A DNA stretch of 64,000 nt, from assembly GCF_000597725.1 (NCBI RefSeq), contig NZ_JFBL01000007.1, positions 62,001 to 126,000 on the forward strand, written 5' to 3'. Position 1 is the stretch's first letter. The number at the start of each line of letters is the position of its first letter. The notes below the pieces were generated by a model. It was not told where the DNA came from and searched no databases. It saw nothing but the letters and a program-made list of their open reading frames with translations. Positions 1 through 64,000 of the stretch are shown here, piece by piece. This stretch comes from Sulfurospirillum arcachonense DSM 9755. Its GTDB lineage: Bacteria; Campylobacterota; Campylobacteria; Campylobacterales; Sulfurospirillaceae. The position numbers were made by a program, and so were the translations under genes.

Positions 1-848
1 AATGAATTTGACATCTTTTTTCCTAAGGCAAAATTTAAAACTAGTGGTAATATAAAACCAATACCTACAACACCAAACCAAAACACATTTGCCCAGACTC
101 CACTGTGAAATCCTTCTATAGCAACATGTCCTGATGCTCCACCTACTAATAAACCAACATAAAGCATGCTTAAAAACATTACTTCTACAAACATTATTGG
201 CCATTCAACTTTATGAAGAATTTTCATATCGCCAGAATGCATATCTTCTTTAAATAATTTATGTGATACTAAACTCAACGATGCAACACCAACTGAAAGT
301 CCAGAAACTACAAACAGGGCTGGTAAAATTGCAGTATTTAACATAGGAAAACGAACTAATATTGAAATTAGAAACCCTGTATAAGCACATATAATCACAG
401 CAAAAAATACTGTCACACCTTCAAGAGGACTTCTTACTATTTTTAATAAATCTATAATTGGAGATAAAAATCCAAAAAGTGATTTAATTTCTTTTTCAAA
501 AGCATATATAACTATTACACATGTTAAAGGAATATACACGGATATCGCAGCAACACCAATAGACATAACAGAAGAAAAATTATAATTTATTAAAATCTTC
601 CAAAAAACAAAAGGTTTTTCCAAATCTGCTACTAAAAAAACCATTCCTAACATAATTGTCGAACAAGAAATTAAAGCAGACGATTTGTATACTGCTGTAT
701 TTTCAGTTTGCTTTTTATAAAACCGGATTGCTAAAGCTAATATTAATGCTCCTCCAGAAATACCTGCTAACAACAAATAAACAGCAATTGGCCAATGCCA
801 ACCTATCCCTTCAGTGAAACCAACTGTAAAATTAATTGATTCATTCAT
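1..848 (-). CDS. mccD: MccD, NrfD-type quinol dehydrogenase membrane subunit (partial)
   Basis: The reading frame opens with an ATG at 848, three bases after the mccC stop, and runs off the left edge still open after about 282 codons, so the C-terminus is missing. It is very hydrophobic, with successive membrane segments and an N-terminus beginning MNESINFTVG, as in the NrfD/PsrC family. NrfD-like proteins oxidise menaquinol in the membrane and pass electrons to a four-cluster iron-sulfur partner, here MccC. In Wolinella the order is mccABCD, which matches exactly. A family assignment by context plus membrane pattern is secure; details of quinone site residues were not checked. Confidence 0.85.
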   Translation of the reverse strand, partial: MNESINFTVGFTEGIGWHWPIAVYLLLAGISGGALILALAIRFYKKQTENTAVYKSSALISCSTIMLGMVFLVADLEKPFVFWKILINYNFSSVMSIGVAAISVYIPLTCVIVIYAFEKEIKSLFGFLSPIIDLLKIVRSPLEGVTVFFAVIICAYTGFLISILVRFPMLNTAILPALFVVSGLSVGVASLSLVSHKLFKEDMHSGDMKILHKVEWPIMFVEVMFLSMLYVGLLVGGASGHVAIEGFHSGVWANVFWFGVVGIGFILPLVLNFALGKKMSNS

Positions 849-850
849 GA

Positions 851-1528
851 TTAAACTCCTAACTTAACAATAGGTATGTATCTTAAACTAGGTTTTGTAC
901 CAAAACCTGGTTTCATACGAACAGAATCTTTCACTCTTAATAATTTATTTATATAAGATGTTTCATCATTTAAATCTCCAAATACTAAAGCTGTATACTT
1001 ACAAGCTTCAACACATGCTGGTTTTTTGCCTTCTTTAAAATTGCTATTTAAACAAAAATTACAATTTTCAGCAGCTTTTGTCTCTTCATTAATAAAACGA
1101 ACATCATAAGGGCAAGCAACAATACAATACTTACATCCTATACAATCATCCGCATTCATAGTAACAATATTTGTTATTGAATCTCTATGTGAAGCATTTG
1201 TAGGACAGGCTTGCACACAAGGAGCCTCTTCACACTGTTGACAAGAAACACGAACATATCTTTTCTCATCAGTATGATTCTGATCAGTTTTATCTTGAAC
1301 AAATAGACGTTTTTGCCCTTTTGGTACTAAATTTATCTCTGCACATGCATTTTCACAATCAGTACAACCAACACATTTATTTTGATCAAAAACCATCCCA
1401 TAATGGGGACTTTTGTCAACTTTTTGATTTTCTTCATTAGCACTTAAACTATATTGCATAGTGCTAAGAAGAACTGAACCAAAACCTATGCCCTTTAGGA
1501 AAGTTCTTCTATCATTTTTATTACCCAT
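851..1528 (-). CDS. mccC: MccC, NrfC-like four-cluster ferredoxin subunit
   Basis: This 225-residue exported iron-sulfur protein should relay electrons from the quinol dehydrogenase MccD to the octaheme sulfite reductase. The N-terminus carries a twin-arginine signal (RRTFLKG near residues 7-13), so it is folded with its clusters before export by Tat. Four cysteine groups are visible: CVGCTDCENAC, CQQCEEAPCVQACP, CIGCKYCIVACP and a split C-terminal set (CNFC and CVEAC), which together fit four 4Fe-4S clusters. A strong ribosome site (AGGAGG) precedes the ATG. It lies between mccB (26 bases upstream) and mccD (overlap-tight), consistent with one transcript. Confidence 0.92.
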   Translation of the reverse strand: MGNKNDRRTFLKGIGFGSVLLSTMQYSLSANEENQKVDKSPHYGMVFDQNKCVGCTDCENACAEINLVPKGQKRLFVQDKTDQNHTDEKRYVRVSCQQCEEAPCVQACPTNASHRDSITNIVTMNADDCIGCKYCIVACPYDVRFINEETKAAENCNFCLNSNFKEGKKPACVEACKYTALVFGDLNDETSYINKLLRVKDSVRMKPGFGTKPSLRYIPIVKLGV

Positions 1529-1554
1529 TTTTGCCTCCTATAAACTCTTTTACA

Positions 1555-2343
1555 TTACTTCAAAGTTTTCTTTTTATAGTCTTTTGTATCACTCATCATC
1601 TCAAATTTTTTCTTTTGTTTCATTGCCCCAGGTTTTAAAACTTTGAGCAACTCTACTTCAAATGTTAAAACTGAATTAGGTGGAATATCTCTCATTTGAA
1701 CATCCCCATAGCCTAATTTACTTGGAATCGTCAGCTTCAACTTTGAGCCTTCATGCATAAACATCAAGCCCTCTTTCAAACCTTCTACTATATTAATCAT
1801 AGATAAATGTGCTGGAGATTTTCTTTCATAAGTACTATCAAATACATATCCATCAATCAGTGATGCTTTATAGTTAATAACAACTATGCTCTCTGGTTTA
1901 GGAGTCTGTCCTTTTCCATCTTTTATTATTTCATATTGTAAACCAGACTTTGTAACTTTTACACCATCTTTTTTACTATTTTTTTGAAGATAATCTTTTT
2001 CTTTTTTACTATTATCTTGCTGTAATTTTAAAATTTTCTCTTTTTTTGCTTTATTTAAATACTCTGCTCTATTATTTAAATTGGTTATAATCTCTTCTTC
2101 ATTTAGTTTTAATTTCTTTTTTAGAGCATCATTAAAACCTTCCAATACGGAATCCATATCTATTTTAGCTCCCATTTGAACCTGTCCATATACTTGGTTT
2201 ACAATATAATTACCAGTGGAAGCTCCTATACTATAAGACTCTTTTTGTACACTTGTTTTTAATTCAGATGCAAAACTTTGTGTTCCCACTAAAGCTAAAA
2301 GCATAGGTAAAATCAAATATACTTTTTTTTCTGCTAATTTCAT
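1555..2343 (-). CDS. mccB: MccB, exported FKBP-type peptidyl-prolyl isomerase
   Basis: A periplasmic foldase of the FKBP family. It has a signal peptide ending near SFASEL, an FKBP-N-like dimerisation half (about residues 28-125, with a lysine-rich coiled stretch), then an FKBP catalytic domain (about 128-238) containing VINYKASLIDGYVFDSTY, GLKEGL and GYGD. In Wolinella the mcc operon has a peptidyl-prolyl isomerase at this position, thought to assist folding of MccA. I chose the ATG at 2343 over the TTG one codon upstream because AAGGG sits about eight bases before it. The C-terminus (about 25 residues after the domain) is lysine-rich. Confidence 0.9.
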   Translation of the reverse strand: MKLAEKKVYLILPMLLALVGTQSFASELKTSVQKESYSIGASTGNYIVNQVYGQVQMGAKIDMDSVLEGFNDALKKKLKLNEEEIITNLNNRAEYLNKAKKEKILKLQQDNSKKEKDYLQKNSKKDGVKVTKSGLQYEIIKDGKGQTPKPESIVVINYKASLIDGYVFDSTYERKSPAHLSMINIVEGLKEGLMFMHEGSKLKLTIPSKLGYGDVQMRDIPPNSVLTFEVELLKVLKPGAMKQKKKFEMMSDTKDYKKKTLK

Positions 2344-2368
2344 CAACTTATCCCTTAATTAAATTAAA

Positions 2369-2392
2369 GGGTTACACTTTTACATGTAACCC
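2369..2392 (-). terminator. Hairpin in the mccA-mccB gap
   Basis: GGGTTACA and TGTAACCC form an 8-bp stem around an 8-base loop, followed on the minus strand by an A/T-rich run. It sits inside the operon, so it more likely protects the 3' end of mccA mRNA or reduces downstream expression than ends transcription. The stem includes part of a TTACATGTAA palindrome (2380-2389), the only intergenic copy I found in this window. Confidence 0.55.
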
Positions 2393-2415
2393 CTTATTAT
2401 CTACATAAAAGTAGA

Positions 2416-4530
2416 CTATTTAGAAGCTTTCTCTAAAATTTGTTGAGCTTGCTCAACATAAGATTTAGCAGCTTTTGCTCTTCTCTCAGTGTATTTAAAT
2501 CCATGAACACCCCAAGAACCGTCTTTTTTGATTAAATCCATAGCATCTTGAGCTTTTTCAATTAACTCATTAACTCTTGATTTATCAGAAACACTTAACT
2601 TAGTAACATCTAGCATTTCATAGATTCCTTTTATAGAAACTGTTACTTCTGCATATAATTTCTTAATAGGTTTTTGCCATCCCATTACTTCATCATATAC
2701 TCTTTGCTGATCTTTAAAATGTAAAGTATTTTTAAGTGTTGACTGAACGATACTATGACAACCTTTGTTATCAACCATATCTTTATCTGCCCAAGATGTT
2801 TTACCACATGCCCACATCAAATCGATATAGTTATGTCCTTTTTCATTCTTAGCTAGATACCAGTTTTTATACTTTTTAGGAACTTGCTGAACTCTTGGAG
2901 CACCTGGAGGAGGATTCATTGTTTTGCTTTTTGCATCAACATTGATTTTCCAGATATGAGATCTTCTTTGAGTATCAAATCCAGCATGATCTTGATATTG
3001 AACAGCATAGAAGTTTTCACAACTCATTGTAAAAGGCATATGACATGACTTACAACTAACTTTGCTATGAGTATCTTTTGTGTTTTCTTTAATATACGCT
3101 GCTGCTTTGTGACAACTTTTACAATCTTTTCTGATTGCTGGTTTTGAATAAAAAGAACTTAGATAATCACCAGTATCTTGATAAACTCCACCTTTTTTAG
3201 CTGATTTAGTTTCAACATAACCTGTTACATCATGAGGATCATGACAAGTAGTACATCTCATACCAGCTTCATAATGCGCTGTAAAATAAGATTGTGAACC
3301 TTCTGTACCACAACCAGGGCCTGCTGATTTAAACTTAGAAGTCATTCCAAGTTCAGCTGCTCTATGACTTATAGCTGGGTTTTTAGATTTTCTAAATTTT
3401 TCAGCTAAAAATGGTCTAAAGCTAAATCTTTGATGACATCTCTCACAATTTGAAGTCATTAAACCTTGAGCACCATCTAAGTGACCACCAGCTCCATGAC
3501 ACTCTTCACAACTAATTCCTTTTGAAATTGTGTGATCATGTAATTTTTTTGCATCACCTAATGCAGAATAGAACTCTTTTTTATCTTTAAAGTCAAATTT
3601 CCATGGATGACATACTTGACAATAAGATGAAGCAGCTTGAATTGACATAGATTTTTTATATCTTGCAGAATATGAAGCCAAACCTCTTACATATCCACCA
3701 TTATCTCCATGTTCTTTTAATGTAACAGGAAATTCAGGAATAAATTTTCTAATTTTCTTAGCAACTTCTGGGGTTAAATCATTGGCCCAAGTTCTCTGAA
3801 ATTGATTTGCACCAGCTACAATTGTACCTGTTTCATCTTTGAGTAAACCACCAACTACATGATAAGTTCCTCTAAGTAACCATTTATCAAAAAATCCTAA
3901 CTTTGTTCTAAGATGTCCTACGGTAGCATATATGCTATCAGTTGTGACTCCTTTAGGAAGTATTGAAGCAGTATTTTTGCCGAATACTGACTTTTCTAAA
4001 TCATTACTTACTTCTGGATGCTCACCTGGAAATCTGATTGTGGTTGAGTGTCTTGAACGACTCCATTTTTCATACTGTACAGCATGACACTCTCCACATT
4101 TTTCTGGTCCAATAAACTTATTTGGGAAAACCAATGGATCTTGTGTTGGAAGACGATACATAGTTGCAGTAATACCTTTTCTCTTACTGTACTTTTGAAA
4201 GTCTTTCCCGTTTCCTGCATGAGAAAACTCTAGCCCACGATCCACAGATTTTAACTTACCTACAACTTTACCCTTAGGCAAATAAGTTTTAAAAATTGGA
4301 TGATTTTTAAAAATCCAATCATATCTCTCTTTCTCTTCAACGATATAATCTTGAAGAGAAACTATACCTCTGGTAGCTTTTGTTCCATCTGGATTTGCCA
4401 TTATCTCTATAGCATCGTGGCTCATCTGTATGGTTTTTCCTTCTGTGCCAGAAGAAGCAATAGCAACACTTGTCGCTATACTCATACCTACCAATAAACT
4501 AAGCATTAACTTTTTGCTTAATTTTTTCAT
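2416..4530 (-). CDS. mccA: MccA, octaheme copper sulfite reductase
   Basis: Periplasmic terminal reductase that converts sulfite to sulfide in six-electron respiration. After a signal peptide (cleaved near VAIASS) there are seven CXXCH heme sites, beginning at C145, C304, C341, C362, C426, C470 and C493. There is also one CX15CH site, C575 to C591-H592. The CX15CH active-site heme is the hallmark of MccA and needs a dedicated heme lyase. Two extra cysteines, C407 (PGCGTE) and C504 (MSCEN), are 97 residues apart; the Wolinella enzyme binds Cu(I) with two cysteines about that far apart (from memory). Its 704 residues are normal for the family. The ribosome site is AAAGGAGG. It is the first gene of mccABCD. 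Confidence 0.96.
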   Translation of the reverse strand: MKKLSKKLMLSLLVGMSIATSVAIASSGTEGKTIQMSHDAIEIMANPDGTKATRGIVSLQDYIVEEKERYDWIFKNHPIFKTYLPKGKVVGKLKSVDRGLEFSHAGNGKDFQKYSKRKGITATMYRLPTQDPLVFPNKFIGPEKCGECHAVQYEKWSRSRHSTTIRFPGEHPEVSNDLEKSVFGKNTASILPKGVTTDSIYATVGHLRTKLGFFDKWLLRGTYHVVGGLLKDETGTIVAGANQFQRTWANDLTPEVAKKIRKFIPEFPVTLKEHGDNGGYVRGLASYSARYKKSMSIQAASSYCQVCHPWKFDFKDKKEFYSALGDAKKLHDHTISKGISCEECHGAGGHLDGAQGLMTSNCERCHQRFSFRPFLAEKFRKSKNPAISHRAAELGMTSKFKSAGPGCGTEGSQSYFTAHYEAGMRCTTCHDPHDVTGYVETKSAKKGGVYQDTGDYLSSFYSKPAIRKDCKSCHKAAAYIKENTKDTHSKVSCKSCHMPFTMSCENFYAVQYQDHAGFDTQRRSHIWKINVDAKSKTMNPPPGAPRVQQVPKKYKNWYLAKNEKGHNYIDLMWACGKTSWADKDMVDNKGCHSIVQSTLKNTLHFKDQQRVYDEVMGWQKPIKKLYAEVTVSIKGIYEMLDVTKLSVSDKSRVNELIEKAQDAMDLIKKDGSWGVHGFKYTERRAKAAKSYVEQAQQILEKASK

Positions 4531-4806
4531 GATTCCTCCTTTTTTTAGTTCTAACTCATCTAATTACATTCTAAAGACCCAATGAATATCTTCAAAATAT
4601 ACTTATCAGAATTATGAGAAAATTATAACTACAAAAAAGAGGGGAAAAGGGGGAATTATAATTTATTACTTAAAATAAAATAATAATTATATTTATTAAA
4701 ATTACTTTTTATCAAGTCTTATTCTCTTTATCTTGAAGTTTAATATTGTTTGCAATATAATAAGACCTTTCATAAGAATGAATTTTAATCTAAAGGAAAC
4801 CTAAAA
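4531..4806. promoter_or_regulatory. Divergent control region between mccA and the sensor operon
   Basis: This 276-base gap must hold promoters for both directions. For mccA a TATAAT (minus strand, 4627-4622) would give a leader of about 85 bases before the strong AAAGGAGG site. On the plus side AAAGGAAAC precedes the ATG at 4807. Two structures stand out. One is ATATTG-TTTG-CAATAT (4743-4758), a 6-4-6 dyad shaped like a CRP/FNR-type or response-regulator site. The other is a purine run with GGGG and GGGGG blocks near 4640-4656 in otherwise A/T-rich sequence. Which regulator binds is unknown. Confidence 0.5.
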
Positions 4807-5226
4807 ATGCCTACTCTAAGACAACTATCTTGTTTACTAAGCTTTATGATAGTTTTATCTGGATGTGGTCAAATTAATATTCAAGAAAAACCTAGTGTTC
4901 CTCCTAAAAAAAATACTCATTATAAATATTGTACTAAACATAAACAAATTATGACTTTTGCTTCAAAATATATTGAAAAAGAGTTTGAAAAAGGGTATTT
5001 TCTACAAAAAGATATTATTGGGGCTAAAGCACAACTTTTTTTAATTAAAAACAAATCTCAAACTATTTTTGCAAAAAATATTAATGCTGCACAAGACTCT
5101 TACACTTTACAGTACAAATTAGCAAAAAAATATAAATGTGATGTGTCTAAGTTTACAATCTCTCCTATTGAAAAAATCAATAATACTATTAAAATTTTAG
5201 AAAAAAATCAAAAAGAGAAAGAATGA
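4807..5226 (+). CDS. Putative lipoprotein upstream of a two-component system
   Basis: A 139-residue protein with a lipoprotein signal: hydrophobic segment followed by the lipobox LSGC (Cys near 20), then a lysine-rich soluble domain with three further cysteines (YKYCTKH, YKCDVS). I do not recognise the family. It is the first gene of a four-gene unit (lipoprotein, small exported protein, response regulator, histidine kinase), with the next start overlapping its stop as ATGA. Its position facing the sulfite reductase operon suggests a periplasmic accessory to signal sensing, but that is inference from context only. Confidence 0.75.
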   Translation: MPTLRQLSCLLSFMIVLSGCGQINIQEKPSVPPKKNTHYKYCTKHKQIMTFASKYIEKEFEKGYFLQKDIIGAKAQLFLIKNKSQTIFAKNINAAQDSYTLQYKLAKKYKCDVSKFTISPIEKINNTIKILEKNQKEKE

Positions 5227-5480
5227 CTTTTTTTAAATTTATTACCATTTTTTTCTTACTTACAGCAATAAATATATATGCACAAAATACAAAAATAGAC
5301 AACTTACTTGAAAAAGTTAATCAAGCATCTACACCAGAAGAAAAAAAAGAACTTATCGAAAAATTAAAACAAGAATTAGCAACAACTAATAAAAAAGAAC
5401 GAAAAGAAGCTGATGCTATAATCAAAGCAAAACAAAAAATGCCTCTTCATATTTATGATGATTCACAACTAAATCCATGA
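5223..5480 (+). CDS. Small exported helical protein, paralogue A
   Basis: An 85-residue protein with a cleavable signal peptide (ending near NIYAQN) and a mature part that is almost entirely charged helix, rich in Lys and Glu. It aligns without gaps to the small protein at 7211-7453: about 16 of 52 positions are identical by hand, including LL/LV, LxxEL, N, K and a shared KxKM ending. Start and stop overlap both neighbours (ATGA junctions), implying translational coupling to the response regulator. I do not recognise a named family; the size and charge recall CpxP/Spy-like periplasmic accessory proteins, without shared motifs. Confidence 0.75.
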   Translation: MTFFKFITIFFLLTAINIYAQNTKIDNLLEKVNQASTPEEKKELIEKLKQELATTNKKERKEADAIIKAKQKMPLHIYDDSQLNP

Positions 5481-6121
5481 CTTATAAAATAAAAATCTTA
5501 CTATTAGAAGATGATACAATTTTGGCCCAAACAATGGTACAAATTTTAGAAGAAGAAAATTACGATGTCACATTAGTAAATGATGGTGAAGAAGTGATTA
5601 ATGCTACTTATGAGAATAAATTTGATCTGTATTTATTTGATATTAACGTTCCTTTACTCAATGGTATGGATACGTTAAAACTCTTACGAGAAGCTAAAGA
5701 TGATACACCTACATTTTTTATCACAGCTTTAAGAGATATTAAATCAACTTTAGAAGGTTTTAACTGTGGCTGTGATGACTATATCAAAAAGCCTTTTGAC
5801 CTTGATGAGTTATTAGCCCGTATTCAAGCTACTCTAAAACGCAAAAACCCTGTTATACAGTACAATGATATAACATATGATTTATTAGAAAATAGAGTGT
5901 TAAAAGGAGGAAAAGAGGTAGCTTTAGGAAGTGTAGAAAAAGAAGTTTTTTCCTTACTTATAAGAAATATTGATATCACAGTTAATAAATCAACATTTTT
6001 TGATTATATGAATAAACCTAGTGATACTGGTCTTCGTGTTTTAATTAGTAAATTGAAAAAACTTTTAAATTTAAATATAACAAATACTAAAGGGATAGGA
6101 TATAAACTTGAAAAATTATGA
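5477..6121 (+). CDS. OmpR-family response regulator
   Basis: A 214-residue two-domain regulator. The receiver has the acidic pair ED near 11-12, phospho-acceptor D55 in LFDINVPLLNG, and the conserved lysine before proline (YIKKPF, about 105). The C-terminal half is a short winged-helix domain ending TKGIGYKLEKL. It overlaps the small exported protein upstream and the kinase downstream. In Wolinella I recall a two-component system next to the mcc genes, so this pair is a good candidate regulator of mccABCD; the target itself is inferred from adjacency and divergence. Confidence 0.9.
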   Translation: MTYKIKILLLEDDTILAQTMVQILEEENYDVTLVNDGEEVINATYENKFDLYLFDINVPLLNGMDTLKLLREAKDDTPTFFITALRDIKSTLEGFNCGCDDYIKKPFDLDELLARIQATLKRKNPVIQYNDITYDLLENRVLKGGKEVALGSVEKEVFSLLIRNIDITVNKSTFFDYMNKPSDTGLRVLISKLKKLLNLNITNTKGIGYKLEKL

Positions 6122-7142
6122 AAAAAAATCTCTTTTTACTACAATTTATCTTTTTTTCATTCCCCTTGTTATCTTTGCTAGTATTGTTCTTTACATGTAT
6201 CACGAGGACAAAATCAAAGATATAGAACAAAATATTTTGTATCAAATGAAAGATTATACCTTTGATTTTCAAGGAGATACATTTTCTCTTGATATTGTAC
6301 AAGATGATAAACAAAAAAAACTATTTAAAATTTATCACTGTCAAGAAGGACTTTGTGCTTATTTTCAAATACCTTCTACTGGACCTTATCTTTTAAAAGT
6401 AATTTACGATAAACAAAAGTATAAAAAAATTTATCATGAATTTTTAGTAAAAATATTAAAATTTAGTGTTATTGTTTTCTTTTTACTACTTTTCCTTTCT
6501 ATCGGATTTGCTATGTACTCTATAAAGCCAATGAAAGAAGCTCTTCATCTTTTAGAAGATTTTTTAAAAGATTTAATTCATGATTTAAATACACCTGCAA
6601 CATCTATTTTGCTAAATTCAAAATTACTAAAAAAACGTGGAGATTTTGAAGAGATTGAACGAATAGAACTTAGTGCAAAAAATATTGCATCTTTATATAA
6701 AAATTTAGAATTTATGAGCCCAAATACAATAGTAAAAGATGAAACAATATCGCTTGAAGATTTAATTCATACAAAAGTTGAAATTCTGCAAAAACTTTAT
6801 CCTAAAATACATTTTACACAAAACACAACTCCCTTAGTAATTCAAAGCAATATAAATGGTGTTGAGCGTATTGTTGATAATCTTCTTACTAATGCGTGCA
6901 GATACAATAAAAAAGATGGCCTTGTAAATATCACTATTGAAAAACAAAAACTTATCATAGAAGATACTGGAATAGGCATTAAAAATACAAAAAAAGTATT
7001 TCAACGTTATTATAAAGAAACTACAAATGGTCTTGGTATAGGAATGAGTATCGTAAAACAACTATGTGAGACTTTAAATATAACAATTGATATAAAAAGT
7101 GTAATAGGAAAAGGAACAAAAATTATACTGGAATTTAAATAG
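6108..7142 (+). CDS. Membrane sensor histidine kinase
   Basis: A 344-residue kinase with an N-terminal membrane segment (about 10-30), a periplasmic loop of roughly 80 residues containing C78 and C83 (HCQEGLC), a second membrane segment (about 115-137), then the H box (LIHDLNTPATS, H158) and an ATPase domain with DTGIGI and GLGIGMSIVKQL. The start is a TTG at 6108 with AGGATA before it, overlapping the regulator stop by 14 bases; the nearby ATG at 6118 is in the wrong frame. There is no HAMP domain of normal length. The CX4C pair in the sensor loop might sense redox or bind a ligand, which is speculation. Confidence 0.88.
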   Translation: MKNYEKKSLFTTIYLFFIPLVIFASIVLYMYHEDKIKDIEQNILYQMKDYTFDFQGDTFSLDIVQDDKQKKLFKIYHCQEGLCAYFQIPSTGPYLLKVIYDKQKYKKIYHEFLVKILKFSVIVFFLLLFLSIGFAMYSIKPMKEALHLLEDFLKDLIHDLNTPATSILLNSKLLKKRGDFEEIERIELSAKNIASLYKNLEFMSPNTIVKDETISLEDLIHTKVEILQKLYPKIHFTQNTTPLVIQSNINGVERIVDNLLTNACRYNKKDGLVNITIEKQKLIIEDTGIGIKNTKKVFQRYYKETTNGLGIGMSIVKQLCETLNITIDIKSVIGKGTKIILEFK

Positions 7143-7158
7143 TCTTAAAAGAAGAAAA

Positions 7159-7190
7159 ATCATCCAAAGGTATGCAGTCATTTGGATGAT
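7159..7190. terminator. Bidirectional terminator between convergent genes
   Basis: ATCATCCAAA and TTTGGATGAT pair as a perfect 10-bp stem around a 12-base loop. On the minus strand the stem is followed by TTTTTC, so it best serves the small gene at 7211-7453; the plus strand tail is weaker but the position just after the kinase stop (7142) fits both. Confidence 0.7.
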
Positions 7191-7210
7191 TAGTATAAAA
7201 TTGTCTAATG

Positions 7211-7453
7211 TTATTTTTCTGTAACTTTAGACATTTTTAATTTTTTACTTACAATTTCTTGTGCAGCTGGAAGATCTTTTTGATTCATAGTTGAAAGTTC
7301 ATCATGAAGTTTTTTCATTAATTGACTTTTTACTTGTGCGTCTTTAGTGTTATTGATTTGGTCTACTAATGTACTAACACCACTTATTCCTGTAGCAAAT
7401 AAACTTGTTGCTCCTATAATAGCTAGAACTGCTATTGACTTACGTAATTTCAT
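7211..7453 (-). CDS. Small exported helical protein, paralogue B
   Basis: An 80-residue protein with a signal peptide (ending near ATSLFATG) and a charged helical mature part. It is a paralogue of the product of 5223-5480. Here it lies downstream of the second two-component system (regulator, kinase, then this gene, all minus strand), with an 89-base gap. An AAGGAG-type site (plus-strand ACTCCTTG) precedes the ATG. Pairing of each sensor system with one copy of the same small protein suggests a role in sensing or in buffering the signal, but no biochemical function can be read from the sequence. Confidence 0.75.
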   Translation of the reverse strand: MKLRKSIAVLAIIGATSLFATGISGVSTLVDQINNTKDAQVKSQLMKKLHDELSTMNQKDLPAAQEIVSKKLKMSKVTEK

Positions 7454-7542
7454 CTTAATACTCCTTGTTTTAGTTAAAATGTGTTGAAAGTATAAGTAAA
7501 AAGTGTTAGTTAAGTGTAAGTTTATAACGCAATAAGAACGTA

Positions 7543-8979
7543 TTAAAATTTAATAGTAAAAACAACTCCTTCTTCTAAGTTATGCACGCTTATTGTTCCA
7601 TTAAAACTTTCTACAATTACTCTGCAAATATAAAGTCCTATTCCAGTAGCAACATTTAAATCTTTTGTAGAAAAATATGGCTCAAAAATTTTATCTATAA
7701 CTTTTTCATCTATCACACCAGCATTATTTTGAAGGGTAATAATATTGTGGTTATCTTCACTAAATGCAGATATTTTGATTACTCTTTCACTAATATCTTT
7801 TGAAACAAATGAATCTTTTGCATTATTCATGATATTAACAAATACTTGTAACATTTCATTTTGATAACCATGAAATATAAAGTTATTTTCTACATTTAGG
7901 ATTACTTCTATCTTATTTTTATTTAAAGTGGCTTGTAATAGTCTTTTAGAGTGCTCTAAAATCTCTTTAATTGGACTTTTACTTTTAACTCTTTTGGGTG
8001 AAAAAAAGTTTTTAAAGTCATTAATAGTATCAGACATAAAAGTAATTTGCTCATTTGCTTCATCAACTTTTGATGAAAGTTTTTCATTTGTTAAAATATT
8101 TTTTTGCGCTTGTAATTCAAGATTGATTAAAATATAAGAAAGCTGTGTTAGAGGCTGCTTCCACTGATGAGAAATATTACCAATCATTCCTCCCATAACA
8201 GCCAATCTATTTTGATGAACAAAAAGTTTTTCTTTTTTATCTTGTAAATTTAAATCTTTTTTTGAAATAATATAAATAAGAAGTATAAAAATCACAAACA
8301 CTATAAACATGGCTAAACCACCAGTAATAAACTCTTCTTTATGATATTTTAAAATACTTGCAACTGAAATTTTCAAATAAATCATTGCTCGTAAATCACC
8401 AACCTTTTCATAATAGCCTGAAGTATTTCCATACTGTTCTACCATTCCATAAGGGCTATCTTTTGGGTCACCATGACACTCTAAACATGATTTTTTATTT
8501 CGTGCAATAGGCATTGCTATAAAAAAATATGATTTATCTTTTTCTTCAAGAACTGAAAAATAATCTTTTAATTCATTATTGCGAAATTTATTTAAGATTT
8601 TAGCTTCATATTCATTTGCTTGATGCATTGGATTAAGGGGGTTTGTGGCAACTAACTTATACTCATACTTTAATTCTTTATTTAATAATTGTCTATCATA
8701 GATATACTGCGTAATATAAGAAGATGAAAGAATTCTCGAATCAAATTCTCTTTGAGTTCCCATTTCATCATTCCACTTATTTACAATTGGTCTTTGTACT
8801 TCTTCGACATAATTTCTAATTGCATTCATTGTATTTAATGTAGAAATGGCTTCTTGTCTTGTATCTTTAAGTGCTAAATCTTTATAAAAATTAAAAAAAA
8901 GTAGGGTTATAATTGCGTAAAGCAGTACAAAACCACCTATAATTAATTTAAAATTATACTTCACACATATATCCAACAC
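7543..8979 (-). CDS. Histidine kinase with a periplasmic c-type heme sensor (DUF3365/Tll0287-like)
   Basis: A 478-residue kinase. Membrane helix about 12-31; periplasmic domain about 35-215 with a single CXXCH heme site at C165 (SCLECHGDP) in the setting typical of DUF3365/Tll0287-like domains; second helix about 217-240; then a histidine kinase core with H271 (GNISHQWKQPL) and an ATPase domain (GIGLYICRVI). Heme attachment predicts sensing of redox state or of a small ligand such as NO, O2 or sulfite. The longest start is a GTG overlapping the regulator stop; a GTG at 8964 (giving MKYNFKL) is an alternative. A partner regulator lies directly upstream. Confidence 0.88.
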   Translation of the reverse strand: MLDICVKYNFKLIIGGFVLLYAIITLLFFNFYKDLALKDTRQEAISTLNTMNAIRNYVEEVQRPIVNKWNDEMGTQREFDSRILSSSYITQYIYDRQLLNKELKYEYKLVATNPLNPMHQANEYEAKILNKFRNNELKDYFSVLEEKDKSYFFIAMPIARNKKSCLECHGDPKDSPYGMVEQYGNTSGYYEKVGDLRAMIYLKISVASILKYHKEEFITGGLAMFIVFVIFILLIYIISKKDLNLQDKKEKLFVHQNRLAVMGGMIGNISHQWKQPLTQLSYILINLELQAQKNILTNEKLSSKVDEANEQITFMSDTINDFKNFFSPKRVKSKSPIKEILEHSKRLLQATLNKNKIEVILNVENNFIFHGYQNEMLQVFVNIMNNAKDSFVSKDISERVIKISAFSEDNHNIITLQNNAGVIDEKVIDKIFEPYFSTKDLNVATGIGLYICRVIVESFNGTISVHNLEEGVVFTIKF

Positions 8980-9643
8980 CGTAAATATTTTTTAAAAAAT
9001 CAGTATCAATTTTTTTTCTCAATTCTTTTACGATAGATTTTATAGCTTCTTTACTAGGTTTTTCAAACTCCCACATATAATCAAGTATATATTCGTACGT
9101 TACTATTTCATTTGTTCTTTTTAAAAAATATTCTAAAAGCCGACTTTCACTTTTAGACAAATTAATAACTTCATCATCTTTCTCTATCTGTTTTGTACAG
9201 TAATTATAGGCACAATTATCTGAGAGTTTACGAGTAGCATTATAATCAACAAGCTCTAACGCTGCCTCATTTAATGCACTAAAAAGTGCTTTTCTATCAC
9301 AAGGTTTTGTCAAATACTTGGTAATTTTTAAATCAACTGCTCTCCACAAGTACTCTTGTTCCATATGAGCTGATAATATTATAATTGGAATTTTTTTATT
9401 TATTTTACGAATCTCTTTTATAGCTGCAAGTCCATCCATATTTGGCATAGAAATATCAAATATCAATACATCGTATAAATTAGTTTTAGCTTCAAAAAGA
9501 GCTTTTTCCCCATCATTTACACCAGTAACTTTTTGAAAAAACATTTCCAATATTTCAACAATATTATTAAGAACACCTTTTTCATCATCAGCGCAAAGTA
9601 CTTGTTTATCTGCTAATATATCTAAATAAGAACAATCATTCAT
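8954..9643 (-). CDS. OmpR-family response regulator, partner of the heme sensor kinase
   Basis: A 229-residue regulator. The receiver shows DDE (19-21), phospho-acceptor D63 (LIFDISMPNMDG) and the KP lysine near 113. A C-terminal winged-helix DNA-binding domain ends IYGVGYMCEV. Its 3' end overlaps the kinase start by up to 26 bases, which argues for coupled translation and a true pair. It is the first gene of a unit that also includes the small exported protein. Target genes are not visible from sequence; proximity suggests the mcc locus. Confidence 0.88.
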   Translation of the reverse strand: MNDCSYLDILADKQVLCADDEKGVLNNIVEILEMFFQKVTGVNDGEKALFEAKTNLYDVLIFDISMPNMDGLAAIKEIRKINKKIPIIILSAHMEQEYLWRAVDLKITKYLTKPCDRKALFSALNEAALELVDYNATRKLSDNCAYNYCTKQIEKDDEVINLSKSESRLLEYFLKRTNEIVTYEYILDYMWEFEKPSKEAIKSIVKELRKKIDTDFLKNIYGVGYMCEV

Positions 9644-9721
9644 AAGGCTAAACCAACTTCGTAAAAAATCATTTCAAATATTATCTAAATAACTCTTAAA
9701 AGTAAAATATAATTAAATTTT

Positions 9722-10969
9722 TTATTTTATATTATTTTTAGATATTACTTTGGCAACTACACTCTCTTTTTGGCTTTGTAGTTCAAAAATATCGTTTACA
9801 TGTAAAGCTTTAAGTGTACTTCTTTTCCCCTCCACTACGATTTGAGCAACGCCTTCTTTTAAAGATAAGCTAGGGTCACTTCCAGCGTATATGCCTTGCA
9901 GAGAATTAAGCATATTTTCTTTTACATGTAAGAGTTTTTGCATAGAAAAATTTAAATCATGTTGTAAATTATCAATGCTATTTTGTCTATTTTCAACTAA
10001 GTATTGAAAACTTTGCTCAAACCTTTTAGTGAGTAAATCCACCTCTTTTTCATTGATATCTATTTTTGATTCAAAAGAGTGTGTTATAAACATTTTGTTT
10101 AAAGAATCTAGTTTTTCTTGTTTGTTATAAATAACTCTTTTTATATAAGAGTTCAGAGTCTCACTCATATCATCAAGTCGCATAAGCATCTCTGTTTTAT
10201 CTGGAAGTACCATTTCCATCGCTGCACTTGGTGTTGGTGCTCTTAAATCTGCTACAAAATCACTAATCACATAATCAATCTCATGACCCACAGCGCTCAC
10301 CACAGGAGTCACACAATGAAACAGGGCATCTGCTACAACTTCTTCATTAAAGCCCCACAAATCCTCTATACTTCCACCACCACGCCCTACGATAATAACA
10401 TCTACATGTAAGGCATCTGCTCTTTGGATATTTTGTGCGATAATCTGTGCACTACTTTCACCTTGAACAATTGTATCAATAACAGTGATTTTGACTAAAG
10501 GCCAACGCTTACTCGCCACATGCAACATATCTTGCAAGGCTGCACCAGTCGCTGATGTAACTAAAGCTATAGAGTTAATACTCTTTGGAAGTACTTTTTT
10601 GTTTTCAAAATACCCTTTTGCTAAAAGTTTCTTTTTGAGTTGTTCATACGCAAGGGCTAAAGCACCTGCTCCTGCTGGTTCTATTTTTGTACAATTTATT
10701 TGATAACTTCCACGAGGAGTATAAACAGAAACTGAGCCATGAAGGACAACAGACATTCCTTCTTCAAGGCGAAATTTCATCTTCATAGCATTTGCGCGAA
10801 ACATCACACAAGAGATTGTCGAATTTTCATCTTTAAGAGTAAAATATACATGTCCTGAATTATGAAAAGTTATGCGAGAAACTTCTCCTTCAACACTTAC
10901 ATGTAAAAAAGTTGTCTCAAGTAGAGATTTAATCTGATTATTTAAACTTGAGACAGATAGAGAATTCAT
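9722..10969 (-). CDS. xseA: Exodeoxyribonuclease VII large subunit
   Basis: XseA, with the small subunit XseB, degrades single-stranded DNA to oligonucleotides. An OB-fold domain (from SVSSLNNQIKSLL) is followed by the catalytic region with the signature GRGGGSIEDLWGF, PTPSAAMEM and a long coiled-coil tail. I placed the start at the ATG at 10969 because family members begin just before this VSSLN element; an in-frame ATG 57 bases upstream (11026), overlapping ubiE, is less likely. The gene contains four TACATGTA palindromes in 1.1 kb, each encoding LHV at positions that vary in the family. Confidence 0.93.
   Translation of the reverse strand: MNSLSVSSLNNQIKSLLETTFLHVSVEGEVSRITFHNSGHVYFTLKDENSTISCVMFRANAMKMKFRLEEGMSVVLHGSVSVYTPRGSYQINCTKIEPAGAGALALAYEQLKKKLLAKGYFENKKVLPKSINSIALVTSATGAALQDMLHVASKRWPLVKITVIDTIVQGESSAQIIAQNIQRADALHVDVIIVGRGGGSIEDLWGFNEEVVADALFHCVTPVVSAVGHEIDYVISDFVADLRAPTPSAAMEMVLPDKTEMLMRLDDMSETLNSYIKRVIYNKQEKLDSLNKMFITHSFESKIDINEKEVDLLTKRFEQSFQYLVENRQNSIDNLQHDLNFSMQKLLHVKENMLNSLQGIYAGSDPSLSLKEGVAQIVVEGKRSTLKALHVNDIFELQSQKESVVAKVISKNNIK
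9796..10906. repeat. Cluster of four TTACATGTAA-type palindromes in xseA
   Basis: Copies lie at 9796-9805, 9922-9931, 10402-10411 (CTACATGTAA) and 10897-10906. All read LHV in the coding frame of the minus strand. Four copies of an octamer core expected roughly once per 24 kb in such A/T-rich DNA make this a dense cluster of the window-wide palindrome. Confidence 0.85.
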
Positions 10970-11009
10970 TATCTTTGCTTTTCGCAAAAGAAAAAATAAC
11001 TTTTTTTCA

Positions 11010-11726
11010 TTATCTTTTCTTTGCAATTACTAATGTTGAGATATCCATAGAGAAACTTTTTACAAATTCTGTGGTAAATCCAGCTTCATCTAGTTCTAAT
11101 TGAAGCATACTAGAAGTTAAAAATCCTTCAATTGAGTTTGGTAGGTACTCGTATGCTTCTTTATTTTTAGAGATAAATCCACCAAGTTTAGGTAAAATTT
11201 TATTAAGATAAAAATCTTTTATACCACAAAGAAAACCATTATTCTCATCTTTTGTAAATTCTAAGATAACAACATATCCACCAGTTTTTATCACTCTTGC
11301 AAACTCTTTAAATGCTTCTGTTCTTTTAACAACATTTCTAATCCCATAAGATATACTAAGTATATCTGCACTCTCATTTTCAAGAGGAATACTAGTAGCT
11401 TCACTAATAACAAAATCAAAATCAGGAAATTTTTCTTTCCCAACTTCAACCATACCAGTAGAAGGATCAACACCTAAAAGTTTTTCTATTTTACGTCCAC
11501 TTTTATCTGCTTGTTTTTGCCAATATCCCATCATATCACCTGTTCCACAAGCGACATCTACAATCAAATCTATATTTTTTCTATATCTATTAAAAGTCTC
11601 ATCACAAGCTTTTTTTCTCCACTGTATATCCACACCCATACTTAAAACTCTATTTGCTTTATCATATGTTGGAGCAATATTATTGAACATTTCTACTATT
11701 TTTTGCTGTTTATTTTCGTTATCCAA
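11010..11726 (-). CDS. ubiE: Demethylmenaquinone C-methyltransferase
   Basis: UbiE/MenG methylates the quinone ring in the last step of menaquinone synthesis using S-adenosylmethionine. Seen in the 238 residues are the N-terminal IAPTYDKANRVLSMG, SAM motif I VDVACGTGDMM, VDPSTGM, SISYGIRNV and VILEFTK, all typical. The start is TTG at 11726, chosen because AAGG lies seven bases upstream. The length matches the family. xseA follows immediately. Menaquinone is the electron donor expected for MccD. Confidence 0.95.
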   Translation of the reverse strand: MDNENKQQKIVEMFNNIAPTYDKANRVLSMGVDIQWRKKACDETFNRYRKNIDLIVDVACGTGDMMGYWQKQADKSGRKIEKLLGVDPSTGMVEVGKEKFPDFDFVISEATSIPLENESADILSISYGIRNVVKRTEAFKEFARVIKTGGYVVILEFTKDENNGFLCGIKDFYLNKILPKLGGFISKNKEAYEYLPNSIEGFLTSSMLQLELDEAGFTTEFVKSFSMDISTLVIAKKR

Positions 11727-12005
11727 GATAGTACCTTCTTTTATAGTAAGATAGGATTATACAATAAGTTTTCTGAAAGGTTTAATACAATTTAAAAGAC
11801 AACATATTTAAAAGATAAAAACCTATTTTTGATTGTTAGTATCACATACATTAGAGAGTATATAAATATAATAATTATAAACCTTTGAAAAATTTTAGAA
11901 AACATAAGTAAAGTTGCTGTAAACTATGGTTTTTAAAACTTGCATAAAAATTTGCTTACATAAAATTTACAGTAATTTTTTATAATCTATACACAGGAGT
12001 ACACA
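11727..12005. promoter_or_regulatory. Divergent intergenic region with promoter for the radical SAM gene
   Basis: A 279-base A/T-rich gap between ubiE and the plus-strand gene at 12006. On the plus strand TATAAT (11981-11986) stands about 20 bases before the ATG, with T-rich sequence upstream and no clear -35, as is usual in this phylum. The leader is short, with AGGAG at 11996-12000. I see no RNA gene or repeat here. Confidence 0.6.
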
Positions 12006-13283
12006 ATGCTAAAAAAAATTGTACAAAAAACAGCTATATTAAGTGTAAAAAAGATTATGCAAAATTCTATGGATAACCATCTTAAGATTAAACTTATAGA
12101 CGAAGAAGTAGTACGTAACTTTAACAAAGAAAAATCATATCTATTGTATATACACGTTCCATTTTGCCATACATTTTGCCCATATTGTTCTTTTCACAAA
12201 TATAAATATGATGAAGAGACTGCCACACAGTATTTCAAATCTTTACGAATTGAAATGAGAAAAGTAAAAGAAGAAGGATTTAAATTTAATTCTTTATATG
12301 TAGGAGGAGGAACAACTCTTATTAATGAAAAAGAGTTAATTAAAACACTTGAACTTGCAAAAGAACTTTTTAACATAGAAGATATTTCTTGTGAAAGTGA
12401 TCCAAATCATATAGAAGCGAATTCTTTAAAAAACTTTCAAGGACTTATAAAAAGAATCTCTGTAGGTGTTCAAAGCTTTGATGATAATATCTTACAAAAA
12501 GTTTCTAGATCTACTAAATTTGGCTCTTCTAAAGTAGTGCAAGAAAAAATCTTAGCAATGAATGGTATATTGCCAATTACTAATATAGATTTAATCTTTA
12601 ATTTTCCTACAGAAACAGACGAAATCCTTTTGAATGATTTGGAATGTGCAAAAAACTTAGGGGTAAACCAAATTACAACTTATCCTCTTATGAGTACAGA
12701 TATGACAAGTAATGCTATAACAAAAGCATTTAATTCAAAAAATAATTCAAAAGAATACCATTTTTATAATCTCATAAAAGAGAGTTTAAAAGACTATCAC
12801 AATAACAACTCTTGGTCTTTTTCTAAAGAAGAAACATCTCTAAACGATGAATACGTAACACAGCATAATGAATACATAGGTATAGGAAGTGGTGCTTTTA
12901 GTTTTATTAATGATTCACTTTATATAAATGCCTTTGATTTAGCACAATATGCTGAACTTGTAGATAAGAGACCTCATGCTATCATAGCAACAAGTACTTT
13001 TGAATTGAAAGAGCGTATCCAATACCAATTCTTACTTTGGTTATTTAATGGTCTTGTAGATATAAAGAAATTTGATCAAACATTTAATGTTTCTTTACGC
13101 AAAATTTTAAAACAAGAATTATATATGTTAGAAAAAGCAAATGCTATACAAATATCTAACGACAATATATATCCAACTGATTTTGGGAAATATTTGACTC
13201 TAGTAATGATGAAAGAGTTTTATAGTGGTATGGATAAAGTAAGAGCTCTATTTAGAGAAAAAAATGTTGCTACAGTGAAATAA
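12006..13283 (+). CDS. HemN/HutW-like radical SAM protein
   Basis: A 425-residue radical SAM enzyme of the coproporphyrinogen oxidase-like family. The cluster motif is CX3CX2C in HVPFCHTFCPYCSF (about 52-62), followed by YVGGGTT, RISVGVQSF, NIDLIFNFPTE and IGIGSGAFS. The family includes HemN, the heme chaperone HemW, and anaerobic heme-degrading HutW/ChuW. The local motif with PYCSF differs from true HemN (CxxCG form), so HemN activity is doubtful. It is a single gene with its own promoter, not near heme uptake genes. Family sure, reaction unknown. Confidence 0.8.
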   Translation: MLKKIVQKTAILSVKKIMQNSMDNHLKIKLIDEEVVRNFNKEKSYLLYIHVPFCHTFCPYCSFHKYKYDEETATQYFKSLRIEMRKVKEEGFKFNSLYVGGGTTLINEKELIKTLELAKELFNIEDISCESDPNHIEANSLKNFQGLIKRISVGVQSFDDNILQKVSRSTKFGSSKVVQEKILAMNGILPITNIDLIFNFPTETDEILLNDLECAKNLGVNQITTYPLMSTDMTSNAITKAFNSKNNSKEYHFYNLIKESLKDYHNNNSWSFSKEETSLNDEYVTQHNEYIGIGSGAFSFINDSLYINAFDLAQYAELVDKRPHAIIATSTFELKERIQYQFLLWLFNGLVDIKKFDQTFNVSLRKILKQELYMLEKANAIQISNDNIYPTDFGKYLTLVMMKEFYSGMDKVRALFREKNVATVK

Positions 13284-13353
13284 TACTATTTGAATAAGTA
13301 AAAGTTAATAATTTATTATATACAATAGATGAAATTTATTAAGAAGGAAAGAA

Positions 13354-13749
13354 ATGAAGAAAATTTTAAAACTTGGTTTTTTAATTGCTTTAGTAATGGC
13401 GTTGTTTACTGGATGTAGAACGGCTCCTATAAGAAATTATAACAGTCCTGTGGTTCCAAATGCTTCTACAATCACACTAGATAAAGTTGCTAAAGAAATT
13501 ATCAACGCTGGTGCTAGTCTTGGATGGCAAATGAAAAAAGTAAAAGATGGTGAAATCATTGGTACTATATATCTTAGAACACATATGGCTCAAATAAAAA
13601 TTCCATATACGACTAAAAATTATAGAATCGAGTATATGAATAGTAAAGAGTTAAATTATGATGCATCAACAGGAGTAATTCATACAAACTACAACGGTTG
13701 GGTAAAAAACTTAAATAACGCGATTCAAGTACGTCTAGGGACACTTTAA
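13354..13749 (+). CDS. Small lipoprotein
   Basis: A 131-residue lipoprotein with the lipobox FTGC (Cys about 21). The mature domain includes GWQMKKVKDGEIIGTI, HMAQIKIPY and a YNGWVKNLN segment, a pattern I have seen in uncharacterised proteobacterial lipoproteins but cannot name. A good ribosome site (AAGAAGGAA) precedes the ATG. It lies beside the pigment locus and could belong to it, but nothing in the sequence proves this. Confidence 0.8.
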   Translation: MKKILKLGFLIALVMALFTGCRTAPIRNYNSPVVPNASTITLDKVAKEIINAGASLGWQMKKVKDGEIIGTIYLRTHMAQIKIPYTTKNYRIEYMNSKELNYDASTGVIHTNYNGWVKNLNNAIQVRLGTL

Positions 13750-13756
13750 TATTTTT

Positions 13757-13784
13757 ATGATAGGAAGCATAAACTTCCTATCAT
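13757..13784. terminator. Hairpin between lipoprotein and DUF4197 genes
   Basis: ATGATAGGAAG and CTTCCTATCAT form a perfect 11-bp stem with a 6-base loop (CATAAA). There is no T tract after the stem on the plus strand, so termination may be incomplete, leaving the next gene (TTG start at 13807) partly co-transcribed. Confidence 0.55.
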
Positions 13785-13806
13785 CTCTAACAAATAAAGG
13801 TCTACA

Positions 13807-14619
13807 TTGAAAAAAATTTTCTTAGCACTTATAACGCTAAGTACGCTCGTATTTAGTTTTGACTTTGGAAGTCTTATCAACAGTGCAGAAAAAGTTTTAG
13901 CACCTAAGCAAGAGACTTCTACAAAACAAACAACAAGTTCTTCTCCATCAACACTTCAAAATTCTACTATAACGAGTGGTTTAAAAGAAGCATTAAATGT
14001 TGGTGTTGATTATGCAATAAAAGAGCTTGGCAAAGACAATGGTTATTTAAACAGTGCCATAGCAAAGATTCCTCTTCCTGAAAATTTAGCTAAAGCAGAA
14101 GGTCTTATAAGAAAAGCTGGTGGAGAAAAAGTAGCTGATGATTTAATCAACTCTATGAACAAAGCAGCCTCAAATGCTGCACCAAAAACTGCAACTATCT
14201 TTGCAAAAGCGATAACTAACATGAATATTGACGATGCTAAGAATATTTTAGCAGGAGATGATAAAGCAGCAACGAAGTATTTTCAAAAAAATACGAGCAC
14301 TTCTTTGAAACAAATCATCACTCCAATTATTCAAGAGAGTATGAAAGAAAACAGTGTTGCTAAGTACTATCAAATATTTAATGATACTTATAGAACTTAT
14401 GGCAAAGATTTAGTAGAGAGTACTGATATAATGAAATTTGCAAAGCAGTTTGGTGCTAATAAATTTCTACCTAGTAGTTCAGATGAAAATCTTGATGATT
14501 ATATCACGAACAAAGCAATTGAAGGCTTATTTAAAATGATTGCTCAAAAAGAAGCAGACATAAGAAAAAACCCCGTTGCACAAACAACTTCACTTTTAAA
14601 ACAAGTATTTGGTGACTAA
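13807..14619 (+). CDS. Exported DUF4197-type protein
   Basis: A 270-residue protein with a signal peptide (ending near LVFSFDFG) and a helical body: GLKEALNVGVDYAIKEL, IPLPENLAKAEGLIRKAG, NSMNKAASNAAP, and FAKAITNMNIDDAKNIL with GDDKAATKYFQ. These segments are characteristic of the DUF4197 family, whose function is not known. The start is TTG with AAAGG close upstream. Its stop overlaps the stop of the convergent AMP ligase by a few bases. Confidence 0.8.
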   Translation: MKKIFLALITLSTLVFSFDFGSLINSAEKVLAPKQETSTKQTTSSSPSTLQNSTITSGLKEALNVGVDYAIKELGKDNGYLNSAIAKIPLPENLAKAEGLIRKAGGEKVADDLINSMNKAASNAAPKTATIFAKAITNMNIDDAKNILAGDDKAATKYFQKNTSTSLKQIITPIIQESMKENSVAKYYQIFNDTYRTYGKDLVESTDIMKFAKQFGANKFLPSSSDENLDDYITNKAIEGLFKMIAQKEADIRKNPVAQTTSLLKQVFGD

Positions 14620-15779
14620 AGAGGTATTATTTTTTTACCAACTGCTGTTGTTGGAATTTTCTCAACAACTTTTAATTTGATAGGGAATTTTATATTTCCT
14701 ATCTTTTCTCTTAGTATCTTATTGATTTCTTTTAAACTTATCGCTTTTACACTCTCAAGATAGATTTCTAATGTTTCATCTTTTAATTCACCTTCATTGT
14801 ATTTAACTACAACAAAAGCTTTTTTTACACTACTCATACTCTCTAAAATCTCTTCTACATGTAGAGTTGAAAATCGTTTTCCAGCGACTTTAAATATCTG
14901 AGAATCTCTTCCTATGATTTTAAATCTCTCTCCTTCAAACTCAACATAATCAAAACTTTGAACTTCTTTATTGGTATTTTTAAAACCATCTTCATATAAG
15001 AGTTCAGAGATAAATGGTGAATTGATTTTTAAAAGACTTTTTTCATTGGTTGAGACTTTTACATTTGGAAGGGCTTTCCATAAAGTATCATTTTGTTCTT
15101 TATATGCTATTCCTCCTGTTTCAGTTGAACCAAAAAGTTGTATAAGATTGGTATTGAACTTTTCAATAAACTCTTTTGCACTTTTTTCATCAAGAGGGGC
15201 AGTTGAGCTTGCAAAAAGAACATCACTTAAATCCTTCGTTTCTCCAAGTCTTAAAAGAGATTTGATATACAAAGGAGTTGTTACAACAAACGAATTTGGT
15301 TCGATACTTTCAAGTAAATCATGTGGTAAAAAATGCTTTTTAAAAAAAAGATCTATTCCGGAAAGATAAGGTAAAATAATAGCTGTAAGAATTCCATAAA
15401 CATGAACAAAAGGTACAGTTGCAATAACTTTTTTAGGTTGGTACTGTTCTATTATTTTCATAAAACCTTTTACTTCTATCTCCAAATTTTCTTTCGTTTT
15501 AAAAGCTCCTACTGGTTTTCCTGTTGTGCCTGAACTAAAAAGCAACATAGAAAAATCAACATCTTTAAAATCCACTTCTTTTAAAAGCTCTTGAATACTT
15601 TGGTTTGATGCATCAAAGAGTACTTGTTTGACTCCATTTTTATACGCTTTTAAAATCTCTACGGCTGAGTTTTCTTTATCTGAAGAGTCAATATAGACTA
15701 TATCTTCCTCACTATTTTCAAACTTTTCAACATCATAAACTCTTCTGCTCAAATCATCATCTAAAATTTCAATTTTCAT
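14616..15779 (-). CDS. AMP-dependent acyl ligase of the aryl polyene type
   Basis: An adenylate-forming enzyme of 387 residues, short for the superfamily. Seen are the phosphate loop SSGTTGKPVG, ATVPFVHVYG, QLFGSTETGG and the C-terminal FKIIGRDSQIFKVAGKRFS hinge with a final TAVGKKI lysine. Aryl polyene loci contain a compact AMP ligase that activates the aromatic starter acid and loads it onto ACP, which is the expected role here. AAAGGAGAAGG precedes the ATG. It is the last gene of the second pigment unit, 74 bases after the MMPL exporter. A TCTACATGTAGA palindrome lies within it. Confidence 0.85.
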   Translation of the reverse strand: MKIEILDDDLSRRVYDVEKFENSEEDIVYIDSSDKENSAVEILKAYKNGVKQVLFDASNQSIQELLKEVDFKDVDFSMLLFSSGTTGKPVGAFKTKENLEIEVKGFMKIIEQYQPKKVIATVPFVHVYGILTAIILPYLSGIDLFFKKHFLPHDLLESIEPNSFVVTTPLYIKSLLRLGETKDLSDVLFASSTAPLDEKSAKEFIEKFNTNLIQLFGSTETGGIAYKEQNDTLWKALPNVKVSTNEKSLLKINSPFISELLYEDGFKNTNKEVQSFDYVEFEGERFKIIGRDSQIFKVAGKRFSTLHVEEILESMSSVKKAFVVVKYNEGELKDETLEIYLESVKAISLKEINKILREKIGNIKFPIKLKVVEKIPTTAVGKKIIPL

Positions 15780-15853
15780 ATTAACCTTCTCCTTTAACTT
15801 CGAACAAGTCCAAAGTTAAATTCCTCTCACTAAAGCTTATGCTATGCATAGAA

Positions 15854-17932
15854 TTATTCATTCTTATTCCCTATAACCAATAAAATAAATATAGCCAACA
15901 ATCCCAATGTTGCAACCTGACCTATATAAAACAACACTCCAATAGTGCTAAAAATCAATACCCCAAAACCAGCAAATGTACTCATTAAAGAGAACACTAT
16001 CGCTCTTTGGCTATTTTCATCTACCTTTTTTTCACTCATATATATCCCATAATCTATACTAAGAGAAACCACGACAAATAGCATAAAAATCTGCAGTATA
16101 TTCACATCTCCCAAAGAGATAATAAACAGTATCAAAGCAATAGGAAAAAGAATAAAACTCAGTGCTTTAAAAAAGTTTTCTCTGCTTACTCTTAAAAGAA
16201 TAAAAAGTATACTCAAAACGATTATAAATCCACATACAAATAACTCTTTATATACTAGCTTTAAGGATTTTTGAAAAAGGCTCGCTGAACTTACAAGATA
16301 AACTCCATCAGCCACTTCACCTTTTTTAACAAACCCAAAACTATAGTAAAATTCCCCATCAAACTCAACATCAAAACCATACTTTCGAATACTCTTTTCA
16401 TCTATATTAGGTTTTTGTGGACTCAGTAATATTTCAGGATAACTCTTTTGAAAAAATCCCTTTCTAAAGCCTATGCCTTGTGCATGAGTAGAAATTTTTT
16501 CTTTTACATGTAAAAAATCAATCTCACTAAAAAGTTTGTGTTTTTTATCATACTCTTTTTTACTTATGAGATTTGAGAGAGGAACAATTGCATCTACATG
16601 TAAAGCTCTAAACTCGACACTTTTATCTATAAGACTTTCAAGAGTTTTAGCTTTTATGATAAAAGGAATTGTGTCTTTGTTTTGAAGTTTATTTGTAAAA
16701 AAGTTTTCTAATTTTTTTAGTTTTACATTGTCATAATCAAGACTTTTTATATTCAAATCCATCTTTACATGTAAAGAACTATAAACAATCACAGCCAAGA
16801 GAATAAAGACAAAATATTTATAATTTTTAAGCAAACTTAAATGTGGTATTTTTTGAGTTATCTCTTTACATGTAAAGCCAATTTTAGGAAATAAAAAAGT
16901 AAAAACAATATAAGAGTATCCTAATGAAATACAAGCATAAAAACTTACCTGTTTTATAAAAGCAAAATCGACAAACGATATGATAAAAAATGCTATAAAA
17001 GTACTCAAAAATCCATAAAAAACAGCCCTATTAAAGCCACTTTTTTTCTCGTAAAAACCACAAAAATAGTTGTGAAACATATAATCAATAGCGATAGTAC
17101 TAATCGCCATTCCAAAAACCATAACAAATATAGAAACTTCTCCATAAACAGAAGTAACTACCAATAAAGCAAGTATTGAAGCACTTAAAAGTGTCAATAT
17201 CGTGTTAAAAAGTAAAAAGATATTTTTCAAAATCACAACATATAAAAGTATCAAAATAGATAAAGCAATAAAAACTAAAAAGTTTACTTGTGATTTGATA
17301 ATCTTTTCATTTTGCACAAAATAGAAGATAGGACTAAAAACTTTGACATCCGCTTTTAACTCTTTTTCAAACACATTATAAACTTTTTGAAACTCCACTC
17401 CATTTTCAAAAGTAAAAATACTCATATATCCATAATCTTTGAGATAATAGTGAGCATTTTTAAACTCTATTGGGGTGTTGATTTTTCTGTTTGAAAAAAG
17501 CTCTAAAGGGTCATTCTTATCTATTGCGTTGTAATAGGGATTTAAGAGGATATTCTCATAACTCTTTTGTAATTTTACTTCAATATTTTCTAAATTTTTT
17601 GCATCAAAGTTTTGTAAATAAAACTGGTACTTTTTTATATACTCTCTATACTCTTTGTTGGTAAAAAAGTTTTTTTTGAGCTTTATAAAGGAGTTTTGTA
17701 AAACTCTTTTTTCAAGATTTTTTATATCTTTAATGTTTTCACTTTTGATAGCCACTAAAATTTCCCGAGAACTTTGAAAGTTTTCATATACTTTTAAAAG
17801 TTTTGTCTCTTCGTTTTGTGGTAAAAGGGATATGAGATTGGTTGAGAGTTTATTATAGGGGGCAACTACAAAAAATAAGCCCAAGAGTGCTAAAAATATA
17901 AGTATATTTAAATATTTAACGCAATGTTTCAA
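15854..17932 (-). CDS. MMPL/RND-family lipid exporter
   Basis: A 692-residue inner membrane protein with twelve predicted membrane segments in two similar halves: one N-terminal helix, a large periplasmic domain, then five helices, repeated. The first loop begins LSTNLISLLPQNEE, typical of MMPL proteins in aryl polyene loci. Its likely role is to move the finished aryl polyene lipid out of the inner membrane, handing it to the LolA-like carrier encoded just upstream. The TTG start overlaps the carrier gene by 17 bases. Four TACATGTA palindromes fall within 372 bases near the middle. Confidence 0.88.
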   Translation of the reverse strand: MKHCVKYLNILIFLALLGLFFVVAPYNKLSTNLISLLPQNEETKLLKVYENFQSSREILVAIKSENIKDIKNLEKRVLQNSFIKLKKNFFTNKEYREYIKKYQFYLQNFDAKNLENIEVKLQKSYENILLNPYYNAIDKNDPLELFSNRKINTPIEFKNAHYYLKDYGYMSIFTFENGVEFQKVYNVFEKELKADVKVFSPIFYFVQNEKIIKSQVNFLVFIALSILILLYVVILKNIFLLFNTILTLLSASILALLVVTSVYGEVSIFVMVFGMAISTIAIDYMFHNYFCGFYEKKSGFNRAVFYGFLSTFIAFFIISFVDFAFIKQVSFYACISLGYSYIVFTFLFPKIGFTCKEITQKIPHLSLLKNYKYFVFILLAVIVYSSLHVKMDLNIKSLDYDNVKLKKLENFFTNKLQNKDTIPFIIKAKTLESLIDKSVEFRALHVDAIVPLSNLISKKEYDKKHKLFSEIDFLHVKEKISTHAQGIGFRKGFFQKSYPEILLSPQKPNIDEKSIRKYGFDVEFDGEFYYSFGFVKKGEVADGVYLVSSASLFQKSLKLVYKELFVCGFIIVLSILFILLRVSRENFFKALSFILFPIALILFIISLGDVNILQIFMLFVVVSLSIDYGIYMSEKKVDENSQRAIVFSLMSTFAGFGVLIFSTIGVLFYIGQVATLGLLAIFILLVIGNKNE
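16504..16875. repeat. Cluster of four TTACATGTAA-type palindromes in the MMPL gene
   Basis: Copies lie at 16504-16513, 16594-16603 (CTACATGTAA), 16765-16774 and 16866-16875. Three encode LHV and the last encodes FTCK, a different reading frame of the same DNA word. Use of two frames inside one gene points to a DNA-level rather than a protein-level constraint. Confidence 0.88.
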
Positions 17933-18350
17933 TCAAAATCCAATCATCATTTTGCATCTGTATTTTTATAAACTCTAAAATGTTCTCTTCTTTTTTATAC
18001 TCTACTTCTCTTATATAATCTCGTAAAATTCCAACAGGAGTCAAAACTTCTTTTGTTTGAATTTTTTTTATCTCAAAATACTCATTTAAAAGAGCTTCAT
18101 TACTACTATGAATCGCTTGTAATATCATATAAAAAGTTTTTCTTTGAAGATTTTCATCCTCTTTGAGATACGTAACTTTTTCTTCTTTTGGTTTTGTATA
18201 GACTATATCAATACTCTTTTCAAGAAAAGTGATACTTCCTTGAAACTCTATTTTTTTATCTATTGCATAAATATATCTCGTCTCTTTAAAACTCTCATTT
18301 GCATTTACATGTAAGACCAACAATAGTAGTATGAATAAAATTTTATACAT
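17916..18350 (-). CDS. LolA-like periplasmic carrier
   Basis: A 144-residue exported protein; the ATG at 18350 gives a clean signal peptide (MYKILFILLLLVLHVNANES), whereas the longer frame has no sensible start. The mature part (KKIEFQGSITFLEKSIDIVYTKP) resembles outer membrane lipoprotein carrier LolA, a component of aryl polyene clusters. It would ferry the polyene lipid from the MMPL exporter across the periplasm. The start overlaps the preceding membrane gene (ATGTATAA). A TTACATGTAA palindrome codes for LHV inside its signal peptide. Confidence 0.75.
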   Translation of the reverse strand: MYKILFILLLLVLHVNANESFKETRYIYAIDKKIEFQGSITFLEKSIDIVYTKPKEEKVTYLKEDENLQRKTFYMILQAIHSSNEALLNEYFEIKKIQTKEVLTPVGILRDYIREVEYKKEENILEFIKIQMQNDDWILIETLR

Positions 18351-18765
18351 TTTCAAGCCTTTTGAGAAAAATAAATTTTCTATGAAGATACTGTAAAACT
18401 CCACCAATTATAAAAACAAAATACCAGCCAAATGTTGCATAACTTATCCAGTAGTAATCATTTGAAGACAAAAGAACTACTACATGTAAAGAGACATTAA
18501 CGAAAGAAACACCTATCCAAAAAAGAGTAGATTTACGTATATACTCTCTTTCATTTTCACTCAACTCTTTTTTTGAAAATTTATGTGCATACTTTACAAT
18601 AAGTGAGTTTTTTTTAAGATGGGAAATTACCATCAAATATGTCACATACAAAGACATTAAAAGAGGTAAAGCTTTAAAATATATAGCATCATTTAAACCA
18701 ATACCATGATATCTAAGTATAAAGAATATAAAAAGAGGATAAAGTACTTGTATCACTATCTTCAT
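18343..18765 (-). CDS. Four-helix inner membrane protein of the aryl polyene locus
   Basis: A 140-residue membrane protein with about four hydrophobic helices and the charged loop KKELSENEREYIRKST. Its size and pattern fit the small COG4648-type membrane protein common in aryl polyene loci. Function is not established. It is the first gene of the second minus-strand pigment unit, overlapping the carrier gene. Confidence 0.65.
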   Translation of the reverse strand: MKIVIQVLYPLFIFFILRYHGIGLNDAIYFKALPLLMSLYVTYLMVISHLKKNSLIVKYAHKFSKKELSENEREYIRKSTLFWIGVSFVNVSLHVVVLLSSNDYYWISYATFGWYFVFIIGGVLQYLHRKFIFLKRLENV

Positions 18766-18944
18766 ATAATTTTTTTATCCAAAAACAAGAACTAAACCTT
18801 TAAAATAACCAACTTATAGTTATTACCTTCTATAATATTTACTTTATTATAACATTTTATTGAGCGAATAACAGTTATGTATTAAATTGACTAAAATTAA
18901 AATTAATGATAAACTCCATCTTTAATAATATTCTAGGAGAGAAA

Positions 18945-19394
18945 ATGAAAAAAATAATGCTTATAGTATTAATAAGTTTTTCAGCCCTTGTATTTTCTGG
19001 CTGTGCTGTTACAAGTAATACTGCAAAAGTTGTGCCTTACCATAACGATGTAAATCTTAAAAATTTTTACGTTCTACACCAACCAAGTGACAAAAGAAAT
19101 ATAGATGTTATAATCAGTAATGTACTAAAAGATAAAGGTTATAATTCTTCATCTGGAGACGGAAGTTATATCCCTGATAATATAGATACTATTGTAACAT
19201 ATGAAGATAGATGGTTTTGGGATATTACAAATTATTTAATACAATTAAATATTGAATTTCGAGATGCAAAAGATAAATATCCATATGTTGCTGGAGAAAG
19301 TATCCGCACTTCTTTAGCTAGAAAATCACCTCAAGAAATGTCAATTGAGATAATCAACAACCTATTTGCAAAAATAAATGGAGAAACAAAATGA
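18945..19394 (+). CDS. Lipoprotein inside the pigment locus, first of two
   Basis: A 149-residue lipoprotein; the ATG at 18945 is preceded by AGGAGAG and gives a proper signal with lipobox FSGC. An upstream in-frame ATG at 18906 lacks a ribosome site. The mature domain carries NLKNFYVLHQPSDKR, IVTYEDRWFWDIT and GESIRTSLARKSP. I do not recognise a named family. It is translationally coupled (ATGA) to the next lipoprotein, and both run opposite to the pigment genes around them. Confidence 0.78.
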   Translation: MKKIMLIVLISFSALVFSGCAVTSNTAKVVPYHNDVNLKNFYVLHQPSDKRNIDVIISNVLKDKGYNSSSGDGSYIPDNIDTIVTYEDRWFWDITNYLIQLNIEFRDAKDKYPYVAGESIRTSLARKSPQEMSIEIINNLFAKINGETK

Positions 19395-19924
19395 AAATCA
19401 ATTTAACTTATATATTAATTCTGAGTATTTTTTTATTTTCAGGTTGTTCAGTTCAAAATATTACTGCAAATGGTATGGCTGTTCAATCAGTTGATACTGC
19501 ACATAAATTCAATACTACTGTAGCTGTTGATTCTCATGGAGGAAGAATAAAAGATCCTCTTGGTATTCCCGAAATATCTGACCCTCTTTTAATAGATGCT
19601 GTTAAAACCAGTATCCTCAACACTCAATTATTCAATAAAGTTGTTCCTGATCAAGCAGATTATAACTTAGAATTATTTATTGTAAAAGTTGGTCAACCTG
19701 TTGCTGGTTTAGATATGACAGTGAATGTAGAAATTGCTTGGGTTATTAAAAACAACAATAATGGAAAAATTATTTGGAAAAAATCAATAACTACATCTTC
19801 TACAAAAACCACTGACGATGCCTCTTCTGGAATAAATAGGTTAGTTATAGCAACTCAAGATGCTGCTCATATCAATATAGAAAATGGTCTTAATCTTATT
19901 TCAAAACTAGATTTAAATAAATAA
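19391..19924 (+). CDS. Lipoprotein inside the pigment locus, second of two
   Basis: A 177-residue lipoprotein (lipobox FSGC, Cys about 19). The mature part has a beta-rich pattern: LLIDAVKTSILNTQLFNKVV, DYNLELFIVKVGQP, NVEIAWVIKNNNNGKIIWKK. This recalls families that form outer membrane-anchored beta sandwiches, but I cannot name it. It overlaps the gene upstream by four bases and ends at a strong terminator. Together the two may form a surface or periplasmic complex. Confidence 0.75.
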   Translation: MKINLTYILILSIFLFSGCSVQNITANGMAVQSVDTAHKFNTTVAVDSHGGRIKDPLGIPEISDPLLIDAVKTSILNTQLFNKVVPDQADYNLELFIVKVGQPVAGLDMTVNVEIAWVIKNNNNGKIIWKKSITTSSTKTTDDASSGINRLVIATQDAAHINIENGLNLISKLDLNK

Positions 19925-19937
19925 CTTCATTCTATCA

Positions 19938-19971
19938 TTTCCTCTACTTTAGCTAAATAAAGTAGAGGAAA
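19938..19971. terminator. Strong bidirectional terminator
   Basis: TTTCCTCTACTTT pairs with AAAGTAGAGGAAA: a perfect 13-bp stem with an 8-base loop. The A- and T-rich flanks give U-rich tails on both strands. It separates the plus-strand lipoproteins from the minus-strand ketoreductase that ends at 19981. Confidence 0.85.
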
Positions 19972-19980
19972 ATAAATTTA

Positions 19981-20670
19981 TTATCTAACCATCCCACCAC
20001 TAATATTAATAACTTCTCCATTAATATATGTTGCCTTATCTCCTAAAAAGTAAGCTACCTCAGCCACTTCTTCTGGTTCTCCTAAACGACCTGCTGGTAT
20101 CATTTTTACTATGTTTTTATCAACCTCTTCTACCATTTGTGACTTTATCACTCCTGGTGCAATTGCGTTGACTCGTATGCCATATCTTGCAACTTCAAGG
20201 CAAAGTGCTTTTGTAAAAGCGATAATACCACCTTTACTTGCACTATAATTTGTCTGTCCTATGTTTCCTACAAGTCCTGAAATAGAAGTAACATTTACAA
20301 TTGAGCCTGATTTGTTTTTTATCATACCTACTATTATCTGTTTTGTAACATGATAATAACCATCAAGATTTGTTTTAATAACATCTTCCCAATCATCATC
20401 TTCCATAAAGAAAAAAAGTTTATCTTTTATAATACCCGCACAATTGACTAAAACATCTACATTTAAGTCTTTTAATGCTTCTTTGATACTTTGCTTGTCA
20501 CTCACATCAAATTGTATAAGTGCTCCATTGTCTATCTCTTCTAAGAGTTTTTGAGCTTTTTCTTGACTTCCTCTATAATGAATATATACAAAATATCCAT
20601 TTTGAGCATAATCTCGCACTATAGCACTTCCAATCTCTCCAGTTGCACCAGTAACTAATACACGTTTCAT
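19981..20670 (-). CDS. 3-oxoacyl-ACP reductase (FabG-like ketoreductase)
   Basis: A short-chain dehydrogenase of 229 residues with the NADPH loop TGATGEIG (7-14), NCAG (77-80) and catalytic serine region with Y142 and K146 (YSASK). In the pigment pathway it reduces the ketone after each condensation so that the dehydratases can form the conjugated double bond. It overlaps the stop-start of the ammonia lyase gene by four bases and ends the first pigment unit. It is unlikely to be the primary fatty-acid FabG given its context. Confidence 0.9.
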   Translation of the reverse strand: MKRVLVTGATGEIGSAIVRDYAQNGYFVYIHYRGSQEKAQKLLEEIDNGALIQFDVSDKQSIKEALKDLNVDVLVNCAGIIKDKLFFFMEDDDWEDVIKTNLDGYYHVTKQIIVGMIKNKSGSIVNVTSISGLVGNIGQTNYSASKGGIIAFTKALCLEVARYGIRVNAIAPGVIKSQMVEEVDKNIVKMIPAGRLGEPEEVAEVAYFLGDKATYINGEVINISGGMVR

Positions 20671-22184
20671 GCAAACAGACCTTTATTCAACATTTTTTTA
20701 ACTTTTTTGATATCTACATCCATACGTCTGTCTTCGATAAGTGGTGAAACTTCTTGACGTAAAGTTTCAAAACATTGTAACAAAGCAGGAGAAACTTTTT
20801 CAGCTCCTCTAATGTCAATAGCTTGAGCAAGTCCAATAAAAGCTATACTCAACATATCTTCTAAAACTTTATTCATCTTTTTAAAATCAAGTGCTGCTGT
20901 TGTTCCCATACTTACTTTATCTTGATTGAGTGATTCTGTTGGGCGAGAATGGATTGATGCTGCAGTTGTATTTTTAATAATATCTGCACTAAGAGAACTT
21001 AAAGTTATCTGCATCGCTTTAAAACCATGATAATAATTTTGGGTCGCTATTTTGAGATTTTCTCCAATGCCACGGTTAAACTTGTCATCTACTAAAAGTG
21101 CAAACTCTTTATCGAGTAAATCAGCAACATTTGCCATAGAGATTTTCAGTGTATCCATAGCATGAGCTATGTATCCACCATAGAAGTTTCCTGAAGTATA
21201 AAGTTTTTTGTTTTTACCATCTATGAGAGGATTATCATTAACTGAGTTTATCTCTTGTTCTACCCAATTTTTTGAAATCTCCAAATTATCTCTTACAACT
21301 CCTAAAACTTGTGGAGCACAACGAATAGAGTATGTATCTTGAATATTGAGTTCATTGTCGTTAAAAAACTTGTCATATCTATCATCACGACCGTGAGTAA
21401 GACTTGAGCCTTGAATCTTTTTTCTGATATTTTTTGCTACTTCTATCTGTCCACTAAAAGGTTTTGACTCATCATGTACAAATTCACTCAAAGGCGTATC
21501 ATCACTTAAAAGTACCTCATACATCCCTGCTACAAAAGACTCCATACTATCTAATAAAATTTCAAATTTTTTCAAACTCGTAATAGCAATAGCACTCATA
21601 ATAGCTGTTCCATTCATCAGGGCTAATGCCTCTTTTGGTTTAAATACATAAGGCTCAATTCCAAGCTCATTATGTACTTCTTTACTAGTTCTTTCTTCAC
21701 CTTTATAGTAAACTTCTCTCTCACCAGCAATGACTGCAGCGATATAAGACAGAGGTGTTAAATCCCCACTAGCTCCAACTGAACCTTGTGAAGGGATAAT
21801 AGGAATCATATCTTTTTCTAAAAGCATCTCAAGTCTTTTTAAAAGCTCAAATGAAATCCCAGAATGTCCTTTAGAGAGCGAAACAAGTCTAATGAAAACC
21901 GCATATCTGGCAGTATCATAACTCAAATTTTCACCAACACCACATCCATGAAAACGGTATAAATTTTTTTGTAAAGTTTGTGCATCATCATATGTGAGAT
22001 AATTTTTTCCACTAGAACCATATCCTGTAGTTACACCATATACAGGTTTTCCTCCACGAATTTGTTCCATTAAAAACTCATGTCCTAAAAGAAAATGTTC
22101 GATAAACTTTTTATCACTAGAGAGTTTTACACTTCTTGCTTTTACTATCTCTTCATACTTTTTATATTTACTATCTATTACCAA
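20667..22184 (-). CDS. HAL/PAL/TAL-family aromatic amino acid ammonia lyase
   Basis: A 505-residue lyase with the self-formed MIO cofactor triad A138-S139-G140 (in GSVGASGDLTP), YGVTTGYG near 49-56, and the substrate-pocket stretch LQKNLYRFHGCGVG. The family deaminates His, Phe or Tyr to an acrylate. The pocket does not match the textbook HAL (SH) or bacterial TAL residue pair exactly, so substrate is undecided; in a polyene locus an aromatic starter such as a coumarate is the natural guess. The start is TTG with GGGAG seven bases upstream. No histidine degradation genes are nearby. Confidence 0.88.
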   Translation of the reverse strand: MVIDSKYKKYEEIVKARSVKLSSDKKFIEHFLLGHEFLMEQIRGGKPVYGVTTGYGSSGKNYLTYDDAQTLQKNLYRFHGCGVGENLSYDTARYAVFIRLVSLSKGHSGISFELLKRLEMLLEKDMIPIIPSQGSVGASGDLTPLSYIAAVIAGEREVYYKGEERTSKEVHNELGIEPYVFKPKEALALMNGTAIMSAIAITSLKKFEILLDSMESFVAGMYEVLLSDDTPLSEFVHDESKPFSGQIEVAKNIRKKIQGSSLTHGRDDRYDKFFNDNELNIQDTYSIRCAPQVLGVVRDNLEISKNWVEQEINSVNDNPLIDGKNKKLYTSGNFYGGYIAHAMDTLKISMANVADLLDKEFALLVDDKFNRGIGENLKIATQNYYHGFKAMQITLSSLSADIIKNTTAASIHSRPTESLNQDKVSMGTTAALDFKKMNKVLEDMLSIAFIGLAQAIDIRGAEKVSPALLQCFETLRQEVSPLIEDRRMDVDIKKVKKMLNKGLFA

Positions 22185-22185
22185 A

Positions 22186-23049
22186 CTATTTCTCCCAAAA
22201 ATTATAAAAATTAAACCAGTCTTGTGGGTATTTTTTTATATTCGTTTCAAATCTTTTTGCATATATTTTCATGCACCTCTCTACTTCTATATCTTTTTTT
22301 TCATTATAGTTTATATCTATTTTAATATGATCTATCATATATGTTTGAGGTTTAACATAATTAATAAAAATTGCATTTAAAGGTTTTTGTGTTTTATAGG
22401 CTATCTCAAAAGGATTTTTATTAAAATACCCCGTATCTCCAAAAAACTCTATTCCTTTTTTACTTTTTTCACTCACTCCTCTATCTGCCATCATAGCTAC
22501 AATTTCATCGTTACTTAAAGCTCTTGCAATTTCAATTGAAACACCTATATCCTCTTTTGCAATATCTATAATTTTTATTTTTGGTTGCTTTTTTGTTTCA
22601 AGTGTTTCTTCTATACTTTTAATGCTTTGGATTAAAACTTCTTGCATAATAATATTGACTTGAATGTCCCAGTTATCCAAACAATTTGCAATACTAGCCC
22701 AACCACCAAAATGAGAACAGAGTAAAAGACCACCTTTTTTTAATTCATTTTCTATTTTTTTTATATCATCTGCTATAAATGTATACTCTTCGGGCGATAC
22801 AACAGAAACAAATCTATCACACATACAAATAGCAAAATGTCTTAAATGCTCATGATGAACAGAAGGAGTAAACTCCTTTCCAATATGCTTATAATATATA
22901 ACTAAAGCATTTCTAACATTTTTTGCTTTTAAATAATAGAAGTACGAAACAGGGTACATGAGGTAATAAATAAATTTGTAACCAAATAATCTATACAAGT
23001 TAAATACGAGTTTTATACTCCATCCACTTCCTCTTTGACGAACTTTCAT
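22186..23049 (-). CDS. LpxL-like acyltransferase
   Basis: A 287-residue membrane-associated acyltransferase of the lipid A lauroyl/myristoyl transferase family. An N-terminal hydrophobic region is followed by LLLCSHFGGWASI with the catalytic H113, and later MMADRGV and NPFEIAYKTQKP. In the canonical HX4(D/E) motif the acidic residue is alanine here (H-F-G-G-W-A), which is unusual. In aryl polyene loci such an enzyme joins the polyene to a lipid anchor. It overlaps the glycosyltransferase upstream by four bases and is one base from the lyase gene. Confidence 0.82.
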   Translation of the reverse strand: MKVRQRGSGWSIKLVFNLYRLFGYKFIYYLMYPVSYFYYLKAKNVRNALVIYYKHIGKEFTPSVHHEHLRHFAICMCDRFVSVVSPEEYTFIADDIKKIENELKKGGLLLCSHFGGWASIANCLDNWDIQVNIIMQEVLIQSIKSIEETLETKKQPKIKIIDIAKEDIGVSIEIARALSNDEIVAMMADRGVSEKSKKGIEFFGDTGYFNKNPFEIAYKTQKPLNAIFINYVKPQTYMIDHIKIDINYNEKKDIEVERCMKIYAKRFETNIKKYPQDWFNFYNFWEK

Positions 23050-23750
23050 CTATTACTCGGTAGTCTTTTAAGTATAAATTTTAAAGGCAATAATCGAATA
23101 TGCACCCAAACAATAGCCGCAGTATCCCAAAACTTTTTAAAATGACTTACCCTCTCTTCAGGACGAGGATAATAGCACTCAATCACTTTCTCCTTTATAA
23201 GCCTACCTTTCCAAGCATGTTTTACTAAAACTTCCATTTCCCAATCAAATCTTTCAGTTTTTATACTTAAATCAAGTATGCTAGTGGGATAAAGACGAAA
23301 TCCTGAGAGTGAATCTTCTATATGCTGGCCCGTATCCCAACAAGCCCACATATTTGAAAACCATCTTCCAAATTTTGAGCCATTTGGAACATCTTTTATA
23401 TCAAAATTTCTTGCACCTATAATAATTTGGTCTTTATCATCACACTCTTGTAAAATAGACTCTATTTGAGATGCTAAATGTTGGCCATCACCGTCTAATG
23501 AGATAAAGTATTTATAACCTAATCTCTTAGCCTCTTTTGCCCCAGTAATAATTGCCATACCTTTTCCACGATTTACTTCATGCCTAATAATGCTTAAATT
23601 TGCTTCTTCTTTTAATGCTACTTTAGGAGTTGAGCCATCATCTACGATAAGTAATTTATAACCATGGTTTAGTACATCCTCAGCTACTTTGTCTATGGAG
23701 TTTGGATTATTATATGTAGGTACTACAACAATTATTTCAGACTTTTTCAT
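23046..23750 (-). CDS. Family 2 glycosyltransferase
   Basis: A 234-residue GT-A enzyme resembling dolichol-phosphate mannosyltransferases: IIVVVPTYNN at the N-terminus, LIVDDGSTP, and the metal-binding SLDGDGQH. No membrane segment is evident. Aryl polyene clusters often carry a GT2 that decorates the lipid anchor. It overlaps both neighbours slightly. Confidence 0.85.
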   Translation of the reverse strand: MKKSEIIVVVPTYNNPNSIDKVAEDVLNHGYKLLIVDDGSTPKVALKEEANLSIIRHEVNRGKGMAIITGAKEAKRLGYKYFISLDGDGQHLASQIESILQECDDKDQIIIGARNFDIKDVPNGSKFGRWFSNMWACWDTGQHIEDSLSGFRLYPTSILDLSIKTERFDWEMEVLVKHAWKGRLIKEKVIECYYPRPEERVSHFKKFWDTAAIVWVHIRLLPLKFILKRLPSNR

Positions 23751-24051
23751 ATACTATACTCGCAATCTTTGTTTCTGCATTTTTTATCTCAACATGAACA
23801 GTACTATTTTTATATATAATTAAAAAATCTAATATATCTTCTGGTAATGCTTGATTCATAAACTTTGATTTTTTTATCTCTTGTATTTCATGGTTTAAAA
23901 TTTCTGCACAAATCTCTATCATCATAAATCCAGGTAAAAGAGGATTTGTTGGAAAATGCGCTTGAAAAACAGCATGATTCTTATTGGCTAATTGGATTTG
24001 AAAATTTTGCTCTTTTTTGTTGATTAAATTATATAAATTAGTCGTTAACAT
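23737..24051 (-). CDS. FabZ-like hotdog dehydratase
   Basis: A 104-residue hotdog protein with the FabA/FabZ signature HFPTNPLLPGFMMIE, including the catalytic histidine. It should dehydrate 3-hydroxyacyl-ACP to the enoyl form in polyene assembly. I chose the ATG at 24051, about ten bases after GAAGGAAAG, over a TTG eight codons upstream. It is shorter than housekeeping FabZ (about 145 residues). It works with the second hotdog protein encoded next to it, and the two reading frames overlap. Confidence 0.85.
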   Translation of the reverse strand: MLTTNLYNLINKKEQNFQIQLANKNHAVFQAHFPTNPLLPGFMMIEICAEILNHEIQEIKKSKFMNQALPEDILDFLIIYKNSTVHVEIKNAETKIASIVYEKV

Positions 24052-24370
24052 AAACTGTAAACTTTCCTTCTGCAATATTTTTTACTTCAAAAGAAAAAAG
24101 ATGCATATTACCCATTTGCATTTGTGCATTTACTTGTATCTCTACACTTTGATTTTCTACTTTTTTATGTAACTTTAAAGAACTTGCAGCCACTAAAAAA
24201 CCCTCTTTTTTATCATTTGTATTCAAAGCAACACTCGATTGTGCAGCAGCTTCTAAAAGCATAGGTAGTGAGGGAGGATATGGAAATTCACACTCTACTC
24301 TTGCACTTTTTTCATTTTTTTCTATAATTTTTTTTGCAAAAAGAATTGGGGCTAAATGAGGAAGATTCAT
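24038..24370 (-). CDS. Second hotdog-fold dehydratase of the polyene pathway
   Basis: A 110-residue protein with a hotdog pattern: SARVECEFPYPPSLPMLLEAAAQSS, where the PMLLEAAAQ helix resembles the dehydratase central helix, and later LHLFSF-like strands. Aryl polyene loci encode two dissimilar dehydratases that act as a heterodimer, and this pairs with the FabZ-like protein downstream. Assignment rests on length, pattern and context more than on catalytic residues. Confidence 0.75.
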   Translation of the reverse strand: MNLPHLAPILFAKKIIEKNEKSARVECEFPYPPSLPMLLEAAAQSSVALNTNDKKEGFLVAASSLKLHKKVENQSVEIQVNAQMQMGNMHLFSFEVKNIAEGKFTVYVND

Positions 24371-25008
24371 ATGCTTACTTCCACAATAGGAGTTTTCATA
24401 TTTTGTGCTTTTTGTGCAACTTGCAAAAGTTCACTAATAGAGTTTGGAACTCCTACAATATCACTTTTTTCAACTTGAATATTTGCTTTTTTATCTGTAG
24501 CTTTTACTTTTAAAGCTACCCCACTCTCCAAATATTCAATATAAGAATTGACTTCTTCTATATTTTTTATATTTATCGTTTCAAAACATAAAAGCAATAT
24601 TTCATCCCCATCAAGCGCTTTGATTGCACCTGCTTTTAAAACAGACCTCGCTGTTTTGTCCCCACATGAGAGAGTTGTTATCTCATGTTTATTTTCACTT
24701 AAAATTGAAAGATAAGAGACTGCTGTATTATAAACAGAGTTTTGAAAATTTGTTGGACTTATACTTTGATTTTCTTTAATTGCTTCTAATATCTTTACTG
24801 TAACCTCAAGTTCACCATAATTAGTTCCATTTATAATTCTGCCATCTTTAAATCCAACCATATCTTGAAGTTCAATCGCTATTTTCGCTGCTCGGGTAAG
24901 TCTTCTTCTAATAATCATTTTAGGGACTAACTCTTTTGTATGAAGATTTTCTATTTGTTTTTTTCCAAGTAAATGAGCAGCTGAAAGTATTTCTAAATTA
25001 ATTTTCAT
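24367..25008 (-). CDS. Ketosynthase-like chain length factor
   Basis: A 213-residue protein of the beta-ketoacyl synthase-like N-terminal family: RRLTRAAKIAIEL, INGTNYGELEVTVKILEAI, ISPTNFQNSVYNTAVSYLS and TTLSCGDKTA. It lacks the active-site Cys-His-His set of a true ketosynthase and is about half length, as expected of the partner that sets chain length in aryl polyene assembly. It overlaps the ketosynthase gene by four bases, consistent with a heterodimer. Confidence 0.82.
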   Translation of the reverse strand: MKINLEILSAAHLLGKKQIENLHTKELVPKMIIRRRLTRAAKIAIELQDMVGFKDGRIINGTNYGELEVTVKILEAIKENQSISPTNFQNSVYNTAVSYLSILSENKHEITTLSCGDKTARSVLKAGAIKALDGDEILLLCFETINIKNIEEVNSYIEYLESGVALKVKATDKKANIQVEKSDIVGVPNSISELLQVAQKAQNMKTPIVEVSI

Positions 25009-26102
25009 TTTATTGTTCCAAAAAGGAGTGATGTATTATTTCCTCCAAAAGCAAAAGAGTTACTTAAAATATAATTTATCTCTTTTTCTTCTGCTTTTAA
25101 AACATAATTCATACCTTCAGCTTCTGGATATTCTAAATTGCTATTTGGCATTATTATCTGCTTTTGTAGAGACACCACTGAAAGTATAGCTTCAAGTGCA
25201 CCTGCAGCCCCTAAAGTATGTCCTGTAATAGATTTCGTAGAGCTTACTGGGACGCTTTTTCCAAACAGACTCTCTATTGCACTTATTTCACTGCTATCAT
25301 TTGCTTTTGTTCCTGTTCCATGTGCATTTATATAACTAATATCTTCAGGTTGCAAACCTTTACATGTAAGAGCATTTTGCATAGCTTTTTTTGCACCCTC
25401 AGGATTTGGTTGAGTCATATGAAAAGCATCAGAACTATAACCCACCCCACAAAATTCAACAGATGTATCTATTTGTTTATTTTGTAAAAGTAAAATTCCT
25501 AATCCTTCAGCCACATTCATGCCATCTCTATTTTTATCAAAAGGTTTACATCTATTAGCACTTAAAACACCAAGTGCATAAAATCCACCAACTGTTGTTT
25601 TACAAAGCGTATCATAACCAACTACTAAAACATTTTTATAAACACCTTTAGATATAACTTCATAGGCATAACCAAGTGCATTTGCACTCGACGTGCATGC
25701 TGTCGAAAATGATAAATCATCCTTAAATGTATATTTTTGTGATATTTTATAACTAATAGAATCTATTACATGTAAAGCTGGATTGATATTTTTATAACTA
25801 TTATCTTGAAAATATTTCTCTTCACTTAGTCTCATACCACCAACAGATGAGCCTATAACTAAAAGTGTCTCTTCAAAATTATCTAAATTACTATTTTTTA
25901 GAACTGTTCCAATTTCCTCTAAAAGAGATTTTTCAAGATCAACTTTAACTATCCCAATGCCTACAGTTTTATCTGCATAAAAAGTTGTACTTGTTTTAAT
26001 ACCACTTTTTTGTGTGCAAACTACTTTAAATAAATCCTCAGCATTTAAAGCAGCTGAGCATACTGCCCTATAAGAATTTACAAAAACCCTATTGATTTGC
26101 AT
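25005..26102 (-). CDS. Beta-ketoacyl-ACP synthase (FabF-like)
   Basis: A 365-residue condensing enzyme with a full catalytic triad: C136 (STACTSSAN), H261 (NAHGTGTKAND) and H295 (SITGHTLGAAGA). It should extend the aryl starter with malonyl-ACP. It is shorter than FabF (about 410). It overlaps the ACP gene by 14 bases and the chain length factor gene by 4. Two TTACATGTAA palindromes lie in it, one read as LTCK and one as LHV. Confidence 0.92.
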   Translation of the reverse strand: MQINRVFVNSYRAVCSAALNAEDLFKVVCTQKSGIKTSTTFYADKTVGIGIVKVDLEKSLLEEIGTVLKNSNLDNFEETLLVIGSSVGGMRLSEEKYFQDNSYKNINPALHVIDSISYKISQKYTFKDDLSFSTACTSSANALGYAYEVISKGVYKNVLVVGYDTLCKTTVGGFYALGVLSANRCKPFDKNRDGMNVAEGLGILLLQNKQIDTSVEFCGVGYSSDAFHMTQPNPEGAKKAMQNALTCKGLQPEDISYINAHGTGTKANDSSEISAIESLFGKSVPVSSTKSITGHTLGAAGALEAILSVVSLQKQIIMPNSNLEYPEAEGMNYVLKAEEKEINYILSNSFAFGGNNTSLLFGTIK

Positions 26103-26340
26103 TTATATAATCTAAAAGAGTTTTAGATGTTGCAAAGATATTTTCATACTCTTTAGAATCTGCAACTTTTACTCCAAACTCTTTTTCAAGTGTCAAAACT
26201 AATTCGATTGAATCCACAGAATCAAGTCCTAAACCATCTTCACCAAACAATGCCATATCATCTTCTATATCACTGACTTCTATATCTTCTAATTTTAAAT
26301 TCTTTATTATTACTTCTTTTAACTGATCGCCCGTTATCAT
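26089..26340 (-). CDS. Acyl carrier protein
   Basis: An 83-residue carrier protein. The phosphopantetheine serine is S41 in GLGLDSVDSIEL; the acidic helix 2 (LVLTLEKEFGVKV) is typical. It carries the growing polyene chain. Only one ACP is seen at this locus, while some well-studied aryl polyene clusters have two. It lies 12 bases after the repeat protein gene. Confidence 0.9.
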   Translation of the reverse strand: MITGDQLKEVIIKNLKLEDIEVSDIEDDMALFGEDGLGLDSVDSIELVLTLEKEFGVKVADSKEYENIFATSKTLLDYINANQ

Positions 26341-26352
26341 TCTTTTTTGCCC

Positions 26353-26592
26353 TTATTGAAAAAAATCTTTTACACTTTGCCAAGCGCTTTTACTAGTCTC
26401 TTTTGTCTCTTTTTTTATCTCTTTGGTTGTATCTTTTGTACTCTTCCACGTATCTTTAGTTGCTTTTTTTGTACTCTTCCAAGCATCTTTAGTTGCTTCT
26501 TTCGTACTTCTCCAAGCATCACCACCTGCTCCTGCCTCTAAAAAACTCATAGACAAAAATGCTACAAATAAAATTTTCAATAATATTTTCAT
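26353..26592 (-). CDS. Exported amphipathic 11-residue repeat protein
   Basis: A 79-residue protein with a signal peptide (to about FLEAGA) followed by five tandem 11-residue units, the first three very regular: DAWRSTKEATK, DAWKSTKKATK, DTWKSTKDTTK, then EIKKETKETSK and SAWQSVKDFFQ. Eleven-residue periodicity with one Trp face and alternating charges predicts a long amphipathic helix like apolipoprotein or LEA proteins. The underlying DNA is a degenerate 33-bp tandem repeat. Directly before the ACP gene, it may lie at the head of the pigment unit. A lipid- or pigment-binding role is inference. Confidence 0.8.
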   Translation of the reverse strand: MKILLKILFVAFLSMSFLEAGAGGDAWRSTKEATKDAWKSTKKATKDTWKSTKDTTKEIKKETKETSKSAWQSVKDFFQ

Positions 26593-26670
26593 GATTAGCT
26601 CCTTAAAAAGATAGATTTTAGCTAAATTTATATTAAAAATGAATATACTTCAAAAAACAAAAGTGAAGCA
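26593..26670. promoter_or_regulatory. Divergent promoter region of the pigment locus
   Basis: A 78-base A/T-rich gap between the first pigment unit and the methyltransferase gene. It contains TATATTAAAA-type sequence for the plus side and, on the minus side, AAGGAGCTAATC before the repeat protein ATG. Space is tight, so both promoters probably overlap and share control. Confidence 0.4.
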
Positions 26671-27744
26671 ATGAATAATCTTTTTAGAAAAAATGACTCA
26701 AAGTCCGCATTAGAAGCTCAATATGAAGCTCAAAAAATAGCATTTGCTCCTATTATTTTTCAAGTAACAAAATCGATGAGAGACTTTGGTATTTTAGAAA
26801 TTTTACAAAAAAATGATAAAATGGGAATAAGTTTAAAAGAGTTGACAAAAAAAATAGATTTAAGTGAATATGCAATTAAAACTCTTTTAGAAACTTCTTT
26901 AAGTGCCGACATTGTCAAAGTAAATAATGATAAATATCGTATAACAAAAACTGGCTATTTTTTACAAAATGATACAATGACAAAAATCAATATGAACTAT
27001 AATCACTATGTCAATTATGAAGGACTTTTCCATCTAGAAGAATCATTAAAGCAAGAAGCCCCAATAGGTTTATATAAAACTTTTGGCGATGATAGTTCTA
27101 CAATCTATCCAAAACTCTCAACTCTTCCTCAAAAAGCTAAAAAAAGTTGGTTTGAATTTGACCACTACTACTCTGATACAGCTTTAAATGAAGCTGTTGA
27201 TATACTCTTAGATATGAAACCAAATACGATTTTAGATATAGGTGGAAATACTGGAAAGTTTTCTATGAATATTGCAAAAAAAAATAAAAAAATAAAAATA
27301 ACTATTGCAGATCTTCCTGAACAAGTATCACTTGCAAAACCTAATATTGCAAAAAACAGTCTTGAAAATCAGATAGATTTTTTTCCAACAAACATACTAG
27401 ACCACCAATTATCTCTTCCTAAAAATTATGATATTGTTTGGATGAGTCAATTTTTAGATTGCTTTAGAGAAGAAGACATTATTGCTATCTTAAAACGAGC
27501 GAGAGAGGCAATAAATACTAATGGAAAAGTATGTATTATGGAACCACTTTGGGATAAACAAAGATTTGAAACTTCCTCTTTTTGTATTATCAATACTTCA
27601 CCATACTTTACTGCATTAGCCAATGGCTATAGTAAAATGTTTAATGCAACTGATATGCAAAACTATATTGAAAAAGCTGGATTAAAAATTGTAAACCAAA
27701 TGGATAATATAGGGATTTGCCAAAGCATTATAATATGCAAATAA
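26671..27744 (+). CDS. SAM-dependent methyltransferase with winged-helix N-terminus
   Basis: A 357-residue enzyme of the plant COMT-like O-methyltransferase type. The N-terminal dimerisation domain (FGILEILQKNDKMGISLKEL) is followed by the SAM motif TILDIGGNTGKFSMNIA, then VWMSQFLDCF, EEDIIAILKRAREA and KVCIMEPL. Aryl polyene clusters often include a methyltransferase that modifies the aryl head. It diverges from the biosynthetic unit over a 78-base gap. Confidence 0.85.
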   Translation: MNNLFRKNDSKSALEAQYEAQKIAFAPIIFQVTKSMRDFGILEILQKNDKMGISLKELTKKIDLSEYAIKTLLETSLSADIVKVNNDKYRITKTGYFLQNDTMTKINMNYNHYVNYEGLFHLEESLKQEAPIGLYKTFGDDSSTIYPKLSTLPQKAKKSWFEFDHYYSDTALNEAVDILLDMKPNTILDIGGNTGKFSMNIAKKNKKIKITIADLPEQVSLAKPNIAKNSLENQIDFFPTNILDHQLSLPKNYDIVWMSQFLDCFREEDIIAILKRAREAINTNGKVCIMEPLWDKQRFETSSFCIINTSPYFTALANGYSKMFNATDMQNYIEKAGLKIVNQMDNIGICQSIIICK

Positions 27745-27747
27745 ATT

Positions 27748-28503
27748 TTATTTTATTTTATTAATAGACTTCGCTAGCTTAAATACCTTCTCTTTTTTAT
27801 TAAAAAAGTAGATAGCTTCTTGAGCTAGCATAGTGTCATAAAAACTCTCTTCATGCACAAATGTTTGAAAATTTAATACATATCTTTCATAAGTTTCTTG
27901 ATAATCTAAAAGGCTGTCTAAATTTTCAAAATCTTTTTCTATACACTTTATAATTTTTTCATCAAAAACTTCGTAAGCAAGCTTTAATATACTGCATAAT
28001 TTCGTATGAGTTTTCTCCAAATCTTTATATTCTGTATCAATATCATTTTTTCTATATGCCTCGTACTGCAAAATAAAGATTTGATTAAGTCTGTACAAAA
28101 GTACTCTAAATACTTTAGAACAACTCATACCAATATGAAAATGTAAATCCAAACGAGACAATCCTACTGCATCACATTTTTTTAAAACTAAACTTACATC
28201 AAAATCATAATTTTTAGGGTTTCCAAAAAGTTTTAAATATTTGGATTGATACCTTTTGTCATCTGTAATTTCTTGGAGTTTTTGTATTTTTTTATCTATA
28301 CTAACCTTCTCTTTAGCAATAAGAATAAGTTTATTTAAGTTAGAAAGAGAGTTTTTATATTGTTCAAGTACATAAATACGGTCTTCAAACTCATATTTAT
28401 AAGAATTTTTATCAGCATACTTATAAAGTGTACAAGAATTAGATTTTTCTTGTAAATACTCATGCAATTCTTTGCATTTATGAACTAAAAACTCTCTTTT
28501 CAT
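27748..28503 (-). CDS. Hypothetical helical protein
   Basis: A 251-residue soluble protein, mostly helical, with many Lys, Glu and Tyr and no signal or membrane segment. Features visible are a cysteine-containing first helix, SRLDLHFHIGMSCSKVFRVLLYRLNQIF in the middle, and a long C-terminal helical bundle. I do not recognise it. It follows the pyrophosphatase gene by two bases and is probably co-transcribed with it. Its stop is close to the stop of the convergent methyltransferase. Confidence 0.65.
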   Translation of the reverse strand: MKREFLVHKCKELHEYLQEKSNSCTLYKYADKNSYKYEFEDRIYVLEQYKNSLSNLNKLILIAKEKVSIDKKIQKLQEITDDKRYQSKYLKLFGNPKNYDFDVSLVLKKCDAVGLSRLDLHFHIGMSCSKVFRVLLYRLNQIFILQYEAYRKNDIDTEYKDLEKTHTKLCSILKLAYEVFDEKIIKCIEKDFENLDSLLDYQETYERYVLNFQTFVHEESFYDTMLAQEAIYFFNKKEKVFKLAKSINKIK

Positions 28504-28505
28504 GT

Positions 28506-29426
28506 TTATGCGAATACTTTTTCTACAAATGGAATAACTTGTTTTTTTCTACTCAAAACTTTTGGTAACCAAACTTGAGAATTTTCTAATTTCACATCAA
28601 ATGCACGTTCAATTAAACTATCATCATCACTTACTACCAAAAGTTGTGATCCTTCCTCCATAATATCTGTTAAAAGAAGCATTGTTGTATGTCTATTACC
28701 TTCATCTTTTAAAGCTTTTAAATCTGCAAATAAATCATCTTTCATATTATCAAATACACTTAAATCAACAACTTCAAGCTGACCTACACCCACTTTTTTA
28801 CCACCCATATCAAAATCTTTATAATCACGAGTTGTAAGTTCTCTGGGAGTTGCACCTTGTACTGCAGATTTTACTAAAAACATTTCCATCCCAAGTGCTT
28901 TTACATCTTCTATCCCAGCAATCTCAGCTAACTCTTTACACGCTTTTGTATCATTTCGAGTACAAGTTGGTGATTTGTATATAACAGTGTCACTGAGTAT
29001 TGCACAAAGCATCATACCTGCTATATTTTTAGGAATATCCACTGCATAATAATCATACATCTCTTTTATCACTGTATTTGAAGAACCAACAGGACGTATC
29101 CAACACTCTAGTGGAGCTGATGTAGTAATATCCCCTAGTTTATGATGGTCTACTATACCTTTTATATTTGCTTCTAATATATCTTTAGGAGCTTGTGCTA
29201 AATCAGAATAATCCACAATATAAACATCTTCACCAGCGTACTCAGTTTTAAGAAGTGGAAGCTCATATCCAAACTTATTAAGTATAAACTGTGTCTCAGG
29301 ACTAATCTCACCTTGACGAGTAGGGATACACTCTTCTCCAATTTGACTTTTCAAATACGCTAAAGAAATTGCCCCTACAATAGAATCACTATCTGGGTTT
29401 GTATGCCCAAAAACATATGCTGCCAT
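28506..29426 (-). CDS. ppaC: Manganese-dependent (family II) inorganic pyrophosphatase
   Basis: Hydrolyses pyrophosphate to phosphate, pulling biosynthetic reactions forward. It is a DHH-superfamily enzyme of 306 residues with FGHTNPDSDSI (7-16), VDYSD, the DHH triplet at 93-95 (GIVDHHKLGD) and a C-terminal DHHA2 domain with SRKKQVIPF. The length matches family II enzymes. Related DHH motifs occur in the nrnA-like gene at 53571, which is a different subfamily. Confidence 0.93.
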   Translation of the reverse strand: MAAYVFGHTNPDSDSIVGAISLAYLKSQIGEECIPTRQGEISPETQFILNKFGYELPLLKTEYAGEDVYIVDYSDLAQAPKDILEANIKGIVDHHKLGDITTSAPLECWIRPVGSSNTVIKEMYDYYAVDIPKNIAGMMLCAILSDTVIYKSPTCTRNDTKACKELAEIAGIEDVKALGMEMFLVKSAVQGATPRELTTRDYKDFDMGGKKVGVGQLEVVDLSVFDNMKDDLFADLKALKDEGNRHTTMLLLTDIMEEGSQLLVVSDDDSLIERAFDVKLENSQVWLPKVLSRKKQVIPFVEKVFA

Positions 29427-29479
29427 AAACTAACCTTTTATTTTTTTCTTATTATATAGTTTTTGTGATTATGAAAAGT

Positions 29480-31048
29480 TTATGCTTTTAAATGTTCCCT
29501 ATATTTTGCTATCTGTTTATCTGTATATACCAAATAGGGATCGCTATAAGGCACTCCTTCTATGTGTTCATAACCTTTAGTAGCAACTAAACCTTTAATA
29601 TCTTTTAGAGTTACTATTTGGCTTTTAAATCCAGCTTGACTAAGGGCTACTCTCACTGTATGAAGTGACGTAGAACAAACAAGAACACCATCTTCATGAA
29701 GTAAATCATGGAGTATTTTAAAAACTTCAATACTTACCATAGAAGGATTTTTATCTTCACTAAATGGGTCTAAAAAGATAACATCAAATTTCTCATCAAG
29801 TTTTCTAAGACTATAGCGTATATCTCCAACAATAAACTCTAGGCTATTGTTTTCATCACTATAATAACTTTTCTCATAAAGAGCATGAAGTAAGGGATTA
29901 TCTGCTTCTTTTAATATACTTCTATCTTGGTCAAGTGCTTTTACATGTAAAGAATTTTTTTTCTTTAGTTTTATAGCTTCAAGTGAATTAATTCCATAAC
30001 CAAAGCCTATATCTAAAAGTTTTACATCCTTACATGTAAGGCGTTTTTGTAAATCTGATTTGTCGATAAAAAGCTTTTTAGCCTGTGCTTTTGCTCCACT
30101 TCTTGGATAGTAAAAATCTTTATATTTTTCACTCCAAAACTCACGATTAGTATCTGCTTTTCCATATCTGTACTGCATAGCTTGTACTATATACTCTCCA
30201 AATTGTCCTTTTTCCATATACCACAGAGGTGCTATTAAATCTTTATTAGGAGTATCCGTTGCGATTCTTATAATAGGGATATTTGAAGGTATCAATCTTA
30301 ATAAATATATAAGTTCTTCTGCATATTCATACTCATCAAATATTTTAAATTTTCTCTTTGTATACTCATCGTGCAGTTGCGTATTTTTGATTACATGTAG
30401 ATTATGAATCTTAATACCATCTACTTTACATGTAACAAGTTTTTTTACTGTATGTTCCCAATCACATCTGTTTTCATTTGGAAGTCCTACAATCACATGA
30501 GCAAAAATTTTTATCCCATAACTTTGAAGTTTCTGTATCGCTTCAAGACTGCATTTGCTATCATGTCCACGATTGATTTTTTTAAGTGTTTCATCATTGA
30601 GGGTTTGAACACCAAGGTCTACTATGACATCTATCTCTTTATTTAACTCTTGCAGATATTTTAAAGTCTCATCACTCAAACAATCAGGTCTAGTTCCTAT
30701 GCTAATCGCATCAAAATCGTGAAATTTTAAAAGTTTTGAGTAAGTCTCTTTTTGCTGAGATAAAGTTGTAAATGTACCTGTATAAGCTTGGATATAAAGC
30801 ATAAAATGCTCTGCTTTATATCTTCTTTTAGCAAATGCAACAGATTTGTGTATTTGCTCTTCTATACTTTTAGCATCCAGACTTTGGGCAGAACGAGCAC
30901 CATTTTGCGGACAAAAAGTACACCCTCCACTGCCATCACTTTTTCTATTAGGACATCCCAAATCTAAATCAATAGGGATAGAGTAGAGTACCTTTCCATA
31001 AGTATCCATCATATAATTACGATAAGAATAATAGGGTAATTGACTCAT
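29480..31048 (-). CDS. Radical SAM protein (YhcC/TIGR01212-like) fused to an MnmC-like methyltransferase
   Basis: A 522-residue two-part protein. Residues 1 to about 320 match the YhcC-type radical SAM family: LDLGCPNRK and GGCTFCPQNGARSA give the cluster cysteines, followed by YIQAYTGTF, SIGTRPDCL and HVIVGLPNE. Residues about 340-515 form a Rossmann methyltransferase: LLDIGFGYGINSLEA, FDVIFLDPFSEDKNPSM and VLVCSTSLHTVR, which resemble MnmC-like tRNA methyltransferases. The parts are separate proteins in most bacteria. Four TACATGTA palindromes are clustered in the gene. Confidence 0.85.
   Translation of the reverse strand: MSQLPYYSYRNYMMDTYGKVLYSIPIDLDLGCPNRKSDGSGGCTFCPQNGARSAQSLDAKSIEEQIHKSVAFAKRRYKAEHFMLYIQAYTGTFTTLSQQKETYSKLLKFHDFDAISIGTRPDCLSDETLKYLQELNKEIDVIVDLGVQTLNDETLKKINRGHDSKCSLEAIQKLQSYGIKIFAHVIVGLPNENRCDWEHTVKKLVTCKVDGIKIHNLHVIKNTQLHDEYTKRKFKIFDEYEYAEELIYLLRLIPSNIPIIRIATDTPNKDLIAPLWYMEKGQFGEYIVQAMQYRYGKADTNREFWSEKYKDFYYPRSGAKAQAKKLFIDKSDLQKRLTCKDVKLLDIGFGYGINSLEAIKLKKKNSLHVKALDQDRSILKEADNPLLHALYEKSYYSDENNSLEFIVGDIRYSLRKLDEKFDVIFLDPFSEDKNPSMVSIEVFKILHDLLHEDGVLVCSTSLHTVRVALSQAGFKSQIVTLKDIKGLVATKGYEHIEGVPYSDPYLVYTDKQIAKYREHLKA
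29941..30435. repeat. Cluster of four TTACATGTAA-type palindromes in the radical SAM fusion gene
   Basis: Copies lie at 29941-29950, 30030-30039, 30391-30400 (TTACATGTAG) and 30426-30435. They encode LHVK, LTCK, LHV and VTCK in order, so the two permitted reading frames alternate. Confidence 0.88.
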
Positions 31049-31171
31049 GTTTTTATAAGAAAAAAGATAACTCTTGACATAAATCTAGACATTAAAAGTC
31101 CAAAAAATATAAATTCGTATTTCTTAGATATCACGCTTTTCCTTGTTTGTTAAGTGACTGTTTTGAAGTGA

Positions 31172-31200
31172 AAAAGGTACCATATTTCACAGTACCTTTT
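31172..31200 (-). terminator. Terminator of the RND efflux operon
   Basis: AAAAGGTAC and GTACCTTTT form a 9-bp stem with an 11-base loop just beyond the RND pump stop codon. On the minus strand the stem ends in CCTTTTTC. The rest of the 163-base gap (31049-31211) is A/T-rich and presumably holds the promoter of the radical SAM gene. Confidence 0.75.
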
Positions 31201-31211
31201 CCTTGTTTTTA

Positions 31212-34200
31212 CTATTTAGTTTCTTTTTTAAAACTAAATTTTTGTTTTATTCTCACAACTAAATAAAAGAAAAGTGGAATAAATAAAACACCAATCACTG
31301 TAGCCGCTACCATACCACCAACAACTGTTGTTCCAATGATATGACGACTTGCACTCCCTGCACCTGAGCTAATTGCTAAAGGTAGAGTCCCTACTATAAA
31401 AGCCAAAGAAGTCATAACAATAGGTCTAAATCTTAACCTTGCAGCTTCTATTGTTGCATCAAATAGACTCATTCCATCGCGCAGTTTATCCATTGCAAAC
31501 TCTACAATTAAAATAGCATTCTTCGCAGAAAGCCCAACAAGAGTAACAAGTCCTACTTGGAAGTATACATCAGCTTCTAAGCCTCTTAGCAAAACTGCTA
31601 TTACAGCTCCCAATATTGCAAAAGGAATAGACAGAATAACTGCCATAGGAATACTCCAACTCTCATACAACGCTGCTAGAATTAAGAAAATAAAAATTGC
31701 CGCATAAACAACAGTATAATTTCCTTTAGATTCAAGTTGTTTTTCTTGAAGAGTTGTTCCCGCCCATGCTATAGTGTACCCTTCAGGTAAAATTCTTTTT
31801 GCTATCTCTTCGATTGCTTGGTTTGCATCATTTGATGCATATCCTATTCCTGGATTTCCTGTAATTCTTGCCGCATTAAACATATTGAAACGCTGAATAA
31901 TACTTGCATTTACTACTCTTTTTGTATCTACAAAAGTACTCAAAGGAATAAGCTCACCATTGTTTGAGCGAACAAAAACATCTTTATAGTTATCTTTAGT
32001 TGCTCTAAATTTTGAATCTGCTTGGATATTAACATGATATGTTCTTCCATAAAGGTTAAAATCATTGATATATCCTTTTCCAAAAGTACTTTGTAGAGTT
32101 ACATAAATATCTTTTAGACTTACACCCATAGCTTTTGCTTTTTCTCTATCTATACTCAACGAGTACTGAGGAACATTTGCATTTAGTGATGATCTAGAAC
32201 CTGTTATTCTTGGATCTTTACTAGCTTCAGCTAAAATCTGCTGTGTATATTTATTAAGCGTTTGTAAATCTCCACCTGTTCTATCTTGTATCCACATTTC
32301 AAATCCACCTGTCATACTCATCCCACTAATTGGAGGAGGACTAAGAGGAATAACAAAAGCATCTTTATTTTGCATCATTCTCATAAAAAATTGTCCTGCT
32401 AGTGCTTGTGAACTTTGGTTTGGTAATTTTCTCTCTTCCCAAGGTTTTAGAGGCACGAACATAACTGAAGAATCTGTTTTATATGCAAATGTTGTTAAAT
32501 CAAGTCCGGTGATAACTCCCGTGGATTCAATATCTTTATGACTTAAAAATGCATCTTCTATCCCATCTACTATTTTAATAGATTCTGATAATGAAGTTGC
32601 TGGCATCATATTAATTATTACTAACAATATCCCTTGATCTTCAGCTGGGACAAGACCTGATGGTATTTTTTGCATTGTGCCATATGTCGTATATAAAAGT
32701 CCACCAAAAAGTAAAAGTGAGAATACCCATAATTTTATTGTTTGTCGCGTAATACCAATAAATATCTTTGTAAGCCAATCAAAAAATTGATTAAATTTTC
32801 TAAGAGGCCAAATAGGTTCACTTTCATGCTCTTTTAAAAATACAGCACAAAGTGCAGGTGTTAGAGTAAGTGCAACGATACCTGAAATAACAACTGCTAT
32901 AACAATAGTAATAGCAAATTGTTTATACATAACACCACTAAATCCACCACTGAGTGCTGCTGGTATAAAAACAGCCGAAAGTACTAATACAATCGCTACA
33001 ATAGGAGTTGTCAACTCCTTCATTGCTTCTGTCGTAGCCTCTTTGACACTTACAGCTTTTGTTTTTAATATCCTCTCAACATTTTCTATAACAATAATGG
33101 CATCATCAACAACCAAACCAATAGCCAAGATAAGACCAAAAAGGGTTAAAAGATTAATAGAAAATCCTGCAACATATAATCCTGCAAAAGTACCTATAAT
33201 AGAAACAGGAATTGCTAGCACAGGAATAATAGTCGCTCTAAAATTCCCTAAAAAAAGATATATAAGTATAGTTACAAAAACAACTGCTTCTAAGAGTGTT
33301 TTTATAACCTCTTGAATTGAAGCCTTTACAAATATACTTGTATCATATGTCATTGCATAATCTAAACCTTTTGGAAAAGTAGCTTTTAACTCCTCTAACT
33401 TTTTATCAATAGCCGCTGAAACATCTAGTGCATTTGCACCTGAAGATAAAAAGACACCAACTGGCATCATAGGTTTTTTAGAATACTTTCCACTTGTATA
33501 ATATGTATCTGAGCCAAGTTCAATTCGAGCAACATCTTTCAAACGTAATGTTGATCCATCTGTATTTGAGCGAATAATAATATTTTCAAATTCTTGAACA
33601 GTTTTAAATCTACCTTCGGTGGAAACAACATATGTAAATGGTGCCTTTTTTTCTAATGGTTCAGAACCAACACTTCCTGCAGCGTATTGATTATTTTGAC
33701 TTGATATTTGATTACTTATATCTGTAGGTGTTAAATTATAATGTGCTAATTTAGCCGGATCTATCCATACTCTAATAGCATAATCATTTTGCCCAAAAAC
33801 TGTAGCTTCTCCTACACCGTTAATACGCTTCAACTCATCAATAATATTAATGCTAATATAGTTTGAAATGAACAATATATCATGTTCTGGATTATCAGAG
33901 AAAAAAGATACAACTTTAATCATATCAGGAGAACGCTCCTTAACACTTACTCCTTGTCTTTGTACTTCTTCTGGTAATTTACTCAGTGCTAATTGCACAC
34001 GGTTATTAATATCTACTTTTGCTTGTGAAACATCTGTACCAACTTCAAAATAAACACTCATAGAAAGAATACCACTTGGAGCTGCTGTTGAAGTCATATA
34101 TGTCATATGTTCAACACCATTAATAGCATCTTCAAGTGTACTTGAAACCGTTTTGGAAAGTGTCTGTGCATCTGCACCTGGATAAGTAGCAGTTATCTTA

Positions 34201-34331
34201 ATTTGAGGAGGTGCAACTGCAGGATATTGCTTTACAGGCAACACTTGTATAGATACAACTCCTGCTATTATTATCAAAAATGCTATAACAGTAGCAAAAA
34301 TAGGCCTATTTATAAAAAATTTTGAAAACAT
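31212..34331 (-). CDS. RND multidrug efflux pump (HAE1/AcrB family)
   Basis: A 1039-residue proton-driven inner membrane pump of normal length. It opens MFSKFFINRPIFATVIA as AcrB-type pumps do. The proton relay pair DD is in GLVVDDAIIVIENVERI. Later TM segments include GLVTLVGLSAKNAILIVEFA. It forms a tripartite system with the adaptor and TolC-like channel encoded directly upstream in the same operon. Substrate range cannot be read from sequence. No TTACATGTAA palindrome is seen over this gene. Confidence 0.95.
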   Translation of the reverse strand: MFSKFFINRPIFATVIAFLIIIAGVVSIQVLPVKQYPAVAPPQIKITATYPGADAQTLSKTVSSTLEDAINGVEHMTYMTSTAAPSGILSMSVYFEVGTDVSQAKVDINNRVQLALSKLPEEVQRQGVSVKERSPDMIKVVSFFSDNPEHDILFISNYISINIIDELKRINGVGEATVFGQNDYAIRVWIDPAKLAHYNLTPTDISNQISSQNNQYAAGSVGSEPLEKKAPFTYVVSTEGRFKTVQEFENIIIRSNTDGSTLRLKDVARIELGSDTYYTSGKYSKKPMMPVGVFLSSGANALDVSAAIDKKLEELKATFPKGLDYAMTYDTSIFVKASIQEVIKTLLEAVVFVTILIYLFLGNFRATIIPVLAIPVSIIGTFAGLYVAGFSINLLTLFGLILAIGLVVDDAIIVIENVERILKTKAVSVKEATTEAMKELTTPIVAIVLVLSAVFIPAALSGGFSGVMYKQFAITIVIAVVISGIVALTLTPALCAVFLKEHESEPIWPLRKFNQFFDWLTKIFIGITRQTIKLWVFSLLLFGGLLYTTYGTMQKIPSGLVPAEDQGILLVIINMMPATSLSESIKIVDGIEDAFLSHKDIESTGVITGLDLTTFAYKTDSSVMFVPLKPWEERKLPNQSSQALAGQFFMRMMQNKDAFVIPLSPPPISGMSMTGGFEMWIQDRTGGDLQTLNKYTQQILAEASKDPRITGSRSSLNANVPQYSLSIDREKAKAMGVSLKDIYVTLQSTFGKGYINDFNLYGRTYHVNIQADSKFRATKDNYKDVFVRSNNGELIPLSTFVDTKRVVNASIIQRFNMFNAARITGNPGIGYASNDANQAIEEIAKRILPEGYTIAWAGTTLQEKQLESKGNYTVVYAAIFIFLILAALYESWSIPMAVILSIPFAILGAVIAVLLRGLEADVYFQVGLVTLVGLSAKNAILIVEFAMDKLRDGMSLFDATIEAARLRFRPIVMTSLAFIVGTLPLAISSGAGSASRHIIGTTVVGGMVAATVIGVLFIPLFFYLVVRIKQKFSFKKETK

Positions 34332-35471
34332 CTATTGTTCCTTGTTAATTACTTTATCTACCACGACTGGAGCACCTGGTTTTACTCTAAAGAAATTATT
34401 TACAATAACTTTATCTCCACTTTTCAGTGGTCCACCATTTAGAACAAACTTATCTCCTGATTCATTACCTATTTTTACTGGTCTAATAGCAACTACACCC
34501 TTGTCTTCAATAAATACAATAGTTCCAAGAGGATTTTGAAGTACCGCTTTTTGAGGTATTGTGATGATATTTTTTTGTGTAATATCATTTAATAAAACTC
34601 TTACAAAACTTCCGGACATAAGATACCCATCACTATTGTCTACCACGGCTCTCATTTTTACTGTTGATGTTTCTTTATTGACATTTACATCCATAAAATC
34701 TATTGCACCACTTCTCTTTGTTGCTTTTCCATCTATCTCTAAAGTTACATTAATCACTTTGTTTTCTGGCATTGTCCAAATATTGTTTTTTATATTTACA
34801 TAATCACTAAAAGGCATAGAAAATTCTACAAATACTTTATCATTTTGAGTAATTTCTACAAGAGATGTAGGAGGATTTGACACAACTAAATCTCCAACAT
34901 CAACTTTTTTTAATCCTATAGTACCATCTATAGGCGCTTTAACTTGCGTATAATCAAAATCTATTTGTGCTTGATGTAATTCTGCTTTTGATAAAGATAA
35001 AGAAGCTAATGCTTCATTATAAGAAGACCATGCTACATCTCTTTTTTCTTGCGTTGTTGCTTTTCTTGCATATAATCTCTTAACTCTTTTCCAATTGCGC
35101 TCAGCATTATCCAAAGTTGCTTCACTCATTTTTACAGAAGCATTAGCTGCATCTACTTTTGCTTTATATATATTATCCTCAATTTTATATAACAAATCAC
35201 CTTTTTTTACTTTTTGTCCTTCTTCAAAATACTTATTTTCTAGTACCCCCAAAACTCTTGAAACCACACTAACATTTTGAAATGATTTAATTTGTGCTGG
35301 GTACTTTAATAGTATTGGTAAGTCTTTTGGTGCAGGAACAATATATATATCTGCTTTTGGAGCTTGTCTTTGTGGTGCTTTGGCACCTTTATTATCTGTT
35401 GCTTGTGCTAAAGTAGGTACTAGTAAAAGTGATCCTACTAATACTATTAGTCCTTGTTTTAGTTTTTTCAT
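34332..35471 (-). CDS. Periplasmic adaptor of the RND pump
   Basis: A 379-residue membrane fusion protein. It has a signal peptide (near LAQATDN), a biotinyl-lipoyl half motif VSRVLGVLENKYFEEGQKVKKGD, a coiled hairpin of about 60 residues, and a beta barrel (DYTQVKAPIDGTIGLKKVDVGD, VFVEFSMPF). It lacks a lipobox, so it may be soluble or held by an N-terminal anchor. It overlaps the tolC-like gene by four bases and abuts the pump gene. Confidence 0.92.
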   Translation of the reverse strand: MKKLKQGLIVLVGSLLLVPTLAQATDNKGAKAPQRQAPKADIYIVPAPKDLPILLKYPAQIKSFQNVSVVSRVLGVLENKYFEEGQKVKKGDLLYKIEDNIYKAKVDAANASVKMSEATLDNAERNWKRVKRLYARKATTQEKRDVAWSSYNEALASLSLSKAELHQAQIDFDYTQVKAPIDGTIGLKKVDVGDLVVSNPPTSLVEITQNDKVFVEFSMPFSDYVNIKNNIWTMPENKVINVTLEIDGKATKRSGAIDFMDVNVNKETSTVKMRAVVDNSDGYLMSGSFVRVLLNDITQKNIITIPQKAVLQNPLGTIVFIEDKGVVAIRPVKIGNESGDKFVLNGGPLKSGDKVIVNNFFRVKPGAPVVVDKVINKEQ

Positions 35472-36697
35472 TTTATATAATCCTTAATATTTTTATTTGT
35501 ATAGTAATAGTACGAAGCATATGCAATTTGAAGATTATTTAATGCTGTTTCATACTGGGCTTTAGCATTTGTTTTTACACTTAATGCATCTAAGTAATCT
35601 ACATTATTAACTGAACCTGCTTTGTACTTTTCAGCAATAATTTTATATGCACTAATTGCAGACTCTAATGAACTTTTAGCACTATTGATTTGTGCTTTAG
35701 TCGTATTTATTTTAGATAATGCCAATTCTATATTTATATCTTGTTCTTCAGTAGCTTGTTTTATTTGGCTCTCTAATGCCATTTTTTGAATCAAAATTGA
35801 TTCTTTTTGCTTTTTAAGATTTCCATTATCAAAAAGCTTTACGTTAAATGTTAGAAGTAATACATTTTGATTATCTAATCCATCAGGATGAGTAGAATCA
35901 CTTCTTCCATAATCATATACATTATAAGTATCTTCTAATCTAATTTGAGGAAGATACCCAGAGTTGATTGTTTTAGCTGAATACTTAAATGACGATGCAT
36001 TAGATTGAAGTACTTTTATATCATCACTTAATTCTTTTTGTATATTAGTTGGAACCTTAACAATAGAATTATCTAATGTCTCAATTTTTTTACCAATTTT
36101 TATACTAAGAAGCCTTTTTAAAGATAAAACTTGAAATTTTGTTGCTTCTATTTGATAGATATTGTCACTCAAAGCAGCTTGCAATTTATCAATTTCATCT
36201 TGAGTTGCACTTCCAACTTCATAAAACTTCTTAATTCTTTCAAGTTCAGCTTCTAATTGGATATTTTTTTCATTCAATGCATTTAAATTTGCTTCTTCAC
36301 TTTTTATATTATAAAAATCTTCAGCAATTGAAAGTTGTAAATTCTTTTTATAAGATGATGTATCATACTCTGACGATTTTAATAAAGCTTTATTTTTTTC
36401 TATCGTATTATGTTTTTTTCCTCCATCATATAAATCAACTCCAACTGTTGCATAGCCTTTATATATATCACCAGCTATCCCTACAGATTTTTGATCAGAA
36501 TTTTGATATGCTCCACCTAAATCAATAGTTGGATAATAAGCACTTTGTGCAACTTCTATATCTTTTGATTTTGACTCTTGTGTCAATGCTTTTGATGCTA
36601 CCATATGGTTATTATTAATAGCAAAATCCATCAACGACTGCAATCCTTCTGCATACAATGCAGGAACTATAAAACATAGTAATGCTAAACGTTTCAT
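35468..36697 (-). CDS. TolC-family outer membrane channel
   Basis: A 409-residue outer membrane efflux protein with a signal peptide (to about PALYAE) and two OEP repeats made of long helices: VAQSAYYPTIDLGGAYQN, YEVGSATQDEIDKLQAAL in the first half, and YKAGSVNNVDYLDALS in the second. It is the exit duct for the RND pump. Its start overlaps the marR stop by four bases. Confidence 0.92.
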   Translation of the reverse strand: MKRLALLCFIVPALYAEGLQSLMDFAINNNHMVASKALTQESKSKDIEVAQSAYYPTIDLGGAYQNSDQKSVGIAGDIYKGYATVGVDLYDGGKKHNTIEKNKALLKSSEYDTSSYKKNLQLSIAEDFYNIKSEEANLNALNEKNIQLEAELERIKKFYEVGSATQDEIDKLQAALSDNIYQIEATKFQVLSLKRLLSIKIGKKIETLDNSIVKVPTNIQKELSDDIKVLQSNASSFKYSAKTINSGYLPQIRLEDTYNVYDYGRSDSTHPDGLDNQNVLLLTFNVKLFDNGNLKKQKESILIQKMALESQIKQATEEQDINIELALSKINTTKAQINSAKSSLESAISAYKIIAEKYKAGSVNNVDYLDALSVKTNAKAQYETALNNLQIAYASYYYYTNKNIKDYIK

Positions 36698-37128
36698 TTA
36701 TTTAATCCTCTGTAATATTCTTTTATTTGATTTAATACTCTAAGTGTTGTTTCATAATCTTTTTCATCTACTATTTCTCTTAACTCTTTTTCTCTTTTCT
36801 CAAAAATAGGAGCAAGCTCTTCTATATTATTTGCTGTTTTTTTAGTAACATAAATTTTATAAACTCTTCTATCTTCTTCTGAGTTTTTTCTTACTAATGC
36901 ATCTTTTTTTACTAAGCAATCTATCATTCTTGTTATTGTAGTTTTATCCTTATGTAAAACTTCTGATATTTGTGTTTGTGTGCAACCTGGCATTTCATAA
37001 ACCAACTTTAAAAGAAGCCCTTGTTCACTGCTAATTCCAAATTTTTTCAAATATATATTGTGTTCATTTTCCATAATATTTTTGGTGAGTTTAAGCTGAA
37101 ATCCTATACAACTGACTAATTCTTTCAA
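36694..37128 (-). CDS. MarR-family repressor of the efflux operon
   Basis: A 144-residue winged-helix regulator: helices with LKLVYEMPGCTQTQISEVL, the recognition helix KDKTTITRMIDCLV and wing NSEEDRRVYKIYVT. I chose the TTG at 37128 because AAAGGAGG sits right before it; longer starts would run through the operator. It is the first gene of the efflux operon and most likely represses it, releasing when a drug or metabolite binds. Confidence 0.88.
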   Translation of the reverse strand: MKELVSCIGFQLKLTKNIMENEHNIYLKKFGISSEQGLLLKLVYEMPGCTQTQISEVLHKDKTTITRMIDCLVKKDALVRKNSEEDRRVYKIYVTKKTANNIEELAPIFEKREKELREIVDEKDYETTLRVLNQIKEYYRGLNK

Positions 37129-37140
37129 AATACCTCCTTT

Positions 37141-37180
37141 ATGCAATAGTTGCATATACAACCTTTGGCTATGCAACTAT
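37141..37180. promoter_or_regulatory. Inverted-repeat operator for the MarR regulator
   Basis: ATAGTTGCATA (37146-37156) and TATGCAACTAT (37170-37180) form an 11-bp inverted repeat with a 13-base spacer. The outer bases also contain ATGCAA-TAG-TTGCAT (37141-37155), so three half sites stand in series. The block lies just upstream of the marR ribosome site and would cover the promoter. Autorepression by MarR is the natural reading. Confidence 0.75.
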
Positions 37181-37272
37181 ATAAAAATAAACCTTAAAAG
37201 TCAAGAAATAAATTAATATCTAACTTTTTATAAAAAGATATAATAGTTTATTCAAAATACAAAAGAGAAACA

Positions 37273-37587
37273 ATGAGAGAATTAGAAAATTTTCTAAAAG
37301 TAGTGTATAACAATGATTTTGTTGAAGGCCATGAAGTTTTAGAAGACAAATGGAGAGAGTGGAAAAATATACCTAAAAAAAGAGAAGAGAGTTTTATCCT
37401 AAAAGGTCTTATCAATGGTTCGACTGCCTTAGCACTTAAAGTCATGAAAAGAACTGACCCAGCCAACCAAGTATGGGAAACTTTTTTAAAATACTCTTCT
37501 CTTATAGACAAAATAGATTCAAACTATACTTTACTTTACAAAGAAGCTAGAGAACTTCTACATGTAAAGTATAAAGAGTTTTTTTAG
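37273..37587 (+). CDS. DUF309 protein
   Basis: A 104-residue helical protein with the DUF309 core: FVEGHEVLEDKWREWKN followed by FILKGLINGSTALAL and NQVWETFLKY. The family is small, cytosolic and of unknown function. It has its own short upstream region next to the marR operator (divergent) and ends six bases from the convergent M14 peptidase gene. A CTACATGTAA palindrome codes LLHVK near its end. Confidence 0.85.
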   Translation: MRELENFLKVVYNNDFVEGHEVLEDKWREWKNIPKKREESFILKGLINGSTALALKVMKRTDPANQVWETFLKYSSLIDKIDSNYTLLYKEARELLHVKYKEFF

Positions 37588-37593
37588 CTCAAT

Positions 37594-40185
37594 CTATTTG
37601 TTTTCAGGAATATACTGTATAACAACAGGTTCTGAATAATTGGGTACATCATCATAAGTAAAAATTGAAAAATATTTACTTATATCAAGTGCCCCAAAAT
37701 CATCATATGTATAATTATCAGGTCCTGCATAAATCTTTTGTCCATCTTTTTGAGAAGCAGGAAATCTATATGGATTTTTTATAACTTTTGTACCCCTAAA
37801 TCCATTTTCAGTAGGATTTTCCCAAGTAAGTTTAATTTTTCCATTTTCAATAAAAACTTTTGCATTTTTTACTTGTGCAACAGGAAATCTTCTTTTTGCA
37901 ATATGCTCTATTATGAGTTTAGGAGACAAATCTTTATTATTCACTTCCCATGCAACAATTTTATCTTTAATAGATTTTTTTGAAGACGTGGGTTTTAAAA
38001 CAAAAGCTACATCGCTTCTATCTTTTAATTTTTGATTTAATTCACGATTTGAGAATTCATCAAACATAAAATATTGTGTTTGATTGTTCTTTAACTCATT
38101 TGCACTAACATCATATCCTATGTTTTGAATTACTTCTCTATTACTAATACCCTCAAAATCTTTATCGATACTCTCATCTACAAACTCTAAATGAAACCTA
38201 ATATCATCTTTTAAATATATCTTCGTTGAATTTAATTCAAGGTATGCATTCACTATCATTGTCTCATTATATGGAGGAATAGTTCCTAAATTAAACTCCA
38301 TAGTAGAATATATTTTTGATCCATCCTTATCAAATCCAGATATAAGCTCATTCTCTTGTATTTTGTTTTTGCTTATTGTATGAATTATTTTTGGATATAT
38401 TGTTGTGATTTCTGGTTCTAATTTATATGTTAACTCTAATCTTGGTCTATACTCTAAACCTCCACTAAACTTACCATATCCTAAGTCCCATTGCATCATC
38501 TGTTTACTTCTACCAGCTTCTAACTCTTTAGGACCTTCTATTCTAAAGGTTATAAGTCCATTTTGAATTTGCTCATTTAAAGCATCACATTCTAGCCCTG
38601 AAAAATCCCATTTTCTCCAAATCCCTTGAGTAAGTTGATGTGATTTTGTAGGTTTACCTACATATGAAATAATTTTCATATTATCAACTTCATCAAAATT
38701 TGTTATATCCTTGATACTTTGAGGGTCTACAAGTCCTACGTTCCATTCACCATATTTTTCAATTGTAGCAGAAACTCTGTTTATAGGATAAAGACTAAAG
38801 TATGCAGACTTTATTGTAATATTTTTGGGTATTCTTAAAGGATTTATAGTCACTATAGCATATGATACTCCTTTGAGTTGATCAACGCCAACAAATAAAG
38901 AATTAACACCAAAATGCTGAGCATTATTTTTTAATTTTTCTGCTACATAGCCCGTCTTTGATGCTTGTGCATGGTATGTTCTTGTAAATTCATCAAAATC
39001 TGTATCTGTTCGCACTCTTATTTGTGGATAAAAAGCTGATTTTATGGTACGTGATTTATTTACCGCTCTGATGTTATAGTAATAATCAGTACATGATTCT
39101 AAATGTAAATCTGTAAATTCTAAAGACTTTGTTCTTGTAACAAGGTTTGAGCCCATACAAAAACTTTTATCTTTTCTACTTCTATATAATTCAAAATAGA
39201 CATCTTTTTTTGAATTATAGGTCCATTTTAAACTTACACTTGAAGAGCCAACACTATTAATTTCAAAGGAGTCAACTCTTTTTAATTTTGCTTTTTCTCC
39301 ATAATTTGGTACATCATTTAATGCTGAGAGGAGTGCCTCGATGTGCTCTCTTAAATGCTCATTCATATTTCCCATATAATCAGAAATATTCCTGGTACCA
39401 ACTTCAACTACACTTGAGAGTATTCCTTTTGAATGATAAAATTCTCTACCGCTTCCAGAGATAAGTTTTGCAGGAGGTTTTCCTTGATGTATCCCATACT
39501 CTCTATAGGAGACTTTTCTAATTTTTTCAGCCATATTGGCACATAAAATATTAATATCTGTTGTATCAATTGCGTCTTCATGCCTAAAGTCATGTGCTGG
39601 GAAAAATACATTTCCTTGTGAATGATAATCTAGTGCAATAGTTATATTTGAATGAGATTCAACAAAATCTCTGAGTGCTATAGTTTCTGGTTCAGAAAAT
39701 GGAGTTGGACCTCCATAAACATTTGAATTTGGTTTCGTTCCACTTACAAATCCAATGGGAAAGTTCCTATTTAAGTCTACCCCAAAACTTCCATCAGCAT
39801 TTTCTCTTCTATTTTTTCTCCAAAAATTAAAATGACTTCTTGAGTATTCATAACCATCTGGATTTGCACAAGGTACCATATATATGGTGGCTTTTTCTAA
39901 ATAGAGCTGAAGCATCAAATCTTGTTCTAAATTTTCCAATATATATTTGGTAAATTCAACAGCAAGTTCGTGCCCTATCCACTCTCTTGCATGTATAGTT
40001 CCTGTGAAAAATAGTGCTGGTTTTGTATCTGCACTTTTTATATCCTTAGAAATCGTTATTACATTAATTTCTCTTTTTTCCCACGTTTGACCAATAGATT
40101 CTATTTTAAAATGTTTAGGATATGTTTTTTCATACTCTTGGAAAATATTTGTAGATTCATTATACGATTTATATAATTTTTTCAA
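37594..40185 (-). CDS. M14 zinc carboxypeptidase with fibronectin-type and jelly-roll-like regions
   Basis: An 863-residue peptidase. The M14 domain (about 1-300) keeps all key residues: H65 and E68 (TIHAREWIGHE), R140 (VDLNRNFP), third zinc ligand H188 (DYHSQGN) and general base E261 (VVEVGTR). A fibronectin III-like domain follows (about 305-390), then repeat beta domains like DNRLRE modules, and a last FN3-like domain (about 775-863). No signal peptide is seen, odd for these surface-type modules. It is the last gene of the ATP-grasp operon, three bases after the ligase fusion. It may trim a peptide product or modification made by those ligases (inference). Confidence 0.88.
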   Translation of the reverse strand: MKKLYKSYNESTNIFQEYEKTYPKHFKIESIGQTWEKREINVITISKDIKSADTKPALFFTGTIHAREWIGHELAVEFTKYILENLEQDLMLQLYLEKATIYMVPCANPDGYEYSRSHFNFWRKNRRENADGSFGVDLNRNFPIGFVSGTKPNSNVYGGPTPFSEPETIALRDFVESHSNITIALDYHSQGNVFFPAHDFRHEDAIDTTDINILCANMAEKIRKVSYREYGIHQGKPPAKLISGSGREFYHSKGILSSVVEVGTRNISDYMGNMNEHLREHIEALLSALNDVPNYGEKAKLKRVDSFEINSVGSSSVSLKWTYNSKKDVYFELYRSRKDKSFCMGSNLVTRTKSLEFTDLHLESCTDYYYNIRAVNKSRTIKSAFYPQIRVRTDTDFDEFTRTYHAQASKTGYVAEKLKNNAQHFGVNSLFVGVDQLKGVSYAIVTINPLRIPKNITIKSAYFSLYPINRVSATIEKYGEWNVGLVDPQSIKDITNFDEVDNMKIISYVGKPTKSHQLTQGIWRKWDFSGLECDALNEQIQNGLITFRIEGPKELEAGRSKQMMQWDLGYGKFSGGLEYRPRLELTYKLEPEITTIYPKIIHTISKNKIQENELISGFDKDGSKIYSTMEFNLGTIPPYNETMIVNAYLELNSTKIYLKDDIRFHLEFVDESIDKDFEGISNREVIQNIGYDVSANELKNNQTQYFMFDEFSNRELNQKLKDRSDVAFVLKPTSSKKSIKDKIVAWEVNNKDLSPKLIIEHIAKRRFPVAQVKNAKVFIENGKIKLTWENPTENGFRGTKVIKNPYRFPASQKDGQKIYAGPDNYTYDDFGALDISKYFSIFTYDDVPNYSEPVVIQYIPENK

Positions 40186-40188
40186 AGT

Positions 40189-41700
40189 TTATTCTCCTAT
40201 TTTAAATCTTGATTTCATCTCACAAATTTTATTTTTGCCAATTCCTTCTATTGCTCTTAATTCATCGATAGATTTAAATCTCCCTAACTCTTGTTTTTTA
40301 TCTAAAATAAGTTTTGCTAACTTTACGCCTATACCTTTAATTGATTTTAACGATTCACTGTCAACCTTATTAATATTATATCTCATGTCATCTAAACTTT
40401 CATCCCATATCAAAATCATATGCTCATCAATAGATTCAATATCAAGTAAATCAGAAGTATCTGTTAAAATATTACACTTAGCATACTCACAAATTTCAAT
40501 CGCCAAATCTTCTTCCATCCCATGTAGGGTCATTATATCTGTTAAAGTTGCCTCATTTAAATTTATTTTTTTCATCACACAAACCTCTTGATTATCATGC
40601 TCTTTTAATAACTCATCTTCTATTGGTAAATCTTTAGGTTCAACAAGTTTTGGCATATCATATTCTTGACTTTGTTCAGCTATCTCCATATCAAACGTAT
40701 CATTTATATCTTTAATAAAATATGTTCCATCACAACTTGGTTTATATCTACTAAACCCAATATATCTCATTGTTCTTAACAAATTAGAATCAATCTTACC
40801 TAACTCTTCCCATGAATAAAGAGGAACATGAGGTTTTGGAAAAACCCCCTTAGAAAAATCCCACATCAAATACTGACAAATCCAATCTCTTATGTAAGGA
40901 AAAGCTGCAAATGCAGTTGCACACTCTAAGATATAGGGTTTTTCTGTTTTTTTATCAATAACTATATCACAAGCCCAAAATTCTGCTTTTGCTGCCTTAC
41001 TTGTTTCAACTGCAAGTTCAAGTGCACTCATAGGAACATTTTCATAACTCATACTTCCACCTTGACTAGTATTTGTTATCCATTCTCCCTTAGCAGAATA
41101 TCTCCAAAAAGCACATATAGGCTTGTGCCCTATTAACATTATTCTTAAATCTCCGGAATTCTTCATACTAATTGCATTTTGTGTATATATAGGATTATAT
41201 TTTCTTTTTTCTATTAATTCTTGAGCTTCTTTATAGTTATTAACTTTATGAACATAATATCCTCCATAGTTTGATGGACCATAACTTCTTTTTATTACTT
41301 GCGGATATTTTGCCTTTTTTTTCAAATATTCATAACCCTTTTTTTTATTATAAAAAATTTTTGTTTTAGGTGTAGAAAGATTATATTTTTTACAAAATAG
41401 AGTCACATTTTCTTTTGATTTATTTGGAAATTGTGTTTGAATGGATGGTACAAATCTAACATGTGGTAATTCTTTTGCAATTTGAACAAAAGTATCATAC
41501 GCAGTAGCTGGAATATTTCCTATTAATATATCTATTTTCTTTTTTTTCATTTCTTTTATAAATCTATTTTTATCATTTTTCCAATGGTATATAACACTTT
41601 CTATAGGGTCTGGCCAGCCCTTAAAATTTGACTGATCAAAAAATCTTAAAACATAATCTAAATATAAAAATCCTAATTTAGGCAACTTCTGTTTGCTCAT
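40189..41700 (-). CDS. ATP-grasp ligase fused to ComEA-like helix-hairpin-helix repeats
   Basis: A 503-residue protein. The first 320 residues form an ATP-grasp domain: QVIKRSYGPSNYGGYYVHKV, DLRIMLIGHKPICAFWRYS and TNTSQGGSM. The metal motif, normally E-x-N, reads E-C-A (ILECATAFA, near 260), so the second magnesium ligand is missing. From about 375 on there are two helix-hairpin-helix units (INLNEATLTDIMTLHGM and YNINKVDSESLKSIKGIGVKLAKLI, then ELRAIEGIGKNKI), a DNA-binding fold as in ComEA. I chose the ATG at 41700 with AAGGA upstream over the TTG before it. It overlaps the other ligase gene by about 23 bases. Confidence 0.82.
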   Translation of the reverse strand: MSKQKLPKLGFLYLDYVLRFFDQSNFKGWPDPIESVIYHWKNDKNRFIKEMKKKKIDILIGNIPATAYDTFVQIAKELPHVRFVPSIQTQFPNKSKENVTLFCKKYNLSTPKTKIFYNKKKGYEYLKKKAKYPQVIKRSYGPSNYGGYYVHKVNNYKEAQELIEKRKYNPIYTQNAISMKNSGDLRIMLIGHKPICAFWRYSAKGEWITNTSQGGSMSYENVPMSALELAVETSKAAKAEFWACDIVIDKKTEKPYILECATAFAAFPYIRDWICQYLMWDFSKGVFPKPHVPLYSWEELGKIDSNLLRTMRYIGFSRYKPSCDGTYFIKDINDTFDMEIAEQSQEYDMPKLVEPKDLPIEDELLKEHDNQEVCVMKKINLNEATLTDIMTLHGMEEDLAIEICEYAKCNILTDTSDLLDIESIDEHMILIWDESLDDMRYNINKVDSESLKSIKGIGVKLAKLILDKKQELGRFKSIDELRAIEGIGKNKICEMKSRFKIGE

Positions 41701-42625
41701 CAAATATCCTTTCTTTTTGTATCGCTTTTTGAGTTTTTTTATCTATTAAATCAACTATCAAATCTATTTTTTTATCATTAAAATTTAATCCCATTTTCTC
41801 TTGTTCTGGTGTTGCGAATGCAGGGATACCATTGACTTCTAATACTAAATATTCTTCATGTTCTCTATCATATATAATATCAATTCCAGCTATATCCAAA
41901 CCTGCTATTTTGGCTGCTTGAAGTGCCAAATTAGCAACTTCATCATTCAATTCTCTTTTAAAAATAGAACCTCCACTTGTAATATTTGTTCTCCAATCAC
42001 CTATTCCAGCACGTCTTCCATAACAACCCACCAATTTTCCATTAACAACATCTACTCTATAATCTGTATTGTCGTAATCTATAAATTTTTCAACATAAAA
42101 GTACCTTAAATCCATTTGATTTAAAAAAGGCATTACCATATCTAATGTTTCTTGACTATCTATTTTAGTAAGGCCTACACCACCCCAACCATCTGTAGGT
42201 TTATATACCATCTTTTTCCAATTTGCAATTAAAAACTGTAAATAATGAATATCATCTCTATGACATAAATTATAATTTGCTGTTTTTATGCCATTATTAC
42301 TAAGTAAAAAAGAAGTTTGAAATTTATCTTCTGTTAATTCAAATGATTCATAAGAATTTAAAGTGGGGATTATTCTATTTAATGCCTTATACAAATACAT
42401 TTGGTATTGTGTTTGTTCTCCTGCATTATAAGAAAAATAAAGATCTAATTGATTCATATTAACATCATTGCAAACTATATTTTTATTTTTTGCTAAAGCA
42501 TTTCTTAAATTTAAATCAGTAATTGTTTGGATTTCTCTTTCTCGAAGCTTTTTTACTATTTTTTCTTGAATAACAGCTCCACCACCATTTGAATATAACC
42601 ACATCCCAATTTTTCTTTTATACAT
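41678..42625 (-). CDS. RimK-like ATP-grasp amide ligase
   Basis: A 315-residue ATP-grasp enzyme with the full active site: ATP-binding lysine in MVYKPTDGWGGVGL (about 142), WRTNITSGGS like the RimK WRTN element, and the metal motif E263-x-N265 (VLEVNGIPAF). Enzymes of this family join an amino acid to a peptide or protein carboxylate through an acyl phosphate. It lies second in a four-gene operon between the M20 peptidase and the ligase/HHH fusion. The acceptor is unknown. Confidence 0.87.
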   Translation of the reverse strand: MYKRKIGMWLYSNGGGAVIQEKIVKKLREREIQTITDLNLRNALAKNKNIVCNDVNMNQLDLYFSYNAGEQTQYQMYLYKALNRIIPTLNSYESFELTEDKFQTSFLLSNNGIKTANYNLCHRDDIHYLQFLIANWKKMVYKPTDGWGGVGLTKIDSQETLDMVMPFLNQMDLRYFYVEKFIDYDNTDYRVDVVNGKLVGCYGRRAGIGDWRTNITSGGSIFKRELNDEVANLALQAAKIAGLDIAGIDIIYDREHEEYLVLEVNGIPAFATPEQEKMGLNFNDKKIDLIVDLIDKKTQKAIQKERIFDEQTEVA

Positions 42626-42636
42626 AACAACCTCAT

Positions 42637-43737
42637 TTATATATTGGTCTTTTGAAAATAGCTTAGAATAGTCGTCATCATTTTTATTCTTTGAATAAAC
42701 GAACTTTTTAATGCTCTTTCATTGTTTGTATGATCCCCATCACCAAAAGGACCGAAGCCATCAAGAGTTGTAACTCCCATGTGTGCCATTATATTAGCAT
42801 CACTTACACCACCTCTCCTTTGTGTATATATTCTTTCGTTAATTAGTCTTTCAAAAAGTCTTATTAACTCAAACTGTTTTTTATTCTCTTGCATAACATT
42901 TCTTTGAATTACACAATTTGCAGTTGATTTTGTTCCAGCCACATATGAAAAATCTGTAATTCTTTCTACTTCTTTTATAATACGTTTTTTTTCATCTTCA
43001 GTATTAAATCTAAACTCCATCATCATTTCACAATGAGGAGATACTGTATTGATACCTATTCCCCCTTCAATTTTCCCAACGTTAACAATAGTCCCTTTAT
43101 CAAAATCCATTAGTTTTGAATACTCTTGAAGTTTATATGCAGCTTCTAGATTTGCATTAATTCCTTTTTGGTATGAAGTACCAGCATGAGATGCTTTTCC
43201 TTCAACTCTTATAATATATCTTCCTACACCCTTTCTTGCAGTTACTAATTCAAGTTTTTCTCCTGCAGCTTCAAATACAAAACAGTAATCATAATTTTTT
43301 GCTAATGAAGAAGTCAAAAGAGAAGAATCATCACTACCTGTCTCTTCATCTGAAACTAATAAATAATCAATATTTGTTATTTTTTGATTTTGTTTGTATA
43401 TATTTCTAAGTGCTTCAAGTGCAACTATATTTCCACCTTTCATGTCGCAGACACCTGGCCCATAAATATACTCATCGTCTTCACTGAATCCTTCAAAATA
43501 GCCATTTGGGAAAACTGTATCATTATGTCCTAAAAGCAATATATTTGGTAAATTTTCTTTTTTCGGGCTTACATGTAAATGATGATCACCTATAAGTTCT
43601 CTGTTATAAGTAATTGTTTTAAATCCTAACTCTTCTAACCATCCAGACATAATTTGACTCACTTCATCTACACCAGCTTTATTTTGCGTATATGAATTTA
43701 TAGTAACGATTTTTTCTAAATCTAATAGATACTTCAT
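42637..43737 (-). CDS. M20-family metallopeptidase
   Basis: A 366-residue peptidase like carboxypeptidase G2: LLGHNDTVFP (HxD), GPGVCDMKGG (bridging Asp), SDEETGSDDSS (Glu base and ligand), the dimerisation domain with KASHAGTSYQKGINANLE, and a final histidine in GDGDHTNNERA. It is cytosolic with no signal. It is the first gene of the operon and probably removes or recycles a residue of the peptide made by the ATP-grasp enzymes. Confidence 0.88.
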   Translation of the reverse strand: MKYLLDLEKIVTINSYTQNKAGVDEVSQIMSGWLEELGFKTITYNRELIGDHHLHVSPKKENLPNILLLGHNDTVFPNGYFEGFSEDDEYIYGPGVCDMKGGNIVALEALRNIYKQNQKITNIDYLLVSDEETGSDDSSLLTSSLAKNYDYCFVFEAAGEKLELVTARKGVGRYIIRVEGKASHAGTSYQKGINANLEAAYKLQEYSKLMDFDKGTIVNVGKIEGGIGINTVSPHCEMMMEFRFNTEDEKKRIIKEVERITDFSYVAGTKSTANCVIQRNVMQENKKQFELIRLFERLINERIYTQRRGGVSDANIMAHMGVTTLDGFGPFGDGDHTNNERALKSSFIQRIKMMTTILSYFQKTNI

Positions 43738-43775
43738 AATAATTTCCTATCTAAAGTAAATTATTATATACTATG

Positions 43776-43807
43776 AATGATTAATAATCAAGATATAATT
43801 AATCATT
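43776..43807. promoter_or_regulatory. Inverted repeat upstream of the M20/ATP-grasp operon
   Basis: AATGATTAAT and ATTAATCATT form a 10-bp inverted repeat with a 12-base spacer, 38-70 bases upstream of the M20 start. It may be an operator for this operon; it lacks the GC content of a good terminator. Confidence 0.45.
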
Positions 43808-43814
43808 TTTAATA

Positions 43815-43847
43815 AAAAACAATTAATTATAAATAATTATTGTTTTT
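43815..43847 (-). terminator. A/T-rich hairpin after the TauE-like gene
   Basis: AAAAACAAT..ATTGTTTTT arms extend inward with TAATTA elements (one base bulged), giving a long A/T hairpin followed by T residues on the minus strand. It lies just past the TauE-like stop at 43855 and could end the long housekeeping transcript. Confidence 0.5.
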
Positions 43848-43854
43848 ACTTATA

Positions 43855-44598
43855 TTATTTTATAAAAAATTTAATTATGAGGTAACAAGAGAGAATCCAT
43901 AAACTAAGCCGTAATATCTTTGCATACAAGTTTTCATCAAGCTTAGCTCTAATTTTTAATCCTAGAAATAATCCAATTAAAGAGATTGTTACAATCGGTA
44001 TCATAAGTAATAAAAACTTTGAAGAAAAACTTCCATATATACCAAATATAACTATTTGAATTGCTTTACTAATAAAAAAACAAAAATTCATTACAATAAT
44101 GGACTTTTCTTTTGGTATTTTACTTTCTATTATATAAATGATAAGCACTGGAATCATTATATTTACAAGTCCACTTACAATCCCACTGAAGAATCCAAAA
44201 CTAATCATTAGTAGTTTTGGATTTTTTTGTATACTCTCATAAAGAGAAAATTTCATATGACCTGTATTTAAATATAAAAGTATTACTGAAGCTAAAATAA
44301 GAGTATACGCATCATTGTAAAATACAATAAGAAAATTTGTTCCAATAAAACTTCCTATAAGAACAAAAAGTATAAGTAACCAATACTCTTGCCAAACTTC
44401 TCTAAAATTCCCACTTTTTTTTATTACATTAGCATTGACAATCATCGTTGGGAAAAGTGTATAAAGAACAGATTCTTTAAGAGTTAAAAAGATAGATAAA
44501 AGAGGAGTTGCGACCATAGGAAAACCAAATCCTAATATGCCATGTGCTAAACCTGCTCCAAAAAAAACAATTATTTCAAATAAGACTAAATTCTCCAT
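43855..44598 (-). CDS. TauE/SafE-family membrane permease
   Basis: A 247-residue membrane protein with about eight hydrophobic helices and the family hallmark GLAHGILGFGFPMVATPLLS near the start and SGLVNIMIPVLIIYI later. The family exports sulfite, sulfoacetate or other organic anions. It overlaps ribD by 13 bases at the tail of the translation-factor operon, an odd location. A role in protecting against sulfite in a sulfite-respiring cell is possible but unproven. Confidence 0.85.
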   Translation of the reverse strand: MENLVLFEIIVFFGAGLAHGILGFGFPMVATPLLSIFLTLKESVLYTLFPTMIVNANVIKKSGNFREVWQEYWLLILFVLIGSFIGTNFLIVFYNDAYTLILASVILLYLNTGHMKFSLYESIQKNPKLLMISFGFFSGIVSGLVNIMIPVLIIYIIESKIPKEKSIIVMNFCFFISKAIQIVIFGIYGSFSSKFLLLMIPIVTISLIGLFLGLKIRAKLDENLYAKILRLSLWILSCYLIIKFFIK

Positions 44599-45599
44599 GT
44601 CTTTTTATACCATGTTAAGGTATCATTTTCAATAGGCATACTAAAAAATTCTTTAAGATTTTGTTCTAGAGTAATTTTATTGCCATTTTTCTCATAACTT
44701 GAACGATATACTAAAATATAATCAACCATATCTTTAATAGCTTCATACATTCCAAAACCACCTTCTATCATAACAAATTTATACTCTTTTATTTTATCTA
44801 AATTATCTTCTATAAATACCTCTCTATTTTTTATATTAAAAAGAGGTATATTTTTATCGATGTTTTTTTCTTTTGAGTAAATTAAAACATCAGGTGCTTT
44901 ACCATTGACCATCCTAGCATCTAAGGTAGGTCTATCAACTCGTACTGTATTACCACCAATAACAAGTAAATCACACTTGTCACGTAAGGCATGAACATGA
45001 GTTCTTGAAGCTTTTCCTGTAATTATGCCACCGTCGATAACATTGTTTTTACTCATTGCTATTTTAAAAAAGACAAAAGTATCTTTTTGCCATATACTAA
45101 ATGACTCTAATAATTCATCACATTTTTCTTTTAATATACCTATATCAACATTAATTCCAGCAGATTCTAAAGTCTTGACTCCACCACTTGCTTGCTTATT
45201 TATATCTAACGAGCCTATTACAACTCTTTTAAATTTCAACTCTTTTATTAGCTGTGAACAAGCTGGTGTTTTTCCTATATGATTACAAGGCTCAAGTGTG
45301 ACATATATAGTTTTATCACTAAAAATTCCATTATGATTTTTTAATAAATAATCATGTATCTCGTGAGAGTTAACTATATTTTCTATATTTGTATCATGTG
45401 AAATTTTTAGATAAGCATTTTTTATAGCATTTACTTCTGCATGAGGTAAACCTGCAAATTGGTGAACACCTGTTGCTATAAGATTTGAATTTTTATCTGC
45501 TATTGCTGTACCGACAGCTGGATTTGGAAAAGTCAACCCTTGATAAGCCCACGCTTTATCAAGGGCAAGTTGCATAAAATATTCGTCTATGTTTACCAT
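44586..45599 (-). CDS. ribD: Riboflavin deaminase/reductase
   Basis: Bifunctional RibD performs the deamination and reduction steps after GTP cyclohydrolase II. The N-terminal deaminase has zinc ligands in LPHAEVNAI and EPCNHIGKTPACSQL. The C-terminal reductase domain (about 150-337) has SRTHVHALRDKCD and VIGGNTVRVDRPTLDAR. Its start overlaps the rimP stop by 7 bases. The C-terminal part is a bit short compared with E. coli (367 residues). Confidence 0.93.
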   Translation of the reverse strand: MVNIDEYFMQLALDKAWAYQGLTFPNPAVGTAIADKNSNLIATGVHQFAGLPHAEVNAIKNAYLKISHDTNIENIVNSHEIHDYLLKNHNGIFSDKTIYVTLEPCNHIGKTPACSQLIKELKFKRVVIGSLDINKQASGGVKTLESAGINVDIGILKEKCDELLESFSIWQKDTFVFFKIAMSKNNVIDGGIITGKASRTHVHALRDKCDLLVIGGNTVRVDRPTLDARMVNGKAPDVLIYSKEKNIDKNIPLFNIKNREVFIEDNLDKIKEYKFVMIEGGFGMYEAIKDMVDYILVYRSSYEKNGNKITLEQNLKEFFSMPIENDTLTWYKKTWRI

Positions 45600-46024
45600 T
45601 TATAGTAAGTTCTAGCCTTTTCTATATCATCTAGAGATAGAGTTGTCACTTCACCATCTTCTTCAATAATTGTTATTTTTCCATCTTCCATAGATTCCAA
45701 CTTACCTATAATTTTATCAGTATTTATAAGCTTAACTTTAATATCTTGGCCAATTGAACCTTTATAATGCTCAATTTTTTTTAGTGGTCTTTCAATTCCT
45801 GGACTACTCACTTCTAAAGTGTAAACACCATTTACTGGTGGTTCTAAATCTAGAATTGGAGAAAGTATACGGGTTACTTCTGCACATTTATCTAAACTAA
45901 TTCCCTCTGGACTTGTTATATAAATTCTAAAAATCTTTTGTTCAAATTCACTTACAGTTTCTAGGTCATAAAGTTCAACATCACAATCATGAAGAATATT
46001 TACAATAGTTTCTTTAGTTGTCAT
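45593..46024 (-). CDS. rimP: Ribosome maturation factor RimP
   Basis: A 143-residue two-domain protein for 30S subunit maturation: IYITSPEGISLDKCAEVTR, YTLEVSSPGIERPLKK and a C-terminal SH3-like barrel (GKLESMEDGKITIIEE). It lies between rbfA and ribD and overlaps both, matching a conserved neighbourhood with infB. Confidence 0.93.
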   Translation of the reverse strand: MTTKETIVNILHDCDVELYDLETVSEFEQKIFRIYITSPEGISLDKCAEVTRILSPILDLEPPVNGVYTLEVSSPGIERPLKKIEHYKGSIGQDIKVKLINTDKIIGKLESMEDGKITIIEEDGEVTTLSLDDIEKARTYYKW

Positions 46025-46391
46025 CTTTATTTCCCTTTTTTAATTCTTTTGCAACTTGTTCAAACAAAGCATCCATTTGATTTTGTTTTTCTAATTTATC
46101 ATCAAATTTAAATCTAAAATTGGGACATCTAAACCAACCTTCACTCTGCATACAATAAGTTTTTAAAACGGAATTAACTTTTCTTAGATGGTTTATAATA
46201 TATTTTTTTTCTTCTTCATCAAACATCATTTTATCAAGATAAACTGTAGCATCATATTTTCCGCGAGTACACTCTACATCTATAACGCAAAGTCCTCGTA
46301 ACATCTCATCATTTAAAGTAGAAAGTGCTTCAGGGATAAGTTCCCTCAAAACACTCTCTGTTCTTTGTAGTTTTATACTTTTTTCACTCAC
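46014..46391 (-). CDS. rbfA: Ribosome-binding factor A
   Basis: A 125-residue KH-like protein acting in 16S 5' end maturation: RTESVLRELIPEAL, DVECTRGKYDATVYL, and RKVNSVLKTYCMQ. It starts with GTG, three bases after the infB stop. Its linkage to infB and rimP agrees with the role. Confidence 0.9.
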   Translation of the reverse strand: MSEKSIKLQRTESVLRELIPEALSTLNDEMLRGLCVIDVECTRGKYDATVYLDKMMFDEEEKKYIINHLRKVNSVLKTYCMQSEGWFRCPNFRFKFDDKLEKQNQMDALFEQVAKELKKGNKDDN

Positions 46392-46394
46392 GTT

Positions 46395-48995
46395 TTATAC
46401 TTCTAATTTAGCTTGTTCTTCTACTTCTTTAAAGCTTTCAATGAAATCTCCGACTTTAATATCATTAAAACCATCAATTCCAATACCACATTCATAACCT
46501 TTTTTCACTTCATTCACATCATCTTTGAAACGCTTCAATGAAGATACTGTACTTTCATATACAATAACACCTTCACGAATAAGGCGAACTTTAACACCAC
46601 GGTTAATTGATCCATCAGTTACGATACAACCTGCGATTGAACCAAGTTTTGGTACAGAAAATACTTCTCTAACTTGTGCTTGTCCAATATTCTCTTCTCT
46701 TATAACAGGAGAAAGTAATCCAGAAACCAGTCCTGTTACATCATCAATCAAGTCATAAATAATATTATATGTTTTTATCTCAACACCACTTGATTTTGCT
46801 TTTTCTTTAACACTTCCAGTAGGACGAACATGAAATCCTAAAATCACACAATTTTCACTAGCTTCAGCTAAAGCAACATCACTTTCAGTAATTCCACCAA
46901 CACCAGAACTAATAACGTTTATTTGCACTTCATCATTTTTAATTTTTGCTAAAGAGCCTTTAATAGCTTCAAGAGAACCTTGAACATCTGCTTTTAAGAT
47001 AACTGGTAAGTTTTTAATAGCACCCTCAGCAATTTTTGAACTTAACTCATCTAAAGTTACTTTAGTAGATTTTGATAACTCTTTTTGGCGTAAATAATCT
47101 GCACGTTTTTGCGCATATTCACGAGCTATTTTATCATTTTGTACACTTACTAAATGCTCACCAGAACCTGGTACTTCACTTAAACCTAAAACAACAACAG
47201 GCTCACCTGGTTTTGCTTCTTTTACTGGTTTTCCTAAATCATCAAGTAAGGCTCTTACTTTACCATAACCAGTACCTGCAACAATAGTATCACCTACTCT
47301 AAGAGTTCCTTCATTGATTACAATAGTAGCAACAGGACCACGACCTTTTTCTACTGAACTCTCAATTACAGTTGCTTTTGCTTCTCTATTTGGATTTGCT
47401 TTTAATTCTAATAAATCAGCTTGAAGAAGAATAACTTCTAATAAATCATCAATACCTTTTCCTGTTTTTGCTGAAACTTCAACAAATTCATATTCTCCAC
47501 CCCAATCAACTGGAGTTACATTCACTTCTGCAAGACCTGCTTTTGCCATATCTGGGTTAGCCGCTTCAAGATCCATTTTGTTCATAGCAATGATAAAAGG
47601 AACTTCTGCTGCACGTGCATGTTCAATTGCTTCTATTGTTTGAGGCATTACACCATCATTTGCAGCAACAACAACAATAACAATATCAGTTACTTGTGCA
47701 CCACGACTTCTCATTTCAGTAAAAGCAGCATGACCTGGAGTATCTATAAATGTAATATTTCTACTATTTTTTTCTACCATATAAGCACCAACATGCTGAG
47801 TTATTCCACCAGCCTCACCACTTGCTACTTTTGAACTTCTAATATAATCTAAAAGTGACGTTTTACCATGATCAACATGCCCCATAATAGTAATAATTGG
47901 TGCGCGTTCTATTAAATCTTCATCATTTGACTCTTCATAAGCTCCAACATAATCAAACTCTTCTTGAGCATCGATTGTAGTTACTTCAACTTCAAAAGTC
48001 TCAGCTAAAATATCTATAGAATCTTTATCTAAGAAATCATTTTTAGTAACCATCATACCTAGTAAAAATAGCTCTTTTATAACTTCACTAACTTGTTTTC
48101 CAATTTTCTCAGCAAATTCATATACACGAATCTCTTCAGGAATTTCTATTGAAGATACAACTACATTATCAGTATCTATTTGTTTTTTAACACGTTTTTT
48201 TCTTCCACGTCTTTTAATACCTTGCGGTTGGATAAAACTAGGTCTTTTTGTAGTTCTAATTTGAGATGGATCACTATTCTTTTTAGTTCTTTGTTCTACT
48301 TTAGGCTCAATTTTAACAGAAAAATCTGGTAAAACTACCATATTATCTTCCAAGTCCATCTTAATATCTGCCATATCACTAAATGCAATATCTATCTTCT
48401 CAGCTGAAGTTTTTTTCTCTGCAGGAGTCTTTTTTACTTTTTTCTTTTTCTTTACAGCTTCACTACTATTTCCAAGAACAGATTCTAAAGTTTGTGAATT
48501 TTTCTTTTTAGCATATGGAGATGGAAAATCTTTTGGACTCTCTACAACTTTTTCTGGACGTTTCTTTTTAACAATTACTAAACCTCTACGTTTACGTACA
48601 CTAGCGGTTGCTAAACTCTCTTTTTTAGGCTCTTCTACAGGAACTTCTACTTTTGGTTCTTCAACTTTAGGAGAGGTTTTAACTGGCTCAGTTTCTACTT
48701 TAACTGTTTGATCTACTTTCTTTTCTACTGTCTTAACAGCTTTTATAGATTCTTCTTTTGGTTTTTCTTCAGACTTTTTAGGTTCTTCTACTATTTTTTC
48801 AACTTTTGGATTAGCTGTTTTATCATTCTCATTTACGCCTGTTAAAACATAATTCATAAGTTTTTCGGCTTGTTCTTCAGTAACAGCACTAGAAGCAGCC
48901 TTTACTTCTAATCCTAAATCCATTGCTTTTTCAACAACTTCTTTACTTTTAATTCCAAGCTCTTTTGCTATTTCGTGTATACGCACCTTAGTCAT
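46395..48995 (-). CDS. infB: Translation initiation factor IF-2
   Basis: An 866-residue GTPase that places initiator tRNA on the ribosome. An N-terminal IF2N domain ([21 protein letters not shown]) is followed by a long low-complexity Lys/Glu/Val/Pro linker, a second IF2N domain, then the G domain with [27 protein letters not shown] and MNKMDLE, and beta-barrel domains to the end. No TTACATGTAA copies occur in its 2.6 kb. It is central in a conserved operon. Confidence 0.96.
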
Positions 48996-49009
48996 ATGGT
49001 CCAGTCTCC

Positions 49010-49273
49010 TTAATTGTGCTCTCGCACTTTGCTTGAGAAAAAATCCCCAAACTCTTCTAATTTTTTATATTTTAATTTAAATTTACTATTTATTACTCGT
49101 ACTATGCGTTTCTCATCGAGTTTAAAACAATCTAAACACATATAACAACTACGACCTACTTTTGAAAATTGGGTTACTTTTCCATTATTTATTTGAAAGC
49201 GGGTTAGAGTGTTTTGTTCAAATCGTCCTCTACAGATAATACACATTCGTATGGGTTTTTTTAATTTGCACAT
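49010..49273 (-). CDS. ylxR: YlxR (DUF448) RNA-binding protein
   Basis: An 87-residue protein with the YlxR pattern: [34 protein letters not shown]. It carries two cysteine pairs and is encoded next to infB in many bacteria. YlxR has been linked to RNase P in some species. Confidence 0.85.
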
Positions 49274-49298
49274 GATTATACCAAAATTAAACTGTTTT

Positions 49299-50183
49299 TT
49301 AACTTTCGATTATTTCATAACCGAGGTTATCAAAATCAAATGATACAATTTTAAAATTTTCAAATCTATTTTTTAATTTTTCAATCAACTTTTGCTCATT
49401 TTTTTCATAAGTCATACTAAAAAAAGATGACCCACTTCCGGATAATGTACTCATTAAAGCTCCATTTGCTAATGCAATTTTTCTTACTTCAAACAGTTCT
49501 TTCATTTTTTTCATTCTTCTGTTCTCATGAATTCTATCTTTACTTACACTTCTTAAAAGTTCCCAATTTTCACTAAAAAATGCTGCACTCATTAAACCAA
49601 CACGTGAACTATTAAAAATTACATCTTTCATTGAATAAGATTTTGGAAGTTGTGTTCTAGAATGTGCTGTAGACATCGCACGATCAGGTATAACCATCAC
49701 TACTTTGATATTTTTAGGTAAATCTTTTTTTAAAGTCTTTACAACACCTTCATCAATAACAGAAGTTGTAAATCCACCATACACTGCTGGAGCTATGTTA
49801 TCTGGGTGACTTTCATATTCAAGAGCTTTATTTAAAACACTCTGTTTTGTTACTTTAACATTTGCCATATGGTACGCACTTGCAATTGCCCCAACAATAA
49901 CTGCTGAACTACTTCCTAATCCTCTTGAAAAAGGTATATAATTTTCAAATTCAAATCTAAAATTATCTTTTTTTCCTACTAAATCTTGATAAATTTCATT
50001 AAAAATAGATACAAATATATTATTTACTTTTAAACGTGATCTATTTTCACCTTCACCTTTTATAGAGACACTTTGGCAAGAATACGGTTTAATAGTTACG
50101 TAATTATATAATGATATTGCTAGACCAAGAGAGTCAAAACCTGGTCCTAAATTTGCACTTGTTGCTGGTACCTTTATACGCAT
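49299..50183 (-). CDS. thrB: Homoserine kinase
   Basis: GHMP kinase of 294 residues in threonine synthesis. It opens MRIKVPATSANLGPGFDSLG, with phosphate loop FSRGLGSSSAVIVGA and the C-terminal STLSGSGSSFFS. The length and motifs are typical. It sits between ylxR and tsaB. Confidence 0.95.
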   Translation of the reverse strand: MRIKVPATSANLGPGFDSLGLAISLYNYVTIKPYSCQSVSIKGEGENRSRLKVNNIFVSIFNEIYQDLVGKKDNFRFEFENYIPFSRGLGSSSAVIVGAIASAYHMANVKVTKQSVLNKALEYESHPDNIAPAVYGGFTTSVIDEGVVKTLKKDLPKNIKVVMVIPDRAMSTAHSRTQLPKSYSMKDVIFNSSRVGLMSAAFFSENWELLRSVSKDRIHENRRMKKMKELFEVRKIALANGALMSTLSGSGSSFFSMTYEKNEQKLIEKLKNRFENFKIVSFDFDNLGYEIIES

Positions 50184-50192
50184 TAAACCCCT

Positions 50193-50651
50193 TTAAACTG
50201 CTGGCAAGATATATAATGGTTCTATATCTTTACTAAAATTTTCTATTTTCAAATTTTGTGGAAGATAAAAATCACATTTTATTTCATCTTCAATAAATTC
50301 TGTTTTTATTAGTTCATCTTCTTTCACAAAATACATTTTTCGCATAGCTTTTATAGGACTATTTTGATTGAAATTAAATCCATCTGTAGCAAAAAGTTCA
50401 ATACCTTTTACAATGGATAAAGTTCTTAAAAGTATATAAGTTATCTTAATAGCCATAAAACTACCAGGACCTCTTGCAAAGAAAATTCTTTTACATGTAA
50501 ACTCTTCAAGTATATCTTTAAATATTAAAGGCAAGGCTTCACTCGTTTGTTGCTCACTACATATACTTTTAATCAATATATTATTTTCATATATACCCAC
50601 TTGCAGTGGTGAAGTTAAAGATATAACAACAATATCTACTACCGATTTTAT
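50193..50651 (-). CDS. tsaB: TsaB-like tRNA threonylcarbamoyladenosine protein with a non-canonical start
   Basis: A partner of TsaD in making t6A on ANN-decoding tRNAs. From the first good start codon (GTG at 50600) the protein is 135 residues (IYENNILIKSI, FFARGPGSFMAIKI) but lacks the first beta strand. The same frame continues upstream as KSVVDIVVISLTSPLQVGIY, a proper TsaB opening. The only matching initiation codon is ATA at 50651, within GCATAAAA, seven bases after AGAGG. So I place the start at ATA. An ATGA-to-ATAA change at the lpxC stop would explain it. The protein is about 70 residues shorter than the E. coli one, as is common in this phylum. Confidence 0.7.
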   Translation of the reverse strand: MKSVVDIVVISLTSPLQVGIYENNILIKSICSEQQTSEALPLIFKDILEEFTCKRIFFARGPGSFMAIKITYILLRTLSIVKGIELFATDGFNFNQNSPIKAMRKMYFVKEDELIKTEFIEDEIKCDFYLPQNLKIENFSKDIEPLYILPAV

Positions 50652-51532
50652 GCGAACACCTCTATGTATGCTAAATCATCTACTTTTGCGAAATCCCTTA
50701 CTTCATAATTTTTTGGGTCTTTAAGTATCTCTTTAGTAAGTAAATGGTTTAAATTATGACTCCCTGCATATGATTCATAATCAGCTACAACAGGAGCTCC
50801 TAAAAGTGCTAAATCTCCAATAGCATCTAAAATTTTATGTTTTACAAACTCTTTTGGAAATCTTAATCCTTCAGGATTTAAAATCTTCTTATCATCAAGA
50901 ACAATAGCATTTTCAAGTGAACCTCCAAGGGCTAAACCTTTACTTCTTAAATACTGTACATCTTTTAAAAATCCAAATGTTCTAGCACGCGCAATTTCTT
51001 CTATATACGCTTTTTTACTAAATTCAAATTGATAATCTTGTTTTCCGATAATAGGATGAGTAAAGTTAATAGTGAAATTATATATTGGTTTACGTGAAGG
51101 TTTTACTCTTGCAAATTTCTCACCATCTACAACTTCGACTTCTCTTTTGATAATTAAAACACTTTTATTCTCATCTAATTCTCTCATCTTAGCTTCATCT
51201 AACATCATACAAAAACTAATTCCACTACCATCCATTACTGGAACTTCTGCACTATCTAAAGTGATTAATATATTATCTATTCCATATGAATATATCGCTG
51301 AGAGTAAATGTTCTATTGTAGATATATAGTTTTGTCCATCGCCTATGACTGTTGCATTATTTGTATTGACTACATTTTCAGGACTTGCTTTTACACTCAT
51401 CCCCACATCAGTTCTATAAAAAACTATACCGCTATTTGCTTCTAATGGCTCTAATGTTATTTTTATAGGCTCACCCTTATGTAGCCCTATACCAACACTC
51501 TCAACCTTTTTAGCAACAGTAGTTTGTCTCAC
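50648..51532 (-). CDS. lpxC: UDP-3-O-acyl-N-acetylglucosamine deacetylase
   Basis: The committed zinc deacetylase of lipid A synthesis. In 294 residues it shows TVAKKVESVGIGLHKGE, the zinc ligand in STIEHLLSAIYS, VMDGSGISF, and HKILDAIGDLALLG with the two other ligands. It starts with GTG close to the minC stop. The stop TAA overlaps the likely ATA start of tsaB. Confidence 0.95.
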   Translation of the reverse strand: MRQTTVAKKVESVGIGLHKGEPIKITLEPLEANSGIVFYRTDVGMSVKASPENVVNTNNATVIGDGQNYISTIEHLLSAIYSYGIDNILITLDSAEVPVMDGSGISFCMMLDEAKMRELDENKSVLIIKREVEVVDGEKFARVKPSRKPIYNFTINFTHPIIGKQDYQFEFSKKAYIEEIARARTFGFLKDVQYLRSKGLALGGSLENAIVLDDKKILNPEGLRFPKEFVKHKILDAIGDLALLGAPVVADYESYAGSHNLNHLLTKEILKDPKNYEVRDFAKVDDLAYIEVFA

Positions 51533-51534
51533 CT

Positions 51535-52134
51535 CTAAATTTCCTTTATATCTACTTTTGAACCATTATAAGTTATTTTTTGTAACTTATCTTGTACTAA
51601 ACTCTCTTTTTCTATAATTTCTCCATTGAAAATCACATTCCCATGATTTCCAATGCCATTTAGTACAATATAATCTCCATCACATTGAACTAAACCATCT
51701 ATTGTGCCATATACTGAAACACTTTGTGTACAAAAAAGTTTTGCTCCACTATTAATACGTCCAAAAACAACCACTGGTAAATCTTCATTTATCTCTTCAC
51801 CAGAACGAATTGGTCTATCAAATACCTTTAACTTATCTTTTGAAATAACTTTTGAGATTGCCTCTTTTTGCTCTTGTTCTTTAGGTTCTTCTTCTTGAAC
51901 AGGTATCTCAACATCTTTTTTCACACTTGACAATTTTAATGAACAATTACTAATATCTTTAAAACAAACACCCTCATGTTCTAAAAAAATTACTACTTGC
52001 TCATCTACTTCACCATCTATAAGCAAAAAGAATTCCTTTAATAATACTCTATTTTTATTAAAATATTCAAGGAAACTCTCATTATTATCAATATTTATGT
52101 GAAAAACACGTAAATTCTTTTGTTTTACTATCAT
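51535..52134 (-). CDS. minC: Septum-site determining protein MinC
   Basis: A 199-residue inhibitor of FtsZ at the poles. The C-terminal beta-helix domain, GRINSGAKLFCTQSVSVYG, TIDGLVQCDGDYIVL, IGNHGNVIFNGEII, is clear; the N-terminal half is more divergent. minD/minE are not in the window. It overlaps the M23 peptidase gene by four bases. Confidence 0.85.
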   Translation of the reverse strand: MIVKQKNLRVFHINIDNNESFLEYFNKNRVLLKEFFLLIDGEVDEQVVIFLEHEGVCFKDISNCSLKLSSVKKDVEIPVQEEEPKEQEQKEAISKVISKDKLKVFDRPIRSGEEINEDLPVVVFGRINSGAKLFCTQSVSVYGTIDGLVQCDGDYIVLNGIGNHGNVIFNGEIIEKESLVQDKLQKITYNGSKVDIKEI

Positions 52135-53495
52135 CTATCTATAATCTTTTTTGCTGATTTCATAACATCAAAAACATTATCTTTCATCCAGTTTTTATCC
52201 ATCCACTCTTCTGGCCTAACTTCAACTCCTTGAACCAATATTCCAAAATGTAAATGATCTCCAAGTGCAAGTCCTGTAACTCCTGTTTTTGATATAACTT
52301 GACCAGCTTTAACATTTTCACCTTCGTCTACTAAAAAGCTTGAATTGTGCCCATATAAAGAATACACACCTAAACCATGAGAAATAATTATATTCTTTCC
52401 ATATATGCCATTATACTTTGCAAAAACAACAGTACCAGAATTTGAGGCAATAACATCAGCTTCTGCAGTACTTGCTAAGTCTAACCCCAAATGATACGAT
52501 TCACTTACTTGCTTTTTTTCATAACTAAAAAATCTATGATCACCAAAACTAGCAACTGCTGCTGCATTTTTTAAAGGATAAAAAGGCTTTAAACTAAAAC
52601 CATTTATTTTTTCAGTAGGAACTTCAGAAGTTACCTCTTCTATAACTTTTTCATTACTATCTCTTAAATCTTCATTGACATATTTAAATCTTTCAATTTT
52701 ATCCATACTTTTAGCTGAAGGAAGTTCTTCTTCAGCCAAATCTGCAATTTTGCCATTTAAAAAATTGTCACTTAATTTTAATTTTGAAACCTTATACTTT
52801 TTCCCTTTTAAATAAAATCTTACTCTACTTTTTGAAATATTACCTGCTTTATCTTGAGCAATAATTGTAGCTTTAAAATTTTTTTTATCACTTGGCCAAG
52901 CTAAAAGTGAAACATAATGGTCATCTTTATAAAAAGGTGTTGGGTAAAATCTTTTATCAAAATTTGTTTGTATATATAATTCTTTTAAATTTTCATCCTT
53001 TGCTTTAAATACAACAGTAGCAACTCCACCTTTAAGAATCTTATAGGAATTATTCACAATAAACAATTCTGGTCTTTTTGTATCTACATTTATAATAGAT
53101 GTTTTAACTGCTTTGTTTCCTGAAAAAAAGTTCCATTTACTTGAATCTACAGCTTCTATCGTCAGTTCAAAATGTTTTTTATTACTAACAAAGCCTGTTC
53201 TTGGAAACTCTATATTTAGAGTAAACTCTTCTTGTGATATTTCAAAAAGTTTTTTCAAAAGTACAATACTATTTTTACCATCACTCAAAGTTGCTCTTAC
53301 AAATTTTATACCACTTTCATCACTTATCTTCACTGCAATTGGTTTCTTTAAATTCCAATCTATTTTTTTTAACAGTTCCACACTAGGTACATTTCTTTCA
53401 AAAATTTTAGAGTTATATAAATATGCTAATAATGCTGTAAGTAAAATTAACAAAATCATAATTATAATACCTGATGAACTTCTTTTTCTTCTCAT
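52131..53495 (-). CDS. M23 peptidoglycan endopeptidase
   Basis: A 454-residue protein with an N-terminal membrane anchor (IIIMILLILLTALLAYLY), a long beta-rich region, and a C-terminal LytM domain: ESYHLGLDLAS, GKNIIISHGLGVYSLYGHNS and GDHLHFGILV, which contain the zinc ligands. It cleaves peptide cross-links in the wall, in shape control or daughter cell separation. It lies next to minC. Confidence 0.9.
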   Translation of the reverse strand: MRRKRSSSGIIIMILLILLTALLAYLYNSKIFERNVPSVELLKKIDWNLKKPIAVKISDESGIKFVRATLSDGKNSIVLLKKLFEISQEEFTLNIEFPRTGFVSNKKHFELTIEAVDSSKWNFFSGNKAVKTSIINVDTKRPELFIVNNSYKILKGGVATVVFKAKDENLKELYIQTNFDKRFYPTPFYKDDHYVSLLAWPSDKKNFKATIIAQDKAGNISKSRVRFYLKGKKYKVSKLKLSDNFLNGKIADLAEEELPSAKSMDKIERFKYVNEDLRDSNEKVIEEVTSEVPTEKINGFSLKPFYPLKNAAAVASFGDHRFFSYEKKQVSESYHLGLDLASTAEADVIASNSGTVVFAKYNGIYGKNIIISHGLGVYSLYGHNSSFLVDEGENVKAGQVISKTGVTGLALGDHLHFGILVQGVEVRPEEWMDKNWMKDNVFDVMKSAKKIIDR

Positions 53496-53570
53496 TTACC
53501 TATCTCCTGTTTACTGAACAAAATTTATCATTTAATTTTCTTCATTTTATAAATAAAAGCAATAAATCTT

Positions 53571-54509
53571 TTATAGTGCTTTTATTTGGTCTGTTATCTC
53601 TTTACATGTAGCTTTTGTATCACTACTATTCACATTAAAACCCGCTGCACCCTTATGTCCACCGCCATTATACATAATAGAAATTTTGGATACATCTATA
53701 TCTCCATCTGAACGTAATGAAATTTTACAAAATTCATCTTGGGCTAAAACCATCAATGCTACTTTCACATTAGCTATATCTCTTAACATACTAATAATAT
53801 TTTTAGTATCACTTCTTTTTGCTCCAGTCTCTTCTAAAATCTTTTTATCAAATATGATTGAAGCTATAGTAGCATCTACATGTAACTCAAAATTACTCAA
53901 CATATAGGCTATTAATCTAATCTTTGCTAAAGATTGTCTACTTTTTACTTTTTGTGCTATCTCTTGTGCATTTGCTCCACATCGAATAAGCTCTGCTGCT
54001 GCTTCAAAAGTTTTTTCATCAACTCCACCATATCTAAAAAAATTTGTATCTTCAGCTATGGATGTATAAAGTGATATTGCACTCTCTTTTGGAATATCAA
54101 TATCATTTTCTTTTAAAAGTTTATACACAACCATACCAGCACTAGAAGCTTCAGGTAATACTATGTTAATATCACCAAAAAGTTCGTTACTTTTATGATG
54201 GTCTATATTGATAATTTCAAAATCACCTTTTTTGATTTTCAATCTATCTAAACTTCCACAATCACAGCTTACTAACAAATCAAAAGATTTAGGAAGTTTA
54301 TTTTGTATCTTAGAGTAACCTTCTAAAAAATCAAACTCTTTTGGTAATTCTTCTTTAGTCTCATTAAATAATGAAACCCTACATCCCACTTTTTTCAAAA
54401 CACTATACAAACCTAGACTAGAACCAATCGTATCTCCATCTGGATGTACATGAGAAACTATAACAGTGTGTCTTGCACTTATAATTTTATCCCATGCTTT
54501 TTTATACAT
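53571..54509 (-). CDS. DHH phosphoesterase, NrnA-like
   Basis: A 312-residue DHH/DHHA1 protein: SHVHPDGDTIGSSLGLY, NIDHHKSNELFGDIN, FRYGGVDEKTFEAA and a C-terminal GGGHKGAAGF. NrnA-like enzymes cut short RNA (nanoRNA) and pAp to mononucleotides. No oligoribonuclease gene (orn) is in this window. TACATGTA palindromes occur at 53602, 53876 and across its start codon (54504-54513). Confidence 0.88.
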   Translation of the reverse strand: MYKKAWDKIISARHTVIVSHVHPDGDTIGSSLGLYSVLKKVGCRVSLFNETKEELPKEFDFLEGYSKIQNKLPKSFDLLVSCDCGSLDRLKIKKGDFEIINIDHHKSNELFGDINIVLPEASSAGMVVYKLLKENDIDIPKESAISLYTSIAEDTNFFRYGGVDEKTFEAAAELIRCGANAQEIAQKVKSRQSLAKIRLIAYMLSNFELHVDATIASIIFDKKILEETGAKRSDTKNIISMLRDIANVKVALMVLAQDEFCKISLRSDGDIDVSKISIMYNGGGHKGAAGFNVNSSDTKATCKEITDQIKAL

Positions 54510-54570
54510 GTAAACTCCGTCTATTTAAAAGCTGTTAGTATACTTAACTTAGTATAAATTTTAGGTTATT

Positions 54571-55347
54571 CTACAAATTAAAGTTAAATAAATAGATAAC
54601 GAACTTATATAAAACAAACAAAAATAGTAGAGGAAACAAAATAGTTTGAAATAAAAAAATAATTATCAAATCAACTATATGTTGACCAGTACTTTCTATA
54701 AGTCTCTCAAAATCTAAAAGTTTCTTTTTATAGTATGAAGATGAAAAATAACTTGCTTTGCTATCATCAAACTTATCTATTTTTTCTTTTGCATTATGCA
54801 CTATATTTTGAGATACTTTTACACTATATTCTTGTTCTACAAAATTTACATAAACATATTCATTAGCATAACTCATAAAAGGAATACTAAATCGTAAAAA
54901 AATCAAAACAAAAGTAAATTTAAAAAATAACCTTCCTTTGAGTTTATCCTTATAAAAATAAACTACATTTGCCATAAATAAAATACAAATCAGTACTATA
55001 TCAAAACCATTACATGTAACTATATTCATAAGAATTTTTTGTATCCCTAATGACGTTAAAGAAGCTAACATTACCCAAGAAAATTGTTCAACTAAATCAT
55101 TAATAGGATCTAACACTTCTCCTATGGTTATAGTAACTCCAGGAGGTCCTACTTCAGTTCCTTGCACTAAAGATATTGCTGCATTTAACGCTTTAGCACT
55201 CGCAAAAACGCTTACTGCTTGTTTAAAAGAAATATCAATCCTACTGTCTGTTTTCTCATCTATATTAGAAAATACAGATAAATATACCACTAAGATTGAT
55301 AAAAATAAAACTAAAATTTTATCCCAACTTTTTTTTATAATTTCCAT
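54571..55347 (-). CDS. Uncharacterised membrane protein next to flhB
   Basis: A 258-residue membrane protein starting at the ATG at 55347 (AGGAAC upstream). It has an N-terminal helix, a polar stretch with SFKQAVSVFASAKALNAAISLVQGTEVG, several central helices, a soluble loop (QNIVHNAKEKIDKFDD) and a strongly hydrophobic C-terminus. I do not recognise it. It lies right after flhB in the same operon. Its role in flagellar export is only suggested by position. Confidence 0.65.
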   Translation of the reverse strand: MEIIKKSWDKILVLFLSILVVYLSVFSNIDEKTDSRIDISFKQAVSVFASAKALNAAISLVQGTEVGPPGVTITIGEVLDPINDLVEQFSWVMLASLTSLGIQKILMNIVTCNGFDIVLICILFMANVVYFYKDKLKGRLFFKFTFVLIFLRFSIPFMSYANEYVYVNFVEQEYSVKVSQNIVHNAKEKIDKFDDSKASYFSSSYYKKKLLDFERLIESTGQHIVDLIIIFLFQTILFPLLFLFVLYKFVIYLFNFNL

Positions 55348-55348
55348 A

Positions 55349-56410
55349 TTAGTTCCTATCTTTTTGAGAACTTCTATACACAAAAGCAAGTACCTCAGCA
55401 ACTGCTTTATAAAGAGTTTCTGGTATCATATCTTCTATTTCACACTCTTTATACAATGCTCTAGCTAATGGAGGATTTTCAACAACTTGAATATTGTGTT
55501 CTCTTGCTATCTCTTTTATCTTCAATGCTAAGTGATCAACCCCTTTTGCCACAACCTTTGGTGCATTCTCTTTTTCTGTATCATATCTAATTGCTACTGC
55601 AAAGTGAGTTGGATTTGTTATAACAACATCTGCACTAGGTATATCTTGCATCATTCTTTTTTTAACCATTTCCATTTGCACTCTTCTAATACGTGCTTTT
55701 ACTTGGGGATCACCTTCCATCTGCTTATATTCATCTTTTATTTCTTGTTTACTCATACGTAAATCTTTAAAATAATTGTATCTAACAAAAAATAGATCAA
55801 ACAAGGCCAAGCCTAAAAAAAGCATCAACATCACAGCAATTAAAATTAAAGCTTTATCTCTTAGCCATAAAAGCTGATCATAAATAGGGAAAAAGATAAC
55901 TGAAGGTAACTCATGAACAAAATCAAACAGATAATAATAAGCAACAGTTAAAACAAGTCCCACTTTTACTATAGTTTTTATAGACTCTACTAATTTTTTC
56001 ATGCTTATAAGATTTTTTATACCCTTAATTGGATCAATTTTTTTCAAATCAGGAATAAGCGGTTTTGTAGTAGTTATAAAACCAAACTGCATAACAGAGG
56101 CTAAAACACCTGAAATTGCTACTATAGCTGCTAAAGGCAAAATCATAAGAGCAAACTCTTGAAAAATTGTTATCATTACAATATGAACAGTATTTTTATC
56201 TAAATCTACACCTACAAAGGATTGAGTAAATCTATATAAACCAAACATCCTCTCTTTTATAAAAGGGAACAGTGCTAAAAAAGCACCAATTGCAACAACG
56301 AGTGTCACAAAACTACTAGTGTCTTGACTTTTAGGAACATTTCCTTCTTTTCTGGCATCTTCAATCTTTTTGGAACTGGGTTCCTCTGTTTTTTCCTGAT
56401 CGTCAGCCAT
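55349..56410 (-). CDS. flhB: Flagellar type III export protein FlhB
   Basis: A 353-residue membrane protein that switches export from rod/hook to filament substrates. It has four membrane helices (about 30-215) and a cytosolic domain with the self-cleaving N266-P-T-H motif (VITNPTHFAVAIRYD). The charged N-terminus (DDQEKTEEPSSKKIEDARKEG) is typical. Other flagellar genes are not in this window, as flagellar genes are scattered in this phylum. Confidence 0.95.
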   Translation of the reverse strand: MADDQEKTEEPSSKKIEDARKEGNVPKSQDTSSFVTLVVAIGAFLALFPFIKERMFGLYRFTQSFVGVDLDKNTVHIVMITIFQEFALMILPLAAIVAISGVLASVMQFGFITTTKPLIPDLKKIDPIKGIKNLISMKKLVESIKTIVKVGLVLTVAYYYLFDFVHELPSVIFFPIYDQLLWLRDKALILIAVMLMLFLGLALFDLFFVRYNYFKDLRMSKQEIKDEYKQMEGDPQVKARIRRVQMEMVKKRMMQDIPSADVVITNPTHFAVAIRYDTEKENAPKVVAKGVDHLALKIKEIAREHNIQVVENPPLARALYKECEIEDMIPETLYKAVAEVLAFVYRSSQKDRN

Positions 56411-56419
56411 AAACTCCCT

Positions 56420-57253
56420 TTAAACTTCTTTTTCTTTATGCGTTATCTTCATAGAAAAATCAAGCCAAACTGCTTGGTGGATTAAACTTCCGCTACTAAT
56501 AGCATCAACACCACTTCTTGCATAAGATTCTATGGTGTCATGTGTTATATTGCCACTAGCTTCTAAAAGGATATGAGGAGCAATATCATCTCTACATGTA
56601 ACAACTTTTTTAATCTCTTCAATGCTCATATTATCACACATAATCATATCTACATTACAAGCCATTGCTTCTTTTGCAAATTCTATACTTTCACACTCTA
56701 TTTCTATTTTTGTTGTATAAGGCAATGTTGTTCTTGCTTTTATAATAAAACTATTTAAATTTTCAATTGTTTTTAAATGTGTATCTTTTATCATCAAACA
56801 ATCATCTAACCCCATACGATGATTATTACCACCACCACATCTTACGGAATACTTTTCAAATATTCTTAAATTTGGTCTTGTTTTTCTTGTATCAAGTACT
56901 TTTACTTCTGTACCATTTAAAGCTTGTATATATTTATTTGTATTTGTTGCAATTCCTGAAGAGTGTTGTAAAAGATTTAAGATAGTTCTTTCACACATCA
57001 AAAGCTTTTTTGATTTTCCTTTGAGAGTAGCTATTACATCACCATATTCTAAAATATCACCATCTTTTTTATGGAATTTATACACCAGTTTTTCAACTTT
57101 ACAGAGAGCTTTTGCATAAGTAACACCTGCTAAAACTCCACTATCTTTGCAAATTATCTTTGCGGTTGCTTTTTTACTACTACCAACTAAATAAAATAGA
57201 TCTCCACGACCAATATCTTCTTGTAATGCTTTTTTAACGAAACGTTTTATCAT
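56420..57253 (-). CDS. nadC: Quinolinate phosphoribosyltransferase
   Basis: A 277-residue enzyme that makes nicotinate mononucleotide from quinolinate: EDIGRGDLF, TRKTRPNLRIFEKYSVRCGGGNNHR in pieces (DTRKTRPNLR), GLDDCLMIKDTHL, and EASGNITHDTI. It adjoins nadA, as usual. Confidence 0.95.
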   Translation of the reverse strand: MIKRFVKKALQEDIGRGDLFYLVGSSKKATAKIICKDSGVLAGVTYAKALCKVEKLVYKFHKKDGDILEYGDVIATLKGKSKKLLMCERTILNLLQHSSGIATNTNKYIQALNGTEVKVLDTRKTRPNLRIFEKYSVRCGGGNNHRMGLDDCLMIKDTHLKTIENLNSFIIKARTTLPYTTKIEIECESIEFAKEAMACNVDMIMCDNMSIEEIKKVVTCRDDIAPHILLEASGNITHDTIESYARSGVDAISSGSLIHQAVWLDFSMKITHKEKEV

Positions 57254-57255
57254 AT

Positions 57256-58248
57256 TTATATCTCAAACATTCTATTTAATGCTTCAAAAGCATATTTTCT
57301 TGTCTCTTCACTAATAAGTATTTCACCCTCATAGTCACCTTTTTTAATCAATAAAAGAGTATCTCTCAAATCTTCTAATCGAGTTTCATTCATAGTTGGG
57401 CACTCTGGTTTAGAAGAAGATAAGACATACGTATTTTTTTCTCTTAATCTATTAACCATATTATATTCCGTTCCAACGGCTACTTTTTGCTCAACAGGAA
57501 GTTCTTTTATATATTTAATAAGTTGACTAGTTGAGCCAACAAAATCTGACGCTGCACATACTTCTGGTTTACACTCAGGATGTGTTACAATTAAAATATC
57601 TGGATACTTTTCTCTATAAAATTCTATATCCTCGACATCAAAAAGCTGGTGCACTGAACAAAAACCATTATAGCAAATAATATCAGCAGCTTTAGGATCA
57701 CTTCCATCACCTACCACGCAAGATTTTAACCCCATATCTATTGCTATATTTTGGCCTAAACAACGATCTGGTACAAAAAGTATTTTTTTGCCACTTTGTA
57801 ATGCTTTTGTGATAATAGTTTTTGCATTCGAGCTTGTGCACACATATCCACCCATTTTCCCTACAGCTGCTTTTACTTCAGCAGAGGAGTTGATATAAGT
57901 TACTGGCATAATATCTTCTTTTTTTATTCCACTCTTTTGCAAAATATTTACATTATCATCATAATAATTCACATCTATCATTTTGGCCATAGCACAGCAT
58001 GCCATCTTAGGCATAAGAACTCTTTTGTTTGGGGCAAGGATTTTTACACTTTGCCCCATAAAACCTACTCCACAAAATACTAAATTAGGGTTTTTATCAC
58101 GTGCAGCAAACTTTGCAAGTTCTAAAGAATCCCCTGTAAAATCAGCCAATTCAAAAACTTCATCTTTTTGGTAAAAATGCGCCACTATAGTAACGTCTAA
58201 ATCTTCTTTTAATTTTAAAATTTCTTCTTTTAATGTATTGCTACTCAA
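57256..58248 (-). CDS. nadA: Quinolinate synthase
   Basis: A 330-residue 4Fe-4S enzyme that makes quinolinate from iminoaspartate and DHAP: VTIVAHFYQKDEV, GDSLELAKFAA, FCGVGFMGQSVKILAP, VTHPECKPEVCAASD, with the three family cysteines in MACCAMAK, the PECKPEVC block and PECPTMNETRLEDL. The start is TTG, with AGAGGA seven bases upstream. nadB is not here. Confidence 0.94.
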   Translation of the reverse strand: MSSNTLKEEILKLKEDLDVTIVAHFYQKDEVFELADFTGDSLELAKFAARDKNPNLVFCGVGFMGQSVKILAPNKRVLMPKMACCAMAKMIDVNYYDDNVNILQKSGIKKEDIMPVTYINSSAEVKAAVGKMGGYVCTSSNAKTIITKALQSGKKILFVPDRCLGQNIAIDMGLKSCVVGDGSDPKAADIICYNGFCSVHQLFDVEDIEFYREKYPDILIVTHPECKPEVCAASDFVGSTSQLIKYIKELPVEQKVAVGTEYNMVNRLREKNTYVLSSSKPECPTMNETRLEDLRDTLLLIKKGDYEGEILISEETRKYAFEALNRMFEI

Positions 58249-58334
58249 TATAAAATCCTCTTACATAATTATAAAGCTTAGCATTATAACAAATTATGTA
58301 TAATAATCTCCATATTTTTAACCCTAGGATTTAC
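58249..58334. promoter_or_regulatory. Divergent promoters for nadA and plsY
   Basis: A plus-strand TATAAT at 58299-58304 preceded by TG suits plsY; a minus-strand TATAAT (58289-58284) suits nadA, with a short leader leading to AGAGGA. No operator for a nicotinamide-sensing regulator is obvious. Confidence 0.55.
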
Positions 58335-58961
58335 ATGGAATTATTTTCAAATATTAATATTCAATTTTATATTATTGCGTACCTTGTAGGAGGCATCCCT
58401 TTTGGACTTATTTTAGCTAAAAAATTTAGCTCAATTGATATTAGAGAAAGTGGTAGTAAAAGTATTGGAGCTACCAATGTTTTAAGAGTTTTAAAAGAAT
58501 CAAATCCAACTTTAGCCAAAAAAATAGCTATCGCTACACTTATTTTAGATGCTCTTAAAGGCATGCTTGTTTTAATAATCGCTTCTATTTTAGACCTTAG
58601 CCATGAAACACTTTGGATGATTGCAATACTTAGTATAGTAGGACATTGTTATAGTCCTTATCTCAAATTTGAAGGTGGAAAAGGTGTTGCTACAGGATTT
58701 GGTGTTATGATTTATATGATACCTATAGAAACTCTAATCGCTTTTGCTGCTTGGTTCATCGTAGGAAAAGTCCTTAAAATTTCTTCACTTTCTTCACTTA
58801 TTGCTTTAATTGCATTAATAGTTTCATCATTTATCATTCATCCTGATATTCCTGTTATAAAAACTCATGCACCTATACTTATAATTTCATTTTTAATTAT
58901 TTATAAACATATACCAAATATCATGAGGCTCTTTAATGGAGAAGAATCTAAGGTTGTATAG
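58335..58961 (+). CDS. plsY: Glycerol-3-phosphate acyltransferase PlsY
   Basis: A 208-residue membrane enzyme that uses acyl phosphate in the first step of phospholipid synthesis. Motifs are GGIPFGLILAKKF, SGSKSIGATNVLRVL and KFEGGKGVATGFGV. I set the start at the ATG at 58335 (AGGA upstream), rejecting an in-frame ATG at 58296 inside the promoter. It ends overlapping the convergent M48 gene. Confidence 0.93.
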   Translation: MELFSNINIQFYIIAYLVGGIPFGLILAKKFSSIDIRESGSKSIGATNVLRVLKESNPTLAKKIAIATLILDALKGMLVLIIASILDLSHETLWMIAILSIVGHCYSPYLKFEGGKGVATGFGVMIYMIPIETLIAFAAWFIVGKVLKISSLSSLIALIALIVSSFIIHPDIPVIKTHAPILIISFLIIYKHIPNIMRLFNGEESKVV

Positions 58962-59952
58962 TCTCAAGAGAATTTTCTCTTAACTTTTTTGCCCTTTTAA
59001 ATAAAGAAGGATGAGAACTAAAATAACTGTTTTCATCCTTACTCACATTATGTTCCTTAGCAATTTTTTTAAATGTATTGGCTAGAGGAATTGTTGATAT
59101 ATGTAATTTATTTAAAGTCTTTATTGCTTCATTATCTGCTTCTTCTTCAAATTCTCTTGAGTATTTAGAATATAAAAGGGCTGAAGATATAGTTGCTACT
59201 CCATCAGTTATGTCACCACTAAAAAGAAATATTACTATTGAAGATAAAGATGTCTGTACTATATTTTTTAAAGAGTGCTTTTTATCTATATGAGCTATTT
59301 CATGTGCAAAAATACCCGTAAGTGCATCTTGATTAAAATTGGTTAATTCTGCCATTTCATCAGTTATTATGATGTACCCATTTGGCAAAGCTAAAGCATT
59401 AGCTCCAATCCATTTTGAACTACTTCTTATAAAGAGTTTATACTCTTTTTGTTTATTAATTCTATTAAAAGAATTTTGGACTAATTTTTTTTGATTTTTA
59501 CTAAGCCTTGAGTTAAAAAGTAAATTTTCATCAATATATTCAAAACTCTTTTCTCCAATATATTTTACATAGCTTTTAGGGACTACTGGAGCAATAATAG
59601 AAGCTATAAAATGCGTTCCATGAAAAAAATATCCATACAACAAGAAAACTATTGTAAATAAAAAAATTACTGAATATTTCATTTTACTTTCAAGTAAATG
59701 AACTATATTACTTTTTTTGGTATGTTTTTGAAGATACTCATCTACCTTATCATTGTCACTAATTTCAAGTGTAAATTGATCTTCTTTTTCCATAATTCTT
59801 GGGATATTTGCAAGTCTATCAGAGATACTAAGTTCATTTAACTTTACATGTAAAGATAAATCTTTACCTTTTATATGGACATTTCCATCTTCTAAAAACG
59901 ATACATCCACCTCCGTAGATGTAGTATTATGCAATAATCCTTTAAGTATCAC
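58948..59952 (-). CDS. M48-family metallopeptidase
   Basis: A 334-residue membrane protease with the zinc motif HEIAH (GIFAHEIAHIDKKHS) and a third ligand in FEEEADNEAI. A cytosolic N-terminal domain of about 90 residues and one membrane helix precede it (FLFTIVFLLYGYFF), an arrangement seen in M48 proteins linked to DUF898 genes. The GTG start overlaps the DUF898 stop as GTGA, so they are co-expressed. Confidence 0.88.
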   Translation of the reverse strand: MILKGLLHNTTSTEVDVSFLEDGNVHIKGKDLSLHVKLNELSISDRLANIPRIMEKEDQFTLEISDNDKVDEYLQKHTKKSNIVHLLESKMKYSVIFLFTIVFLLYGYFFHGTHFIASIIAPVVPKSYVKYIGEKSFEYIDENLLFNSRLSKNQKKLVQNSFNRINKQKEYKLFIRSSSKWIGANALALPNGYIIITDEMAELTNFNQDALTGIFAHEIAHIDKKHSLKNIVQTSLSSIVIFLFSGDITDGVATISSALLYSKYSREFEEEADNEAIKTLNKLHISTIPLANTFKKIAKEHNVSKDENSYFSSHPSLFKRAKKLRENSLETIQP

Positions 59953-61025
59953 CCTAAGTCCATATCAAAAAATTCACTACTCTCTTCTCCAAGTGATGAT
60001 GCTTGATTGTTGGATATTCTTTGCAATTGTAAATCACCTATTGGGGTATGATAAAAATTTTCTGTTTTATACCTTTGTAATCTTATAGTAGCCCAAGCTC
60101 CCAATAGTCCAAAACTAAAAAATATCGCCACTATGTTACTAGCATAAATATACCCCATTTTAAACGGATTGTACTCTGATTTAAACTCTACATCTAATAT
60201 ATCAGTTTCTTTATAAATATAATTGCTTTGCATAGCATAATATACTCCTGCTAAAGACATTATTATCAAGATAAACACACAATAAAATATAGATAAAAAT
60301 ATCCCTATAATAATTACTGTGGAGTCTTTATCTAAGCCTTTTAAATAAGTACTCAAGCTTTGTCCACCATCAGGTAATGTAACGCCAAAAAATCCTGCTA
60401 AAATAAAAAAAATAGGGAAAATAAGAGTTATTCCATACACCTTTAACCACATTTTATAAAAAGGCCAAGATTTTCCTTCATATTCAAATTTCTTATTTGA
60501 AAAATGTGCACCATTTAAAAATAAATGAAAATATTTATTCAAATTATGTGGACCAGCAAGTCCTAAAGTAACTATATTTAACAAAATAATATTTAGAATA
60601 TAAAACTTGTAAAAATTACTAGTTTTATTTTGATAAGAAAAATTTATACCCCTATATTTAACATAACGTAATCTAAATTTAAATGCTAAATGTATAAGAT
60701 AAGGAACTATAACAACAAAAGATAAAGCAATTATCATGCTAATGATAGGCAAATGTAAAATATCTGAAAATACTATAAAAAGAGCATATGCCCCAACAAC
60801 AAGTAATCTTCCTTTTAAAATGTTTACAGGATTTGCAGTGTATTCAAATGAAGAACCCTCCATATAAGTGTTAGAATACAAATATCGATTTTTTCTCACT
60901 TTCGCCCAAGCTGAATATATTCCTAAAGTAATTATTGATAAAAAAAGATTGACTATGTATATCTTAAAGTACTCCTTTGCATTTCCCTTAAACTCCAATG
61001 GTAAATAATCTTTTTCTTCTTTCAA
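59949..61025 (-). CDS. DUF898 (YjgN-like) membrane protein
   Basis: A 358-residue protein with repeated blocks of the DUF898 type: FKGNAKEYFKIYIVNLFLSIITLGIYSAWAKVRKNRYLY at the N-terminus in part (ITLGIYSAWAKVRKNRY), echoed by NIVTLGLAGPHNLNKY and FSFGLLGAWATIRLQRY. Six or more membrane helices. I chose the TTG at 61025 since AAGGAG lies six bases upstream; the longer frame would begin in the promoter. DUF898 genes commonly pair with M48 peptidases; function is unknown. Confidence 0.82.
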   Translation of the reverse strand: MKEEKDYLPLEFKGNAKEYFKIYIVNLFLSIITLGIYSAWAKVRKNRYLYSNTYMEGSSFEYTANPVNILKGRLLVVGAYALFIVFSDILHLPIISMIIALSFVVIVPYLIHLAFKFRLRYVKYRGINFSYQNKTSNFYKFYILNIILLNIVTLGLAGPHNLNKYFHLFLNGAHFSNKKFEYEGKSWPFYKMWLKVYGITLIFPIFFILAGFFGVTLPDGGQSLSTYLKGLDKDSTVIIIGIFLSIFYCVFILIIMSLAGVYYAMQSNYIYKETDILDVEFKSEYNPFKMGYIYASNIVAIFFSFGLLGAWATIRLQRYKTENFYHTPIGDLQLQRISNNQASSLGEESSEFFDMDLG

Positions 61026-61100
61026 ACTATTCTCCTTATAAATTTTGATAATACTATCATTATAATAAATTATATTCAAGTTTTATGATAAAATACTTTC

Positions 61101-61427
61101 ATGAAAATATATATAGAAAACTTAACATTTAAAGCAATAATTGGTATTTTAGAAGAAGAAAGAAAAACTCCTCAAAAAGTAATAATAAATTGTGAAATCA
61201 ACTACACTTATAAAAAAAATAAATTTATTAACTATGCAGAAGTGAGCACATGTATAGAAAACAGCATGAAAAAAAACAAGTTTTTACTCATTGAAGATGC
61301 GCTTTTAAAGTTAAATGAAGAAATAAAGTCTAAGTTTCCATTAATATCTTCAATGAAACTGAAAATTTCAAAACCAAAGATACTCGATAATACGGTAGTT
61401 TCTGTAGAACTAGAAAAAATATATTAA
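61101..61427 (+). CDS. folB: Dihydroneopterin aldolase-like protein
   Basis: A 108-residue protein in the folate pathway: MKIYIENLTFKAIIGILEEER, TPQKVIINCEINY, a central ENSMKKNKFLLIEDALLKL with the family glutamate and SSMKLKISKPKIL at the end. It is slightly short and divergent compared with the E. coli enzyme (about 120 residues). Confidence 0.85.
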   Translation: MKIYIENLTFKAIIGILEEERKTPQKVIINCEINYTYKKNKFINYAEVSTCIENSMKKNKFLLIEDALLKLNEEIKSKFPLISSMKLKISKPKILDNTVVSVELEKIY

Positions 61428-61464
61428 AATTTTATTAAAAAAACTTTAAATTTACCTAAAATTA

Positions 61465-61473
61465 TGTTATAAT
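61465..61473 (+). promoter_or_regulatory. Extended -10 promoter of the HsrA/CosR-like regulator
   Basis: TGTTATAAT (61465-61473) is an extended -10 element about 32 bases before the ATG at 61505; the ribosome site CTAAGGA follows. It drives the regulator-kinase pair. Confidence 0.65.
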
Positions 61474-61504
61474 CCAAACTTAATTTGAACCCCTAAGGAA
61501 TAAA

Positions 61505-62176
61505 ATGAGAATTTTAATAGTAGAAGACGAAGTAACTCTAAATAAAACAATCGCTGAAGGACTACAAGAGTTTGGCTACCAAACTGATAGTTCTGAAAAT
61601 TATAAAGATGCAGAATATTATGTAGGTATTAGAAATTATGATTTAGTACTTACTGATTGGATGCTTCCAGATGGTGATGGTGTAGATTTAATTAGTCTTG
61701 TAAAACAAAAATCACCAAGAACAGCTGCAGTAATTCTTTCAGCAAAAGATGATAAAGAGAGCGAAATCAAAGCACTTAAAGCTGGTGCAGATGACTATAT
61801 CAAAAAACCATTTGATTTTGATATTTTGGTAGCTAGAATAGAAGCAAGACTTCGTTTTGGTGGAACTAATGTAATCAAAATTGATGACTTAACAATTGAT
61901 CCAGATGAAGAAAAAATCACTTATAAAGGTCAAGAAATTGAACTTAAAGGTAAACCTTTTGAAGTACTTACTCACTTAGCTCGTCATAGTGATCAAATTG
62001 TATCTAAAGAACAACTTTTAGACGCTATCTGGGAAGAACCAGAATTAGTTACTCCAAATGTAATTGAAGTTGCTATTAATCAAATTCGTCAAAAAATGGA
62101 TAAACCATTAGAAATCTCTACAATTGAAACGGTAAGACGTAGAGGTTATAGATTTTGTTTTCCAAAAAAAGTATAA
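61505..62176 (+). CDS. HsrA/CosR-like OmpR-family response regulator with an intact receiver
   Basis: A 223-residue regulator. The C-terminal half (DDLTIDPDEEKITYKGQE, KGKPFEVLTHLARHSDQIVS, VETVRRRGYRFCFP-like end) is nearly the same as HP1043/HsrA of Helicobacter and CosR of Campylobacter as I recall them. Those proteins are essential orphans that lost phosphorylation sites. Here the receiver is complete: D8-E9, phospho-acceptor D51 (VLTDWMLPDGDG), S79 and K101 (IKKPF). A histidine kinase overlaps its 3' end. HsrA/CosR control oxidative and metabolic genes in those relatives. Confidence 0.9.
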   Translation: MRILIVEDEVTLNKTIAEGLQEFGYQTDSSENYKDAEYYVGIRNYDLVLTDWMLPDGDGVDLISLVKQKSPRTAAVILSAKDDKESEIKALKAGADDYIKKPFDFDILVARIEARLRFGGTNVIKIDDLTIDPDEEKITYKGQEIELKGKPFEVLTHLARHSDQIVSKEQLLDAIWEEPELVTPNVIEVAINQIRQKMDKPLEISTIETVRRRGYRFCFPKKV

Positions 62177-63480
62177 GAAATAAATTTGCATTACAATTAG
62201 TGTTGGCTTCGTCCACACTAATTGTAATCTTTTCTGCTATTCTCTACAATTATGTTAAAATCTCTATTTATGAAAATTTAAACCTAGAACTTACAAAAGA
62301 AGCTACAAGTATTGCAGCTGAATATTCAAAAGGTATAAATACTGTTACAATAGATATGTTTAAACAAAATTTTGTACCAGAAAATGCAAAAGTTAAAATA
62401 GTAGTTAAAGTAAATAAACAACATAAAATAAGCTTTGAACAACATAAAGTAGATAAGCAAAACTTTTTAACAATATATTATCCTTTTGATAAGAAAAAAT
62501 CTACTTTTCTAGCAGTGACAAAAAATATTTCAAATACTGATAATCTTTTAAAAAATGTTTTTAGAAATATTCTAGTGATTAACTTTATTACTATATTTTT
62601 AGTCTTATTTTATGCTTTTCTTCTTTCACATATGCTTATCATTCCTATACACTCTTTAACGACAAAATTAGCCGCTATGGATGAGAATTTTTTTCAATCG
62701 ATTAATACAAAAAATATCCCTGAAGAATTTGAACCACTCGCACACAGTATAAATAAACTCGTAGATAGAATTCATACTTTTGTTAAATACCAAAAAGAAC
62801 TTTTTATAGGCACTGCCCATGAGCTTAAAACGCCTTTAGCAGTCATGAAAACAAAAAATGAGGTTACACTCCTCAAACCAAGAGATAATGAGAAATACGT
62901 AGATACTTTGAAGCAAAACAATAAAACTATAGATGATATGAATAAAATGATAGGAAATATTTTAGAAATAGGTAGACTTGAAGGTGCACAATTTGAACAG
63001 CCTCAAGAAATTGATTTAATAGCTTTTTTAGAAGAACATGCAAACAACTTTAAAATACTTGCTCATCAAGAAAACAAACAAATAATTACAAATTTTACGC
63101 CAACCTCATTTCCAATTCTCATTCAGCCTACACTTCTTTTACATATTTTACAAAATTTTGTACAAAATGCAATTAAGTTTACACCTAAAGATTCTGAAAT
63201 TGAGATAAAAAGTTTTCCTGATAAATTTGGAATCAATATTCGTGTTCTTGATTCAGGTGAAGGTATTGATGAAAATAAAGATTTATTTGCTCCTTTTAAA
63301 AGATATGGGAAAAAAGAAGGTGCTGGACTTGGACTATTTTTAGCAAAAGGAGCAGCTGATGCTATTGGTGCAAAAATTACAATAAAAAATAGAATTGATA
63401 CAAATGGAGCTATTGCCTCGCTTCATATTCCAATTTCTAAGAAAAAATTGACGAAAAACGCTACTAAATGTGATATTTAA
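62155..63480 (+). CDS. Histidine kinase paired with the HsrA/CosR-like regulator
   Basis: A 441-residue kinase. Membrane helix about 12-32, periplasmic sensor about 35-130, second helix about 138-158, HAMP-like linker, H box H222 (TAHELKTPLAV) and ATPase domain with DSGEGIDENKD and GAGLGLFLAKGAA. The TTG start at 62155 is supported by AGAGG nine bases upstream inside the regulator gene and overlaps it by 22 bases. The signal is unknown. Confidence 0.87.
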   Translation: MFSKKSIRNKFALQLVLASSTLIVIFSAILYNYVKISIYENLNLELTKEATSIAAEYSKGINTVTIDMFKQNFVPENAKVKIVVKVNKQHKISFEQHKVDKQNFLTIYYPFDKKKSTFLAVTKNISNTDNLLKNVFRNILVINFITIFLVLFYAFLLSHMLIIPIHSLTTKLAAMDENFFQSINTKNIPEEFEPLAHSINKLVDRIHTFVKYQKELFIGTAHELKTPLAVMKTKNEVTLLKPRDNEKYVDTLKQNNKTIDDMNKMIGNILEIGRLEGAQFEQPQEIDLIAFLEEHANNFKILAHQENKQIITNFTPTSFPILIQPTLLLHILQNFVQNAIKFTPKDSEIEIKSFPDKFGINIRVLDSGEGIDENKDLFAPFKRYGKKEGAGLGLFLAKGAADAIGAKITIKNRIDTNGAIASLHIPISKKKLTKNATKCDI

Positions 63481-63536
63481 ATTCTATCAAAGGTGTTTTA
63501 GTGTATAAAATTGAAAAAATTTTAAGGTAGATAAAA

Positions 63537-63788
63537 ATGTCATTGATGATAACAGATGAATGTATAGCATGTGATGCTTGTAGAGATGAATGTCCAAACT
63601 ATGCTATTGAAGAGTCGGATCCTATATATATAATAGATCCCGATATTTGTACAGAATGTGTTGGGCACTATGATGAACCTTCATGTATAGCTGTTTGTCC
63701 AGTAGAGTGTATTGTTCCAGATCCTGATAATGTTGAAACTATGGCAGAGCTAAAACTAAAGTTTGAACAAGTAAATAGTGAAGAGTAA
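63537..63788 (+). CDS. 2[4Fe-4S] ferredoxin (YfhL-like)
   Basis: An 83-residue ferredoxin. The first cluster motif is CIACDACRDECPNYAI; the second is CTECVGHYDEPSCIAVCPVECI with the longer spacing typical of YfhL/Alvin-type ferredoxins. It ends EE-stop with TAATG overlap to the next gene. Such ferredoxins carry electrons at low potential; the partner is not known. Confidence 0.92.
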   Translation: MSLMITDECIACDACRDECPNYAIEESDPIYIIDPDICTECVGHYDEPSCIAVCPVECIVPDPDNVETMAELKLKFEQVNSEE

Positions 63789-64000
63789 TGGCTAAAAGAA
63801 CAGCCATTATTGATATTGGTTCAAACTCAGCTAGAATGGTTGTTTTTGAAAAAAGTAGTCCTTATGCTTTTCACCTCATTAAAGAGATTAAAAGTCGCAT
63901 AAGAATTGGAGAAGGTGCGTATGAAAATGGTAGTCTTCTCCAAGAAGAACCTATGCAAAGAGCTTACAATGCATTAGAAGATTTTACGCATATTATTAAA
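63788..64000 (+). CDS. Ppx/GppA phosphatase, N-terminal part
   Basis: The first 71 residues are in the window and the frame is open at the right edge. It begins MAKRTAIIDIGSNSARMVVF, the phosphate-binding loop of the exopolyphosphatase/pppGpp phosphatase family of the ASKHA fold, and continues EIKSRIRIGEGAYENG. Its start overlaps the ferredoxin stop (TAATG). Confidence 0.88.
   Translation, partial: MAKRTAIIDIGSNSARMVVFEKSSPYAFHLIKEIKSRIRIGEGAYENGSLLQEEPMQRAYNALEDFTHIIK

Follow-up and report, generated by a model that had tools for sequence, protein, structure and literature searches.

A palindromic word iterated throughout the genome

The genomes of the Sulfurospirillum family, a group of sulfur-metabolising bacteria, carry a highly iterated palindromic word, which in many of the species reaches several hundred to more than a thousand copies. 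It is kept as a DNA word in the core genome at the cost of codon and amino-acid choice. The word is the decamer palindrome TTACATGTAA, with the AT-rich 8-bp core TACATGTA, and it behaves like HIP1 of the cyanobacteria or the uptake sequences of Neisseria and Haemophilus; our best guess is that it would serve as a self-DNA (uptake) signal. An earlier report of a Sulfurospirillum-family palindrome was not found in the literature searched.

In the window (the whole 64-kb stretch of DNA analysed) TTACATGTAA occurs 17 times, compared to a mean of 0.24 and a largest value of 2 in 100 dinucleotide shuffles, and TACATGTA 28 times, compared to a mean of 1.24 and a largest value of 5. A sequence-only reading of this DNA had listed 17 decamers, every one of which is exact, and 11 further cores, all of which are present, although their starts had been given one base too early (6191 instead of 6192, and likewise for the rest). 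The sites, none of which is assigned a strand, are:

2380..2389, TTACATGTAA, intergenic
6192..6199, TACATGTA core
9796..9805, TTACATGTAA in xseA
9922..9931, TTACATGTAA in xseA
10403..10410, TACATGTA core in xseA
10897..10906, TTACATGTAA in the xseA ORF
14856..14863, TACATGTA core
16504..16513, TTACATGTAA in ORF 15854-17932
16595..16602, TACATGTA core in ORF 15854-17932
16765..16774, TTACATGTAA in ORF 15854-17932
16866..16875, TTACATGTAA in ORF 15854-17932
18305..18314, TTACATGTAA
18481..18488, TACATGTA core
25360..25369, TTACATGTAA
25766..25775, TTACATGTAA
29941..29950, TTACATGTAA in an MnmL-type radical SAM gene
30030..30039, TTACATGTAA in the MnmL-type radical SAM gene
30392..30399, TACATGTA core in the MnmL-type radical SAM gene
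30426..30435, TTACATGTAA in the MnmL-type radical SAM gene, core 35 bp start-to-start from the previous core
37559..37566, TACATGTA core
43569..43578, TTACATGTAA
50491..50500, TTACATGTAA
53603..53610, TACATGTA core
53877..53884, TACATGTA core
54505..54512, TACATGTA core
55010..55019, TTACATGTAA
56593..56600, TACATGTA core
59844..59853, TTACATGTAA

As the sequence-only reading had proposed, the word was also counted in the whole genome and in relatives, and the enrichment extends beyond the window to both. The 2.66-Mb genome to which the window belongs (labelled G000, a member of the Sulfurospirillum group) holds 567 copies of TTACATGTAA versus three of the word read backwards, and 1,124 TACATGTA cores, a gross genome-wide over-representation of the kind expected of a HIP. 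Counts by pattern refer to whole genomes, while codon and location statistics refer to samples. The rigid TACATGTA lies inside a looser palindrome of 14-16 bp with soft edges, and CTTTACATGTAAAG stands for the own word of a motif-rich species. TTACATGTAA is a perfect palindrome and its excess is symmetric; an oriented, non-palindromic form, as in USS and DUS, is not seen. Core variants with a single mismatch remain at background (35 versus about 36 expected, summed counts).

Effects on codons and proteins

When synonymous codons were shuffled 200 times without changing the proteins, 5.25 +/- 2.07 cores (largest 12) were expected inside the 62 ORFs predicted in the window, where 26 are found. 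The codon-shuffled expectation is exceeded 4- to 11-fold in samples of G000 and of G026, a family genome with 1,724 cores, so that codons and proteins do not account for the excess in either; in an 18% genome sample the counts lie far above the codon-aware expectation. Neither outcome that the sequence-only reading had named as refuting, counts near that expectation or an excess confined to the window, was obtained. The word reshapes proteins, the tripeptides LHV and TCK being inflated about sixfold. The predicted proteins of the window hold 18 LHV and six TCK (2.2 and 1.0 expected from composition), in line with the two reading frames noted before, and the G026 sample holds 137 LHV versus 22.8 expected.

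Placement along the genome

The sequence-only reading had placed nearly all sites inside genes. This is correct within the window, but in a larger sample the density of cores in non-coding DNA is about 3-4 times that in coding DNA. Intergenic densities per kb in G026 are 3.83 in convergent, 1.92 in co-directional and 0.72 in divergent regions, and in G000, too, no other class of intergenic region has as few as the divergent one, which is unlike regulator sites; a transcription-factor operator, for which upstream concentration would be expected, was rejected on these grounds. Terminator loops were likewise rejected as the main location, since enclosing terminator-like stems are rare among intergenic sites (4/73 in G026 versus 37/2,880 control positions; 0/32 in G000).

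Over 464 kb of the window's genome the short-range clustering suspected from the window is real, gaps shorter than 250 bp making up 43 of 183 versus 19 expected. The two long gaps that had been pointed out (30,435-37,558 and 43,578-50,491) exist but are ordinary for random placement, under which 20 gaps longer than 5 kb are expected and 15 of 183 are found. The word is sparse in the three most AT-rich stretches of G026. Two S. diekertiae plasmids carry 0.34-0.35 cores per kb, compared to 0.57 per kb in the chromosome sample of G007, and mobile DNA is thus not free of the word. In viral contigs, among the matches listed, cores are scattered, with five or more in 10 of 125 loci. Site contexts were read in 11 viral loci and ORFs in three (L281, L296, L301), and these three appear phage-like with a few repeated, operator-like sites.

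Distribution, conservation and dialects in the family

All 37 family genomes searched contain TTACATGTAA (6-1,496 copies each), and 23 genomes of 21 other families in the order contain 0-6 copies. The TACATGTA count is at least five times that of the reversed control in 33 of the family genomes, the other four lying below. Orthologous cores are mostly intact, and their conservation exceeds that of the flanks in most comparisons and fails to do so in some pairs. In G007, G034 and G020, 65 of 79 cores are intact at 81% flank identity, compared to 27-34% of control 8-mers; in G014 and G035 the figure is 16 of 18 at 75%, and for G000 cores compared to genus g2 it is 13 of 20 at 66% (controls 14%). 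In G016, a relative in which the word has been lost, 3 of 57 cores are intact (0 of 45 in a first pass) and core identity per position is 0.60-0.75 versus 0.79 in the flanks. This greater divergence of the cores fits either a faster loss or a location at sites where proteins tolerate change. G001, which keeps two of 17 aligned G000 cores and has only 22 decamers, was also considered a loss genome, but this was ruled out by the 484 cores that it holds itself.

In related lineages CATG stays at the centre but the bases around it differ, which gives other words. Inside one genus, G009 has switched to another word at over a thousand sites, and G066, an assembly labelled Sulfuricurvum that is only distantly related within the Campylobacterales, has the word of the Sulfurospirillum family. 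The word is a lineage-specific iterated palindrome with dialects that differ only around a constant CATG. In G066 a 6.5-kb locus has a GC content of 53%.

A putative signal of self DNA

The sequence-only reading compared the word to HIP1 or an uptake sequence and took it to be under selection in its own right. The excess, distribution and conservation support this, while a HIP1-type methylase link does not hold in G000 for the two methylase families searched. We tentatively favour, at somewhat less than even chances, the reading that the word would label DNA as the cell's own when natural transformation passes through a step that depends on sequence. Its putative reader would be a receptor with two-fold symmetry, dimeric and possibly responsive to methylation, that favours DNA carrying the word of the lineage. 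Recombination with such DNA would then multiply the copies and restore damaged ones as far as coding permits, and a change in receptor specificity would let the whole genome shift to a new word. In the same order, uptake in C. jejuni is described as restricted to DNA with the CtsM-methylated motif in the cited part of PMC8468864. Transformation machinery is present, with ComEC in 35 and a secretin in 34 of the 37 family genomes, although genomes that never had the motif or no longer have it (G016, G018 and other families) carry both just as often, and G010, with 1,019 cores, has no secretin match. ComEC and secretin are both nearly universal and thus uninformative as discriminators. Among the candidates searched (ParB paralogs, methylases, ComEC, secretin) no trans-acting partner or receptor reading the word was identified. 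On the sequences compared, it is possible, though less likely than not, that the family has a palindromic code for self DNA that has not been described before and is split into dialects, with CATG constant and lineage-specific outer bases, which would be read by a symmetric receptor, would have arisen in or been passed to G066 and would be switchable within a genus.

Less likely alternatives: methylation, nucleoid binding and biased repair

It is unlikely, though to be taken seriously, that the word is a true HIP, created and kept via CATG methylation by a solitary adenine methylase of M.HpyAI type, with a role in repair, replication or recombination like the one suggested for HIP1. Every comparably strong word found shares CATG, and 27 of the 37 family genomes encode a solitary D12 methylase at full length. 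The first neighbours of its gene, as judged by eye, are mostly of housekeeping type, with no nuclease recognised adjacent. With at best 48.5% identity, the methylase resembles phage proteins named 'ulcer associated adenine specific DNA methyltransferase', a name presumably also borne by hp1208. M.HpyAI (hp1208) methylates CATG in H. pylori, according to the part of PMC3936762 cited here, and the CATG specificity of the family methylase is predicted from this homology. Of the genomes obtained via named records, all three unplaced ones whose word is centred on CATG (G064, G065, G066) have the methylase, and none of four Sulfuricurvum records has it; it gives a match above 500 bits in three of 23 genomes from other families of the order, and in the motif-poor G018 it is absent exactly at the syntenic spot.

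Promising as the absence in G018 and the presence in G064-G066 are, the methylase fails as a strict rule for the cause within the family. It is full length in 24 of 33 motif-bearing genomes and in three of the four others, so that its presence does not track the motif. The nine motif-bearing genomes that lack it (a 93-aa fragment in G008 counted as absent) include G000, which despite its 1,124 cores has neither PF02086 nor PF01555 methylases (the latter searched in 37 genomes, G000-G022 and G037-G050, with G023-G036 left out); the HIP1-type link therefore fails in G000 for the two families searched. G040, G056 and G058 have the methylase and only 3, 8 and 15 cores, which is no TACATGTA excess, and their WTCATGAW counts are not outlying either. 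The 14-16-bp preference exceeds the length read by M.HpyAI-like methylases, whose sites are shorter. Moreover, the methylase gene is no hot spot of cores (0.31 versus 0.70 per kb, in 26 of 30 loci, leaving out G040, G058, G056 and G009, which are without this word).

Somewhat less probable again is a binding site, used genome-wide, for a dimeric protein that is abundant and organises the nucleoid or chromosome, such as Noc, MatP or SlmA. Such a protein would suit the two-fold symmetry, the 14-16-bp footprint with soft edges, the short-range clustering, the genome-wide spread and the low density of sites in divergent promoter regions, and the TTT-NNN/NNN-AAA layout presumably resembles Noc sites. 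However, the copy number is far above that of known such systems, and the word switch in G009 and the loss in G016 would be hard for sites that must act together. The idea that a Noc/ParB paralog reads the word was rejected, as no cognate paralog of full score is present: there is one strong ParB per family genome (none found in G027), and G004 and G007 alone have a further match, which is weak.

A function-less by-product of biased repair or gene conversion writing the word, proposed as possible for HIPs in the cited part of Elhai (PMC4390886), is improbable. Gain, loss and switching of the word do appear easy, but single positions are strongly conserved across species and proteins are biased, which calls for a force beyond creation. 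To our knowledge, Campylobacterota are without MutS/MutL mismatch repair.

Comparison with known systems

Iterated words are best known in cyanobacteria, Neisseriaceae and Pasteurellaceae, and the Sulfurospirillum word adds an independent example from a different phylum. Noc and ParB sites are palindromes of similar size with fewer copies, and unlike in those systems the family genomes are without a full-score ParB paralog. HIP1 (GCGATCGC) and the alternate HIPs of cyanobacteria are likewise palindromes of very high copy number, with alternate words in relatives and a central methylase site, and their purpose is still open, according to the sections of PMC4390886 drawn upon. Compared to HIP1, the Sulfurospirillum word has an AT-rich 8-bp core and a 14-16-bp preference, is denser intergenically, belongs to a different phylum and in G000 has no methylase link in the families searched.

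A non-coding excess, lineage dialects and a constant core are shared with the DUS of Neisseriaceae, whose dialects have CTG in common, and the USS of Pasteurellaceae, as far as described in the cited parts of PMC3630211 and PMC1939737. Copy numbers are of the same order, with 1,124 cores in G000 and 1,724 in G026 compared to 1,471 USS in H. influenzae (PMC1939737, in part). The Sulfurospirillum word, known from sequence alone, differs in being palindromic, in that its core one-offs are not in excess, and in not lying mainly in terminator-like stems. According to Bakkali, the known uptake sequences in Haemophilus and Neisseria have no palindromic form, and in H. influenzae 764 singly mismatched forms stand beside the 1,471 exact ones, somewhat over-represented though fewer than expected (same part of PMC1939737). 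The CtsM motif of C. jejuni, in the same order, also provides self-DNA discrimination via an adenine methylase, but is short and degenerate (RATTY; PMC8468864, in part).

The family offers a natural series in which genomes are rich or poor in the word, have lost it or have switched to another, together with a sister pair with most of the word lost and a distant genome sharing it, so that one can test directly what maintains a word of this kind. Sulfurospirillum-group species are used in dehalogenation work, and the word may be of practical use if it helps DNA to enter or persist in them. If it is indeed a self-DNA code, it would be a third kind of genome-wide enriched uptake or self signal besides USS and DUS, and palindromic unlike both.

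Abundance of the palindrome and coding constraints

The palindrome TTACATGTAA occurs 17 times in the window (G000:C7:62001-126000) against 0.24 expected, and its octamer core TACATGTA 28 times against 1.24. As the sequence-only reading required, the excess reaches beyond the window: in the 2,656,384 bases of the S. arcachonense genome (G000) the decamer is present in 567 copies, compared with three for the same letters read backwards, and the octamer in 1,124 against 54. In an IF-2 comparison the nearest named relatives of this genome are four Sulfurospirillum assemblies (75-83% identity, one labelled S. arcachonense), followed by other Campylobacterales, with the next full-length matches at 58-59% and one partial match at 65%.

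When synonymous codons were shuffled with the proteins held fixed, 5.25 +/- 2.07 coding cores were expected in the window, where 26 are found. Samples of 451 kb of coding sequence from G000 and 456 kb from a motif-rich relative (G026) hold 175 and 194 cores, against 43.2 +/- 5.3 and 18.2 +/- 3.8 expected, respectively. The excess is neither protein choice, as had been argued from the sequence, nor codon choice. This null model errs on the cautious side, the proteins having already been altered by the word. In the G000 sample LHV and TCK, the tripeptides that the word encodes in two reading frames, number 94 and 47, where composition predicts 17.1 and 7.1 (the reversal VHL numbers 11); the G026 sample has 137 and 44, where 22.8 and 7.4 are predicted.

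A full-text search of open-licence papers gave no match for TTACATGTAA, while the sole match for TACATGTA as a genomic palindrome concerns an oomycete; among the matches listed for Sulfurospirillum, most of them on other bacteria, such a word is unreported. The Sulfurospirillum-family word may be previously unreported.

Two genes of the window were noted separately:
29480-31048, a single ORF with an MnmL/YtqA-type radical SAM part (TIGR01212) and an MnmC2-like methyltransferase part below cut-off
20667-22184, a gene resembling aromatic amino-acid ammonia-lyases, with matches under the cut-offs of the models for histidine ammonia-lyase and flexirubin-type tyrosine ammonia-lyase, perhaps belonging to a pigment cluster

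Anatomy and genomic placement

Flank preferences at 204 cores in 464 kb of G000 (the window and 20 stretches) extend 8 bases from the dyad, with T at -5 (0.72) and -6 (0.67) and C at -7 (0.43), fading by -8; the two halves were pooled in this profile and flank symmetry is therefore assumed. The extended form is (Y)CTTTACATGTAAAG(R). One-offs of the decamer in G000 are in clear excess solely at the outermost base, with no excess within the core (sum 35 versus about 36 expected). Closely spaced copies are over-represented, decamer gaps of 20-39 bp in G026 numbering eight against 1.9 expected; four of the eight are exactly 20 bp, three of these with a near-identical linker. Stems enclosing motif sites are rare. 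Separately, an intergenic element of about 145 bp in G026 (L055 3375-3520), which by eye looks rich in short hairpins, is multicopy (82-88% identity) in many of the Sulfurospirillum-type genomes searched, and one of its copies directly adjoins an inverted motif pair.

In G000 core density rises from 0.39/kb in coding sequence to 1.09/kb outside it (non-coding DNA plus ORF edges), and in G026 from 0.44/kb to 1.61/kb. By simple ORF calls, convergent, co-directional and divergent intergenic regions carry 3.83, 1.92 and 0.72 cores per kb in G026, and 1.76, 1.20 and 0.98 in G000 (just 5, 18 and 9 sites). Of 24 G026 stretches, the three with the highest AT content (GC 0.33-0.35) are core-poor, at 1, 2 and 5 per 20 kb; one more holds 5 cores and the other 20 hold 8-16. 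Since two of these three lie near a GC-skew change at about 1.7-1.8 Mb, a terminus effect may contribute.

Conservation and loss

G026 cores intact in relatives (in pooled groups one G026 site may be counted more than once)
Genome(s); cores intact; flank identity
G030; 37/39; 0.93
G032, G011, G024; 19/25; 0.85
G007, G034, G020; 65/79; 0.81
G014, G035; 16/18; 0.75
G022; 9/12; 0.77
G033; 4/13; 0.73
G018; 4/16; 0.86
G016; 3/57; 0.79

Control octamers of equal GC are intact at 27-34% in G007, G034, G020, G016 and G018. At conserved sites raised identity extends as far as base 5 or 6 from the dyad and drops towards background at 7. In a FastTree phylogeny built on 22 joined proteins, G016 and G018 are sisters (support 0.999), grouped with G026/G030 (0.986); because both nest among motif-rich genomes, they have lost the word. 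Of the G000 cores that align, genus g2 preserves 13 of 20 (flank identity 0.66; 14% of controls preserved), G004 4 of 6 (controls 21%), G003 2 of 4 (9%) and G001 only 2 of 17 (18%), and G002 and G005 yielded zero aligned sites in this comparison. Conservation is therefore strong in most, not all, genome pairs.

Distribution and dialects

The decamer is found in all 37 family genomes searched (6 to 1,496 copies), compared with 0 to 6 copies in 23 genomes of other families. The octamer reaches at least five times its reversed control in 33 of the 37, the remainder being G009 (28 vs 25), G016 (109 vs 50), G017 (104 vs 25) and G025 (92 vs 22); twelve genomes of other families hold 2-23. Other enriched words share the CATG centre. 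In G008 CTACATGTAG is mixed with TTACATGTAA, and CTACATGTAG also occurs at locus L077, whose source genome has counts identical to those of G001. G009 carries 1,216 copies of WTCATGAW; among nine other members of its genus, TACATGTA exceeds control more than tenfold in seven and stands at 4x in G017 and G025. WTCATGAW numbers 2,179 in G064 and 1,246 in G065, both reached via Campylobacterales records and having the local forms TATCATGATA and TTCATGAA, and 47-503 in the other 54 handles (G060 repeating G001); its reversed control varies widely, and an excess is therefore claimed for the outliers G009, G064 and G065 only. A Sulfuricurvum-labelled genome (G066; 53% GC in a 6.5-kb locus) holds 1,253 TACATGTA versus 26 reversed, and four other Sulfuricurvum records 16-33. 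As a separate matter, ComEC of G001 contains an in-frame TAG (G001:C44:6870-7655).

A solitary adenine methylase

A solitary D12 adenine methylase (320-345 aa; neighbours varied, mostly of housekeeping type) is full length in 27 of the 37 family genomes; G008 has a 93-aa fragment, G016 only weak pieces of a larger protein, and among these 37 it was not found in G000, G001, G012, G018, G023, G028, G029 and G033. In G018 both flanking neighbours are present and the gene is absent exactly between them (L214 4841-5621). Its nearest annotated phage matches carry the name 'ulcer associated adenine specific DNA methyltransferase', and a passage in PMC3936762 has H. pylori M.HpyAI (hp1208) methylating CATG. 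The methylase fits the constant CATG centre, and the gene is present in G064, G065 and G066 and absent from four Sulfuricurvum records. Within the family it occurs in 24 of 33 motif-rich and three of four motif-poor genomes, and neither a PF02086 nor a PF01555 methylase was found in G000. Because its presence does not track the motif and G000 has neither type, the enzyme is taken as a possible partner of the word, not its cause; a HIP-type methylation role for the word seems less probable than the own-DNA reading given below.

G007 is probably S. diekertiae, because its second-contig methylase coordinates equal those on plasmid NZ_CP059996.1. A plasmid copy of the methylase (L268 1692-2732), which continues into a gene for an IS21 transposase, bears four TACATGTA cores; few are present in chromosomal copies. 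On each of the S. diekertiae plasmids L268 (20440-21420) and L269 (27900-28800), an S24/LexA-like repressor gene and its surroundings hold five TACATGTA cores in a span of about 870 bp. A phage-like viral contig (L296) has seven TTACATGTAA sites inside a longer palindrome, TCTTACATGTAAGA, perhaps operators of a phage repressor sharing its core with the bacterial word.

Possible function and comparison with uptake sequences

The motif is a maintained DNA word, and its being a palindrome points to a symmetric reader. That it is the site of a nucleoid protein seems slightly less likely than a methylation role. Tentatively, the maintaining force could be specificity for own DNA in transformation, which would explain the non-coding excess, the dialects with a constant centre, the tolerated loss and switching, and the placement where coding allows; a passage in PMC8468864 describes a species of the same order that tells its own DNA by a methylated motif. 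As a possible mark of own DNA, the Sulfurospirillum-family word differs from known uptake sequences (PMC1939737, PMC3630211) mainly in being palindromic and, secondly, in lacking an excess of one-offs here.

Follow-up and report, generated by a model that had tools for sequence, protein, structure and literature searches.

Four adjacent genes on the minus strand of the window (the whole 64,000-nucleotide stretch analysed here) encode an M20 peptidase (M20), a RimK-like ATP-grasp ligase (RIMK), a second RimK-like ATP-grasp protein with a variable tail (GRHHH) and an M14 carboxypeptidase (M14). They almost certainly constitute one functional module, because they travel and are retained together across many bacteria. 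Our preferred reading, to which we assign a probability of roughly 40%, is that the four proteins form a transferable cytosolic system that would reversibly add acidic amino acids to the carboxyl end of an acceptor, presumably a macromolecule, and remove them again. The added residue would probably be glutamate.

A preliminary description of this DNA had proposed that the four genes are a tight minus-strand operon, and the open reading frames, their spacing and the Pfam matches bear this out (Table 1). The genes are read in the order M20, RIMK, GRHHH, M14, with a gap of 11 bp between M20 and RIMK, a 26-bp overlap of RIMK and GRHHH (41678-41703) and a gap of 3 bp between GRHHH and M14. The promoter call upstream of M20 is weak, because the scan gave 49 such matches in all and chance would give 56. 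None of the four proteins reached the cut-off of an NCBIfam equivalog among those shown. The Peptidase_M14 domain (PF00246) of the module is the single match to that family in the whole genome.

Table 1. Features of the four-gene module and its edges (positions in the window).
Feature	Position	Strand	Basis or context
M20 metallopeptidase, 366 aa	42637..43737	-	ORF + Pfam PF01546/PF07687 (Peptidase_M20 + M20_dimer)
RIMK, RimK/MptN/LysX-type ATP-grasp ligase, 315 aa	41678..42625	-	ORF + Pfam RimK
GRHHH, RimK-like ATP-grasp with variable C-terminal tail, HHH_3/ComEA-like here	40189..41703	-	ORF + Pfam RimK+HHH_3
M14A-type carboxypeptidase, 863 aa, with FN3 and DNRLRE-like beta domains after the catalytic part	37594..40185	-	ORF + Pfam Peptidase_M14
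Promoter-like TTGATT-17-TATAAT, just upstream of M20	43763..43791	-	Motif scan
Block missing at the same site in relatives	37588..43854	.	Between TauE-type permease gene and DUF309 gene
TauE-type permease gene	43855-44598		Edge of four-gene block
DUF309 gene	37273-37587		Other edge of four-gene block

Each of the four proteins was searched for separately in 200 genomes of the order. With the window's own genome included, GRHHH was found in 62 genomes, RIMK in 59, M14 in 62 and M20 in 63; with it left out, 55 genomes carried all four genes, 67 carried any of them and 132 carried none. The presence and absence of the four genes are near-identical across the 200 genomes, and the genes are mostly adjacent. 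Their linkage is far beyond chance, with Fisher p < 1e-37 for every gene pair, related genomes being non-independent samples. Among 40 neighbourhoods, the arrangement is chiefly M20-RIMK-GRHHH-M14, either in one direction throughout or with M20 divergent. The preliminary description had suggested searching for a conserved four-gene neighbourhood and had held that homologues scattered without linkage would speak against its proposal. Linkage proved to be the rule, and where the genes separate, all four are still retained. Four genomes have the complete set on four different contigs; as contigs are assembly pieces, 'dispersed' means only non-adjacent in these cases. Two other genomes have an M20-RIMK-M14 trio with GRHHH elsewhere. 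In genomes with the genes apart, the neighbours of each gene differ and no shared association was found. The detached GRHHH of one of the two trio genomes (locus L060, 9335-11440) is flanked by efp (elongation factor P) and dnaE, as named from a look at the sequence; a function for GRHHH based on these neighbours was considered and dropped, the arrangement being confined to a single lineage.

Several exceptions to the full set are draft or incomplete assemblies. One genome scored as GRHHH-negative has, by eye, an apparent tail end of GRHHH at a contig edge, beside M14. Two cases look genuinely partial: G037, with M20 only, and G176, with M14 only, M20, RIMK and GRHHH not having been found in that genome. 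The lone M14 of G176 (locus L197, 6078-8675) stands at the site usual in Arcobacter, with argG on one side and a gamma-carbonic-anhydrase-like gene on the other. These solitary peptidases, both of common catabolic families, would fit a role in scavenging or repair, with M20 and M14 breaking down peptides that are imported or aberrant and having little functional connection to the ligases. We consider such a role quite improbable, as all four genes are co-retained even on different contigs, and an exact four-gene block stands at a site that is empty in relatives.

At this site in relatives, rimP, ribD, the TauE-type gene and the DUF309 gene are contiguous, the last two overlapping (loci L171-L176); elsewhere, the same two genes are separated by a short gap in one locus and by another gene in a second. 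In the window, 6,267 bp carrying exactly the four genes lie between them. Of the 200 genomes, those listed from the rest of the window's family are without RIMK, GRHHH and M14, and only G037 has M20. The simplest reading is that the module was gained at the TauE/DUF309 site, repeated loss being the alternative.

The module is mobile and has been transferred between phyla. A scan of GTDB gave 348 GRHHH relatives, and the titles of the 80 that were listed are mostly from Campylobacterota, with Thiomicrorhabdus, Desulfuromusa and a Desulfuromonadales bin also represented; bin labels may misassign single contigs, but the carriers also include named strains, Thiomicrorhabdus heinhorstiae HH1 and Photobacterium sp. 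DA100. All four genes were present within the fetched stretch in 61 of these 80 loci, and many of the others end at contig edges. A Photobacterium replicon has the same four genes, with M20 divergent. Among the matches listed, the nearest relatives of the four proteins mostly bear the label of Arcobacter or related genera. The pairwise identities of the four proteins, calculated for 68 distinct cassettes, correlate at 0.52-0.84; the correlation is lowest for RIMK, which may therefore have been swapped at times. Extra copies of RIMK beside the cassette in four loci, one of which also has an extra GRHHH-like gene, suggest diversification of the ligase.

The flanks are housekeeping genes that depend on the lineage, one set comprising argG, an S4-domain protein gene and the gamma-carbonic-anhydrase-like gene, and another rplS, trmD and rimM. 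Because the flanks vary in this manner, the module comprises exactly four genes. A fifth conserved gene was sought and rejected, no flanking gene within 5 kb being common to all loci, and no acceptor gene is conserved in or beside the module. In the window, an RND-type efflux operon (pump, adaptor and outer-membrane factor from a look at the sequence) and a MarR regulator adjoin the module at 31212-37176. The operon is placed outside the module, because relatives have the MarR and outer-membrane factor genes beside DUF309 when the module is absent. A phage or viral origin was discarded, no GRHHH relative having been found in phages or viral contigs, as was a defence system, for which there was no PADLOC match. 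The patchy, transferred distribution would also suit a cluster for an antimicrobial peptide or toxin that protects its own producer; with neither a linked precursor peptide or transporter nor a defence-system match, this is exceedingly unlikely.

The RimK-like ligase had been described as intact, and the residues of its ATP-grasp fold agree: K101, K142, E179, R190, D249, E263 and N265, mapped against the genome's own RimK, are kept in 34/34 RIMK proteins. In Pseudomonas RimK, the poly-Glu contacts of the N-terminal half are S7, R8, S14, R64 and S68 (PMC10092738). RIMK has N, I and Y at the positions of R8, S14 and R64 in 33-34 of the 34 proteins, mostly E at that of S68, and mostly Q at that of S7, where the window's RIMK has Ser. 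Because these contact residues are replaced in nearly all relatives, the acceptor of RIMK should differ from that of RimK, and as most acceptor-site residues are missing, glutamate chains like those of RimK are not implied. The Rimk_N domain (PF18030) is matched by the genome's own RimK and has no match in RIMK. NCBIfam bit scores for RIMK, all below cut-off, were 143 for MptN, 97 for LysX (cut-off 275.6) and 56 for RimK PRK10446 (cut-off 331).

The genome's canonical RimK lies in a separate cluster (contig C2, ~53,400-55,900; locus L163, 777-3191), in which a RimB-like gene of the Zn_protease family, canonical RimK and an AstE/AspA-type gene stand in a row. It is likely a classical cluster for ribosome modification, joined here by an additional enzyme of AstE type. 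Given this separate RimB–RimK–AstE cluster, the four-gene module is a second system. Canonical RimK occurs in 31 of the 200 genomes, few of which also carry the module; the module therefore neither replaces nor requires it.

In M14, whose catalytic part spans approximately residues 1-300, the zinc ligands H65, E68 and H188 of the HxxE..H site, the catalytic Glu E261 and the residues R123, N139 and R140 are kept in 69/69 complete cassettes. The claim that all catalytic residues are present thus holds for these positions but not for the equivalent of Tyr248, which is variable (K/H/R/S/A/Q). Residue 247 aligns with position 255 of carboxypeptidase A (CPA; alignment to carboxypeptidase A4, of moderate confidence there). 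Of the 69 proteins, 68 have Arg at this position and the remaining one has Lys; the short stretch around it, searched alone, retrieved no M14. In the vertebrate M14A enzymes carboxypeptidase O and Xenopus Cpo.1, Arg255 gives rise to acidic C-terminal specificity (PMC9925722). It is rather likely that M14 shares a preference for C-terminal acidic residues (Glu/Asp), and the basic residue at position 255 in this manner supports an 'erase' role. The M14 model (pLDDT 82.6, with low confidence in the loops that partly surround the active site) matches the folds of carboxypeptidases T, A and O, including 5mrv (carboxypeptidase O) at 27% identity. The solved-structure and fold matches together (CPT, CPA, CPB and CPO) place it in M14A, not M14D.

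The preliminary description had noted no evident signal peptides, and the M14 frame leaves no room for one, since it has 864 codons against 863, only one extra codon upstream, and its start residue is shared by 64 of 69 homologues. Beyond the catalytic part, FN3 was matched in 14/19 members and DNRLRE in 19/19, weakly in the window's own M14. DNRLRE domains are usually found on surface or secreted proteins, which weighs against the cytosolic explanation.

The nearest solved relative of M20 is carboxypeptidase G2 (1cg2, E 7.7e-23), a glutamate-releasing enzyme, and its NCBIfam match, below cut-off, is glutamate carboxypeptidase-like. Residues H71, D73, D98, E131, E132, E156 and R308 are kept in 69/69 proteins. 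By this similarity, M20 may release C-terminal glutamate in the manner of carboxypeptidase G2. Elsewhere in the window's genome (contig C5, 78973-80043) lies another M20 gene, a distant paralogue with 32% identity.

GRHHH has a strongly conserved ATP-grasp domain (residues ~1-332) and a variable C-terminal tail. The ATP lysines and the metal ligands D246 and E260 are kept, but Ala replaces the third ligand, Asn, in 69/69 proteins (ECATAF). Of the two ATP-grasp ligases originally proposed, both folds are present, but GRHHH, because of this substitution, may be a pseudo-ligase. Synapsin, an ATP-grasp fold that binds ATP and has no known ligase activity, provides a precedent. HHH models were matched among 19 members as HHH_5 in 12 and HHH_3 in 7; the tails from Photobacterium and Thiomicrorhabdus had no HHH match, and in two loci (L069 and L071) the protein stops soon after the ligase domain. 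The AlphaFold model of GRHHH (pLDDT 77.8) has LysX/ArgX and RimK as its best Foldseek matches. The proximity to LysX/ArgX, some of which were solved with LysW, raises the prospect of a LysW-like carrier pathway, in which a small acidic carrier, its gene lying elsewhere, would receive an amino acid from RIMK and GRHHH, and M20 would release the product; LysK is an M20-type enzyme. We regard this pathway as improbable, since the listed proteins of at least 70 aa include no consistently linked kinase, reductase, aminotransferase or carrier, and the LysX score of RIMK stops at 97 against 275.6.

In our preferred reading, RIMK would be the working ATP-dependent ligase and GRHHH its partner, either a specialised second ligase or an ATP-binding pseudo-ligase, with an HHH tail that, where present, would attach it to nucleic acid or to a partner. 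M14 would cut acidic residues singly from the C-terminal end, and M20 would remove the last glutamate or hydrolyse freed acidic peptides. RimK/RimB and MyfA/MyfB, compared with the module below, are precedents for this reading. Counting against it are the loss of most RimK acceptor-site residues from RIMK, the Asn-to-Ala change in GRHHH, an HHH tail that some members do without, and the lack of a conserved acceptor gene. The interactions among these proteins are, like the macromolecular acceptor, predicted. A bolder version would make the module a bacterial counterpart of tubulin glutamylation and deglutamylation: a new, horizontally spread system that reversibly puts acidic tails on a protein or on a target bound to nucleic acid, with GRHHH as a pseudo-ATP-grasp/HHH protein that targets the ligase and M14 as a cytosolic, carboxypeptidase O-like eraser. 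This version is doubtful.

The main rival, which is quite possible, holds that RIMK (with GRHHH) makes a peptide metabolite or poly-amino-acid storage polymer that M14 and M20 degrade when needed, the product serving as a solute, cofactor tail or reserve. Two ligases and two peptidases lacking an acceptor gene would suit such a product, as would the rank of the cofactor and carrier ligases MptN and LysX above RimK among the characterised families matched by RIMK, all below cut-off, and the resemblance of the M14 tail to DNRLRE/CBM96 polymer-binding modules. Several named carriers of the module belong to genera that we take to be marine, which we also count in its favour. MyfA/MyfB offers a precedent (PMC8141765). 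However, a simple dipeptide would not be expected to call for a multidomain carboxypeptidase of 863 aa or for the HHH-type tails that most GRHHH proteins carry, and neither a transporter nor a regulator is linked with any consistency.

Near-perfect co-inheritance and transfer between phyla make the module a strong lead in the search for a new modification or metabolite. If acidic tails are indeed written and erased by it, bacterial reversible glutamylation would extend beyond ribosomal protein S6 and would use a chemically different eraser. The module is directly testable, with no evident signal peptides and with cultured carriers such as Malaciobacter halophilus DSM 18005 and Thiomicrorhabdus heinhorstiae HH1.

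The preliminary description knew of no system with these four genes, and we likewise found no earlier description in the literature searched, which excludes the 2009 amidoligase survey. In S6 glutamylation by RimK–RimB(–RimA), RimK adds Glu and RimB removes it (PMC11957791, PMC7343187); a RimK-family ligase, a remover peptidase and a scattered distribution are shared with the module. However, RimB is a retropepsin-like aspartic enzyme, whereas the module has M14 and M20, and that system has no second ATP-grasp protein; RIMK has neither a Rimk_N match nor most of the RimK acceptor residues. No RimB-type partner was found among the recurrent neighbours of the module within 5 kb. MyfA and MyfB are, like RIMK and GRHHH, two ATP-grasp proteins, which cooperate on a glutamate chain, building poly-Glu on methylofuran (PMC8141765); the likeness is one of description, and theirs is a methylotroph cofactor, with no peptidase mentioned in the paper. 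LysX/ArgX–LysW–LysK likewise combines a RimK-family ligase with an M20 enzyme and includes the best fold matches of GRHHH, but the module is without linked LysW or LysZ/Y/J and adds M14 and a second ATP-grasp protein. Carboxypeptidase O, also of M14A, shares the basic residue at position 255 and the fold (5mrv), whereas the module's M14 is bacterial, has no signal peptide, carries an FN3/DNRLRE tail and does not conserve Tyr248. The tubulin TTLL ligases and cytosolic carboxypeptidases, whose logic the preliminary description had invoked, are alike by analogy in pairing an ATP-grasp amide ligase with a cytosolic M14 enzyme, and the probably acid-specific M14 fits the 'erase' half of that logic. 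The cytosolic carboxypeptidases, however, are M14D and the module's enzyme M14A, its ligases are RimK-type and no tubulin is involved, and RimK/RimB is the closer parallel.
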